64,000 nucleotides of DNA from Halichondria panicea (lineage: Eukaryota > Porifera > Demospongiae > Suberitida > Halichondriidae): the NCBI RefSeq assembly GCF_963675165.1, contig NC_087390.1, positions 5,638,750 to 5,702,749 of the forward strand. The letters are read 5' to 3'. Within the stretch, counting starts at the first letter, position 1, and each line of letters starts with the position of its first letter. The notes under the pieces were generated by a model. It saw only the letters and a list, made by a program, of their open reading frames with translations, had not been told where the DNA came from and did no database searches. The position numbers were made by a program, and so were the translations under genes. This document shows, piece after piece, positions 1 through 64,000 of this stretch.

Positions 1-1104
1 AAAGGCTAATTGCAAAGCCTCTCCCTTCCATTTATTAATAGGTCGATTTTCACCCCCAAATTAGGAGAAAAATTGGTTTGGAATGAGGCAGAATTCAATC
101 TTGTTACATAACGATTAACGTGACAAGACTTGTGTGAAGTACTTCCCTCATTGTCCAAAGTCCAGTTGATACCATCTTCAAAGGAAGTGCGGCCTGTGGG
201 TGATCGAGGCTAGCATGTGTAGTACTTTTTTATGAAAGATGAAGGTTTTTTAACGAATGACATGCAATTCCTTCATTATCATGTACAGCTAAGCTGCATG
301 GTAAAGGCCAATTCATTCATTATCATGTACAGCTAAGCTGCATGGTAAAGGCCTTTAATGGAGCAACTTAAGATTGATGGAGTAACTTAAAATGTTTCTG
401 CACCTCCTCCTAATAGTATAATTATAGAATGTTCGCTCTAGCTCTTGTCTCTCAGTTGACATTAGGGTTCGTGTTTTAATTGTTAGTTGGCATGCCGTAA
501 CGCATCAACCTGGACTAGAAACACAATGCAGATAACATAAACAAGTTAGAGTGTACTTCTCGTCTGTGAACTGACAATATAGATCCACAGACATCGTCGT
601 GTCATGCTTATGCAAATCTTTTGTCCATAATTCAGTGGGGGGACTCAGAGGCTTGAGCACCCCCCCTGGCCTGCATGGCCTCACAGACAACAACCATAAC
701 TTATTATCAGAACTGGTCTAGCTATAACTGCAGCTCTATATCGTATTCTGTATGCACACTATATACACTTGTAACGCAATGCTGGCTCTAGCCTCATTCC
801 CAATTCAAGTCAATTTTCTAGAAAGACCCCAGCCTGTCTAAATTGCATTACACAACAACAGACACAAATCAGCAATAAATCTGATAAAACAATCAGTATA
901 ATGCTAACTACAATTTAATCGTAAAGTTATGGTTCACATTTCTATTTGACCTAATAGTCCTTGAGTCTATGGCCATGAGCATTAGTTTTCTCTGTTAAGG
1001 TAGACTTGTTTTTCATCTGTTTCAGTTTGATTTTATTATCATGATAATCAAGACGACTCATTTTTTGCTATAAATGTTTCAATTTCTTTGTTTTAACCAT
1101 GTTG
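1..1104. repeat. Non-coding left part of segmental duplication A, copy 1
   Basis: No gene is seen here. The stretch aligns closely, with small indels, to about 36285-37500, and with the downstream genes it forms one duplicated block (copy 1 about 1-3960, copy 2 about 36285-40464). The sub-segment 430-790 recurs near 32395-32710 and, more diverged, near 30420-30790. Copy 2 carries about 140 extra bases near 37120-37275 that are absent here. Bases about 960-1104 resemble the 3' end of a longer family B gene but are out of frame. Confidence 0.75.
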
Positions 1105-1578
1105 CTATTCGTATAAATTTTCGAGCTCTTTATCGACTCTTTCAAATCGTTTGTGAGGGTATTTTGTGTTCTGGTCTGTTCTGTTCACCTCTTTAGAGAG
1201 ATCCTTACGCTTTTCGTCTGTATTAGATTTCAATTCGTCAACATTTTTGACAGTGTGCTCAAGTCGAGTTGCATTGTTAGCTACCTGTGTTTCCAGCTGA
1301 TGAAACGAACCAATTCCAGTCTGATTATGGTAGTCATTGAATTTCTCTCTCAAAGCAGCTTCAGTGTGCACTTCACTTGAAGAGACTGCACTTATTACTA
1401 ACACAGTTACTAACACCGTTACTGCAGCTATTCCAGCTATTTTTCTTCGATTATTCTGCACCTTGTTACATTCAGATTCCTTGTCTTCCATTACAAGAAT
1501 GACATGCTCCAGCTCTCCATTGCTAGTGTTCTCCCTATCAGAGAGTGTCAGCTTAGTGTAGTCAGTAGCTTGAGTCAT
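1105..1578 (-). CDS. Family B coiled-coil membrane protein, short form
   Basis: Predicted 157-residue single-pass protein of no named family. The start MTQATDYTKL is shared with members at 21022, 25356, 27937, 35533 and 37628. Residues 1 to about 45 are a polar N-terminal tail with the tyrosine motif DYTKL. A hydrophobic segment follows (about 47-63, IAGIAAVTVLVTVLVISAV), then an N-glycosylatable coiled-coil ectodomain. A type II topology is likely. The longer relatives run on through more coiled coil to a C-terminal hydrophobic end. Here the frame stops at YE, and the homologous downstream bases (about 960-1100) are frameshifted, so this is either a truncated secondary form or a decaying gene. 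A TATA/CCAAT-like block lies 60-110 bases upstream. The copy at 37628-37975 is nearly identical but carries a one-base deletion. Confidence 0.65.
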   Translation of the reverse strand: MTQATDYTKLTLSDRENTSNGELEHVILVMEDKESECNKVQNNRRKIAGIAAVTVLVTVLVISAVSSSEVHTEAALREKFNDYHNQTGIGSFHQLETQVANNATRLEHTVKNVDELKSNTDEKRKDLSKEVNRTDQNTKYPHKRFERVDKELENLYE

Positions 1579-1654
1579 TTTGAGAGGTTGTCACAGCTTA
1601 ATATTCTGCTAGTCAATCATCACATTTATCAATGCAAATACACTGCATGTTATA

Positions 1655-1690
1655 GCTTTATAAAGTGGTTGGATATTCCCCTTAAATTTA
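1655..1690 (-). promoter_or_regulatory. Putative core promoter of family B gene
   Basis: Read on the minus strand this is GGGGAATATCCAACCACTTT followed by ATAAAG. The pattern GAATATCCAATGGCTTATAA recurs upstream of the family B starts at 22347, 26438, 29484 and 37975. It combines a CCAAT-like and a TATA-like element 80-110 bases before the ATG. Functional assignment is inference from conservation between paralogs. Confidence 0.45.
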
Positions 1691-1991
1691 CCTGAGTGTA
1701 TTCAACGGCTGAAACAGGCAAAACTTATTGTGTGGTACTTGTGTTATGTAAGACAATGACTTGACAAGACAAATTCATTGCGTAGACAATCATGTGTTAT
1801 GCCCAATTTGAGCTATGTTGGTAAAGGTCATTAATAGAGAAAATGAATTTAAGGATCATTAATGGCTATGGTGATGAGTAACTTAATTAACTGCAGTTTT
1901 AGTGAGGTGCCTTTTCTGGTCTAGAACTTAATTCCAGTCGGTTTAATTTCATGACAACGAGGACTAGAAGCTGGTCAGTTTCTGTACATTG

Positions 1992-3960
1992 TCATACACA
2001 GGTACTAGGTGTCTCATAGTCTGATATTGCAGGGGCCAGTTCATAAGGTACGTCCTCAAAATCTGCATCTCCATAAATTGGATTGACGAATTCTGCATCG
2101 TTGAGTAATTCCTGGCTGCCATATATCGGGTTGTCAAACTCTGCTGTTTCTGAAGTGATTGTATTTGTTCTGTTAGTCCTGTTCTCAGGAATCCCATACA
2201 CTGGGTTGTCTCCAGGTATGTAGGAAATGGTGTCTCCTGTGGAAAACAACAGAATGAAATTATTAGTAAATATCCTTTCATGAGCTACTGAAACATGTTT
2301 ACTCACCATTCAGGTATCTTTGTAAAGAAAGTAAACAGTGTGTGTAGCTACTTCCATGTTAGGTGGACAAACAGCTTACCTTGCGAGTGAGTGTCTTGAA
2401 TGGTCTTCCCCTGAGCTCTCCTCCGCACACACACCACCACGACCACTATCAGGAGCAGGAGTATCAGCATCAGCACTAGGAGACCTCCCACCATTCCTCC
2501 TATCAGACTCCATGGAGCACCACGCAACGCTGCAGGAGGTATTATACAGAGTACATATAATCAGTTAGAATACCTGCAGACAGTGTAGTGTTGCACATCT
2601 CTCCAGTGAAGTCAGACTCACATTCACAACTGAACGAGTTGACACCATCCACACACACACCATTTCCACTGCAGTTCCTATTCACACAATCATTAATGTT
2701 GGTCTCACAATCAGCACCAGTGTAGCCAGGTTCACAGTCACATAGGAACATGTTTACCATGTCAACACAACCACCATTTCCACTACAGTTTATTCCATCA
2801 CATTCATCAATGTCAGTCTGGCAAATAGTATCAGTGTAACCAGGGAAACAATCACAATCAAAGCCGTTAACTCTGTCAGTACAGTTGCCTTGTCCACTGC
2901 AGTTTACGTTTACACAATCATCAATGTCAATCTCACATTTCTGTCCAGTGTACCCAGGATCACATGAGCAGGTGAAGGAGGCTATTCCATGAGAGCAGTT
3001 ACCGTGGCCACTGCACATCCTCTCCATTAACAAGCACTCATCAATATCCACCTCACAATCAGCACCAGTATAGCCAGCATTGCAGACACAGGTGTAAGAG
3101 TTGACCTCATTCATACAGTCACCATTTCCACTGCAGTTCTGCCCCTCACAATCATCAATGTCCTCACAATCAGCACCAGTATAGCCAGCATTGCAGACAC
3201 AGGTGTAGGAATCAAGGTCGTTTGTACATGTTCCTTGGTCACTGCATGTGACAGCATTGGACTCACAGTGATTGAAGATGTCACAAATGCTTCCTGAGTA
3301 GAATGGAGCACACAGCACAGTAGCACTCAGAGTGATAACTGCTTCGGTACTTGATGAGGCAGAAAATGGCTCTGTCGATTCCACTGAAAGACTAAGGTCA
3401 AATCGATATCTTGCAATAAGATCCTCTGATCTGCTATCAGAATCAAGCACTTGTATGTAAAGTTGAGCTCCCTGCAAAAGACAGTAAATTGAAATGCAAT
3501 AAACACAACAGTATATTGAAATGCAGTACCTCCCAGGCTGTCGATATTCCAGTCAGATTGAATGGATTAGAGAGTCCTAGTACAATAGGTTGTGAGAAAT
3601 CAATGTCTGCTCCGTCAGTTATAAAACTAGTGACTAGAATATCTCCGGTCTTATTATTGGAACACCCTTCAGCAGTACTGGCATGTGGCATCAGGCAGTA
3701 GATAAAGTAGGTGTCACAGAGGTCAACTCCGCTACATTCTTCACGGCTTGAATCACAACATTGGCCATCTGAGCGTCTGTTGAATGGATTACTGTAGGAG
3801 AGCACCTCCACTTGCACCACATAGTCTGCAGACACCAGTACACTGAGCTGCAAGCATTGGGACATCAACTGCAGCTACTGACTATTATACCACTCACCTT
3901 CCCCAGCCATAGACACAGGCAGCTCATACACAATACAAGGACACTCATTCTCAGCAGCAT
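1992..3960 (-). CDS. G1: Delta-like EGF-repeat membrane protein, cassette I tail
   Basis: Five exons fit GT-AG rules: 3898-3960 signal peptide (starts MLLRMSVLVLC), 3530-3868, 2574-3471, 2380-2529 and 1992-2236; together 564 residues in frame. Residues about 22-185 resemble the MNNL domain of Notch ligands (CDTYFIYCL, PFNLTGISTAWE). The short VLCAPFYSGS..CDIF piece matches only the start of a DSL domain. Six EGF repeats follow (about 201-427), most with DIDDC/DIDEC calcium-binding starts and all in one exon. The transmembrane segment is about 441-466, followed by a basic stop-transfer. The tail has NPVY, two NPIY, VPYEL and SDYETP, and ends STCV, a class I PDZ-ligand pattern like that of Delta proteins. 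It is the best intact cassette I member and a likely surface ligand or receptor. The function is inferred. Confidence 0.85.
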
Positions 3961-4082
3961 ACAGTAGTTCAATAGCTAGCAACTATCTTGTTTGAGATGA
4001 TAACAGCTATCTTGATGAGAGATGTGATGATCTATATATGTAGCTAGTCCTGAACCCACACATCCTGTTACCTTTATTTTAT

Positions 4083-4726
4083 CACATGATGCATAATATA
4101 ATAGCACTCAGAGTGATGACCGCCCCAGTATTTGATGTGGCTGAAAATATAGCCTTGTGATTCCACTGAGAAACTGAGATCAAATCGATACCTTACAATA
4201 CGATCATCTTGTGAATTGTTATCAAAATCAAACACTGGTATGTAAAGCTGAGCCCCCTGCAATAACAAAATTAGGACAGTAAATTGAAAATAGTGATCAC
4301 AGTATACCTCCCAGGCTGTCGATATTCCAGTTAGATTGAATGGATTCGGGAGTCCAAATACATTACGTTGTAAGAAATCAATGTCTGCCCAATCAGTGAT
4401 AACGCTATATACTGACTAGAGTATCTCCGAGCTCATTATTGGGACACTCTATATATAGTAGTACTGGCACGTGGCAACAGACAGTAGGTGAAGTAGGTGT
4501 CACAGTTACTGGCTGAATCACAAGATAGTCTGTTATGGCGTGTGTTGGATGGATGACTGTAAGAGAGCATCTCCACTTGCACCACATAGTCTGCAGACAC
4601 TAGTACACTGAGCTGAAAGCATTGGGACTCTCAACTGCAGCTACTGACTATTATATCACTAATTCCCCAGCCATAGACACAGCCAGCTCATACACAATAC
4701 AAGGACACTCATTCTCAGCAGCATGC
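4083..4726 (-). pseudogene. G2: 5' fragment of a Delta-like EGF gene
   Basis: Only the 5' half of a family G gene remains. The signal-peptide exon ends at 4726; its donor, CACTCAC|CTT on the plus strand in all relatives, reads CACTAATT here, so the GT is lost. The MNNL exon at about 4310-4627 is frameshifted. The start of the EGF exon (4257 downward) breaks off at about 4100 and joins sequence that resembles the upstream region of G1. No EGF repeat, membrane segment or tail belongs to it. It is a deletion remnant of a tandem duplicate. Confidence 0.8.
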
Positions 4727-5024
4727 AGTAGTTCAATAGCTAGTAACTAAGATGTTAGTAGCTATCTTGATGAAAGATGTGATGATCAATAGCTAGTTTC
4801 GAACCCACACATCCTGTTACCTTCATTTTATCACATGATGTATAATAGTGCTTGCAACCTCACAAGGAAGGAACTTCATACAGAACATGACATGCAGCCT
4901 TTCATTCCATAATCGACTATAGGCCATAGTTACACGACTATAGTCCCCACACCACTTAAACTACGAGTTAAGATATCAAGAGCAACCTGTTTTAGAGGGA
5001 AAAATTAACGTGTATAAAGTTAAG

Positions 5025-5344
5025 TCATTGCCTCATGTTGACATGATCATAGATATCACTAGTCTGTCCCAGTTCATCCTCACGCTCGGCAACGGTTGAA
5101 TAGCTAACATTTACATTTATCACGAGTCTCTTGTCATTCTCATCCACACTCTCATACACTAGTGGGAGGAGCTCCGACACATTACACAGGGGGTAGTCAT
5201 ATTCCAGCTCTTGTAGAGAGGAGGGAGGTGGACCAGTAGGGAGGGTGCTGGTTTGAGTTGAGTTGTGTTCATCTCACACACACCATGTACCATACACCAC
5301 GTTGTTCTGACATGGTATGTCATTGTCGGCTGCTCCTCTACTAA
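5025..5344 (-). pseudogene. Orphan cassette II tail exon
   Basis: The segment is homologous to the last exon of G6 (41451-41764), with PPLVYESV- and VSYSTV-like codons and the same ATGAGGCAATGA-type end region. No transmembrane or EGF exon of the same type lies on its 5' side; the next sequence to the right is non-coding. A 7-base insertion near the VVYG codons creates an early stop. Equivalent orphan tails occur at 51236-51430 and 63621-63776, each followed by the same non-coding block, so they spread by segmental duplication. Confidence 0.65.
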
Positions 5345-5439
5345 CTGCGGAGGGAGTAACAAGTTAGTTATATAACACAGTAAGATAGACCTACTGGGAT
5401 ATCGGGGTCACCTGTTATAGTCTTATTACCATGACATGT

Positions 5440-5580
5440 TATAGTTGTGACACATGCACGAGTGCCACATGGGATATATTGGCTCAGTAGTGACTTAGGC
5501 CCGAGGGCCGCAGGCCTCGAGGGCAAGTGCACTACTGAGCCAATATATCCAATGTGCGCACAAGTGAGCTGTGTAACAAC
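5440..5580. mobile_element. Hairpin MITE-like element
   Basis: A perfect 21-bp inverted repeat (GGATATATTGGCTCAGTAGTG at 5472-5492 against 5530-5550) sits inside longer imperfect arms reaching about 5440 and 5580. The loop is GC-rich (GCCCGAGGGCCGCAGG). No coding capacity is seen. Shape and size suit a foldback or MITE. No target duplication was identified with certainty. Confidence 0.5.
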
Positions 5581-5584
5581 TGAT

Positions 5585-8191
5585 TTGTTGCATTCCTTGT
5601 GCATTCCTTTCCGTGTACACATCACTCCTTTTATAGGACAACTAGTTTCAACTACTTGTGGTGGCTGTGGAATGCACCAGACGCATGAAAAACGTTTTCT
5701 GCTTACTACTGAATCTGTTTAACAGTGTTATACTATAAAAGGGACCGTTTCAGGTTACTGGGTGGAGGGTGGGCTTTAGGTAACTTCAGCCATACTATGC
5801 CAGTATCTAGATATTGGCACAGTTCAAGGCTTGATCTGTGCCATATGGCACAGTGTTTCCTTTGATATGCCCACTCAAAATGCAACAAGACCACATACAG
5901 TCCCCTATTTTCCTTTGAGCTTGTTTAATTCACCACCGGCTGGCCGGGCACCCAATGGCTACGTTGTTACCCCTGCATAGCCTGAGTTGCGGTCGCCCCC
6001 TGTGTTGTAACCCCCTGTGTGTATAGTGTTGTCGTCTCCTCTGTGGTTGCTCGTGCAGTATTTGGAAAAAAGACTCATCAGAGGGGGTCTTAAATGGTTC
6101 TTCACAGGCTCTATATATATGTGAAGCAATAATATATACAATTATACTGATTCCCAAAGCCAGTTAATGGCTAAAACCAATGAGAACCCATGCACATCCT
6201 GGAAAACCTCCATATCAGTGTTTGTACACACACATGCACAGTCTCCACATTAGGTAATATTCATTCACTCAATTAGGCAGCTGAGTGCTTGTCATGGGAA
6301 CTAGCTAGTGGAGAGGGAGTCACAGCAACGGCCATTGTACAGTTGGTGCAATGGGTTCTGTTAGGACCGGCGATAGTAGTAGGACTTGCATGCAAACAAA
6401 GTCTGGCTGGTGGAGTTTATTCGAGTTATTGAAGGACTGCTGTGTCAGCATCAATGCTAAACATACTAGATGGCTTGTACACACAGAGGGGGTCTGTAAG
6501 CGCTTTCTCTGTTGTATGTGTGCATGTTCCATGAACAATACGTTAATTGAATAGCATAATTAATTATATAACAGGGGAATGCAATCATTAGCTGTACCAT
6601 ATAGCGTGTATAAATCGAGGGTATAAACTTTCGCCTAAGGACTGTTAGAAACTTTTTCGCGGAATAGAATTGAGCCTTTTCTTTTTTGCATGCATGCGAT
6701 ATTAAATTCGTGCGTATAATGTTCGCAGTACATCTGCAAACATTTACACCCTCGAAGTATACCCACTATACCGTATGGCGGGAAATGTTCGCGGGTGCAC
6801 ATATATTTTGCTATTAATTGGTACGAGAGCTCTCATAAGAACTTTCGCGATTGTAATATTCACGTTTTAATGCCAGGAAACCACACCCACCAAGACCTTT
6901 GCATGTAAAATACTGGTGCATGCATGTGAGTTTCTCCCAGTTTAATTTTTTCGTTAGCTGCTCTGCCTTCGAAATACACGAAATACAAAAATAGGTCCTA
7001 CAGCACAGCCAATGATCCCTGCTGTCAAATGGAGGTCATGATTGCATGTGTTCTGCATGATATTATCCACCACTGTAGTAGTGCATGCATCCCATGTGTT
7101 CTGCACATGTATAAGCTATAGCCACGACTTAAACCAGATGGTGCGAACAACAAAGACAGTGTATATAAAAGTACAGTCACACATACATCCATATAATTAT
7201 ATAGGATCTAATAACTATCACTTATACAATTGCAGATCGCTACTCACCGTACTAGACGTATAAGAGTGACCGTGCAATCTCATGTGTATTGCAATTGTGA
7301 AGAGATGGGTCGGAGAGTAAAAATGGAACAAATATACTCGGCTGAGATCTGCAGCTGCTTAATCTATCGTTGGTCATCATCCTCTGTGCTGGGACTCTCT
7401 TGTGTATAGGTAAGTGCCTCATCTGCATGTACTGACTAGTATATACTGCTATGATCAGAGTGGTATAGTAGCTGCTGAAGGTGTCTGCTCTAATCACCAC
7501 CCTGGGGTCCATTCTTTATTGTTTACGTATTTATAATTTAGTTTTCTTGCGAAGTGTTACAGTAATTATTGAGATTGTCTAGAATGGGAGTGCATGCATG
7601 CACTGAAGAATGTTTTTATTTATTTTCACTGCAATAATACTGTTACTGACTGACACAAATTTCCAAAAACTACTAATCAACAGCTTATTTGGTGACAGAA
7701 TAGGTTTCACTTTTGTTTTGTTCATTATCAGTTAGAACCTGGGACATCTGGTGATCAGTAGAGTACAGGTTCCTCCGTAACTTGAACATGCATGTGATTG
7801 CTGTTAATGTGGTGGGTTTTGATGTCACATGACATACACATCGGACCATGGGTGTGAGTGTGATGAAAATTACCCGCTATACGGTAGAGAAACTTGAACT
7901 ATGTTGAAGAATTGGTATAGGATCATTAATGGAGTACCGTATATCTTCTAATTTATCGGACACTTCTAATTACCCCGGACACTCTTTTGGGAAATTTTCG
8001 TTGTTCTAATACAACAGACAGTACTTTAATATTACAAATAATTATCCGGACAATACCTTGAAAAGTTGAGTTACCATTCATAGACGGCAAGTAAGACTTA
8101 GAGTGCTGCAGTTAGATAGCTTTGATCTAAACTGCAGTACTGATTAAGTAAACACTAAAAGCTGGTTGTACTGCTCAGTTTCTGTACATTG
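5585..8191. repeat. Non-coding duplicated block B, copy 1
   Basis: No gene is recognised. Bases about 5885-6560 and 6985-7740 match about 51540-52230 and 52430-53180, and a third partial copy begins at about 63777. The insert at about 6600-6880 (TTTCGCGG, CCCGCTATAC-type words) looks like a separate small repeat; similar words recur near 7870, 15810 and 29620. Bases 7815-7860 are paralogous to the flank of the GT microsatellite at 56769. Confidence 0.6.
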
Positions 8192-10264
8192 TCATACACA
8201 GGTACTAGGTGTTTCATAGTCTGATATTGCAGGGGCCAGTTCATAAGGTACGTCCTCGAAATCTGCATCTCCATAAATTGAATTGACCAGTTCTGCATCG
8301 TTGAGTGATTCTTGGCTGCCATATATCGGGTTGTCAAACTCTGCTGCTGTTTCTGAAGTGATTGTATTTGTTCTGTTAGTCCTGTTCTCAGGAATCCCAT
8401 ACACTGGGTTGTCTCCTGGAATGTAGGAAATGTTGTCAACTGTGGAAACAACAGAAACATATTAGCTCATGAGCATACTGAAAGAACACACTCAGAGATC
8501 TTGTTGTAAAGTAAACTAATTATAGGTATAAGTAAACATGCAGCGTGTATAGTATACACTTCCATGTTTAATAGGTGCTTACCTTGCGAGTGAGTGTCTT
8601 GAATAGTCTTCCCCTGAGCTCTCCTCCACACACACACCACTACGACCACTATCAGGAGCAGGAGTATCAGCATCAGCACTAGGAGACATCCCACCATTCC
8701 TCCTATCAGATCCCCTAGAGCACCACGCAACTCTGCAGGAAGTATATATATATAAAAAGTACATATAATCAGTTAAATACCTGCAGACAGTGTAGTGTTG
8801 CACATCTCTCCAGTGAAGTCAGACTCACATTCATAACTGAACGAGTTGACACCATCCACACACACACCATTTCCACTGCAGTTCCTATTCACACAATCAT
8901 CAATGTTGGTCTCACAATCAGCACCAGTGTAGCCAGGTTCACAGTCACATAGGAACATGTTCACCATGTCAACACAACCACCATTTCCACTACAGTTTAT
9001 TCCATCACAATCATTAATGTCAGTCTGGTAAATAGTATCAGTGTAACCAGGGAAACAATCACAATCAAAGCCATTGACTCTGTCAGTACAGTTGCCTTGT
9101 CCACTGCAGTTTACGTTCAAACAATCAGCAATGTCAATCTCACATCTCTGTCCAGTGTAGCCAGGATCACATGAGCAGGTGAAGGTGGCTATTCCATGAG
9201 AGCAGTTACCGTGGCCACTGCACATCCTCTCCATTAGCAAGCACTCATCAATATCATCCTCACAATCAGCACCATTATAACCAGCATTGCAGACACAGGT
9301 GTAAGAGTTGACCTCATCCATACAGTCACCATTTCCACTGCATCTCTGCCCCTCACAATCATCAATGTCATCCTCACAATCAGCACCAGTATAGCCAGCA
9401 TTGCAGAGACAGGTGTAGGAATTAAGGCCATTTGTACATGTTCCTCTCCCATTGCAATTTCTTTTGATACAAAAGTTTTGGCGCTCACAGTTTGCACCAA
9501 AGTAGGGAGGGATACAGTTGCAAGTGAAACTAGTAAATCCATTCACACATGTTTCTCGTTCACTGCATGTGACAGCATTGGATCCGGACTCACAGTGATT
9601 GAAGATATCACAACTTCTTCCAATGTAGAATGGAGCACATAACACAGTAGCACTCAGAGTGATAGAAGGCCCGATAGTTGATGACCTAAATAATGGGATT
9701 GTTATTCCCACTGAAAGACTCAGAATATCAAATCGATACTTTACAATAATATCATCTGATGTCCAAGTATCAGAATCAACCACTTGTATATAAAGCTGAG
9801 CTCCCTGCAACAACAAAAGACAGTAAATTGAAATGCATGCAATAAAGTCATTACCTCCCAGGCTGTCGATATTCCAGTCAGATTGAATGGATTAGGGAGT
9901 CCAAAAACATTAAGTTGTAAGAAGTCAATTTCTGCCCCATCCCTGATAACGCTACTGACTAGAGTAAATCCAGGAGCAGTATTGGGACACACTTCAGCAG
10001 AACTGGCACGTGGCAACAGACAGTAGGTGAAGAAGGTGTCACAGTTACTGATTGGATCACAAGCTTGACCGTCTGAGCGTGTGTTGGATGGATTACTGTA
10101 GGAGAGCATGTTCACTTGTACCACATAGTCTGCAGACACCAGTACACTAAGCTGCAAGCATTGGGACCTCAACTGCAGCTACTGACTATTATACCACTCA
10201 CCTTCCCCAGCCATAGACACAGGCAGCTCATACACAATACAAGGACACTCATTCTCAGCAGCAT
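8192..10264 (-). CDS. G3: Delta-like EGF-repeat membrane protein, cassette I tail
   Basis: Exons are 10202-10264 (signal peptide), 9855-10172, 8781-9804, 8583-8732 and 8192-8439, giving 600 residues in frame. The architecture matches G1: MNNL-like domain, shortened DSL-like segment (CAPFYIGRSCDIF), then seven EGF repeats, one membrane segment and a tail with NPVY, NPIY, NSIY and SDYETP ending STCV. The extra EGF (NFCIKRNCNGRGTC) is also found in G5 and G11. Two EGF repeats have lost a disulfide cysteine to tyrosine: DTIYQT in the fifth and SFSYECES in the seventh, where relatives have DTICQT and SFSCECES. Those domains may fold poorly, although the frame is fully open. Confidence 0.82.
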
Positions 10265-11304
10265 GCAGTAGTTCAATGTAGCTGGGCTAGTGTCTATCTT
10301 GCTTGAGATGTTAAGCAGTTAACAGCTATTTGTGATGTGATGTGATGATATCCGATTCACATGCATCCTGCTAGCATTCGATGCTTATTGATTGATATCA
10401 CAAGATATAGAGAAGGAAAGACACTCAAAACAAACTTGTGTCTTCACAGGATGTTCATTCATGTAGCCAGCACATTCAGTGATAGCCATAGCTACATGAC
10501 CATTGCCTAGTCTCCCACATCACTTAAACTACAAGCAAACACTTGTCACTTAGGCTATCAAGAGGTATACCAGCCTATAAGCTATAGATTTAGATCTACA
10601 CATGCATTGTGTTAGAGACAAGAATATGGACCCCAGAGTCTCCCATGAAGCCACTTAAATTACAAGCAATGAGATGAGATAACAAAAGCAGTTGTCATGA
10701 CATCACAAGATGAATCAACACAATACAGATTCGTAATAATGAACACACGCACTTTTACACACTTACACTAGCTAGTGTCCAGTCAACCGGTTACTAAAGT
10801 CATGTGATCCCTCGAGTGTTCCCTAGTAATATAGTTACAACGCTAATATCACCATCGGTCAAATTCTCTCGAGTGATAATAAAGACTGTATTCCCATAAT
10901 TATGTTCTCTACTACATTTTTCGAAATCAGATCATTTTCGTGGAATTGCGATTTTTTTTTTAAAGCTTGCAGATGACCTCTCAAGCTTTACTTCTCTTAC
11001 CTAGACAATTCCGCCATCTTTAAATTGTCACAATACGTTACCTCGTGGCCACTATAATTATCAGGATATAGTCAAGCATTATTACAGTATAACAATGTAC
11101 ATGCTGATTGAAAGGACATGCACAAATTACCATTACAAGCTTCTCACTTGCGTATAACTACACAGAGCTAACAAGATATGTAATGGGAAAACTGATCGGA
11201 TCAGTGAAAACTAAGCTCACCAAATAAAAGAATTGTGCACAAATAAAAGTCATTGCCTCATGATGACATCATCATAGACATCACTAGTCTGTCCCAGTCC
11301 CTCC
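10265..11304. repeat. Repeated 5' flank of G genes, no coding sequence seen
   Basis: This intergenic stretch recurs upstream of most G genes (about 19130-19680, 40490-41450, 43340-44307, 48110-48640, 60470-61000). Recognisable words are TATGGACCCCAGAGTCTCCC and TCAACCGGTTACTAAAG. Its conservation reflects duplication of whole gene units and may include the shared promoter, but no core promoter motif is evident. Confidence 0.6.
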
Positions 11305-14300
11305 TCACGCTGCATAGCTAACATTTACATTTATCACAAGTTTCTCATCAACACTCTCATCCACTGGTGGGAGGGGCTCCGACACATTACACAGTGAGCA
11401 GTCATATTCCAGCTCTTGTAGAGAGGGGGGTGGGCCAGTAGGGAGGGTGTTGGTTTGAGTCATCTCACACACACCATACACCACGTTGTTCTGACATGGT
11501 ATGTTGTTGTCGGCTGTTCCTCCACTAACTGCACCTCCATCAACTGTATGAAGAGTATCAAGTTATTGTACAGAACACATACACACTGAGATTGACCTAC
11601 CGTCATATTTAGACGACTCTTGCTTGTTCTTGACGATAATCACTATGACAATGACTATGACTACAATTAGTACAATCCCTACCAGTCCCCCGACTACTCC
11701 ACCGGCTATAGTAGCTGTTGTATCATCTGATCTCATCTCTGCAGTATAGAAAGCAAACACATACAGCATGCATTCACAATGGATCTAAATAAGCTGTCTA
11801 ACGTGGCAGAGAAGTTAGTGTTTACCTAGCCTCGACTCAAGTCCGCTTTACAGCGGCCTGGTATACCTTGTATGCGCATGCGCGAAATAATTCGTATATT
11901 TATCAGTATTACGCAAGTGATAAAATCGGACAATGTACACAAAGGAAAAATACGTAAGACTGCGTGGTTGGTGGTAGAATGTTCAAGCCCACAATGGCAG
12001 CCACCAGAATATGCAGATTGTGCTGCAACATTGTTACTTCTACTCGCTGCTCAGCTCTGTTCAGCAAAGAGTCTGTTCAAAGATGCCTTCCAGACAGACT
12101 TGGCAAACTGCTAGAGCTGCCAGTTAGTGAGTGTGATGGGCTATCTTCATACATTTGTAGAGCTTGCACAAACAAATTTCAGTCTCTGGAGTCTAAACTT
12201 AAAGCCTTTAGAAGTATGGCTAAGTGTGGTTTTGAGCAGGGTCGAAATAAGGCTTCCATCTGTAGTCCTATGGTATCAGGTAGGAAGAGAACTAAAGACA
12301 CCAGTGGGCTTGAAGCATCACCTCACACTGTCCATGCTAGACCTCTAGCAAAACGTCTGACAGTAGGAGCACCTGGAAGAAGGCTTGCTTTCTCAACCAG
12401 GGAGGAACGTAGGTTGATTGCAACAAATCATATATGTAGATGACAGGAATCATCTCTTTTTCATAGCGCACACAGACTGTCCTCGTCAGCCACCGCTGTT
12501 AGAGTTGACCAATCTCGAGCAGTTTTCTTCTGTTGACGGTATGTTAAACAACCTACAAACGAAATGAACGTAAATTAATATATAGCCATTAACTTAAAGG
12601 TTCAGAAGGTGTTGCAAGAGATATTTCCAAGCCTGGTTCGACTGAAACAGTTATGGTGAGGATAACAGATCTGATACTGTAAACACACCAAAATTAATTA
12701 AACAATATACAGATCACAGTGAGCTCACCCAGTACAGTGACTGCGGAAGTAGATGAAAGTCTCCAGAAATTACGCCAGGCACTGAATAGTGGCAACATTC
12801 AGTCTATTGCCAAGGAAGCATTTTCTTGCCCTTCACTGAAGGACCAATTGGTAGAGGGTGTGGTGAAAATTCTTGACGACGAATGTTCCACTCTATGTCG
12901 TAACTCTGGGGAGTTTGTCTCTCTATTTCACCGGGTTCCAATTGACAATGTGGAAGCATTATCGTGGAAACAGGCTGTGTGTGAACTACAGCGAAAGTCT
13001 CCGATTCTATTTAGGCTTATCCAGACGATCGTAGGACGTTCAGATCATAGGAACTTGCATAAACGCAGAGAGAGTCACTACCCTGGGATGTGTATGGCCA
13101 CAGCAATTCTCTTGAAAGAGCGTAACACAAGAATGTGTGGTATTCAGTCGTTTCTGTCTCTCGTACTCTTCAACTGTAGAGTAAACAAAAAGGTTTGTAC
13201 ATGTACATGTACATGTATGATGTGTGTCCACTACGTATTTTCAGATACAGGTATAATTATTATATCACAGAGAGGGATTGGAAACGGAAGTTACCTTGCC
13301 GCGTTAGGCCAGGGTTTAATCGAGGCTACAAAATGTATGTATGATTGTAACGTTAGTAAAATCTAGACTAGATAGTGCCTGCAGTATACTCCCAACTGTC
13401 ACCTGAGGAACGTATGGATTGACACATGCAGTACACTGATAATTAAGTATTACCATTAGCTAGAAGCATACTCATAAAGATCTCAGAGCATGACACTCTT
13501 TGTAGCTATTTTGAAAAACGTATTTTTTTCCAAAGGATGCTCACCATTATAGAGGGCATGAGAATGCATGTTGTTTTAGGGGGGCTTTGAATGCATTAAT
13601 TGCAGTGGTCTTAATTCCAGAAACATTGTTTCCCCAAGTGCTGCACAACCGTACACAGATTTAAAAATTAATGTAACGCGATGCTACCTCCGTTTCCAAT
13701 CCATCTCCTCTTATATAATTATGATTACATTGAATTACTCACAGGTATACTCCAGGCTGAATCATCTTAGTGTCACTATCAGTTACTGTGCCGTGTTGAA
13801 GTTAGTCACGAAAATCAGCAAGCTGCACCAACGTCCTATCGATGCCTGGATTGATGAGGGTGCATGTTTCAAGTTCGTGGGGGACAACGTTGCTAAAACA
13901 AAGGGCGTTAGAGACATACGTAGTGACCATCATGGTGAGCTAGTGCAAATGTACAGTTTGTTGGCAGTGAAGGGTCGTGTGAAAGGACCATCTCCAGTCT
14001 CAACCTTTTCCCCCCCTAACCTGGGTTCCCTAAAAATAACTCACTTCCTTCCTACAAAGGCCGACGTTGAGGGCATCCAAGAAAATTTGGTCGTTCTAGT
14101 CGGTCGAATACTGTGCGAGTACATCAAGCCCCTCCAGCGGTACAAACGGTGTGTTGTCAGTCACATTAAGCACCCCCACAGCACAGAGATGGCCAAAAAA
14201 TCTGAGGTTGTAGTCCTTGATGTTCTACACAAGAATGAGGCAAAGGCCGCAGACATGATAGACATAATGATCGAGAAACATTCATACTTGAAAGATTCTA

Positions 14301-17300
14301 TTGAACTTACTGTTATGTCAGGTGGCGATCAGATGACATGTGAAAGACAGCGATGTAGCAAAAAACATATGCGAGATGCGGACACTCGCAGTGGACGATT
14401 GGAGCAGTTAGAGCCTTGTATAGAGGACTGGCACTGCCTTATGAGTATTCTGGGGGTAGGTGAAGCACTCACTTGGACATAATATTTTATGTACATGTTT
14501 GGCTAAAAATCTAAACAAACATGCATGTGATATAATTATGTACAATATTCTGTGAAAAGCCCATTAAAACGTTAAGTACTAACTAACCTTTTATTCTTTT
14601 GCAGATCATATGGAAGCGACTCTACACCCCATACTCGAAGGACCCTGGCTCACTGGCACATCTCTTCACACAGATTGGCAGATACCTCAAGCCAGAATCC
14701 CGAAGAAAGACCTTCATGCTTGTCTCGATGCTCTTCGCGTGGTGTTTAAGGCTCATGTCATCACGATAGCACGCAAGGAACTTGGATTGGATGTAGATAT
14801 GCCAACACAAGAAGATGGCCAACGCAAGAGTATAGATGTGTCGGAATTAGCAAGGAAGATAGTGAAACAGCACACTATAGTGTCAGAAGCAATTCTTGGA
14901 GAGCCGCTTGAGGATAGCAAGGATGGTGTGTACAACTACACTAGAGTTCTGTGTCACTATGCCGCACTGGTAACAGAGTTCACAGATGCTTGGTATGAGG
15001 GAGACGGGCCACGGATACTGAGATGTTGGAAGATTTTCATGCTTCATTTCCACGCTGAAAGACGAACGAAGTACTCACTCGAGGCATTAGTGTTGCAGTT
15101 CCAGCTTGCATCACTCCCACCGGATCTAGTTCATCAGCTGACTTGGGGTAGGTTCGTTAATACACATGGAGGACCTGGCCGTAACATCCCATGCAATCTG
15201 CACAATGAACACATCAATCGGCTGTTCAAAGAGATGGTTGGTAACATGGGAGCAAACTTTACACCTGAATTAAGTACACGAGCTGCACGATCTGTGACCA
15301 CTCTCGAGAAAATGTCGAAGAAGTTTGATCATGAAACTGGTATACATCCCGAGCTATCAGCACACTCGCGTAAGTCCGACGAAAATGACGTTAACCGTGT
15401 TATGGAAGTGCTGCAACAAGTTAAACCACACACGATTCAAGAAGGACGATGTTACAGAAAGTTCCCAGAAATGTCAGGCAATCCTCTTAAGGCTTTGGAT
15501 AGAGAGAAACTTCATCTGTGGATAAAGGAGAAAATTAAACAACATGGAAAGCATAGACAGTTAACAGAAGGAAACACATCTGATCAAGAAGCTTCTGATG
15601 ATGAAAACTGAAGAGATTGATGTAAATAATTGAATCTCTAAAGCAGATTATGACAATAGCTAATTTTCATGTGTTACATACAGTGATTATTTTCCTTGAT
15701 TTATTTACGTGCGCTGCAAGTACTGCTAGCGTTCCTGTAAACCACGCGCGGAGAAAGTTTTCCTATAGGTCAGCTTGCCCACGAATAATAATTATTTTTA
15801 CAACACGAAAATTACCCGCTATTTAGTATAAAAAAGACTTACCTTCTGACTAACTTTTCCACTTTGCCTTACTCAGCAGCCTTATGCACTTACGCAATTG
15901 TCACAACACAACAAAGGGTCACATCTTTTTAGATTAGCAGCTATAGTCAAATCAAAATATTTCAGCAAAAGATAGCGGCGACAGTCTGAACAGTTCTCAA
16001 TATACCTTCTAACTGCAACTATTTCAGCATTACGAGGGTTATTCAAGTCTTTCCGCACAGGGGCATCAGATGGACGCCAGAAGATAGTCGAAGTACACAA
16101 TTCACCTCCTCTTCCAGCTCGGCCGCTTTCCTGGAAGTAGTCATCAATACATCTAGGAGCACCGTAGTGTATCGTACTGGTAAGGCCTACAAAGTTCACT
16201 CCCATTCCAAGGGCCATAGTTGCAAACACAACTCGGATCGTTCCATCAGTCTTTGCCATACCTTGCATAATAACATGCTTATTGTGATCGTCTGTTTTCG
16301 AATGATACATACCAAATGTTCTATTGTCACTTATTTCCTTAGCACCAGTGGGGTAATACGCCTTATCTCCAAGGGTGAGCAAAAAATGAGCGTATAAATC
16401 TGCACACATATCTAGGGAACGGCAGTAAACAATCACACGCCTGGCCTTGATGGAATGAGTCGCTATATCATCAACTATGAAAGAAAGATCGTGTTCTATA
16501 TCACCGGAACGTTTTTGAACGGAATAAAAAATATTCGGCTTGTTTGGAGATACAGTTACAATCTTACAGCCTTCCATCTCAAGCTTCTCAATCACTTCTT
16601 GTCGCATAACGTCAGTAACGGTGGCAGTTGATGCTAACATCGGCAGTCCAGCAGGAAGGAAGGCACGTAATTCGTTGATACGACCATAACATGGTCGAAA
16701 GTCTGCACTCCTACAACAAATACTCAGTGTTAATGCAATCATATCAAACAGTCACAATTAATACCTACCACTTATGCACACAATGGGCCTCATCCACTGC
16801 CACAGCCACCATCGATGTAGACAACGGAGGGACCAGTAAAAGTTGTTTCCAACGATGGCTACCAACAATTGCTTCAGGAGCACTATACAAGAGGCGAAAT
16901 TTTCCTTCAAGCACATCTTTCTCGTTAGCAAGGAACTTCTTATCGACCCCTTTGTTTCCACTGAGTATACCAGCAGGAACACCACGATCATGTAGACTAG
17001 TCACTTGATCTACCATTAGAGACACTAGGGGACACACAACTAACACAATACTACGCTCACTAGGAGGAGAACTGATTCTATCCAGCTTCTTGTCGAATAA
17101 ATAAGGCAAAGTTTGGTAGCAGATAGACTTTCCATATCCAGTAGGAACCCACAGGAAAACATCATGCCCTTTGTACAGCATCCGTAGAGTCTCAAGCTGT
17201 TTATCCCTCAGAACTAAATGACTTCTCTTCACACAAGAAAGGGCATAAGCCAAAGCGGAAGAGAACTCAGTGTCAGTCGAGCTAGTCATCTTTGCTATAT

Positions 17301-18748
17301 GTAAAGTGTGTAACACGGACCACTAAAATTAGAATACAAAATAGTATACGTATTTATTTTACTGACAGTATCCACAAATACACGGATTACCCCCTTTTTG
17401 GGGTAATGTAAGCGCATGCGCATACAAGGTATACCAGGCCGCTTCTAAAGCGGCCTTGAATCGAGGCTAGTGTTTACCTTGTGTCTCCACACTGCACATC
17501 TCTCCAGTGAAGCCAGACTCACATTCACAACTGAACGAGTTGACACCATCCACACACACACCATTTCCACTGCAGTTCCTATTCACACAATCATCAATGT
17601 TGGTCTCACAATCAGCACCAGTGTAGCCAGGTTCACAGTCACATAGGAACATGTTCACCATGTCAACACAACGACCATTTCCACTACAGTTTATTCCATC
17701 ACAATCATCAATGTCAGTCTGGCAAATGACATCAGTGTAACCAGGGAAACAATCACAATCAAAGCCGTTAACTCTGTCAGTACAGTTGCCTTGTCCACTG
17801 CAGTTTACGTTCACACATTCATCAATGTCAGTCTCACATCTCTGTCCAGTGTAGCCAGGATCACATGAGCAGGTGAAGGTGGCTATTTCATGAGAGCAGT
17901 TACCGTGGCCACTGCACATCCTCTCCATTAGCAAGCACTCATCAATATCATCCTCACAATCAGCACCATTATAGCCAGCATTGCAGACACAGGTGTAGGA
18001 ATCAAGGTCATTTGTACATGTTCCTTGGTTACTGCATGTGACACCATTGGACTCACAGTGATTGAAGAGCTCACAACTGCTTCCTGAGTAGAATGGAGCA
18101 CACAGCACAGTAGCCCTCAGAGTGATAACCGCCTTGATACTTGATGAGGTAGAAAATATATTTGTCGATTCTACTGAAAGACTGAGATCAAATCGATATC
18201 TTGCAATAAGATCATCTATACTGCTATCAAAATCAAACACCGGTATGTAAAGTTGAGCTCCCTGCAATAACAAAAGACAGCCTGTAATAGGTTGAAATGC
18301 ATAAAACACAGTACCTCCCAGGCTGTTGATATTCCAGTCAGATTGAATGGATTAGGGAGTCCCAATACAGTAGGTTGTGAGAAATCAATGTATCCCCTGC
18401 CTGGGATAACGCTACTGACCAGAGTATCTCCAGGCCTACTATTGGGACACACTTCAGCAGTACTGGCATGTGGTAACAGGCAGTAGATGAAGAAGGTGTC
18501 ACAGGGTTGAAATCCGATACATAGTACACTGCTGAATCGTTCACAACATTGACCATTAAAGCGTGTGTAGGATGGGTTACTGTAGGAGAGCACCTCCACT
18601 TGCACCACATAGTCTGCAGACACCAGTACACTAAGCTGCAAGCATTGGGACCTCAACTGCAGCTACTGACTATTATACCACTCACCTTCCCCAGCCATAG
18701 ACACAGGCAGCTCATACACAATACAAGGACACTCATTCTCAGCAGCAT
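11305..18748 (-). CDS. G4: Delta-like EGF gene split by a transposon, cassette II
   Basis: Exons are 18686-18748, 18315-18656, 17478-18261, 11601-11738 and 11305-11543, giving 521 residues in frame if the intervening 5.6 kb is spliced out. The protein has a signal peptide, MNNL/DSL-like region, five EGF repeats ending CSVETQG, a long Ile/Val membrane segment (IVLIVVIVIVIVIIV) and a shortened cassette II tail. A complete DNA transposon (11827-17469) lies in the intron after the EGF exon. Its 9-bp target duplication contains the splice donor, so the donor next to the exon survives. The tail is degenerate: an 11-bp deletion ends it at VSYAA, removing the VSYATV and SDVYDDV motifs, and the PPVYESV tyrosine is aspartate. 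Expression is uncertain. Confidence 0.7.
11979..15611 (+). pseudogene. DUF6589-type DDE transposase, frameshifted
   Basis: Likely exons are 11979-12435 (start could be 11994), 12467-about 12540, 12600-12657, 12713-13192, 13745-14455 and 14605-15611. The first exon has a ZAD-like zinc-binding module (CRLCC ... YICRACTNKF). The core carries candidate catalytic acidic residues in FVGDNV, SGGDQMT and NLHNEHINR, in the order and context of DUF6589 proteins. The 14455/14605 junction reads SILG|IIWKRLYTPYS in frame. The frame then changes between about 14680 and 14710: upstream bases are coding in one phase and KKDLHACLDALRVVFKAHVI in another. So the copy is either inactive or has one sequencing error. 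The first intron would be only 31 bases, so that junction is uncertain. It acts on the element's own ends. Confidence 0.75.
15882..17316 (-). CDS. RecQ-like superfamily 2 DNA helicase of the transposon
   Basis: Two exons (16769-17316 and 15882-16710) join as HKW|SADFRP and give 458 residues. Motifs in order: Walker A VPTGYGKS, motif II VDEAHCVHKWSADFRP, motif III ASTAT, VIVYCRS (motif IV), ATMALGMGVN (motif V) and FQESGRAGRGG (motif VI). A zinc-binding C-terminus CSDC ... CCDNC follows, as in RecQ proteins. No HRDC domain is present. The last codons contain a strong GTAAGT donor directly after CDNC, so a further small exon is possible. The gene lies wholly inside the transposon and its frame is open. 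It presumably unwinds DNA during transposition; the substrate is unknown. Confidence 0.88.
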
Positions 18749-18764
18749 GCAGTAGTTTAATTTA

Positions 18765-19105
18765 GATCATGTTTGTCATAAATACTGCAATCTGATTGGT
18801 TAGAGGAAATGTTCTATCCAATTTAAAAAATCATGTACTTCAATAGAAAATCATGTACTTCAATAGAAAATCATGTACTTCACTTAGAAAATCATGTAGC
18901 AAAGATTAGATAAGAACATTCAAATCTGATTGGCTAAATACTCATGGTTGCTATGATCTAAAATGCTTAGACACTGTTTAAGAAGTTTCCACATGATTTA
19001 GAAGTCCTCAGGGCTAGTAGAACCCTCACTGCGTTCGGGATACTACAAACCAGCCCTTTGGGCTTCTAAATCATGTAGAAACTTCCTAAACAGTGTCTAA
19101 CTATT
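18765..19105. mobile_element. Insert with hairpin end and 20-bp tandem repeats
   Basis: Compared with the G3 upstream region, about 330 extra bases interrupt the G4 5' flank. They contain three tandem copies of AATCATGTACTTCAATAGAA (about 18830-18890). Inverted arms of about 49 bp follow (18967-19015 against 19052-19100, starting TTAGACACTGTTTA) around a GC-richer loop. The insert is non-coding and MITE-like. Exact ends and target duplication are not certain. Confidence 0.55.
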
Positions 19106-19675
19106 ATGTAGCTCGGCTAGTGTCTAAATGTTAAGCAGTTAACAGTGATGTGATGATCTCTGTAGTATTGATTCACATGCATCCTGCTAGCATTCTATGC
19201 TTATAGTGTTTGATCTCACAAGATATAGATAAGAAAAGACACTCAAAACAAACTTGTGTCTTCACAGGATGTTCATTCATGTAGCCAGCACAATTATTGA
19301 TAGCCATAGCTACATGACCATTGCATTGTCTCCCACATCACTTAAACTATGAGCAAACACTTGTCACTTAGGCTATCAAGAGGTACCAACCTATAAGCTA
19401 TAGATTTAGATCTACGCATGCATTGTGTTAGAGACAAGAATATGGACCCCAGCATAGTCTCCCACACCACTTAAACGAGGAGCAAACACTTGTCACTGAG
19501 CTATCAAGAGGTTATCAACCTATAAGCTAGATTTAGATCTACGCATTGTGTTAGAGACAAAAATATGGACCCCAGAGTCTCCCATGAAGCCACTTAAGTA
19601 ATGATGAGATAACAAAAGCAGTTGTCATGACATCACAAGATGAATAAACACAATACACGCACTTTTACACACTTT
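19106..19675. repeat. Repeated G-gene 5' flank, rearranged copy
   Basis: This is homologous to 10300-10790 and 40500-40980. A segment of about 110 bases containing TAGATCTACGCAT and ATATGGACCCCAG is duplicated in tandem (about 19330-19590). No gene is seen. Confidence 0.5.
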
Positions 19676-19889
19676 TGAATGTCAATTTCCAATGTTGCAC
19701 ATCTGCAATTTGGATTATTCTGTAGATCTTCAATCCTTTGCACTAGTTGTACCATGAAAGCACCAACTACACATACAGCTCAAACAGTTTGCTCTTCAAC
19801 CACGTTCTACCACTATTGCTACTAGATCTACTACTATCTGCAGCTGTACTGTCCTCGTCTTCCCCGCACGTTTCTTTTTCAGGATCCAT
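19676..19889 (-). pseudogene. Family B-related 5' fragment
   Basis: From the ATG at 19887-19889 the minus strand reads MDPEKETCGEDEDSTAADSS and continues to WLKSKLFELYV before a stop. This resembles the N-terminus of the 23831-24973 gene (MEPTDVDSSEEDY ... GKWFEIAVV). Farther on, another frame reads IEDLQNNPNCRC, matching VEDLQNKPDCTC of that gene. The membrane segment is missing and the frames are broken, so it is a relic. A still smaller relic of the same start (MNSEKETYGEDEKN) lies near 27510-27560. Confidence 0.55.
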
Positions 19890-20017
19890 GTTGGTAGTCT
19901 CCATAGCTATTCTTTTCGTCTTTTTTACTACAATTGTCAGTGTTTATATTAGCCTTGACTTTTCTTTGTATAATTATGAAGTGCATAGGTGTAGTGTACT
20001 ATTGGTTTGGCTCCTGA

Positions 20018-20528
20018 TCATAACTGTTTACAATATATAACAGGGAGTTTCCCAGGTATAGTCCCTTGATGAAGCCCATACAAGTCTGTGTTTTCCCAGG
20101 TACAATCCTGGATTGTTGGCTTCAGGTTCACAGTGTGGTGTATAGGTAGGTAGTGCTGTGTACAAATATAACAGTGGCCATGCTTTTGCTTTCTTAGACT
20201 GTCTATGCCATTGGCTTGTAATGCTGAAATGTTGCTCAAGTCAGATATGTTTCTTTGTAAGTTGTTGAATGTCGATTTTCAACATTGCACATGTGCAATT
20301 TGGATTGCTCTGTTCAATATTTTGCTCTAGTTGGTTTAATTGACCTCCGTGTTTGAAAACAATACTATGCATGAAGCTGTCAACACTTACAGTATAGCAA
20401 CCACACATACATAGAACTGTGACTATGACAATCTTACTCTGAAACAAGGTTTCTTTGCTACTAGTATCTTCAGCTTTCATTATCGTATCCCTCGACATAA
20501 TTACTTTGGTAGAATCCCACATCCTCAA
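20018..20528 (-). pseudogene. Family B-related gene remnant with frameshift
   Basis: From 20528 a 95-codon frame has a polar start, a hydrophobic stretch (IVIVTVLCMCGCYTV) and NPNCTCAMLKIDIQQL, matching PDCTCETLVNIQELQQ of the 23831-24973 protein. After a stop at 20241 the homology continues in another frame (SDLSNISALQANGIDSL against SDLNSRVSALQANN). A single base shift therefore separates the parts. The coiled-coil remainder and C-terminal anchor are absent. Confidence 0.6.
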
Positions 20529-21021
20529 ACTCCATATTCTTTTGTCTGGTTTATTTTGACATGGATCAAATATCGGCTAGTTGATAGTTGCACTTGTCAC
20601 AGTATTCTCAGATTTTCTATGAAGTGTGTATCTGGTCAACTTGAGTTGATTCATTTGGTTTGGCCTACTAATATTCACGGTAAGGTTAAAGGTCGTGCAT
20701 TGTGCCGTGTACATTCCAGTTGCCTTGTTTACACTAAACAATTGGTTTTTCCCAGGTACAATCCCTTGTTGCCCAGTGATTGGGCAGATCAAAGCAATCC
20801 AGTGCTCTGTATCTGCATGTTGCACTGTGCTGGGCAATAACTAAAACTTGCAGATTGCTGACACACTGTAAACACTTCACATAACACAACTATAATTATT
20901 ATATACTAGGTAGTACTTATACGTACTATGATTGATGCAATGTAAGGTAATCAGACAATGAAAGTTAATAGTCACATTGCAACTTATACACAGCAGACAT
21001 AAAGTTAATTGGGGCACATGA
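20529..21021. other. Intergenic stretch without recognised feature
   Basis: I see only low-complexity AT-rich sequence and the repeated phrase CCCAGGTACAATCCCTTG, which also occurs near 20055, 20100, 25150 and 27710, always near family B genes. It may be a small dispersed repeat. No open frame here looks coding. Confidence 0.4.
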
Positions 21022-22347
21022 TTATAAGTCAAAATACTTAGTTAACAATAAACAACACGAAGTAAATAATGCAATTATAAAAGTGCTTCCAGTGTCTCTA
21101 GACCCTGAGGACCGAACACTTTCTAGTAGTCTATTGAATCTTTGGTCATGTGCATTAGTTTGCTTTGTTAGGGAGACTTGCTTTCCCTCAATCTGTGTTA
21201 CTTTCCTATCATGATAATCAAGACGCTTACCTTGTGACTCAATTTTTGCTCTAATTGTATTGATCTCTCTGTTTTGACTATCAATACTCGTAGCGAAATG
21301 TGTATTCTGTTTATTCAACTTTTCAATTCGATCGTAAATGTCTTTCGTGTTCTGTTCTGTTCTGCTCACTTTCTTGGAAAGATCAACGATGTTCTTTCTG
21401 AGCTCTTTGTCAGTCACTGATTTCTCTGATTTCAATTTGTCTACTCTTTTGACAATGGCTTCAAGTCGAGTTTCATCATTAACCACCTGTGTTTTCAGCT
21501 CTTGAAGCAAAACACCATTTTCTCGAGTTTTGACTTTCAGTTCTTTAAAACCAGTCGTAAGCGATTGTATTTTGTCCTTCGCTGAGGTAAGAGTCAGTTC
21601 CATTTGCTTGCTTTTAGTGGAGAGTTTGCTGACTTTGGCTTCAGTTTTATTGTGAGTTTCAGTAAGTTTTTGGTCAAGAGAATCAATTAATTTGTCGATA
21701 TGCATTGTCAGATTCATCACAGTTGAATTTTGTTGCTGTTTAATTTCATTTATCAACAGCTCAAACTTTGCATCAGTCTGTTTTTGGATTTTTTCCTCCA
21801 CTGCGGCAAGACCCAGCTCCATTTGTTTGGAGAGTTCGCTGACTTTGGCTCGAGTACTGTTGTGAATTTCTGTAAGTTTTTGGTCAAGAGAATTAATCGA
21901 TTTGTCGATATGCATTGTCAGATTCATCACAGTTGAGTTTTGTTGCTGTTTAAGCTCGGTTACCATTAGCAACATTCGCTCATACTTCACATCAGTCTGC
22001 TTTTGGTGTTCTCTCAAAGCTTCCATTTCAAGCCTCATTGCATCATTTTCAATTGCTTGAGTAGTATTTGCTTTCACAATCGTTTCTTTCAAACTAACGT
22101 GCGCTTCATGTGACGAGACTTCACTCCTTACGATTAGCAAGATGAATCCTAGGCCTAACACAATAGCAATTCCAGCTTGCTTAAGATTATGCACCTTGTC
22201 CAGTGCAAATTTCTTCCACTTTGATTTCTGTTCTTTTTGTTCAGATCCCTTGTCTTCCATTACAAAAGTGACACGATCCAGCTCTCCATTGCTAGTGTTC
22301 TCCCTATCAGAGAGTGTCAGCTTAGTGTAGTCAGTAGCTTGAGTCAT
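21022..22347 (-). CDS. Family B double-anchored coiled-coil protein, full length
   Basis: Intact 441-residue single-exon gene. Residues 1-55 are a cytoplasmic-type tail starting MTQATDYTKLTLSDRENTSN (YTKL tyrosine motif; many Lys and Asp/Glu). About 58-74 is a membrane segment (AGIAIVLGLGFILLIV) and 80-410 a long coiled coil with several N-glycosylation sites (NST, NKT, NLT). The C-terminus (FIIALFTSCCLLL) is hydrophobic, preceded by a Ser/Gly-rich spacer, as in a second membrane anchor or a GPI signal. A unit of about 67 residues (LKQQQNSTVMNLTMHIDK ...) is repeated twice. The family is unknown to me; the layout resembles tetherin-type double-anchored proteins by shape only. A CCAAT/TATA-like block precedes the gene. 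Confidence 0.75.
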   Translation of the reverse strand: MTQATDYTKLTLSDRENTSNGELDRVTFVMEDKGSEQKEQKSKWKKFALDKVHNLKQAGIAIVLGLGFILLIVRSEVSSHEAHVSLKETIVKANTTQAIENDAMRLEMEALREHQKQTDVKYERMLLMVTELKQQQNSTVMNLTMHIDKSINSLDQKLTEIHNSTRAKVSELSKQMELGLAAVEEKIQKQTDAKFELLINEIKQQQNSTVMNLTMHIDKLIDSLDQKLTETHNKTEAKVSKLSTKSKQMELTLTSAKDKIQSLTTGFKELKVKTRENGVLLQELKTQVVNDETRLEAIVKRVDKLKSEKSVTDKELRKNIVDLSKKVSRTEQNTKDIYDRIEKLNKQNTHFATSIDSQNREINTIRAKIESQGKRLDYHDRKVTQIEGKQVSLTKQTNAHDQRFNRLLESVRSSGSRDTGSTFIIALFTSCCLLLTKYFDL

Positions 22348-22417
22348 TTTGAGTGGCTATGTTTAATATTCTTGCTAGTCAACAATCACAGTGAATGGTT
22401 TAATGTAACCTGTTGTA

Positions 22418-22448
22418 AGCTTATAAAGCCATTGGATATTAATTCCCC
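22418..22448 (-). promoter_or_regulatory. Putative core promoter of family B gene
   Basis: The minus strand reads AATATCCAATGGCTTTATAAG, a CCAAT-like and a TATA-like element about 75-100 bases before the ATG at 22347. The same pairing is seen before four other family members. Confidence 0.5.
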
Positions 22449-22649
22449 TTAAAATTCCCCTGAGTGTATCGTATTCCATGCTGACAAGCAAAATCATTGT
22501 GTGTTATGCAATTCAAGACTGAGCTAAGCTGGTAAAGATCATTAATGGAGCAACTTAATTATGAACTATGTGAATGATGATCAAAGCTGGTAAAGAGTCA
22601 TTAATGGAGTAAATTAAGTTTAAACACTCTACATTGCATGTATCTGGTC

Positions 22650-23222
22650 TAGCCTCCTTCACAAGGCCTAAACAATTAGGCCTGCTACTGACTGCTTGCG
22701 CATGCGCAAAATTATTGGATAATATTCCCGTAATGTTTCCCATTACACTGATTTTTTACCCGAATTATATCCTGAATAACATATACAGACAAAGAATACT
22801 CTTCATAAAGTCAGACACAGAGCAATATAGCTAGCTAGCTAAAGACAGAGCTGTATTGGTTACAGCAGCAATTTCTTTCTGATAGAGTCGACTTTCACCA
22901 AGGTTAGTGTCAGATGGGCGTGGCCTATCCATATAGGCTATTGTCAGCCTTCCCCTCCGTTCAGAGGATTGTTATCCACACTGTTGCAGGCTGTGAGTCC
23001 TTTGCTAACATAGTAGGCTAAGGGTAGCTATTAGAATGCTATCACACGGGCTACAATCACACTTCTATCCACTTTCTTCAATCCACTTCCGTTCGTTGTG
23101 ACGTCATTATTTTACTGAGCAAAATACAATGGTATCCGAATTACCCACTTTCTGGGTAATAGGTGGCGCATGCGCAAACAGTCGATACCAGGCCCTCTTT
23201 TAGCGGCCTGGAATCGAGGCTA
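22650..23222. mobile_element. Non-autonomous relative of the DUF6589/RecQ element
   Basis: A 573-bp element whose ends match those of the 11827-17469 transposon: right end GCGGCCTGGAATCGAGGCTA with GATACCAGGCC and GCGCATGCGC farther in, and left end TAGCCTCC ... TGCGCATGCGC. The flanks GTATCTGGTC (22640-22649) and GTATCTGGAC (23223-23232) form a 10-bp target duplication with one mismatch. The interior is non-coding and unlike the autonomous copy. It is probably mobilised by that family's transposase. Confidence 0.75.
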
Positions 23223-23232
23223 GTATCTGGAC

Positions 23233-23830
23233 TAGAATTTTAAAAAGGCGTGTCAGTGTTTTATTGTAGTACTACACTGTGTGGTTTCACTCAAAGTCGA
23301 TGACTATTGTGGAAAATGTCATTTTGTGATATTTGCCACAATAGTCACACTTGCGTGAAAACCAAATATGTGTAGTAGGTTTTGTAAAACTCACCAACCT
23401 GGACAGAAACACAATATAGATAAATAATACAAAAATGTATTGCATGCATGCATGCATATAATTATTGTTTTCTCCGCTTTGAGCCAAAAGTCAAATGACA
23501 TACTGCTAAGTCATCGTACTCACTCATTTTTGTGCGGTTTTCGTTGAAAGACTTTTCTTGCATGTGCTTGTTTAGTTGGTCACCATTGTATCTCCTAGGA
23601 CTTGTTTGTTGGGCGTTGCCCTGCACCACAGATAATAGGTGTGTCACGTGTGATAAGCGTATTCACAATAATGATGTCTCTCTTATTTAGGAGGATATGA
23701 TTTTTTTATCATTGACATTACAGGTGTATTTGATACTCATTGTGGTCAAGGAAGGGAACAACAATAATTGACAGATAATTAATTGCTAACTCAATGTTTT
23801 GAGGGTATGCACATATTCTGGACTCTGTTT
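23233..23830. other. Intergenic stretch without recognised gene
   Basis: Short open frames here have no recognisable domain. GCATGCATGCATGCAT (about 23441-23456) is a simple repeat. Nothing else is supported. Confidence 0.4.
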
Positions 23831-24973
23831 CTACTGCTTTAATTTATATGCATAATGAATGCAAAGCATCACTATCAAGAAGGCAATAATTACAGCTATA
23901 ATAATTGCAAATGAAGCAACCGCAGCTATCCGTGAACTTTTTAAATCATCGACTTCATTCTCAAGATTGCTAATACTTGCATTATGTTGACTCTGCAAGG
24001 CTGTCTTTGTGTCTTGTGCACTCTCCACTTCATCTATTCTTCTGCTCAGATTTGTTCTTGCGACGTTAAGTTCATTAGTGTTGCGAATAACTTCTTTTCT
24101 AATGACATCGAGTGAGTCTTGTGTCCTCTCCCTCACCTCAGAAATATTTCTTGAAGTATCCACTCTTAGTTTCTCTATACTTGCACCCTGTAGTTGTACA
24201 CTTGTATTCACTGAACGCAGCTATGCTTCTAGTAGCTCACTCTCCACGAATAATCTAGTAACGTTAGCTACGAGGTCGTATGCATCTCTTATCGTCGCAT
24301 TGAGGATACTAATTTGATTTGTGTTTGCAACAGTAGCTTTTTGAATCGTTTCCAACTTTTGTCCTATGTTTCTGATGCTCGAGTTCAGTCGCTCTTCTTG
24401 TTCAGCTACCTTTCCATCCAGTGCAGCAAAAGCCACAGCAGTAGCTTCTTGAATCGTCTCCAACTTCTGTCCTATGTCCCTGATGCTCGAGTTAACTCTC
24501 TCTTCTTGTTCATCCACCGTCTCATCCAGTGCAGCAAAAACCTCTAAAATCCTTTCTATTCGCTCATTGTTCACTACTATTTTATTTCCTTGATCTGTTC
24601 GAGTAGTTTCAAGAGACTGAAGCTGCACTGCTTGCTCTGTGTTGTTGGCTTGCAATGCAGAAACTCTACTGTTCAAATCAGAAATGTTTTGTTGCAGCTC
24701 TTGAATGTTGACCAATGTCTCACATGTGCAATCTGGTTTGTTCTGTAGATCTTCAACTGTTTGCTCTTGAATTACCAGTACAATTAGTAGTACAACAGTA
24801 GCCAAAAACAATAAAGCTATGAATGTCAGGAAGGCTACGACAGCAATCTCAAACCATTTACCCTTCACTAAAGTTTTTGTGGTTTGGCTACCTTTGCTGT
24901 TAGAGTCTTTATCTGTATTGTTCTTATGCCCTTCATAGTCTTCCTCACTAGAATCCACATCTGTAGGCTCCAT
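23831..24973 (-). CDS. Family B-like double-pass coiled-coil protein with internal TAG
   Basis: A frame of 379 sense codons is interrupted once, at a TAG (24221-24223), and continues in the same frame to 23831. Residues 1-43 are acidic and polar (MEPTDVDSSEEDYEGHK). About 44-69 is a membrane segment (EIAVVAFLTFIALLFLATVV). A Cys pair PDCTCETL and a coiled coil with a repeated unit follow (INSSIRDIGQKLETIQEAT type, twice). After the TAG come more coiled coil and a strong C-terminal membrane segment (AAVASFAIIIAVIIAFLIVM). The start differs from the MTQATDY group, so this is a sister subfamily; relics of it lie at 19676 and 20018. The TAG could be a pseudogene lesion, readthrough (next base C) or an error. 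Confidence 0.68.
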
Positions 24974-25355
24974 ACTCCAGCTTAACTAATATGGTAGAAT
25001 GATTATAATATATGAAGGTTAACTAAATGCATGTCACATAAGTACTGCATGCATGTAGGGTATTATACTTGAGTTGATTCATTTGACTATGTATTTATGA
25101 TGAATTCTATTGCCCTGTTTACATGCAATAGCAGTAATAGGGATGTTCCCAGGTGCAATCCCTTGCAGAATGCTGACTCACTGTAAACACTTCCACAAAT
25201 TAGTTGCACAACTATAAATCATGTATAGTCATTTCATTGCACTGCAGCAACATAATGCCCTCAGGGCGGCGCATTAATAGTACTTATACAGTGCATCATT
25301 TTTGTAAGGAGAATTTTAACAACTTAATTGGCACATGCAACAGCAGACGTAACAT
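24974..25355. other. Intergenic stretch without recognised feature
   Basis: AT-rich sequence including another copy of the phrase CCAGGTGCAATCCCTTG (about 25150). No coding frame or structured element is evident. Confidence 0.35.
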
Positions 25356-26438
25356 TTAATTGGTACACATAATTAAAAGCTTTAATAACCAACACAAATT
25401 AAAGTAAATAAATTGGTACGCAAACATCATTAGCCAAGTTATACTTCCAGTGACTCTAGACCCTGAAGATCTCACACTTTCTATTTGACCTTGTAGTCTA
25501 TTGAGTCTCTGGTCATGTTCATTAGTTTTCTCTGTTAGGGAGACTTGCTTTCCATCAATCTGTGTGACTTTCTTGCCTTGCTGATCAAGACGTTTATCTT
25601 GCGATTCATATTTGACCTCAATACTTTCAATATCGCTGTTTTGACTATCGATTCTCGTAGCTAAATTTTCGAGTTCTGTATCGACTCTTTCAAATCGTTT
25701 GCGATATTTTTCTGTGTTTTGTTCTATTGTGTCCATTCTCTGGGAGAGTTCATTGATGTTTTTTCCAACTTCTTCGTCGGTATCTGACTTATCTTGCTTT
25801 AATTCGTCAACTCGTTTGACAGTGTGCTCTAGTAGGGTTGCATTGTTAGCTACCTGTGTTTCCAGCTGATGAAACAAATCACTGGAGATCTTGGAAGCTT
25901 TGGTTATGTTTTCTCCAGTGCTGACTTCTAGTTCTTTGAATCCTGATTGTATTGTATCATTCACTGTTGTAAACTGTAATTCACTTTTCTTGGTGAGTTC
26001 GCTGATGCGAGCTAGAGCTTCTATAAGTGTCGTATTAAGAGAATCAATTACTTTCGATTGGTTAATATTCAGTGATTGCATTGACTCAAACCTTGCTTTA
26101 GTCTGCTCTCTCAAAGCTTCAATTTCAATAGATTGTGTAGTGTTTGCTTTCTCATTCTTTTCTTCCAAACTAGCATGAACTTCTCTAAGACTTATAAACA
26201 CTGCACTCATTACGATTAGAAAGAAGAGTCCTAACACAGTACCTAGATTATTCTGCACCTTGTTAAGAAATCGCTTCTTAGTGTCCATTGCAAATCGCTT
26301 GCATTGAGTCCACTTTGATTTCTGTTCTTTGCGTTCAGATTCCTTGTCTTCCATTACAAAGGTGACATGCTCCTCTTCATTGCTAGTGTTCTCCCTGTCA
26401 GAGAGAGCCAGCTTAGTGTAGTCAGTAGCTTGAGTCAT
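25356..26438 (-). CDS. Family B double-anchored coiled-coil protein
   Basis: Intact 360-residue single-exon gene starting MTQATDYTKLALSDRENTSN. It has a polar tail with the YTKL motif (about 1-65, rich in Lys/Arg near the membrane), a membrane segment (LGTVLGLFFLIVMSAVFISL, about 70-89), then a coiled coil with NQS, NTT and NIT glycosylation sites. The C-terminus after SSGSRVTGS is hydrophobic (WLMMFAYQFIYFNLCWLLKLLIM), more like a membrane helix than a GPI signal. It lacks the 67-residue repeat of its neighbour at 21022. A TATA/CCAAT-like block lies about 85-105 bases upstream. The function is unknown. Confidence 0.75.
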   Translation of the reverse strand: MTQATDYTKLALSDRENTSNEEEHVTFVMEDKESERKEQKSKWTQCKRFAMDTKKRFLNKVQNNLGTVLGLFFLIVMSAVFISLREVHASLEEKNEKANTTQSIEIEALREQTKARFESMQSLNINQSKVIDSLNTTLIEALARISELTKKSELQFTTVNDTIQSGFKELEVSTGENITKASKISSDLFHQLETQVANNATLLEHTVKRVDELKQDKSDTDEEVGKNINELSQRMDTIEQNTEKYRKRFERVDTELENLATRIDSQNSDIESIEVKYESQDKRLDQQGKKVTQIDGKQVSLTEKTNEHDQRLNRLQGQIESVRSSGSRVTGSITWLMMFAYQFIYFNLCWLLKLLIMCTN

Positions 26439-26517
26439 TATGAATGGCTATAATTATTCTTGCTAGTCTGCAATTATCACTGTACTAATGTTTAATGCAA
26501 TAATTATATGCATGCTG

Positions 26518-26546
26518 TAGTTTATAAGCCATTGGATATTCCCTAC
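26518..26546 (-). promoter_or_regulatory. Putative core promoter of family B gene
   Basis: The minus strand reads GGGAATATCCAATGGCTTAT followed by AAACTAC, the clearest copy of the shared CCAAT/TATA block, about 85-105 bases before the ATG at 26438. Confidence 0.5.
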
Positions 26547-27936
26547 CCTAGCTCCTAAGTGTATTCAAGGGCTGACAAATGTGTAATACTTGTTATGTAA
26601 GATTAAGCAATTCAATGACTATAACATGTGACAACTTCTATATTCATTGCGGAGAGCTAAGCTGGTAAAGGTCTTAATTAATGGAGCAACTTCAGTTTTA
26701 GAATCAGCTAGTATTGCTTGCTGGTGAAAAACCTTTGCGAATGAGCCAAATCAACTATTGCGTTCTTGCAAGGATAAAATTACCAGTCTCCTAGTTTAGA
26801 TTATATTTTTGCGAAAAGTAGTCAACATTCACAAAGTTCGCTTTGATTCTCAGGTAAAAGAATTTGATGGAGTAAAAATTTAAGCTGGTAAAGGGTCATG
26901 GAGTAACTTAGATATCATCTTAAAACTGTGTATGGAACTGTAATAAATGTGTAGTCAATTGACAAGCTATGCTTTTGCTGTCTTATGACTCATGTCTATA
27001 ATTCACGAATCAGTGTGTTTATACCACATTCACGTCACCACTAATTGATAACAGCTGTATATATGATAACATACATGCAAGCCCATGCAGGCATGCAGTT
27101 TTCAAAGTGTTCTTTTATTTGTTCAAGAAAGTAAGCAAACAAAAAGAAGCCTTGCTTGACGGTATACTATAAAACTCCAAAGTGACGGCAGAAAAACACA
27201 GAAGCTGCTCTCCAACAAGATAAGCCTCAATGGGACCATGGGCGTGGTTTAGATACATTTTAGCCAAGAAGAACTTGCAACTGCAGCCGAATGTCTAACG
27301 CTTAGACCAAGAAAGCTCCTGAGCATCGATCTATGCACGGCGTTTTTCCCCTTCATGACGTCTGTAACAAGCATGCAGTCACTTCAGAGCCACGATATGG
27401 GGTGGAGTGAGGATTGAAGACCCTCACATCAAAGTAAGCACATATAGCTGTGGTGTTCCTCAAAAACATCTTGCTTTGATGTTGAGTCTAGCATTCGATA
27501 TTACTATTGCAGCTGTATTTTTCTCGTCTTCCCCATACGTTTCCTTTTCAGAATTCATCTCCATATTCGTCTGGTTACAGTTTTTCAGTGTTATTCGAAT
27601 TTATATACGAAGTGCTTAGGTATAGCTAGGATATATTGGTTTAGTTCATAATTAAAAAGCTATGATTAGTATAATTATATATAGTTACAAATAGGGGGTT
27701 TACCAGGTACATGCAGTCCCTGTTAAAGTGTGTACATAATCGATATCTATATCTATAGTCCAGCATTGTGATACACAGTGTGTAAGTAGGTTGTACTTCA
27801 TATTCTGTAGGTAATTTTTCTACGTAGGCTATTTAATAGTGGTCATGCTTTTTATTTTTTTATTTTATTAGACTCTGTCAAATTCGCACAACAATTAAGC
27901 ATACAATAACATAATTATATAGACCAACAAAACAAG
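26547..27936. other. Intergenic stretch with small relics
   Basis: No intact gene is seen. About 26720-26870 carries words such as AACCTTTGCGAATGAGCC and CACAAAGTTCGC that recur near 57070-57190, suggesting a dispersed non-coding repeat. About 27500-27560 (minus strand) is a relic of the family B-related start MNSEKETYGEDEKN. Confidence 0.4.
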
Positions 27937-29484
27937 TTAATAACGAACACAAAGTAAATAATGGATGCAAAGCATAATTATTAGCAAAGTTATGCTTCCA
28001 GTGTCACTAGACCCTGAGGACCTCACACTTTCTAGTAGTATATTGACTATCTGGTCATGTACATTAGTTTGCTCTGTTAGGGAGACTTGCTCTCCCTCGA
28101 TCTGTGTGATTTTATTATCATGATGATCAAGACGTTTACCTTGTGACTCAATTTTTGCTTTAATTGCTTTAATCTCTCTGTTTTGACTATTATTTTGACT
28201 ATTAATACTCTTAGCTATGTTTTTATTCAGCTTTTCAATTCGATCGTAAATGTCTTTCGTGTTCTGTTCTGTTCTGCTCACTTTCTTGGAAAGATCATTG
28301 ATGTTCTTTCTGATCAGCTCTTTGTCAGTCACTGATTTCTCTGATTTCAATTCGTCTACTCTTTTGACAATGGCTTGAAGTCGAGCTTCATCATTAGCCA
28401 TCTGTGTTTTCAGCTCTTCAAACAATTTCCCATTTTCTCGAGTTTTGGCTTCCAGTTCTTTAAAATCAGTCCTAAGCGATTGTATTTTATCATTTGCTGA
28501 GGTAAGAGTCAGTTCCATTTGCTTGCTTTTAGTGGAGAGTTCGCTGACTTTGGCTCGAGTATTGCTGTGAATTTCTGCAAGTTTTCGGTCAAGAGAATCA
28601 ATCGATTTGTCGATATGCATTGTCAGATTCATCACTGTTGATTTTTGTTGCTGTTTAACCAATAGCCTAAACTTTGAATCAGTCTTTTGGATTTTTTCTT
28701 CCACTGCGGTAAGATTCAGTTCCATTTGCTTGCTTTTAGTGGAGAGTTTGCTGACTTTGGCTTCAGTATTATTGTGAGTTTCTGAAAGTTTTTGGTCAAG
28801 AGAATCAATCGATTTGTCGATATGCATTGTCAGATTCATCACAGTTAAATTTTGTTGCTGTTTAACTTCATTTATCAATAGCCCAAAGTTGACATCGGTC
28901 TTTTGTATTTTTTCTCCACTGCGGTAAGAGTCAGCTCCATTTGCTTGCTTTTAGTGGAGAGTTCGCTGACTTTGGTTTCAGTATTACTGTGAGTTTCTGT
29001 AAGTTTTTGGTCAAGAGAATCAATTGATTTGTCGATATGCATTGTCAGATTTACTGCAGTTGATTTTTGTTGCTGTTTAAGCTCGGTTACCATTAGCAAC
29101 ATTTGCTCACACTTCGCATCAGTCTGCTTTTGGTGTTCTCTCAAAACTTCCATTTCAAGCCCTCGTTTCACTATTTTCAATTGCTTGATTAGCAATTGCT
29201 TTCACAATCGTTTCTTTCAAAGTATCGTGCACTTCACGTGACGATACTAGACTCATTACGATTAGCAAGATTAGCAAGATAATTCCTAGTAACACAGCAG
29301 CAATTCCAGCAATTCCAAGATTCTTCTTGTTACAAAATTGCTTGCATTGGGTCGACTTTGATTTCTGTTTTTTGTGTTTAGTTTCCTTGTCTTTCATCAC
29401 AAGAGTGACATGCTCCAGCTCTCCATTGCTAGTGTTCTCCATGTCAGAGATTGGCACCTTAGAGTATTTAGTAACTTGAGTCAT
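27937..29484 (-). pseudogene. Family B gene with two frameshifts
   Basis: Three consecutive frames together cover one family B gene: 29484-29155 (start MTQVTKYSKVPISD, membrane segment IAAVLLGIILLILLIVMSLV), 29195-28875 and 28878-27937. They overlap at two points where single-base changes shift the frame (about 29160 and about 28912), compared with the intact gene at 21022. The joined coiled coil would hold about four copies of the 67-residue LKQQQ-NLTMHIDKSIDSLDQ unit, against two in the intact relative, and ends in a hydrophobic C-terminus (LLIIMLCIHYLLC). It was probably once functional and longer than its neighbours. Confidence 0.72.
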
Positions 29485-29554
29485 TTTTTGTGGCTATGTT
29501 TGCTAGTCAACTATCACAGTCCAAAATTAATGGTTTAATTTAACTGTTGTCTGT

Positions 29555-29585
29555 CAGCTTATAAGCCATCGGATATTCTCCCTTG
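29555..29585 (-). promoter_or_regulatory. Putative core promoter of family B pseudogene
   Basis: The minus strand reads GAGAATATCCGATGGCTTAT followed by AAGC. It is the shared block with CCAAT changed to CCGAT, in keeping with decay of the gene it precedes. Confidence 0.35.
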
Positions 29586-30419
29586 GCTGACACAGGCAAA
29601 TTCCATGCGTAGTACTTGTGTTACCGGTGGCATATTTTCGCGGGTATTGATTTCTGCTATTCCTGCAAATGAGAATAAATTTGTACTCGCAGATAATTGA
29701 AAAATGCAAGGAATTTCATTAACCATGCGAGTAATTACAAACGCTATATGAAACATTAATTTCCCAACTTCAGCACCAACAAAATGTACTAAACAGTGAA
29801 ATCACAGACATAACGAATATGTCACCATGCACCTTAAAGTATTATGTAAGATTATGCAATTCAATGTGACTGACATGATATGGTAAAGGATCATCGATAA
29901 TTATAATTGAAGCGGGTAAGGGGAATTTAAGTAACTTAAAAGCCGTTTCAGTTTCACAGTATCTCTTAGAATATTCGCTCTCTCGTCTCGAGTGTTAGTA
30001 CCAGTAGGATGTGTATACTGTCATACCGGACTAGAAACAATGCAAAACTATACATTGTTAATACCGAAATGTGTGTGCATAAAGAGATCACGCGTTGATT
30101 GAACTCCGCCCAATTAGCTCATTGCTTCTAGTATGACTATGCTACTCATTTTCTAGTTTCACTGCCGGGGTATTTTACGAGTATATACCGGAGTGCTAAA
30201 ATCGTTTGCAGTCTTTTGGATAGCTACTTTTCTCTCCATATAAATTATCTATCTCTCCCCATGCCCACACATTTCCTCCATATGATGCGCGTCCGACTTC
30301 CTCTGTCATTGTGTAGAGCTAAGTTAAGCTGGTAAAGGTCATTAATGGAGTAAGTTTATATTGAAGGAGTAACTTAAACTATGTTTCTGCACCTTCTACA
30401 ATTTTCGCTCTATAGATTT
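29586..30419. other. Intergenic stretch without recognised gene
   Basis: It contains a TTTTCGCGGGTATTGATTTC type segment like those near 6620 and 57065, probably dispersed non-coding repeats. No gene is supported. Confidence 0.35.
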
Positions 30420-32390
30420 TGATATTAGAGTTATTATTGTTAGTGCCAGTGTGATTTGTAAATCAATGGACTGGAAAAACAATTAGTTTGTAAATCGAAA
30501 CACAATTAATGCAGATAATATAAACAAGTCAGTACTTAGTCTCCTAGCTGTATTAAATGCGTTTGATTGTTACTCTCGGCTGTCAACAATAGATCCACAG
30601 ACATGTCATGCTTCTGCTATATTGTGTTCATAATACAGTGGGGGACTGGGTGGGCTTGAGCATCCCCCGGCCTGCATGGCCTCACAGACAACCATAACTT
30701 ATTATCAGAACTGGTCTAGCTATAACTGCACAGCTCTATATCATATTCTGTACGCACACTATACACTTGCAATGCAATGCTGGCTCTAGCCTCATTCTAT
30801 AGTACATTTTGACCCTAAGATTTTTAGGGCGATTATCGCATGCACAGACAGTGAACACCAGACTCATTTAAAAGCAGCCTGGAATATTGAATGTAGAATT
30901 TGGCAGCACTTTTTCTATAAATATCACATGACCTCAAATTAGAGGCACTAAAAGAAGAGAAAATGATGAATTTGTATGGTTTGTTTGTTATACAATTAAT
31001 TATACACTTCTGCTTATTGAGGAAGTGTGGTTTCAATTGAATATTGATTAATTATCATTGCCTCAATCCGCTTGCTATTTAGGAAGAAACTACGTGCGGC
31101 CTATTAAAACAATTTTGAGAAACTACTTGCACTTCATTGATCCTTGAGCAGTTGCATGTCTACACACAACACACAAACACACTAGTCTACTGTATAGCAT
31201 AAATCACTGCTACATGTACCCACGCTGACAGCAATAGTCCAGTGTCACATCTGTGTTCTCCATGCAGGGCTCAATCCTAGGATCACATTTAGAAGTAACA
31301 TCCACAGCCAGACTGTTTGCAGACGATTGTGTACTGAAGTCAAAACACCCAGTGACTCCAAATTACTTCAAAGTGACTTCAACAAACTAGCTAGCTAGTA
31401 ATGGTCTAACAGGTGGAAACTCAAGTTTAATGTAAGACTATGTGTATGTCCAACAAAAAACCATTACCAGCTATTCAACTATTACCTCAACAATAATGTC
31501 AACCTTGAATGTGCTCAAACAGGAGTGAATATTCATGCCCTCCTGGTTCAAACGGTTATACCTTGGAATTGGAAATTGACATGGAGAGACCAAGTGAACC
31601 AAGCGACTTTGAAGGCAACAACCAAGACACACAGTATGCCTACTATATACTACCTTTCAATACTCTCTACTATGTAACTCTTCATGGTACCAACATTTTA
31701 AGTGCATAAGGTACTGAAACAGACAGTCTTTATTTATATGTATAGTGGTGGTTAAGTCCTGGTAGGTCTTGAATGGTCTTGAATGGATACTAGTACATGT
31801 AGATCTATTAATTTTGTTATTGCCTAGCAATGCTGCATTGAGTTGTGGAGTCAGTAAAATTCCGCATTCAACAAAGAACTCATTACTACTTGACGTCTGT
31901 GCAACCATATAGATAGTAGTATCATAAATAAATATCATGACATACCAAACATACAAGTTGGGCCTAAGTTTAGTTGGGGTCTCCTGATAATTGCCTTTTT
32001 TGGAAAGCTGCCGAATTCCAAGCGTGCACATGAGGGCCTAAGAAACCTTAACAGAAAATACCTGCAATGAACTACTGGCACCAGAGAGTCTATAGGTGGT
32101 ATTAGATCATAATTGGTCTGGAATGATATGGGCACATGATCATTCCTTGGACAGATCTTGAATGAGTGTGAATAAGTGGAGAGATTTCTGCCAATTAAAA
32201 CTTTAACAATTTTCATGTGGTACATATCGCATGAATGATATGCATGAATCGATCAGGGGGCCATAGTGACCAGTGATCGGTGAAACATACAAGTTCATCT
32301 TTTAGTGCCACTAAATTAGGGTGGTGAATTTAGAAAGCTGCAAGCTACACTTAACAATAACAATAACAATCAGTTAGCAGTGGCGGATCC
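30420..32390. repeat. Segmental duplication D, copy 1
   Basis: About 2 kb aligning almost end to end with 32395-34540. It holds a transposon-end-like relic (about 30784-30885), an RT relic (31240-31700) and non-coding flanks. The relic's words CGCATGCACAGACAGTG and AAAAGCAGCCTGGAAT resemble the right end of the DUF6589/RecQ element. Small indels distinguish the copies. Confidence 0.7.
31240..31700 (+). pseudogene. Non-LTR retrotransposon reverse transcriptase relic, copy 1
   Basis: One plus-strand frame reads SILGSHLEVTSTARLFADDC, a shrunken RT core: the QGSILGP motif and the catalytic FADD box are juxtaposed by an internal deletion. Later, another frame reads IPWNWKLTWRDQVNQATLKA, like the region after the thumb in LINE proteins (LKW..H...V..KA). 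Frames are broken and both ends are missing. A second copy lies at 33180-33640. Confidence 0.65.
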
Positions 32391-32394
32391 AGGA

Positions 32395-34540
32395 ACTTTA
32401 GCTCTTGTCTCTCAGTTGACATTAGGGTTCGTGTTTTAATTGTTAGTTGGCATGCCGTAACGCATCAACCTGGACTAGAAACACAATGCAGATCCACAGA
32501 CATCATCATGTCATGCTTTTGCCACTGAGTCTTTTGTTCATAATTCAGTGATGGGACTCGGAGGCTTGAGCACCCCCCGGCCTGCATGGCCTCACAGACA
32601 ACCATAACTTATTATCAGCACTGGTCTAGCTATAACTGCACAGCTCTATATCGTATTCTATACGCACACTATATACACTTGCAATGCAATGCTGGCTCTA
32701 GCTTCATACTATAGTACATCTTGACCCCAAGATTTTTGGGGCGATTAGCGCATGCACAGACAGTGTACACCAGACTCCTTTAAAAGCAGCCTGGAATGTT
32801 GAATGTAGAATTTGGCAGCACTTTCCAAATATCACGTGACCTCAAATTAGAGGCACTAAAAGAAGAGAAAATGATGAATTTGTATGGTTTGTTTGTTATA
32901 CAATTAATTATATACTTCTGCTTATTAAGGAAGTGTGGTTTCAATTGAATATTGTTTATTGTCATTGCCTCAATCCGCTTGCTATTTAGGAAGAAACTAC
33001 GTGTGTCCTATTAAAACAATTTTGCAAATCCACAAACTAAGAAAACATAACTAGAAACTACTTGCACTTCATTGATCCTTGAGCAGCTGCATGTCTACAC
33101 ACAACACACAAACACACTAGTCTACTGTATAGCATAAATCACTGCTACATGTACTCACGCTGACGGCAAAAGTCCAGTGTCACATCTGGGGTTCTCCATG
33201 CAGGGCTCAATCCTAGGCCCACTTTTAGAAGTAACATCCACGGCCAGACTGTTTGCAGACGATTGTGTACTGAAGTCAAAACACCCAGTGACTCCAAATT
33301 ACTTCAAAGTGACTTCAACAAACTAGCTAGTAATGGTCTAAACTCAAGTTTAATGTAAGACTATGTGTATGTCCAACAAAAAACCATTACCAGCTATTCA
33401 ACTATTACCTCAACAATAATGTCAACCTTGAATGTGCTCAAACAGGAGTGCATGAATATGAATACTCATGCCCTCCTGGTTCAAACGGTTATACCTTGGA
33501 ATTGGAAATTGACATGGAGAGACCAAGTGAACCAAGCGACTTTGAAGGCAACAACCAAGACACACAGTATGCCTACTATATACTACCTTTCAATACTCTC
33601 TCTAGATCTATTATGCAACTCTTCATGGTACCAACATTTTAAGTGTATAAGGTACTGAAACAGACAGTCTTTATTTATATGTATAGTGGTGGTTAAATCC
33701 TGGTAGGTCTTGAATGCATATGGTCTTGAATGGATACTAGTACATGTAGATCTATTAATTTTGTTATTGCCTAGCAATGCATTGAGTTGTGGAGTCAGTA
33801 AAATTCCACATTCAACAAAGAACTCATTACCACTTAACGTCTGTGCAACCATATAGATAGTAGTATCATAACATACCAAACATACAACTTGGGCCTAAGT
33901 TTAGTTGGGGTCTCCTGATAATTACCTTTTTTGGAAAGCTGCCGAATTCCAAGCGTGCACATGAGGGCCTAAGAAACCTTAACAGAAACCTTAATGTCTT
34001 AACAGTATAATAATTATGTCTAACAGCTATTTCATACTAATCGCACAATATACAACATACAGTTAAGTGCATAAGGTACCAACTAGCCTTATTCCCGGGC
34101 CGATTTTGCATTATTTTAGAGACAAAATCAGCCTGGTAAAGAGGACATAGGTATCAACCAACCACATAAAGTACCAACATACAGTATAAGTGTTGGTGCA
34201 TACCTGCAATGAACTACTGGCACCAGAGAGTCTATAGGTGGTACTAGATCATAATTGGTCTGGAATGATATGGGCACATGATCATTCCTTGGACAGATCT
34301 TGAATGAGTGTGAATAAGTGGAGAGATTTCTGCCAATTAGAACATTAACAATTTTCACGTGGTACATATCGCATGAATGATATGCATGAATCGATCAGGG
34401 GGCCATAGTGACCAATGATCGGTGAAACATACAAGTTCATCTTTTATAGTGCCACTAAATTAGGGTGGTGATGTTTAGAAAGCTGCAAGCTACACTTAAC
34501 AATAACAATAACAATCAGTTAGCAGTGGCGGATCCATGCA
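32395..34540. repeat. Segmental duplication D, copy 2
   Basis: Homologous to 30420-32390. The first 315 bases are closer to 430-790 and 36640-37030 than to copy 1, so the copies have exchanged or were assembled from different sources. About 170 extra bases near 33990-34200 are absent from copy 1. Confidence 0.65.
33180..33640 (+). pseudogene. Non-LTR retrotransposon reverse transcriptase relic, copy 2
   Basis: Same relic as at 31240-31700, with the FADDC box and the TWRDQVNQATLKA segment kept. It differs by small indels (for example CTAGGCCCACTTTTAGAAG against CTAGGATCACATTTAGAAG). The copy arose by duplication of the surrounding 2 kb, not by separate retrotransposition. Confidence 0.62.
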
Positions 34541-34730
34541 GGAATGTTGAGAGGGAGGTTCCAAAACAGTAATTATACCAAGGTCATCACTTTTCCTAAG
34601 CAATGAGCATGCGCATTAGAGAGCCCTGCCCACGTATGAAATCAGCCTAGTGACTACAGATCACGATCATTCAAGCTGAGTTGATTTCCAGTGTGTTCTT
34701 GTGTGGAACCACCGCCACTGGTTAGTAAGT

Positions 34731-34980
34731 GCAAAAGGTACCAACATAAGGTATACTCCCAACATACAGTAATTAAGTGTTAAGGTACCAACATAATAAT
34801 TATACTACATAAGGTATTCTCAACACACAGTAATTAAGTGTTAAGGTACCAACATAATAATTATACTACATAAGGTATTCTCAACATACAGTAATTAAGT
34901 GTGAAGGTACCAACATAATAATTATACTACATAAGGTATACTCTCAACATACAGTAATTAAGTGTTAAGTGCATAACGTT
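34731..34980. repeat. Minisatellite, about 61-bp unit, four copies
   Basis: Tandem units begin GGTACCAACATAATAATTAT and end in CAGTAATTAAGTGTTAA. The first and last are partial or diverged, the middle copies nearly identical. The unit is AT-rich, with no spacer structure and no coding sense. Confidence 0.75.
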
Positions 34981-35197
34981 AAATATGAGGAAGTATAAAT
35001 GGCACCAGAGAGTCTATAAGTCTAGCTCATTGTTCTTGAATAGACAGGCCTTGTGACAGATCTTGAATAGAACATTATAATAATTGTTACTCATGCCTGG
35101 TACTAGTGCAGACTTCTCCCAGGCCACTTGTGCATGAATCACATGAATCGATTAGTGGGTCATCATAGGGCTATATATACATAGGCTGAGCTGTAGC

Positions 35198-35336
35198 ATC
35201 GTTGTCGGCTGTCTGTAATCAGTGGACTGGACTACTGGACTGGACTGGACTTGTTATGCCAGGTCAAAGTTCAGTCCAGTAGAGTCCAGTCCAGTCCAGT
35301 AGTCCAGTCCACTGATTACAGACAGCCATCATTGTC
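35198..35336. mobile_element. Small MITE with 9-bp target duplication
   Basis: A 121-bp element (35207-35327) with about 45-bp inverted arms (GGCTGTCTGTAATCAGTGGA at the outside, then a run of GGACT units) around the loop TGTTATGCCAGGTCAAAG. The flanks ATCGTTGTC (35198-35206) and ATCATTGTC (35328-35336) are a 9-bp duplication with one mismatch. It is non-coding. The duplication length is the same as that of the DUF6589/RecQ element, but the ends differ. Confidence 0.72.
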
Positions 35337-35532
35337 TGTCAATGTGGAGCTCAAGAGTGCAATGTTGTGAAATCAATAATCATATTCACAGACAATTTGC
35401 ACAACTCAAACAATAAACAGCTTTTAAACCACTAATGTATATTTCCAATCAAACAGTTTGACTCAGTGACGCATGGTTAGGTTCTAAATGCATATATGCT
35501 ACGCCTGTACACCATTTTGACCACACATGTGG

Positions 35533-36075
35533 TTATTCGTATAAACTTTCAAGCTCTGTATCAACTCTTTCAACTCGAAGGTGAGGGTAGTTTGTGTTCT
35601 GGTCTGTTGCATTCATTTCTTTAGAGAGATTGTTGATGTTCTTACGCTTTTCGTCTCCTTTACATTTCAATTCGTCTACTCTTTTGACAGTGTGCTCATT
35701 GACAAGCTGAGTTGCATTGTTAGCTCCCTGTGTTTCCAGCTGATGAAACGAATCACAGGAAATCTTAGAAGAGATGTTTTGTCGACTCATGCTGACTTCT
35801 TGCTGTGAAGAAACCTCAGTTGTATTTGGCTGAAGCTTTGCATTATAGACTGCACTCACCACAAATAGCAAAAATATTACTACTGTAGCTATTCCAGCTA
35901 GCCGATTAAAGTGTTGCACCTTGTTAAGAATTCGCTTCATAGTATCCATTGCAAGTCGCTTGAATTGGGATATCTGTTCTGATTCCTTGTCTTCCATTAC
36001 AAGAATGATATGCTGCAGCTCTCCATTGCTAGTGTTCTCCCTAGTCAGCTTAGTGTAGTCAGTAGCTTGAGTCAT
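35533..36075 (-). CDS. Family B coiled-coil membrane protein, short form
   Basis: A 180-residue frame starting MTQATDYTKLTRENTSNGEL; four residues of the usual LSDRE stretch are missing. It has a polar tail with basic residues before the membrane, a membrane segment (AGIATVVIFLLFVVSAVY, about 59-76), then a short ectodomain with NTT, NIS, NAT glycosylation sites ending in LESLYE, as in the 1105-1578 member. There is no second anchor. Ending at the same ..LYE point in two divergent members suggests that the short form is a real subtype, though loss of the 3' half in a common ancestor is equally possible. Confidence 0.62.
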   Translation of the reverse strand: MTQATDYTKLTRENTSNGELQHIILVMEDKESEQISQFKRLAMDTMKRILNKVQHFNRLAGIATVVIFLLFVVSAVYNAKLQPNTTEVSSQQEVSMSRQNISSKISCDSFHQLETQGANNATQLVNEHTVKRVDELKCKGDEKRKNINNLSKEMNATDQNTNYPHLRVERVDTELESLYE

Positions 36076-37627
36076 TTTGAGTGACTATCTCGTGTGGTGC
36101 AGGCATGCTGTGGTTTTTGATAATAATTATTATAAGTATATTCAATGGCTGACACAAGCAAAGATTGAGGCTTCATCTATTGGATTCATTGGTAGTCCTA
36201 TTGCATCATGTGACAGGAAATGAAATGCCATACTTAACTCCTAACACACCATAATTTAACCTAGTTCACATGGAAACCTCTAAACATGGATTCATTGCAA
36301 AGCCTCCCCCTTCCATTTATTATAGGTCAATTTTTCCCCCCAAAATAGGAGAAAAATTGGTTTGGAATGAGGCAGAATCTTGTTACGTAACGATTCACGT
36401 TACAAGTACTTCCCTCATTGTCCAAAGTCCAGTTGATACCATCTTCAAAGGAAATGCGGCCTGTGGGTGATCGAGGCTAGTATGTGTAGTACTTTTGTTA
36501 TGAAAAATGAAGGTTTTTTAATGAGCAATTCATTCATTGTCAGTGTACAGCTAAGCTGCATGGTAAAGATCATTAATGGAGCAACTTAAGATTGATGGAG
36601 TATCTTAAAATGTTTCTGCACCTCCTCCTATAATTATAGAATGTTCACTCTAACTCTTGTCTGTGATCAGTTGACATTAGGGTTCGTGTTTTAATTGTTA
36701 GTTGGCATGATGCCGTAACACATCAACCTGGACTAGAAACACAATGCAGATAACATAAACAAGTTAGTATGTACTTCTCGTCTGTGAACTGACAATAGAT
36801 CCACAGACATCGTCGTGTCATGCTTCTGTCTGCAAATCTTTTATCCATAATTCAGTGGTAGGACTCAGAGGCTTGAGCACCCCTCGGCCTGCATGCATGG
36901 CCTCACAGACAACCATGAAACTAATTGATTATCAGCACTGGTCTAGCTAGCTATAACTGCACAGCTCTATATCGTATTCTGTATGCACACTATATACACT
37001 TGTAACGCAATGCTGGCTCTATCCTCAGTCCCAATTCAAGTCAATTTTCTAGAAATACCCCAGCCTGTCTAAATTGCATGGCACAACAACAGACACAAAT
37101 CAGCAATAAATCTGATAAAACAATCAGCAACATCATACCGCATGCGAAAAACGGTACGATAAATGCCGTTACTTCCACATGCGAAAAACGGTATACGGTA
37201 AAACGTACGGTAATAAAACGTTGCACGTTGCTAAAAACAGTACACATGTAAACGTGCGTAGTACGTAAACAGGACGGGAACTTTACTAACTACAATTTAA
37301 TCGTAAAGTTATATATGGTTCCAGTGGCTCACATTTCTATTTGACCTAATATATAGTCATTAAGTCTATGGCCATGAGCATTAGTTTTCTCCTTAAGGTA
37401 GACTTGTTTTTCATCTGTTTCAGTTTGATTTTATTATCATGATAATCAAGACGACTCATCTTTTGCTATAAATGTTTCAATTTCTTTGTTTTAACCATGT
37501 TGTTATTCGTATAAATTTTCGAGCTCTTTATCGACTCTTTCAAATCGTTTGTGAGGGTATTTTGTGTTCTGGTCTGTTCTGTTCACCTCTTTAGAGAGAT
37601 CCTTACGCTTTTCGTCTGTATTAGATT
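36076..37627. repeat. Segmental duplication A, copy 2, non-coding part
   Basis: From about 36285 it aligns with 1-1104. Near 37120-37275 it has about 140 bases not in copy 1, containing repeated CATGCGAAAAACGGTA words, probably a small inserted repeat. Bases 37500-37627 are the frameshifted 3' part of the following family B gene. Confidence 0.65.
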
Positions 37628-37975
37628 TCAATTCGTCAACTTTTTGACAGTGTGCTCAAGTCGAGTTGCATTGTTAGCTACCTGTGTTTCCAGCTGATGA
37701 AACGAACCAATTCCAGTCTGATTATGGTAGTCATTGAATTTCTCTCTCAAAGCAGCTTCAGTGTGCACTTCACTTGAAGAGACTGCACTTATTACTAACA
37801 CAGTTACTAACACCGTTACTGCAGCTATTCCAGCTATTTTTCTTCGATTATTCTGCACCTTGTTACGTTCAGATTCCTTGTCTTCCATTACAAGAATGAC
37901 ATGCTCCAACTCTCCATTGCTAGTATTCTCCCTATCAGAGAGTGTCAGCTTAGTGTAGTCAGTAGCTTGAGTCAT
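37628..37975 (-). pseudogene. Family B short member with frameshift, twin of 1105-1578
   Basis: The first 110 codons are almost identical to the 1105-1578 gene (MTQATDYTKL start, IAGIAAVTVLVTVLVISAV membrane segment). One T is missing in the TTTTT run near 37640, changing the frame and giving a stop after LEHTVKKLTN. The coding sequence in the original phase still runs on to about 37502, so the lesion is recent. The promoter-like block near 38053-38085 is kept. Confidence 0.7.
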
Positions 37976-38049
37976 TTTGAGAGGTTGTCACAGCTTAATA
38001 TTCTGCTAGTCAATCATCACATTTATCAATGCAAATACACTGCATGTTA

Positions 38050-38088
38050 TAGCTTATAAAGTGGTTGGATATTCCCCTTAAATTTACC
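38050..38088 (-). promoter_or_regulatory. Putative core promoter of family B gene
   Basis: The minus strand reads GGGGAATATCCAACCACTTT followed by ATAAGC, the same block as at 1655-1690. Confidence 0.4.
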
Positions 38089-38354
38089 TGAGTGTATTCA
38101 ACGGCTGAAACAGGCAAAAATTATTGTGTGGTACTTGTGTTATGTAAGACAATGACTTGACAAGACAAATTCATTGTGTAGACAATCATGTGTTATGCCC
38201 AATTTGAGCTATGTTGGTAAAGGTCATTAATAGAGAAAATGAATTTAAGGATCATTAATGGCTATGGATGAGTAACTTAATTAACTGCAGTTTTAGTGAG
38301 ATGCCTTTTCTGGTTTAAAATTTTAGTTCCAGTCAGTTTAAATTACATAACTCA

Positions 38355-40464
38355 TCAACGAGGACTAGAAGTTGGCTGTATACTGCTCAGTTTCTGTGCA
38401 TCGTCATACACAGGTACTAGGTGTCTCATAGTCTGATATTGCAGGGGCCAGTTCATAAGATACGTCCTCGAAATCTGCATCTCCATAAATTGGATTGACG
38501 AATTCTGCATCGTTGAGTGATTCCTGGCTGCCATATATTGGGTTGTCAAACTCAGCTGTTTCTGAAGTGATTGTATTTGTTCTGTTAGTCCTGTTCTCAG
38601 GAATCCATACACTGGGTTGTCTCCAGGTATGTAGGAAATGGTGTCTCCTGTGGAAACAACAGAATGAATGTATTAGCAAATATCCTTTCATGAGCTACTG
38701 AAACATGTTTACTCACCATTCTCAGGTATCTTTGTAAAGAAAGTAAACAGTGTGTGTAGCTACTTCCATGTTAGGTGGACAAACAGCTTACCTTGCGAGT
38801 GAGTGTCTTGAATGGTCTTCCCCTGAACTCTCCTCCGCACACACACCACCACGACCACTATTGGGAGCAGGAGTATCAGCATCAGCACTAGGAGACATCC
38901 CACCATTCCTCCTATCAGATTCCATGGAGCACCACTCAATGCTGCAGGAGGTATATATACAGAGTACATAATTATATAATCAGTTAGAATACCTGCGGAC
39001 AGTGTAGTGTTGCACATCTCTCCAGTGAAGTCAGACTCACATTCACAACTGAACGAGTTGACACCATCCACACACACACCATTTCCACTGCAGTTCCTAT
39101 TCACACAATCATTAATGTTGGTCTCACAATCAGCACCAGTGTAGCCAGGTTCACAGTCACATAGGAACATGTTTACCATGTCAACACAACCACCATTTCC
39201 ACTACAGTTTATTCCATCACATTCATCAATGTCAGTCTGGCAAATAGTATCAGTGTAACCAGGGAAACAATCACAATCAAAGCCGTTAACTCTGTCAGTA
39301 CAGTTGCCTTGTCCACTGCAGTTTACGTTCACACAATCATCAATGTCAATCTCACATCTCTGTCCAGTGTACCCAGGATCACATGAGCAGGTGAAGGAGG
39401 CTATTCCATGAGAGCAGTTACCGTGGCCACTGCACATCCTCTCTATTAGCAAGCACTCATCAATACCATCCTCACAATCAGCACCATTATAACCAGCATT
39501 GCAGACACAGGTGTAAGAGTTGACCTCATCCATACAGACACCATTTCCACTGCAGTTCTGCCCCTCACAATCATCAATGTCCTCACAATCAGCACCAGTA
39601 TAGCCAGCATTGCATACACAAGTGTAGGAATTAAGGCCATTTGTACACGTTCCTCTCCCATTGCAATTTCTGTTGATACAAAAGTTTTGGCGCTCACAGT
39701 TGTCACCGATATAGGGAGGGATACAGTTGCAAGTGAAACTAGTAAGTCCATTCACACATGTTTCTCGTTCACTGCATGTGACAGCATTGGACTCACAGTG
39801 ATTGAAGATATCACAACTTCTTCCAATGTAGAATGGAGCACATAACACAGTAGCACTCAGAGTGATAGAAGGCCCGATAGTTGATGACCTAAATAATGGG
39901 ATTGTTATTCCCACTGAAAGACTCAGAATGTCAAATCGATACTTTACAATAACATCATCTGATGTATAGCTATCAGAATCAACCACTGGTATATAAAGCT
40001 GAGCTCCCTGCAACAACAAAAGACAGTAAATTGAAATGCAATAAAGTCATTACCTCCCAGGCTGTCGATATTCCAGTCAGATTGAATGGATTAGGGAGTC
40101 CAAAAACATTAAGTTGTGAGAAGTCAATTTCTGCCCCATCCCTGATAATACTACTGACTAGAGTAAATCCAGGAGCAGTATTGGGACACACTTCAGCAGT
40201 ACTGGCACGTGGCAACAGGCAGTAGGTGAAGAAGGTGTCACAGTTACTGATTGGATCACAAGATAGACCGTCAGAGTGTATGTTGGATGGATTACTGTAG
40301 GAGACCATCTCCACTTGTAGCACATAGTCTGCAGACACCAGTACACTGAGCTGCAAGCATTGTGACTCTCAACTGCAGCTACTGACTATTATACCACTCA
40401 CCTTCCCCAGCCATAGACACAGGCAGCTCATACACAATACAAGGACACTCATTCTCAGCAGCAT
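38355..40464 (-). CDS. G5: Delta-like EGF gene, cassette I with frameshifted tail
   Basis: Exons are 40402-40464, 40054-40365, 38993-40007, 38792-38941 and 38355-38647, giving 610 residues. It has a signal peptide, MNNL/DSL-like region, seven EGF repeats including NFCINRNCNGRGTC, and a membrane segment (LLVLMLILLLPIVVVVV). In the tail exon one C of CCCATACAC is missing (about 38605), so after GDNPVYG the frame shifts. The two NPIY motifs and the STCV end are replaced by a 78-residue sequence beginning FLRTGLTEQIQ that stops at 38355; the ancestral stop would be at 38404. This shifted frame is also open in G1, G3 and G11. The gene is the counterpart of G1 in duplication A, with one more EGF. 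Confidence 0.75.
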
Positions 40465-41450
40465 GCAGTAGTTCAACGTAGCTGGGCTAGTGTCTATCTT
40501 GCTTGAGATGTTAAGCAGTTAACAGCTATATTTGTGATGTGATGTGATGATCCGATTCACATGCATCCTGCTAGCATTCTATGCTTATTGTTTGATCTCA
40601 CAAGATATAGAGAAGGAAAGACACTCAAAACAAACTTGTGTCTTCACAGGATGTTCATTCATGTAGCCAGCACATTCATTGATAGCCATAGCTACATGAC
40701 CATTGCATAGTCTCCCACATCACTTAAACTACAAGCAAACACTTGTCACTGAGCTATCAAGAGGTACCAACCTATAAGCTAGATTTAGATCTACGCATTG
40801 TGTTAGAGACAAAAATATGGACCCCAGAGTCTCCCATGAAGCCACTTAAATTACAAGCAATGAGATGAGATAACAAAAGCAGTTGTCATGACATCACAAG
40901 ATGAATTAACACAATACAGATTCGTAATAATAAACACAAGCACTTTTACACACTTACACTAGCTAGTGTCCAGTTAACCGGTTACTAAAGCCATATGATT
41001 CGTCGAGTGTTCCCTAGTAATAGTTACAATGCTATTATCACCATCGGTCAAATTCTCTCGAGTGATATAAACCCTAATTACTATAAAGACTGTATTCCAT
41101 AATTATGTTCTCTACTACATTTTTTGAAATCAGATCATTTTCGTGGAATTGCGATTTTTTTTTAAAGCTTGCAGATTACCTCTCAGGCTTTACTTCTCTT
41201 ACCTAGACAATTCCACCATCTTTAAATTGTCACAATACGTTACCTCGTGGTCACTATAATCATCAGGATGTAGTCAAGCATTACAGTATAACAATGTATA
41301 CTGCTGATTGGAAGGATGTGCACAATTACCATTACAAGCTTCTCACTTGCGTATGACTACACAGAGCTAACAAGATTGATGTAATGGGAAAACTGATCGG
41401 ATCAGTGAAAACTAAGCTCACCAAATAAAAGAATTGTGCACAAATAAAAG
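40465..41450. repeat. Repeated G-gene 5' flank, start of tandem duplication E
   Basis: Homologous to 10265-11250. From about 40780 onward it is nearly identical to 43635 onward, marking the left side of tandem unit 1 (about 40780-43330). No gene is seen. Confidence 0.6.
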
Positions 41451-43316
41451 TCATTGCCTCATGATGACATCATCATAGACATCACTTGTCTGTCCCAGTT
41501 CATCCTCACGCTCGGCAACGGTTGCATAGCTAACATTTACATTTATCATGAGTTTATCATCCTTTTCATCCACACTCTCATACACTGGTGGGAGGGGCTC
41601 CAACACATTACACAGTGAGTAGTCATATTCTAGCTCATGTAGAGGTAGGCCAGTAGCGAGGGTGTTGGTTTGAGTGTTCATCTCACACACACCATACACC
41701 ACGTTGTTCTGACATGGTATGTCATTGTTGGCTGTTCCCCCTCCTCTAACTGCACCTCCATCAACTGTATGGAGAGCATCAAGTTATTGTACACACACAC
41801 TGAGATTGACCTACCATTACATTTAGACGACTCTTGCTTGTTCTTGACGATAATCACTATGACAATAACTATGACTACAATTATTACAATCCCTACCAGC
41901 CCCCCCCCGACCACTCCACCTGCTACAGTAGCTGTTGTATTATCTGATCTCATCTTTGCTGTACAGAAAGCAAAGAATTGTACAGCATATATTCTCAATG
42001 AATCTAAATAAGCTGTTTAATGTGGCAGAGAAGTTAGTGTTTACCTTGTGTCTCCACACTGCACATCTCTCCAGTGAAGCCAGACACACATTCACAACTA
42101 AACGAGTTGACACCATCCACACACACACCATTTCCACTGCAGTTCCTATTCACACAATCATCAATGTTGGTCTCACAATCAGCACCAGTGTAGCCAGGTT
42201 CACAGTCACATAGGAACATGTTCACCATGTCAACACAACCACCATTTCCACTACAGTTTATTGCATCACAATCATCAATGTCAGTCTCACAATCAGCACC
42301 AGTGTAGCCAGGATCACATGAGCAGGTGAAGGAGGCTATTCCATGAGAGCAGTTACCATGGCCACTGCATACCCTCTCCATTAGAAAGCACTCATCAATA
42401 TCATCCTCACAATCAGCACCAGTATAGCCAGCATTGCAGACACAGGTGTAAGAGTTGACCTCATCCATACACAAACCATTTCCACTGCATCTCTGCCCCT
42501 CACAATCATCAATATCCACCTCACAATCAGCACCAGTATAGCCAGCATTGCAGACACAGGTGTAAGAATCAAGGCCGTTTGTACACGTTCCTCGTTCACT
42601 GCATGTGACAGCATTGGAATCACAGTGATTGAAGATGTCACAACTGCTTCCAATGTAAAATGAAGCACATAACACAGTAGCACTCAGAGTGATAGCAGGC
42701 TCGGTACTAGAAAATAGCCTTGTCAATTCCACTGAGAGACTGAGATCAAATCGATACCTTACAATAAGATCATCTGGTGAACTGCCATCAAAGTCAAACA
42801 CTTGTATATAAAACTGAGCTCCCTGCAATAACAAAATTAGGGCAGTAAATTGAAATGCAATAAAGACAGTGATCACAGTACCTCCCAGGTTGTCGATATT
42901 CCAGTTAGATTGAATGGATTAGAGAGTCCAAATACATTAAGTTGTGAGAAGTCAATGTCTGCCCCATTCCTGATAACGTTACTGACTAGAGTAAATCCAG
43001 GAGCAGTATTGGGACACACTTCAGCAGAACTGGCACGTGGCAACAGACAGTAGATGAAGTAGGTGTCACAGTGGTCCCCTCCGCTACATTCTTCACGATT
43101 TATTGAATCACAGCATCGGCCATCAGAGCGTGTGTTGGATGGATTACTGTAGGAGAGCATCTCCACTTGCACCATATAGTCTGCAGACACCAGTACACTG
43201 AGCTGCAAGCATTGGGACTCTCAACTGCAGCTACTGACTATTATACCACTCACCTTCCCCAGCCATAGACACAGGCAGCTCATACACAATACAAGGACAC
43301 TCATTCTCAGCAGCAT
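41451..43316 (-). CDS. G6: Delta-like EGF membrane protein, cassette II tail
   Basis: Exons are 43254-43316, 42882-43217, 42045-42822, 41815-41958 and 41451-41764, giving 544 residues in frame. It has a signal peptide, MNNL-like domain, DSL-like start (VLCASFYIGSSCDIF), five EGF repeats ending CSVETQG, an Ile/Val membrane segment and a long tail. The tail contains VVYGVC, YDYSL, PPVYESV, VSYATV (a canonical ITIM pattern) and SDVYDDV. It is the best intact cassette II member. The membrane exon contains a run of nine G (41901-41909 on the plus strand as C), read in frame as an extra glycine. Its twin 2.86 kb to the right has eight. Signalling through tyrosine phosphorylation is inferred from motifs only. 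Confidence 0.85.
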
Positions 43317-44307
43317 GCAGTAGTTCAACGTAGCTGGGCTAGTGTCTATCTTGCTTGAGATGTTAAGCAGTTAACAGCTATATTTGTGATGTGATGTGAT
43401 GATATCCGATTCACATGCATCCTGCTAGCATTCTATGCTTATTGTTTGATCTCACAAGATATAGAGAAGGAAAGACACTCAAAACAAACTTGTGTCTTCA
43501 CAGGATGTTCATTCATGTAGCCAGCACATTCATTGATAGCCATAGCTACATGACCATTGCATAGTCTCCCACATCACTTAAACTACAAGCAAACACTTGT
43601 CACTTAGGCTATCAAGAGGTATACCAACCTATAAGCTAGATTTAGATCTACGCATTGTGTTAGAGACAAGAATATGGACCCCAGAGTCTCCCATGAAGCC
43701 ACTTAAATTACAAGCAATGAGATGAGATAACAAAAGCAGTTGTCATGACATCACAAGATGAATCAACACAATACAGATTCGTAATAATAAACACAAGCAC
43801 TTTTACACACTTACACTAGCTAGTGTCCAGTTAACCGGTTACTAAAGCCATATGATTCGTCGAGTGTTCCCTAGTAATAGTTACAATGCTATTATCACCA
43901 TCGGTCAAATTCTCTCGAGTGATATAAACCCTAATTACTATAAAGACTGTATTCCATAATTATGTTCTCTACTACATTTTTTGAAATCAGATCATTTTCG
44001 TGGAATTGCGATTTTTTTTTAAAGCTTGCAGATTACCTCTCAGGCTTTACTTCTCTTACCTAGACAATTCCGCCATCTTTAAATTGTCACAATACGTTAC
44101 CTCGTGGTCACTATAATCATCAGGATGTAGTCAAGCATTACAGTATAACAATGTATACTGCTGATTGGAAGGATGTGCACAATTACCATTACAAGCTTCT
44201 CACTTGCGTATGACTACACAGAGCTAACAAGATTGATGTAATGGGAAAACTGATCGGATCAGTGAAAACTAAGCTCACCAAATAAAAGAATTGTGCACAA
44301 ATAAAAG
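43317..44307. repeat. Repeated G-gene 5' flank between tandem copies
   Basis: Nearly identical to 40465-41450 from about 43635 on and more diverged before that. This places the right breakpoint of unit 1 and the start of unit 2 here. No gene is seen. Confidence 0.6.
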
Positions 44308-46172
44308 TCATTGCCTCATGATGACATCATCATAGACATCACTTGTCTGTCCCAGTTCATCCTCACGCTCGGCAACGGTTGCATAGCTAACATTTACATT
44401 TATCATGAGTTTATCATCCTTTTCATCCACACTCTCATACACTGGTGGGAGGGGCTCCAACACATTACACAGTGAGTAGTCATATTCTAGCTCATGTAGA
44501 GGTAGGCCAGTAGCGAGGGTGTTGGTTTGAGTGTTCATCTCACACACACCATACACCACGTTGTTCTGACATGGTATGTCATTGTTGGCTGTTCCCCCTC
44601 CTCTAACTGCACCTCCATCAACTGTATGGAGAGCATCAAGTTATTGTACACACACACTGAGATTGACCTACCATTACATTTAGACGACTCTTGCTTGTTC
44701 TTGACGATAATCACTATGACAATAACTATGACTACAATTATTACAATCCCTACCAGCCCCCCCCGACCACTCCACCTGCTACAGTAGCTGTTGTATTATC
44801 TGATCTCATCTTTGCTGTACAGAAAGCAAAGAATTGTACAGCATATATTCTCAATGAATCTAAATAAGCTGTTTAATGTGGCAGAGAAGTTAGTGTTTAC
44901 CTTGTGTCTCCACACTGCACATCTCTCCAGTGAAGCCAGACACACATTCACAACTAAACGAGTTGACACCATCCACACACACACCATTTCCACTGCAGTT
45001 CCTATTCACACAATCATCAATGTTGGTCTCACAATCAGCACCAGTGTAGCCAGGTTCACAGTCACATAGGAACATGTTCACCATGTCAACACAACCACCA
45101 TTTCCACTACAGTTTATTGCATCACAATCATCAATGTCAGTCTCACAATCAGCACCAGTGTAGCCAGGATCACATGAGCAGGTGAAGGAGGCTATTCCAT
45201 GAGAGCAGTTACCATGGCCACTGCATACCCTCTCCATTAGAAAGCACTCATCAATATCATCCTCACAATCAGCACCAGTATAGCCAGCATTGCAGACACA
45301 GGTGTAAGAGTTGACCTCATCCATACACAAACCATTTCCACTGCATCTCTGCCCCTCACAATCATCAATATCCACCTCACAATCAGCACCAGTATAGCCA
45401 GCATTGCAGACACAGGTGTAAGAATCAAGGCCGTTTGTACACGTTCCTCGTTCACTGCATGTGACAGCATTGGAATCACAGTGATTGAAGATGTCACAAC
45501 TGCTTCCAATGTAAAATGAAGCACATAACACAGTAGCACTCAGAGTGATAGCAGGCTCGGTACTAGAAAATAGCCTTGTCAATTCCACTGAGAGACTGAG
45601 ATCAAATCGATACCTTACAATAAGATCATCTGGTGAACTGCCATCAAAGTCAAACACTTGTATATAAAACTGAGCTCCCTGCAATAACAAAATTAGGGCA
45701 GTAAATTGAAATGCAATAAAGACAGTGATCACAGTACCTCCCAGGTTGTCGATATTCCAGTTAGATTGAATGGATTAGAGAGTCCAAATACATTAAGTTG
45801 TGAGAAGTCAATGTCTGCCCCATTCCTGATAACGTTACTGACTAGAGTAAATCCAGGAGCAGTATTGGGACACACTTCAGCAGAACTGACACGTGGCAAC
45901 AGACAGTAGATGAAGTAGGTGTCACAGTGGTCCCCTCCGCTACATTCTTCACGATTTATTGAATCACAGCATCGGCCATCAGAGCGTGTGTTGGATGGAT
46001 TACTGTAGGAGAGCATCTCCACTTGCACCATATAGTCTGCAGACACCAGTACACTGAGCTGCAAGCATTGGGACTCTCAACTGCAGCTACTGACTATTAT
46101 ACCACTCACCTTCCCCAGCCATAGACACAGGCAGCTCATACACAATACAAGGACACTCATTCTCAGCACCAT
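44308..46172 (-). pseudogene. G7: near-identical tandem copy of G6 with membrane-exon frameshift
   Basis: Exons at 46110-46172, 45738-46073, 44901-45678, 44672-44814 and 44308-44621 match G6 almost base for base (offset 2856-2857). The EGF exon product is identical over 280 residues and the tail exon is identical. One clear coding change is ALPRA- to ALPRV-type near 45888 (GGC to GAC on the plus strand). The membrane exon has eight instead of nine G, making it 143 instead of 144 bases, so membrane segment and tail fall out of frame. Because the difference sits in a homopolymer, sequencing or assembly error is a real alternative, and the gene may be intact in the animal. Confidence 0.7.
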
Positions 46173-46175
46173 GCA

Positions 46176-46539
46176 GTAGTTCAATAGCTAGCCACTATCT
46201 TGTTTGAGATGATAACAGCTATCTTGAGAGATGTGGATCTATATATATAGCTAGTTCTGAACCCACACATCCTGTTACTTTCATTTTATCACATGATGCA
46301 TAATAGTGCTTGCAACCCCACAAGGAGGGAAGTCACTCAAAGATATCAATATAATTATGTCTTCATATACAGAACATGACCAGCAGCCATTCATTCCATG
46401 ATAGACTATAGGCCCTAGCTACACGACCATATAGTCCCCACACAACTTAAACTACGAGTTAGCAGATATCAAGAGCAACCTATATAATTATAGTAATTGT
46501 TTTAGTGGAAAAAATTAATTTATATATGTTAAAATTAAG
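46176..46539. other. Intergenic stretch, repeated elsewhere
   Basis: Similar to 4740-5020 and 63300-63620 (TTTCATTTTATCACATGATG, CAACCCCACAAGGAGGGAAG). No gene is seen. Confidence 0.4.
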
Positions 46540-48066
46540 TCATTGCCTCATGTTGACATCATCATAGATATCACTAGTCTGTCCCAGTTCATCCTCACGC
46601 TCGGCAACGTTTGCATAGCTAACATTCACATTTATCATGAGTTTCTCATCCTTCTCATCCACACTCCCGTACACTGGTGGGAGGGGCTCCGAAACATTGT
46701 ACAGGGATAGTCATATTTCAGCTCTTGTAGAGAGGAGGGAGGTGGACCAGTAGAGAGGGTGTTGGTTTGAGGTTGAACTGTGTTCATCTCACACACCATA
46801 CACCACGTTGTTCTGACAAGGTATATCATTGTCGGCTGTTCCTCCTCCACTAACTGCAGGGGGAGCAACAAGTTTGTGCACAGTACACACATGCTAAAAT
46901 AGACCTACCGTTGTATTTAGACGACTCTTGCTTGTTTTTGACAATTACTATGACAATGACGATGACAACAATCAGCACAACGCCCACTAGTCCCCCGACC
47001 ACTCCACCTGCTATAGTAGCTGTTGTATCATCTGATCTCATCTCTGCTGTATAGAAAGCAAACATGATGAAAGACTTATACAGCTTTCACAATGAATCAA
47101 AATGAACTGTCAAGTGTGATGTTTACCTTGTGTTTCCACACTGCACATCTCTCCAGTGAAGTCAGACACACATTCACAACTGAACGAGTTGACACCATCC
47201 ACACACACACCATTTCCACTGCAGTTCCTATTCACACAATCATCAATGTTTGTCTCACACTCGGCACCAGTGTAGCCAGGTTCCCAGTATAGCCAGCATT
47301 GCAGACACAGGTGTAGGAATCAAGGCCTTTTGTACACGTTCCTCGATCACTGCATGTGACAGCATTGGAATCACAGTGATCGAAAATCTCACAACTGCTT
47401 CCAGAGTAGAATGGAGCACATAACACAGTAGCACTCAGAGTGATAGCAGGCTCGGTACTAGAAAATAGCCTTGTTGATTCCACTGAGAGACGAGATCAAA
47501 TCGATACCTTACAATATGATCATCTGCATCACTATCAACATCAAACACTGGTATTTAAAGCTGAGCTCCCTGCATTAACAAAATTAGGGCAGTTAATTGA
47601 AATGCAATAAAGACAGTGATCACATTACCTCCCATGCTATCGATATTCCAGTTAGATTGAATGGATTAGGGAGTCCAAATAATATATTAAGTTGTGAGAA
47701 GTCACTGTCTGCCCCATTACCGAATAACGCTACTGACTAGAGTATCTCCGGGCTCACTATTGGGACATCCTCTATCAGTACTGGCACGTGGCATCAGGCA
47801 GTAGGTGAAGTAGGTGTCACAGCAGTCAAATCCGCTACATTCTCAAGACTGCTTGAATCACAACATCGACCATCAGAGCGTATGTTGGATGGATGACTGT
47901 AGGAGACCAGCTCCACTTGTACCACATAGTCTGCAGACACCAGTACACTGAGCTGCAAGCATTGGGACTCTCAACTGCAGCTACTGACTATTATATCACT
48001 CACCTTCCCCAGCCATAGACACAGGCAGCTCATACACAATACAAGGACACTCATTCTCAGCAGCAT
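46540..48066 (-). pseudogene. G8: degraded Delta-like EGF gene, cassette II
   Basis: All five exons are recognisable (48004-48066, 47639-47967, 47127-47569, 46909-47043 and 46540-about 46855) but broken many times. The MNNL exon length is not a multiple of three. The GAQLY codons read GAQL-stop (TAA near 47556). A base is missing near 47490. A deletion fuses the repeats CEPGYTG and CNAGYTG near 47281, leaving about two EGFs. A 2-bp deletion stops the tail after VVYGV, and another shift follows YDYP. The membrane exon itself is open. It is clearly non-functional. Confidence 0.88.
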
Positions 48067-49052
48067 ACAGTAGTTCAATAGCCAGCAACTATCTTGTTTA
48101 AGATGTTAACAGCTCTTTGTGATGTGATGTGATAGTACTGATTCACATGCATCCTGCTAGCATTCTATGCATTTAGTATATATTTTGATCTCGCAAGAGA
48201 AGGAAAAACACTCAAAACAAAGCATGTCTTCATACAGGATGTTTAGTCATGAACTGTATAGCTTGTATATAGAGCACATAATTATTTCATTGGTAATCAC
48301 CCCCATAGCTACATGATCATTGCATAGTCTCCCACACCACTTAAACTATGAGAGAGCAAATACTTGTCACTGAGGCTCAACCTAAAGCTAGATTTTAGAT
48401 ATACGCAGGTGTTAGAGACAAAAATATGGACCCCAGAGTCCCTCATGAAGTCACTTAAGATAACACAAGCAGTTGTCATGACATCACAAGATAAATCAAC
48501 ACAATACAGATTCGTAATAATAAACACAAGCACTTTTACACACTTACACTAGCTAGTGTCCAGTCAACCGGTTACTAAAGTCATGTGATTCCTCGAGTGT
48601 TCCCTAGTAATAGTTACAACGCTAGCAATAAGATGTTACGCAGTTAACAGCTATCTTGTAATGCTCTCTGTTCTTCCTGCTAGCACTCTATGCATAATAT
48701 TATATCTCGCAAGAGAAGGAAGACACTCGTATCATCCTCACAATCAGTACCAGTATAGCCAGCATTGCAAACACATACAGATGTAAGAGTTGATATTCGT
48801 TCTACCGGAATACATGCAATAAGCAAATAAAACTGATATATAGGGTCATTCTAATGTTGTTTAACTGCACTTTTAGTCTTTTCTGGTCTAGATTAATAAA
48901 CACTTAGTATACCAGTCGTGTGTGTATGAGGGGGGAGGGGCATCAGGTTTTGTGAACTGTCATAAATCATCGTCAGAATTAATGTACCCGTTTTGTAAAC
49001 TGTCATAAAACTCATCAAGGAGGACTAGAAGCTGGTCAGTTTCTGTACATTG
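48067..49052. repeat. Segmental duplication C, copy 1, with an EGF relic
   Basis: Aligned with 60423-61442 at high identity; the duplication continues into G9 and G12. At 48731-48796 is an isolated piece of EGF exon (minus strand, CVCNAGYTGTDCEDD-like), detached from any gene. It is also present at 61128-61193. Confidence 0.65.
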
Positions 49053-50891
49053 TCATACACAGGTACTAGGTGTCTCATAGTCTGATACTGCAGGGGCCAG
49101 TTTATAAGGTACGTCTTCGAAATCTGCATCTCCATAAATTGAATTGATCAGTTCTGCATCGTTGAGTGATTCTTGGCTGCCATATATTGGGTTGTCAAAC
49201 TCAGCTTCTGTTTTTGAAGTGATGGTATTTGTTCTGTTCTCAGGAATCCCATACACTGGGTCGTCTCCTGGAATGTAGGAAATGGTGTCTCCTGTGGAAA
49301 CAACAGAAATAATTATTAGCTCATGAGCATACTGAAAGAACACACTCAGAGATCTTGTTGTAAAGTAAACTACAGTAATTATAGGTATAAGTAAACATGC
49401 AGTGTGTGTAGTATACACTTCCATGTTTAATAGGTTCTATCAAGAAAACACTCTGTAAAGTAAACTACGTAACTAAATAGTGTGTGTAGCTACTTCCATG
49501 TTAGGTACACAAACAACTTACCTTGCGAGTGAGTGTCTTGAATGGTCTTCCCCTGAGCTCTTCTCCGCACACACACCACCACGACCACTATCAGGAGCAG
49601 GAGTATCAGCATCAGCACTAGGAGACCTCCCACCGTTCCTCCTATCAGATCCCCTGGAGCACCACGCAACGCTGAAGGAGGTACACAGAATAAATATCCT
49701 CAGTTATAATTATTAAGTATATTGTAATGCCTGCGGACAGTGTAGTGTTGCACATCTCTCCAGTAAAGTCAGACTCACATTCACAACTGAACGAGTTGAC
49801 ACCATCCACACACACACCATTTCCACTGCAGTTCCTATTCACACAATCATCAATGTTGGTCTCACAATCAGCACCAGTGTAGCCAGGTTCACAGTCACAT
49901 AGGAACATGTTCACCATGTCAACACAACCACCATTTCTACTACAGTTTATTGCATCACAATCATCAATGTCAGTCTCACAATCAGCACCAGTGTAGCCAG
50001 GATCACATGAGCAGGTGAAGGAGGCTATTCCATGAGAGCAGTTACCATGGCCACTGCACACACTCTCCATTAGCAAGCACTCATCAATATCCACCTCACA
50101 ATCAGCACCAGTATAGCCAGTATTGCAGACACAGGTGTAGGAATCAAGGCCGTTTGTACACGTTCCTCGTTCACTGCATGTGACAGCACTGGACTCACAG
50201 TGACTGAAAATCTCACAACTGCTTCCGGAGTAGAATGGAGCACATAGCACAGTAGTATTCACAGTGATAGCAGCAGTCATGGTACTTGATGAGGTAGAAA
50301 ATGTGATTGTTGATCCAACTGAGGGACTTGGATTAATTTGATACTGCACAATAAGATCATCTGGATTGCCATCAGAATCAAACACTTCTACATAAAGCTC
50401 AGCTCCGGCCTGCAATAACAAAAGACAAATTGAAAAACAGTTATCGTTTTAATAATTACCTCCCAGGTTGTTGTTATTCCAGCCAGATTGAACGGATTAG
50501 AGAGTCCAAATACAGTAGGTTGTGAGAAATCAATGTCTGCTCCACCATTCCAGATAACGTTACTGCGTGTAGTAAGTTCATTATTGGAACACTCTGTAGC
50601 AGTACTGGAATGTGGCAACAGGCAGTAGATGAAGTAGGTGTCACAGCGCTCCCCTCCCCTACATGGTACTACACCATTGAATCCCCATGGTGAATCACAA
50701 CATTGACCTTCAGAGACCGTGTTGGATGGATGACTGTAGGAGACCATCTCCACTTGCACCACATAGTCTGCAGACACCAGTACACTGAGCTGTAAGCATT
50801 GGGACTCTCAACTGCAGCTACTGACTATTGTACCACTCACCTTCCCTAGCCATAGACACAGGCAGCTCATACACAATACAAGGACACTCAT
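49053..50891 (-). CDS. G9: Delta-like EGF membrane protein, cassette I tail
   Basis: Exons are 50841-50891, 50460-50804, 49731-50409, 49522-49671 and 49053-49291, giving 487 residues in frame. The signal exon lacks the usual first ATG and starts at the internal MSVLVLC. It has four EGF repeats, the fewest of the open genes. The EGF exon ends in GC rather than GT on the minus strand (CCGCAG|GCATTA), a non-consensus donor also seen in G12. The tail reads DDPVYG, DNPIYG, NSIYG and VSDYETP and ends STCV. A codon pair is lost in ENRTNTIT relative to G1. Apart from the GC donor there is no lesion. Confidence 0.75.
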
Positions 50892-51235
50892 TCTCAGTAG
50901 TTTAATATAGCCAGAAACTTTCTTGGGTTTGATCTGTTAACAGCATATATATAGTAATAATATAGTCCTGTCACTTTCATTTCCTCAACATGATGCATAA
51001 TAGTGCTTGCAACCTCACAAGGAAGGAAGTCACTCTAAATAAAAGTATGTTGTCATACCAGGATGTTCATTCATTACACCCCTACGCCCTATTACATGAC
51101 CATATTATAGTCTCCCAATTAATCACAATAAATTTTTATGAGTATTATCAAGAGGGACCAACCTATATATAATTATAGACTATTAATATTGTATTAGTGG
51201 AAAAAATTACAATACATTTATACCTTAAAATAAAG
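50892..51235. other. Intergenic stretch, G-gene 5' flank type
   Basis: Resembles 4740-5020 and 46176-46539. No gene is seen. Confidence 0.35.
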
Positions 51236-51430
51236 TCATTGCCTTCTGTTGACATCATTATAGATTGTCCCAACCCATCCTCACGCTCGGCAACAGTTGC
51301 ATAGCACACACCTTCTATTTTAAACTCGGACTCATGAAATTCACAAATTTTGGTGTATACGTCCATTTTAGCAAATTTTACTATGAAATTCCAAGTTTCT
51401 TGTATGTCATTGTGGTTACACCTCCACTAA
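51236..51430 (-). pseudogene. Orphan cassette II tail relic
   Basis: The ends of the cassette II tail exon are present (stop-side TCATTGCC with the VAEREDGLGQ-like codons, and the CCACTAACTGCAG acceptor). The middle, about 51305-51405, is replaced by unrelated sequence. It is not coding. The same non-coding block as after the 5025-5344 tail follows to the right. Confidence 0.5.
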
Positions 51431-53745
51431 CTGCAGGGGGAGTAACAATTAAGTTAGTGTATATGCACACACAATAAGGATGCCCTATATTGAGTCACTT
51501 TGGAGTCCCCTGTTATATAATAGTCTTATTACCATTACATGACCACAGTCCCCTATTTTCCTTTGAGCTTAATACCACCGGTTGGCTGGGAACCCAACGG
51601 CTATAGTGTTAACCCCTGCATAGCCTAAGTTGTTCGCCCCCTGCACAGCTTGAGTTGTAGCCCCCTACGCTAGATATTAGTGTGACCCCTGTGTATATGG
51701 TGTTGTAACCCCCTGTGTTGTAACCTCCTTCTATATAGTGTTGTAGCCCCCTGCGTATATAGTATTGTAACCCCCTGTGTGAATAGTGTTGTCGTCTCAC
51801 TGTGGTAGCCCGTACAGTAGTTAGCACTTGCATGTGTAGTAAGAGTCAGACCATGTCAGAGAAGAAGACTCATCAGAGGGAGTCTCAAAATGGCTCTTCA
51901 AAGGCTCTGTATAATTACGTGAAGCAATAATATACAATTATACTGATTCCCAAAGCCAGTTAATGGCTGAAACCAATGAGAACCCATGCACATCCTGGAA
52001 AACCTCATTATCAGTGTTTGCACACACAGTCTGTCCACATTAGGTAATATATTCCATTCACTCAATTTATAGGCAGAGTGCTTGTCATGGGAACTAGCTA
52101 TAGTGGAGAGGGAATGACAGCAACGGCCATTGTATAGTTGCATGTGGTGCGATGGGTTCTGATAGGACCGGCGATAGTAGGAGGAGGACTTGCATGAAAA
52201 CTAAGTCTGCATGGTGGAGTTTATTTTCGTGTGCTCTAGCAGAATGTGGTCAGAGCCAATGAAATGAATATCCTGATTTTTAACCCAATGAAATGGGAGT
52301 ATTGCCTCCAGACCTAATCCTAGCTCTCTTGATTTGCCCCCGAGCTATTAGGTCTGGCCCCCAGACTAGTAAAATACTGGTGCGTGGGAGTTTCTCCCAA
52401 ATTTTTGCACCCTCACAAAAAAATTTATTGTATAGATCCTATAGCACAGCCCAGTTGTCAAATGGAGGTCATGATTGCATGTGTTCTGCATGATATTAGC
52501 CACCACTATAGTGCATGCATTCCATGTGTTCTGCACATCATGTATAAGCTATAGCCACTTAAACCAGATGGTGTGAACAACAAAGACAGTGTATATAAAA
52601 GTACACACATACATACATCCATATAATTATAGGATCTAACTCATCACTTATACAACTGCAGAACGCTACTCACTGTACTATAGCGGTATAAGAGTGACCG
52701 TGCAGTCTGATGTGTATTGCAATTGTGAAGAGATGGGTCGGAGAGTAAAAATGAAACAAGTACTCGGCTGATATCTGCAGCTGCTTAATCTCTCGATGGT
52801 CATCATCCTCTGTGCCAGGACTCTCTTGTGTATAGGTAAGTGCTACACCTGCATGTATGCTGGCTAGTATATATTGCTGTGATCAGAGTGGTATAGTAGC
52901 TGCTGAAGGTGTCTGTTCTAATCACCACCCTGCATGCATGGGGTCCATTCTTAATTATTTACGTAAATGTATCTCTTGAATTTAGTTTTCTTGCAAAGCG
53001 TTACAGTAATTATTGAGATTGTCTAGAATGGGATTACATGCATGCACTGAAGAATGTTTTTGTTTTATTTTCACTGCAATAATACTGTTACTAAAACAAC
53101 ATCTGACACACAAATTTCCAAAAACTACTAATTAACAGTGACAGAATAGGTTTCACATTTGTTTTGTTCATTCTGAGGGTAATCTATATTCCGGAGGGCA
53201 CATCGCAGCTTGTACTTGACAAACCATATTTACAACTGATCGAGTAGGGGCTCATTCACTTCTCGGAAAAGTAGATCTATGAATTCACTTCCATTCTTAA
53301 CTTCCACTCTTGGAAGGTACTTCTCTATATCTCCCCACATGCACAGTCAATTGTACCATTGTACTTGTTAATACAATCTTCCATTATTCTGATCTTAGCA
53401 TTAATTATTGTTCACTTGTAAGAGTCTGCGTCTTGTACATGTGGGTACGCGGTGAGGGGAAAGAGAACAATTGATTACACGTCACCATGCATGGAGCAAT
53501 CTATAAAGTCAGTACTGTATTAGATGATGAACTCAATATTCTCCTATTTCAACATTCCATGGCACGCAACAGCTTCAGACTTCATGCACTCTGAAACTGG
53601 TATAATAGCCTAGCATAAAATGTACAACCTTGGACTTAACTATGAAGAACTTACGTTGATTCTAATACCATGTCATGCACTTTCTTTTGATTGCAAGCTC
53701 TTACAAATTTGCAGGCTACTGCAAGTAGATGGACTCATCGAAATG
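51431..53745. repeat. Non-coding duplicated block B, copy 2
   Basis: Homologous to about 5885-7740. A GTTGTAACCCCCTGTGT-type 25-30-bp motif is tandemly amplified at about 51610-51800, against one or two copies at 5990-6030. About 52255-52390 and 53180-53745 are unique to this copy and without recognised genes. Confidence 0.55.
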
Positions 53746-53750
53746 TTTAA

Positions 53751-54680
53751 CCCTTTAACCGTCGGATTCTTAATTCAGTAACAGTGAAGTGAAATGTCTG
53801 TAAATTCTCTATCGGGTTTCCAGAGCAATAAAATGCCTAGCAACCATATACCAATAGAATGCCCATACAACAAGGAATAAAATGGTGCAACATGTGTTGC
53901 CATAACAACCACGGTTATTACGTTCACCCGTTTTTATCATTTTAAATGCTCGGCCAGCGGTGAGATAAATACAAAAAAAATTTTTTTATGGATCAGCCTA
54001 TCATATGGTATAAAGGCTTGACTAAGCTTGATTTTCACATCATATGAATGTAACAGTGCTAAGATATATCAATTTGAAGTACAATACGTACATGTATTAC
54101 TATATCGGTGAACGATCTATGAAATTTACAAGTTCACATAAAGACTGTTCATTACTGTTAATTCTATTTTAGCTATACTATACTCACTACTGATATTCTA
54201 GCTATACTATACTACTTGCCAGAGTCACACAGTGAGCCCTCTCCTGGTTTTTCACCGTCCTGGTCCATAGCGCTAGCGTCTAGGTCCATGTCATGCATGT
54301 CCTCAGTCCCAGACAGTTCATCAGCGTCTGGCATAAAGCTGGTAGCCTTTGGGAGGTATCCTACTATCCCCTCTCCTTCATAGGCACTGTCATCACCAGA
54401 GGAGACATCGCCATTGCTGTCCTCAAGCTGTTCAAGCACATCGGCACAAGTAAACAACCTAGCCATAGCTATAAACTTCGTGCGGTAAGATGCTAATGAA
54501 ATTTTAACATAGCAACGTGGCTTGGGAATTTCTAGACTAAATTGCACGTGATTCTACAGCTCTTCCTCTATACAGGGATGTGCGTAGTTCGAGCTACTTC
54601 CTAAGTATATCGCAGAATTAGAATTTCGCAAAAAAAGTCACTATTGCGGGCCACGATCGTGGCCCGTGACAGTTAAAGGG
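53751..54680. mobile_element. piggyBac-type element flanked by TTAA
   Basis: Both ends begin CCCTTTAAC (left CCCTTTAACCGTCGG, right end the reverse complement of CCCTTTAACTGTCACG) and each is flanked by TTAA (53747-53750 and 54681-54684), the target used by piggyBac transposases. At 930 bp it is an internally deleted, non-autonomous copy that keeps only the N-terminal coding part. An inner palindrome CACGATCGTGGCC lies near the right end. Confidence 0.8.
54212..54547 (-). pseudogene. piggyBac transposase N-terminal fragment
   Basis: A 111-codon frame on the minus strand inside the 930-bp element. From MARLFTCADVLEQLEDSNGD it is strongly acidic (SSGDDSAYEGEG, SGTEDMHDMDLD), as are the N-termini of piggyBac transposases. 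The catalytic DDD domain and C-terminal zinc finger are absent, so it cannot transpose. Assignment rests on position in a TTAA-flanked element more than on sequence. Confidence 0.55.
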
Positions 54681-54802
54681 TTAAACCACCAAATCATATA
54701 CAGGAGCCCCACTCTGTATGCATTGATAGGGACTCATTCAGTTCTAGGAATTCATAACTTCCACTTTGGAAGGTATTACCGAGAAGGTGACACTGTCAGG
54801 TA

Positions 54803-55100
54803 CAGTAGAACCTCGATTATCCGGACACCTTGGTTCCAGAAGCAGGCCGGATAAGTGAATATGCCGGATAATCAAATAGATAAACCACGCCTTGATCCAC
54901 CCACTTTATTGTAAACAGCAGTGCCACATGGTTGTCTGCGCATGCGCAGAAGATAAGCAGGCATGTCTCCATGGTAACAGCTGCAACGTGCATGCGCGTT
55001 TGAGGGACACGCCCATTTTCTGATCTGATAACAAGAAAACTGCCAAGCCGGATAATCAAGGTTCCGGATAATAGAGGGCCGGATAATCGAGGTTCTACTG
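54803..55100. mobile_element. pogo/Tigger-type MITE
   Basis: Inverted ends CAGTAGAACCTCGATTATCC (left) and its near-perfect reverse complement (right), flanked by TA on both sides (54801-54802 and 55101-55102). The 298-bp interior repeats CCGGATAAT words and has no coding sense. Ends and TA target fit the Tc1-mariner superfamily, pogo group. Confidence 0.8.
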
Positions 55101-55196
55101 TACTTCCATATAAAGAGGACCTGAAGGTATAACTTTCCACAGTCCGAGCTGACTACTATAGTGACTATATATATCAGGTTCTTTGATTTTGAAGAG

Positions 55197-55609
55197 ATGA
55201 AATTGCTTGCTGTCCTGTTTTTGGTGGCTGCCGTGGTTACTGCGTCTCCTGTGCAACAGGTAAAAGTTACTACTTGTCATTCTTTGATGTAATATATATA
55301 TAGACACATAAGCAAGACACTGCTTATAATTATGCAGGAGGAAGATGTAGCAGTTGCATCTAGCTCAGGCTTCTGTCGCAACGCTGGTAAGTACAGCAGC
55401 ATTATAGGAAGACCCCCTTTTTGTTCGCGAAACTGTGGCCGTGGCTGTTCTGGCCAGTTATACCGCTGCTAACAAGTTATGGACCGATTATGGATCCGAG
55501 TGCTGGACTGGGATGAAGATCTGCTGTTGCGGTGAGTATATAGGTCATTTGATTAGGAACAATGTGTCGATAATGTGTTTCTTTTGCATATACAGCTCCC
55601 TATAATTGA
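55197..55609 (+). CDS. Small secreted cysteine-containing peptide
   Basis: Exon 1 (55197-55259) encodes a clear signal peptide (MKLLAVLFLVAAVVTAS) and ends at a GT donor. Exon 2 (55338-55386) has an acidic start EEDVAVASS and one cysteine. Exon 3 (55408 onward) with the nearest AG gives a Cys-, Arg- and Gly-rich end (PPFCSRNCGRGC) that stops at 55470-55472. An AG three bases on (55411 onward) gives a longer product through the strong GTGAGT donor at 55532 and a last exon at 55596-55609. Which form is made cannot be decided here. A TATAAAG lies about 85 bases upstream. The family is unrecognised; a host-defence or structural peptide is possible. It is the only host-like plus-strand gene in the window. 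Confidence 0.55.
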
Positions 55610-58738
<3,129 letters not shown>

Positions 58739-60422
58739 TCATACACATGTAGGTACTACAAGTGTCATAGTGTCAGGGGACAGTTCATAAGGTATGTCCT
58801 CGAAATCTGCATCTCCATAAATTGCATTGACGAATTCTGCATCGTTGAGTGATTCCTGGCTGCCATATATAGGGTTGTCAAACTCAGCTGTTTCTGAAGT
58901 GATGGTGTTTGTTCTGTTAGTCCTGCTCTTAGGAATCCCATGCACTGGATTGTCTCCTGGAATGTGGAACTTTTATTATTATTATAGCTCATGAGCATAC
59001 TGAAAAAAACATTCTTGTAAAGTAAACTACAGTAAATAGGTAAACAGTACGTATGTGTAGCTACTTCCATGTTAGGTGCAAAAACAGCTTACCTTGAAAC
59101 TGAGTGTCTTGAATGGTCTTCCCCTGAGCTTTCCTCCGTGCACACACCACCACGACCACTATCAGGAGCAGGAGTATCAGCATCAGCACTAGGAGACCTC
59201 CCACCATTCCTCCTATCAGATCCCCTAGAGCACCACGCAACGCTGCAGGAGGTATACAGAAGGAATATCATCAGTTAGAATACATATCTCTCCAGTGTAG
59301 CCAGATCGACCCACATTCACAACTGAACGAGTTGACATGCATGCATCATCCACACACACCATTTCCATTGCAGTTCCTACAATCATCAATGTCAGTCTCA
59401 TATCTCTGTCCAGTGTAGCCAGGATCACATGAGCAGGTGAAGGTTGCTATTCCTTGAGAGCAGTTGCCGTGACCACTGCACACCCTCTCCATTAGCAAGC
59501 ACTCATCAATATCATCCTCACAATCAGCACCAGTGTAGCCAGCATTGCAGACACAGGTGTAGGAATCAAGGCCGTTTGTACACGTTCCTCTCCCATTGCA
59601 ATTTCTGTCAAAGCAAAAGTTTTGACGCTCACAGTTTGCACCGAAATAGGGACAGTTACAGTTGCAAGTGAAACTAGTAAATCCATTGATACACGTTCCT
59701 CGGTCACTACATGTGACAGCATTGGATCCGGACTCACAGTGATCGAAGATGTCACAACTGTTTCCAGAGTAGAATGGAGTACATAGCACAGTAGCTCTCA
59801 GAGTGATAGAAGGCCCGGTATTTGATGTACTCATTAATGTGTTAGTCAATCCAACTGAGAGACTTAGATCAAATCGATATCTTACAATAACATCAACTGG
59901 TCCATTATCATAATCCAGCACTTGTATGTAAAACTGAGCTCCCTGCAGTACAAGAGATGGTGCATGAATGGAAATACAATGTCAAGCAGATCATTACCTC
60001 CCAGGCTGTCGTTATTCCAGTCAGATTGAATACACGAGGATGTAAGGAATCAATGTTATCCCCATCATCAATCAAGGTACTAACTACAGTAAATCCGGGA
60101 TCAGTAACTATATTGGGACACCCTGTAGCAGTACTGGTACGTGGCATCAGGCAGTAGATGAAGTAGGTGTCACAACGCTCCCCTCCCCTACATGGTACAC
60201 CATTGCCTGGATCACAACATTGACCATCAGAGCGGGTATTGGATGGATGACTGTAGGAGACCAGCTCCACTTGTACTACATAGTCTGCAGACACCAGTAC
60301 ACTGAGCTGCAAGCATTGGGACTCTCAACTGCAGCTATACTGACTATTATACCACTCACCTTCCCCAGCCACAGACACAGGCAGCTCATACACAATACAA
60401 GGACACTCATTCTCAGCAGCAT
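58739..60422 (-). pseudogene. G11: Delta-like EGF gene truncated before the membrane segment
   Basis: Intact 5' exons (60360-60422 signal, 59998-60321 MNNL) lead into the EGF exon (right end 59942). That exon has three complete EGF repeats and part of a fourth, then stops at a TGA (59346-59348) after NGNGVCG: a base change and insertion near ATGCATGCATC break the last EGF. The product would be 327 residues with no anchor. Downstream the membrane exon (59093-59242) and a shortened tail exon (58739-58956) persist. There NPVY is NPVH, one NPIY is NAIY and SDYETP is lost, but the TCV end is kept. A secreted product is possible; I favour a decaying gene. Confidence 0.72.
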
Positions 60423-61442
60423 GTAATAGTTCAATAGCTAGCAACTATCTTGTTTGAGATGTTAACAGCTATTTGTGATGTGATGTGATGATCTTTGTTA
60501 GTACTGATTCACATGCATCCTGCTAGCATTCTATGCATTTAGTATATATTTTGATCTCGCAAGAGAAGGAAAAACACTCAAAACAAAGCATGTCTTCATA
60601 CAGGATGTTTATTCATGAACTGTATAGCTTGTATATAGAGCACATAATTATTTCATTGGTAATCACCCCCATAGCTACATGATCATTGCATAGTCTCCCA
60701 CACCACTTAAACTATGAGAGAGCAAATACTTGTCACTGAGGCTCAACCTATATAATTTATAATTAAAGCTAGATTTTAGATATACGCAGGTGTTAGAGAC
60801 AAAAATATGGACCCCAGAATCCCTCATGAAGTCACTTGAGATAGCACAAGCAGTTGTCATGACATCACAAGATGAATCAACACAATACAGATTCGTAATA
60901 ATAAACACACGCACTTTTACACACTTACACTAGCTAGTGTCCAGTCAACCGGTTACTAAAGTCATGTGATTCCTCGAGTGTTCCCTAGTAATAGTTACAA
61001 TGCTAGCAACTATCTTGTTTAAGATGTTACGCAGTTAACAGCTATCTTGTAATAATCTCTGTTCTTCCTGCTAGCACTCTATGCATAATATTATATCTCG
61101 CAAGAGAAGGAACACACTCATATCATCCTCACAATCAGTACCAGTATAGCCAGCATTGCAAACACATGCAGATGTAAGAGTTGATATTCGTTCTACCGGA
61201 ATACATGCAATAAGCAAATAAAACTGATATATAGGGTCATTCTAATGTTGTTTAACTGCACTTTTAGTCTCTTTTCTGGTCTAGATTAATAAACGTTAAG
61301 TACCAGTCGTGTGTGTGTGAGGGGGAGGGGCATCAGGTTTTGTGAACTGTCATAAATCATCGTCAGAATTAATGTACCCGTTTTGTAAACTGTCATAAAA
61401 CTCATCAACGAGGACTAGAAGCTGGTCAGTTTCTGTACACTG
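60423..61442. repeat. Segmental duplication C, copy 2, with an EGF relic
   Basis: Matches 48067-49052, including the detached EGF fragment (61128-61193). Differences are small indels. No gene is seen. Confidence 0.62.
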
Positions 61443-63270
61443 TCATACACAGGTACTAGGTGTCTCATAGTCTGATATTGCAGGGGCCAGTTTATAAGGT
61501 ACGTCTTCGAAATCTGCATCTCCATAAATTGAATTGATCAGTTCTGCGTCGTTGAGTGATTCTTGGCTGCCATATATTGGGTTGTCAAACTCTGCTGTTT
61601 CTGAAGTGATGGTATTTGTTCTGTTCTCAGGAATCCCATACACTGGGTTGTCTCCTGGAATGTAGGAAATGGTGTCAACTGTGGCAGAATTAGCTCATGA
61701 GCATACTAAAAGAAAACACTCAGATCTCGATGTAAAGTAAACTACTACAGTATAATTATAGGTATAAGTAAACATGCAGTGTGCATGTGTAGTATACACT
61801 TCCATGTTTAATAGGTGCTTACCTTGCAAGTGAGTGTCTTGAATGGTCTTCCCCTGAGCTCTCCTCCGCACACACACCACCACGACTACTATCAGGAGCA
61901 GGAGTATCAGCATCAGCACTAGGAGACCTCCCACCACTCCTCCTATCAGATCCCCTGGAGCACCACGCAACGCTGCAGGAAGTATATATACTTGCATAAT
62001 AAATATCATCAGTTAAATGCCTGTGCATGGACAATGTAGTGTTGCACATCTCTCCAGTGAAGCCAGACACACATTCACAACTGAACGAGTTGACACCATC
62101 CACACACACACCATTTCCACTGCAGTTCCTATTCATACAATCATCAATGTTGGTCTCACAATCAGCACCAGTGTAGCTAGGTTCACAGTCACATAGGAAC
62201 ATGTTCACCATGTCAACACAACGACCATTGCCACTACAGTTTATTCCATCACAATCATTAATGTCATCCTCACATCTCTGTCCAGTGTAGCCAGGATCAC
62301 ATGAGCAGGTGAAGGAGGCTATTCCATGAGAGCAGTTACCATAGCCACTGCACACACTCTCCATTAGCAAGCACTCATCAATATCATCCTCACAATCAGC
62401 ACCATTATAACCAGCATTGCAGGCACAAGAGTAAGAGTTGACCTCATCCATACAGTCACCATTTCCACTGCAGCTCTGGCCCTCACAATCATCAATATCA
62501 TCCTCACAATCAGCACCAGTATAGCCAGCATTGCAGACACAGGTATATGAATCAAGGTCGTTTGTACACGTTCTTTGGTCACTGCAAGTGACAGCATTGG
62601 ACTCACAGTGATTAAAGATTTCACAACTGCTTCCAATGTACAATGGAGCACACAGCACAGTAGTATTCACAGTGATAGAAGGCCCAGTAGTTGAGGAGGC
62701 AGAAAATGTGATTGTTAATCCAACAGAGGGGCTTGGGTTAATTCGATACTGCACAATAAGATCATCTGAATTTCTATCAAAATCAAACACTTGTACGTAA
62801 AGCTCAGCTTCTGCCTGTAATAACAAGAGACAAATTGAAAAACAGTTTTCGTTTTAAAATAAGTACCTCTCAGGTTGTTGTTATTCCAGCCAGATTGAAT
62901 GGATTAGGGAGTCCAAGTTGTGAGAAGTCAATTTCTGCCCCATTCCTGATAACGCTATTGCGTGTAGTAAGTTCATTATTGGAACACTGTGTAGCAGTAC
63001 TGGAATGTGGCAACAGGCAGTAGATGAAGAAGGTGTCACAGCGGTCCCCATCGCTACATTCTTCACTGTTTGAATCACAACATCGACCATCTGAGCGTGT
63101 GTTGGATGGATTACTGTAGGAGAGCATCTCCACTTGCACCACATAGTCTGCAGACACCATTACACTGAGCTGCAAGCATTGGGACCTCAACTGCAGCTAC
63201 TGACTATTATACCACTCACCTTCCCCAGCCATAGACACAGGCAGCTCATACACAATACAAGGACTCTCAT
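61443..63270 (-). pseudogene. G12: Delta-like EGF gene, cassette I, junction frameshift
   Basis: Exons are 63220-63270, 62867-63190, 62021-62814, 61823-61972 and 61443-61678. The usual first ATG of the signal exon is ATA, so MRVLVLC is the likely start. Five EGF repeats are intact. The end of the EGF exon differs from relatives: four extra bases (TTGTCCATGCACAG instead of CTGTCTGCAG) and a GC donor, so the exon is 794 bases, phase 2, and the membrane exon would be read in the wrong frame. No phase-restoring donor is evident. Membrane exon and tail (NPVY, NPIY, NSIY, STCV) are themselves intact, so the lesion may be recent or the junction misread. Confidence 0.65.
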
Positions 63271-63620
63271 TTTCAGCAGTATGTAATAGTTCAATAGCTG
63301 TAGCAACTATATCTTGTTTGAGATGTTAACAGCTATCTTGTATAGCTAGTTTGAACACACCACCTTTATTTCTTCAAATGATGCATATAGAGTCTATAAA
63401 TATAGTGCTTGCAACCCCACAAGGAGGGAAGTCACTCAAAGATATCAAAACAAAACTATTATGTCTTCATACAGAACATGACCAGCAGCCTTTCATTCCA
63501 TAATTGACTATAGGCCCTAGCAACACGACCACAGTCCCCATACTACTCAAACTACCAGTTAGCAGATATCCTATATAATTATAGTAATTGCTTTATAATA
63601 TAGGGGAAAAATGAAATTAA
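63271..63620. other. Intergenic stretch, G-gene 5' flank type
   Basis: Similar to 46176-46539 (CAACCCCACAAGGAGGGAAG). No gene is seen. Confidence 0.4.
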
Positions 63621-63776
63621 GTCATTGCCTCATGTTGACATTATATCATAGATATCACTAGTCTGTCCCAGTTCATCCTCACGCTCGGCAACGGTTGCAT
63701 AGCACATTTATCGTAAATCTCTTGTCATTCTCATCCACACCCTCATACACTGGTGGGAGGGGCTCCGACACATTAC
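63621..63776 (-). pseudogene. Orphan cassette II tail relic
   Basis: The 3' part of the cassette II tail exon (stop, SDIYD-, VAEREDELGQ- and PPVYEGV-like codons) ends abruptly at the CTCCGACACATTAC position and joins the block B sequence (CTCGTGCAGTATTTGGC) without the 5' half of the exon or an acceptor. The rest of the window to 64000 is block B, copy 3, also non-coding. Confidence 0.6.
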
Positions 63777-64000
63777 TCGTGCAGTATTTGGCAAAAAGAC
63801 TCATCAGAGGGTGTCTTAAAAAATGGTTCTTCAAAGGCTCTGTATATGTGAAGCAATTATACTGATTCCCAAAGCCAGTTAATGGCTGAAACCAATGAGA
63901 ACCCATGCATATCCTGGAAAACCTCCTTATCAGTGTTTGCACACACATGCAGTCTCTCCACATTAGGTATTATTCCATTCACTCAATTAGGCAGAGTGGC

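Follow-up and report, generated by a model that had tools for sequence, protein, structure and literature searches.

A 64,000-nt stretch of the Halichondria panicea genome (GCF_963675165.1, NC_087390.1 positions 5,638,750-5,702,749, forward strand), hereafter the window, carries a tandem array of genes in which one kind of Delta-derived outer domain is joined to either of two unrelated transmembrane (TM) and tail cassettes, A and B. We infer, with slightly better than even confidence, that these genes encode diversified cell-surface recognition receptors of Delta-type origin with two interchangeable outputs, similar to paired immune or allorecognition receptors. Little is known, to our knowledge, about which receptors let sponges discriminate self from non-self, or food from symbionts, and these clustered genes, whose loops have diversified and whose two conserved tails are swapped, are concrete candidates. 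Among open-licence papers, none was found by title or abstract start to deal with such a family.

Gene array and outer domain

The window contains 11 family copies, all on the minus strand between positions 1992 and 63270, of which 10 have a full-length exon 2 (g1-g9 and g11) and one is a fragment (g10), in agreement with the array of about ten genes described in the first-pass annotation. The exon order is a signal exon 1 (phase 0), exon 2 with the N-terminal half of MNNL (phase 0), exon 3 with the C-terminal half of MNNL, a DSL stub and the EGF repeats (phase 1), a TM exon (phase 1) and a tail exon. Four of the 11 copies are open from end to end: g3, g9 and g11 with cassette A, and g6 with cassette B. 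In g6, these exons encode the signal peptide (43254..43316), the N-terminal half of MNNL/C2 with hypervariable loops (42882..43202), the C-terminal half with DSL stub, EGFs and the B-type junction SVETQ-G (42045..42822), the cassette B TM (41815..41958) and the cassette B tail with NVVYGV, EYDYSL, PVYESV, the ITIM-like VSYATV and DVYDDV (41451..41764). The corresponding exons of g11 are located at 3898..3960, 3530..3847, 2574..3471 (with the A-type junction NTTLSA-G), 2380..2529 (cassette A TM) and 1992..2236 (cassette A tail with DNPVYG, FDNPIYG, FVNPIYG and a C-terminal STCV). The other two open genes are g3 (49053..50891; exons 50891-50841, 50789-50460, 50409-49731, 49671-49522 and 49291-49053), whose intron 3 has a GC donor (GC-AG), and g9 (8192..10264; exons 10264-10202, 10151-9855, 9804-8781, 8732-8583 and 8439-8192).

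The remaining seven copies are broken. Among those with cassette A, g1 (61443..63270, its start being the first in-frame ATG left) has a stop at the penultimate codon of exon 2, g2 (58742..60422) loses the frame in exon 3 and g7 (38404..40464) in the tail exon. With cassette B, g4 (46540..48066) has stops in exon 2 and tail, g5 (44308..46172), a tandem near-identical copy of g6, loses the frame of its TM exon at a G run, and g8 (11250..18748) carries a transposon in intron 3 (11826-17470) and a frame-broken tail. The fragment g10 (4161..4724) retains exon 1, a broken exon 2 and the start of exon 3, and a lone cassette B tail remnant (5028..5336, minus strand) lies between g9 and g10. The EGF number is 4 in g3, 5 in g6, 6 in g11 and 7 in g7 and g9 (counted by eye on the translations; a regex count misses Cys-substituted repeats), so that the range of 4-7 previously given holds. 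Genome-wide, at least 42 close copies were found across 7 contigs, 11 of them from the window, with the g6 sequence carrying one altered residue as query. The array runs past the window, up to roughly 5.73 Mb on the contig, both cassettes are present together in four genomic clusters, and the rapid turnover that had been proposed is supported. Of 38 fronts examined across the genome, 36 have a full-length exon 2, with AG upstream and GT downstream in 36/36; the remaining two match in part, and the limits of these matches do not coincide with exon boundaries.

As an isolated stretch, the outer domain scored 27.2 and 28.8 bits with the MNNL profile (cut-off 22.5), and the PDB sequence matches up to E 1 were Notch ligands in 8/8 cases, with E 1.1e-10 for the Drosophila Delta structure and 5.8e-7 for Jagged1. 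The MNNL-like front is thereby supported, although a Pfam scan of the whole g6 and g11 proteins, unlike that stretch, did not report MNNL. A profile-profile comparison of the family with five DSL-bearing Deltas of its own genome gave a probability of 99.7 (E 2.5e-26), in an alignment that stops after the first DSL loop, soon after which the query itself ends. By eye, the exon 2/exon 3 junction within MNNL apparently coincides with that of these Deltas, i.e. the intron inside MNNL seems to be shared. In contrast to the MNNL-like front, the "DSL-like" domain of the first-pass annotation had to be rejected, since profile searches found none: of 26 DSL stretches detected genome-wide, 0 are in the window; DSL was not listed for the complete g6 and g11 proteins at E values of up to 1; and the starts of their exons 3 gave none up to E 10, where two Deltas from this genome, used as controls, scored 55.0 and 47.9 bits. 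What remains is the first Cys loop, followed by an ordinary EGF. EGF repeats and a single TM are present in both g6 and g11. The outer domain is thus Delta MNNL/C2 followed by a DSL remnant and EGF repeats and, since MNNL/C2 is true and DSL was not detected, the family is Delta-derived and does not consist of canonical Notch ligands.

These proteins might nevertheless be Notch-pathway ligands or cis-inhibitors, that is, divergent Deltas whose C2 domain still binds Notch and tunes development, with tails that differ in back-signalling. Delta descent is clear, three LNR stretches in the genome are candidates for Notch, and the C-terminal STCV of g3, g9 and g11 and the ETPV of one C6 tail fit a PDZ-binding end. 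Moreover, the accessible part of a study on Amphimedon Deltas (PMC3482393) describes divergent tails with PTB/SH2 sites and likewise unconserved DSL binding sites. However, DSL, the main Notch-binding domain, is undetected here, whereas the same search yields the 26 stretches elsewhere and the control Deltas score high, and the C2 beta2-beta3 loop, which is Notch site 1 in known ligands according to the sections available of PMC5538765, evolves fastest in this family. At least 42 close copies would also be many for one pathway, and we consider this reading quite unlikely. A genome search with the Notch NOD profile gave 0 matches, as did its positive control; NOD/NODP go undetected in sponges, as stated in the available text of PMC6040629.

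Exchange of the two cassettes

As previously noted, two unrelated tails occur on one kind of front, with either cassette attached at a phase-1 intron. A and B sequences start to diverge a few codons 5' of this intron, directly past "...GEMC" (e.g. NTTLSA-G vs SVETQ-G), and therefore the exchange unit starts inside exon 3. This refines the claim that the cassettes are joined at the same phase-1 intron, and for the same reason exon shuffling exactly at the intron was rejected. Alternative A/B splicing of a single gene was rejected as well, since complete TM exons of both kinds were seen by eye at 0 of 38 fronts (the analysis covered a TM exon for 35/38; additional pieces are remnants).

The distribution of the cassettes was compared with the relationships of the fronts on a tree of 35 of the 38 fronts (two partial and one distant front were left out), which, like the omega values given below, is open to distortion by gene conversion. 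The 34 fronts with a cassette label (18 A, 16 B; one more has none) need 12 changes of cassette, compared to a shuffled mean of 11.6, and at least 6 of these changes are forced by starred branches. In single-exon trees, 10 changes were needed for exon 2 and 10 for exon 3, versus 11.2 and 11.3 after shuffling. Chromosome, on the same front tree, required 6 changes, the minimum, versus 16 when shuffled, and 0/200 shuffles were as low; the duplicate C6_4012056 was also left out of this test and of the single-exon trees. With cassette changes at the shuffled level, cassette type was rejected as a clade marker, and the cassette carried by a front is unlinked to the ancestry of that front.

Distant fronts carry the same kind of 3' parts. 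Identities are 32% in exon 2, 86% in the last EGF, 75% in TM-B and 43% in tail B for the front at C10:3.18 Mb, 34% in exon 2 and 92% in the last EGF at C15:42 kb, and 29% in exon 2, 76% in TM-B and 65% in tail B at C17:4.36 Mb. Cassette fossils were also observed: in C6, B-tail ends lie 3' of A tails, and in C17 a TM-A remnant lies 3' of a B gene, with no open A tail apparent by eye over the following 1.4 kb, where a degenerate start may exist. Between chromosomes, dS is 0.034 for exon 1 and 0.10 for the last EGF (0.107 in A-B pairs), versus 0.36 for the front of exon 3. Unequal crossing-over and gene conversion would homogenise exon 1 and the last EGF, and could repeatedly place new fronts on either tail. 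These genes display one hallmark of paired receptors, a common ectodomain on two different tails among clustered genes.

Selection and tail motifs

Selection was analysed in a subset of the close copies, leaving out short hits and hits with stops, and the likelihood sets comprised 31 exon 2, 32 exon 3, 34 last-EGF, 18 tail A and 13 tail B sequences. By likelihood, omega was 1.56 (p 2e-4) in the MNNL/C2 loops, whose limits were chosen after the alignment was viewed and which were compared with 20 equally large sets of randomly drawn columns (0.89-1.41), versus 0.60 (p 0.002) in the C2 framework. The tails are constrained, with 0.40 (p 9e-7) for tail A and 0.58 (p 0.001) for tail B. In 14 disjoint, independent pairs of exon 2, loops and framework also differed (Fisher p 0.006), with weaker agreement on the loops themselves: omega was 1.15 for all loops (one-sided p 0.20) and 1.58 for the beta2-beta3 loop (p 0.02). 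In a separate breakdown of the loops, the excess over neutrality was mainly that of the beta2-beta3 loop, the fastest-evolving part of C2, and loop 1 alone was not above 1 (0.87). The constraint on the last EGF varies by method (0.36 from pooled counts, 0.80 by likelihood). Positive selection is thus clear by likelihood and modest in independent pairs; tails and C2 framework are constrained, whereas the rate of change in the C2 loops equals or exceeds the neutral one. The test for positive selection in MNNL suggested by the first-pass annotation hence shows that selection is not purifying throughout.

These values also bear on whether the family merely undergoes neutral tandem turnover, with a functionally meaningless mix of cassettes and the decay of most copies. 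Such plain turnover predicts the broken state of g1, g2, g4, g5, g7 and g10 and the lost tail frame of g8, and omega for the whole of exon 2 is near 1 (0.95 pooled; 1.15 by likelihood, p 0.14). However, purifying selection is significant in tails and framework (in sets that leave out copies with stops), the constrained framework differs from the free loops, and 4/11 window copies are fully open, all of which makes neutral turnover very improbable.

Concerning the tails, FDNPIYG is present in 17/18 A tails and NPxY occurs at least once in 18/18 and at least twice in 16/18. An ITIM-like VSY..[ILV] was found in 10/13 B tails, and the other 3/13 are cut off or frame-broken before the end of the motif; judged by this motif, tail B would have the ITIM expected of paired receptors. 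A search for B tails, with a query whose first 20 residues came from a different frame of the exon, gave 58 matches, a figure that exceeds the number of B tails since many are fragments. An ITAM follows the rule YxxL-x(6-8)-YxxL, and by eye none was found in the 18 A tails, which have NPxY instead, nor was a charged residue seen in the hydrophobic run across 21 TM-A sequences; therefore, tail A does not correspond to a textbook activating partner. NPxY tails were also observed on two DSL-bearing Deltas of the same genome, and an A-like tail on a more distant MNNL array. Because of these, tail A may reflect Delta ancestry instead of an immune role. Both tail readings depend on short motifs of kinds that arise by chance.

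The tails could also belong to phagocytic or scavenger receptors in the style of CED-1/Draper/MEGF10, which would take up food bacteria, symbionts or dying cells, A promoting and B dampening uptake, with no role in self/non-self recognition. In the passages available of PMC8092387 and PMC4503800, Draper-I combines NPxY and ITAM and Draper-II carries an ITIM, which parallels tails A and B on an EGF-rich ectodomain, and Notch-ligand C2 loops are described as membrane-binding in the accessible part of PMC5538765. Nevertheless, a Pfam scan of g6 and g11 that listed matches up to E 1 gave no EMI domain, and nothing ties the family to phagocytes. As far as those passages on Draper/CED-1/MEGF10 go (PMC8092387, PMC4503800), these are one gene with alternative splicing, an EMI domain and no MNNL, whereas the sponge family carries its cassettes gene by gene, and we regard a purely scavenging role as unlikely.

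Proposed recognition function and related receptors

If the genes do encode recognition receptors with paired outputs, the variable C2 loops would bind varied partners, such as lipids, glycans or proteins displayed by self, non-self or microbial cells. The FDNPxY motifs of tail A might couple binding to PTB adaptors and clathrin, leading to uptake or adhesion, while the ITIM-like VSYATV and other YxxV sites of tail B might link similar binding events with SH2 proteins, most probably phosphatases, and thus with inhibition or modulation. Cells would then weigh both outputs, as paired immune receptors and ascidian or cnidarian allorecognition receptors do. Vertebrate paired receptors (KIR, FcR-like) have near-identical ectodomains on opposite tails and turn over rapidly by recombination, features that the sponge family resembles; they consist of Ig domains and their activating partner uses a charged TM residue or an ITAM, none of which the sponge family has. 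More tentatively, and on the doubtful side, sponges may have derived a combinatorial system of self/non-self or symbiont recognition from a Notch ligand, in which DSL was lost, the C2 loops became the variable surface and recombination at the last EGF puts fronts on an FDNPxY uptake-type or an ITIM-like inhibitory-type tail, an immune logic independent of immunoglobulin receptors. If true, a developmental ligand such as Delta could be remodelled to serve as a variable receptor, and pairing two tails in the manner of immune receptors would not require Ig or lectin domains.

Further close parallels are found in Deltas and in an ascidian family. In Amphimedon, as reported in the accessible portion of PMC3482393, the ectodomains of the five Deltas are conserved while their intracellular regions diverge and carry predicted PTB/SH2 sites, which contradicts the earlier assertion of one kind of tail in published Delta families. 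With Delta/Jagged, these sponge Deltas included, the Halichondria family shares signal peptide, MNNL/C2, EGF repeats, single TM and divergent PTB/SH2-type tails; it differs in that DSL is undetected, near-copies number at least 42, two recurring tails have been swapped among fronts and the loops are diversified. The fester co-receptors (FcoR) of the Botryllus fuhc locus are, according to the text available of PMC12065747, a large, partly clustered family of type I receptors of 520-610 aa, in which ITIM alternates with other tyrosine tails and the link between ectodomain and output is plastic, as in the sponge genes. FcoR are Ig/sushi receptors with ITIM/hemITAM inside an allorecognition locus (same source), whereas the sponge ectodomain is Notch-ligand C2 plus EGF and one of its tails is of the NPxY kind.

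Receptor genes of the window and their descent

Within a 131-Mb genome, represented by one assembly of one species, the 64-kb window (contig C14, 5638750-5702749) carries 11 receptor copies, all on the minus strand; exon 2 is full-length in ten of them, and the eleventh is a fragment. Four have an open frame over their whole length (cassette B in g6, cassette A in g3, g9 and g11), the cassettes being two unrelated modules of transmembrane segment (TM) plus tail. In these four genes the exons run in the order signal, N-terminal half of MNNL (the N-terminal C2-type domain of Delta/Jagged ligands), C-terminal half of MNNL with the EGFs, TM and tail, and the intron phases are 0, 0, 1 and 1. There are 4 to 7 EGFs per gene (counted in g3, g6, g7, g9 and g11). 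Copies g1, g2, g4, g5, g7 and g10 are broken or doubtful, and homopolymer frameshifts, e.g. in g5, may be assembly errors. In g8, the front (exons 1-3) is open, the tail is frame-broken and intron 3 contains a 5.6-kb DNA transposon (window 11826-17470), which we take to be Academ-like; it has terminal inverted repeats of 32 perfect nt plus 25 nt at 92%, and encodes DUF6589 (transposase-like) with a weak zf-AD-like N-terminus below the cut-off, and a RecQ-type helicase on the other strand. Interspersed with the receptors (window 1105-1590, 21022-29493, 35533-36084 and 37628-37987) is another tandem family, which encodes coiled-coil membrane proteins in single open frames that start with MTQATDYTKL and have a long heptad-like region. 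All 18 genome matches of one member lie within 5630-5677 kb of the same contig, C14, and these proteins could be a partner family of the receptors. The gene-poor part holds a repeat-like stretch (RPSIIRNLDYP..., window 54817-55276).

When the isolated MNNL stretches of g6 and g11 were compared with Pfam MNNL, they scored 27.2 and 28.8 bits (cut-off 22.5); MNNL was not reported in scans of the whole g6 and g11 proteins. A profile of nine fronts, from eight family members and a distant gene on contig C10, was compared with PDB; all eight sequences matched at E 1 or better are Notch ligands, Drosophila Delta being the best (E 1.1e-10). Against five DSL-bearing Deltas from this genome, combined into a profile of their own, the front profile had a match probability of 99.7% (E 2.5e-26). 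The latter alignment stops after the first loop of DSL, the main Notch-binding domain, but does not on its own show DSL loss, since the query ends shortly past that point. The intron within MNNL lies apparently at the same position as in these Deltas, whose splice sites are presumed. A DSL profile search of the genome gave 26 stretches, none of them in the window. At the start of exon 3, g6 and g11 showed no DSL up to E 10, their matches being EGF families plus a handful of weak hits to other families; the corresponding parts of two control Deltas gave DSL at 55.0 and 47.9 bits. Judged by these profile matches and by the absence of DSL where the controls have it, the family is securely descended from Delta and lacks the DSL domain proper.

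Pairing and exchange of fronts and tails

A genome search with the exon 2 protein gave at least 58 matches: at least 42 close copies (at least 56% identity; four partial) on seven contigs, two sub-pieces of close copies, and at least 14 distant relatives (29-41%), including one DSL-bearing Delta. Both cassettes are present in the clusters on C14, C6, C12 and C15, and a TM exon lies within the DNA examined for 35 of the 38 fronts inspected, with a single cassette kind per front. On a tree of 35 fronts (excluding two partial and one distant), 34 of them cassette-labelled (18 A, 16 B), at least 12 cassette changes were needed versus 11.6 with shuffled labels, 358 of 500 shuffles being as low; the starred branches force at least six. 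Trees of exon 2 or exon 3 required 10 changes each versus 11.2-11.3 shuffled. The chromosome label on the same front tree required six changes, the minimum possible, versus 16 shuffled (0/200 as low). These results indicate local evolution of the fronts and a distribution of tails that is random relative to the fronts. The front tree may be distorted by gene conversion, but we do not see how this could create the contrast between cassette and chromosome without decoupling of front and tail.

Up to the last EGF, divergence between A and B genes is about that within A or within B. Synonymous divergence of the last EGF was 0.10 between chromosomes and 0.107 in A-B pairs, compared with 0.36 for the exon 3 front, 0.44 for TM-B and 0.034 for exon 1. 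Three genes with distant fronts bear parts of the 3' module (last EGF, TM and tail) of the family: at C10 3.18 Mb (exon 2 32%, last EGF 86%, TM-B 75%, tail B 43%), C15 42 kb (exon 2 34%, last EGF 92%, with a B tail downstream at 66%) and C17 4.36 Mb (exon 2 29%, TM-B 76%, tail B 65%). Several A tails of the C6 cluster are followed by the end of a B tail; of five loci read in detail, four have this remnant, with a similar breakpoint. On C17, a B gene is followed by a TM-A remnant. The swap is most simply read as non-allelic recombination that acts in both directions and runs through the last EGF and the 3' flank.

C6 also shows a recent duplication (3978.7-3982.3 kb and 4012.1-4015.6 kb, offset about 33.3 kb), in which one A and one B gene are copied almost unchanged. 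More distantly related MNNL genes, with many EGFs, form an array of their own at C12 1815-1869 kb; their DSL region is similarly shortened in the copies read, and the tail of the one copy followed resembles A (NPxY; GDNPAYGIPDN). Elsewhere, a silicatein active-site pattern matched at five places; three of these matches read CGASYAF and fall inside 11 kb of contig C2, and two matches, when translated, run on to LSEQNIIDCS. Along with the Notch/Delta gene content, these matches point towards a siliceous sponge.

Selection on exon 2 and nearest known systems

By codon likelihood, omega was 1.56 in the exon 2 loops (p 2e-4 against 1), 0.60 in its framework (p 0.002) and 1.15 in the whole exon (p 0.14), followed by 0.89 in the exon 3 front (p 0.23), 0.80 in the last EGF (p 0.49), 0.40 in tail A (p 9e-7) and 0.58 in tail B (p 0.001). 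Pooled pair counts gave 0.95, 0.75, 0.36, 0.38 and 0.41 for exon 2, exon 3 front, last EGF, tail A and tail B, respectively. With gap-free columns only, omega was 1.53 for the loops together (p 0.001), 2.15 for beta2-beta3 (p 5e-6) and 0.87 for beta1-beta2 (p 0.51), and it ranged from 0.89 to 1.41 over 20 random column sets. In 14 independent pairs, omega was 1.15 for all loops (p 0.20) and 1.58 for beta2-beta3 (p 0.02), and loops differed from framework (Fisher p 0.006). Strands and loops are named by reading the sequence against Jagged/Delta and PMC5538765, rather than from a structure of this protein; according to that paper, Notch site 1 of the ligands is formed by the beta2-beta3 loop and the lipid site by the apex loops.

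The combination of a constrained scaffold and tails, free loops, random pairing of front and tail and fast turnover is the one expected of a diversified family of recognition receptors with alternative outputs. The nearest working analogues of the sponge family are the FcoRs of Botryllus, where the link between ectodomain and ITIM/hemITAM output is plastic (PMC12065747), and Draper, whose NPxY/ITAM form promotes and whose ITIM form damps responses (PMC4503800, PMC8092387). Judged by domain content, the sponge family is a member of neither, because neither Ig nor EMI domains were reported in the scan of g6 and g11, and, lacking DSL, it is not a canonical Notch ligand either. Its partner could be self, non-self, a symbiont or a lipid.

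Motifs of tails A and B

Tail A has FDNPIYG in 17 of 18 copies and at least two NPxY in 16 of 18; FDNPxY is an endocytic/PTB motif. In tail B, an ITIM-like VSY..[ILV], called by the ITIM consensus, was present in 10 of 13 copies, the remaining three being cut off or frame-broken before the end of the motif. Two short DSL-bearing Deltas on contig C2 apparently have, by eye, NPxY tails (NPVYE and NPMYG), from which tail A would seem to have relatives among canonical ligands. The same contig has a tandem array of DSL-bearing genes at 2043-2083 kb, of which the two inspected carry NPxY tails and show no EGF over the part seen. In A genes of C6, e.g. at 3992250-3992800 and 3999570-4000280, tail A is longer owing to a partial duplication within it, which comprises a juxtamembrane piece (like RRAQGKTIQDTQLQG) plus a short second tail exon.
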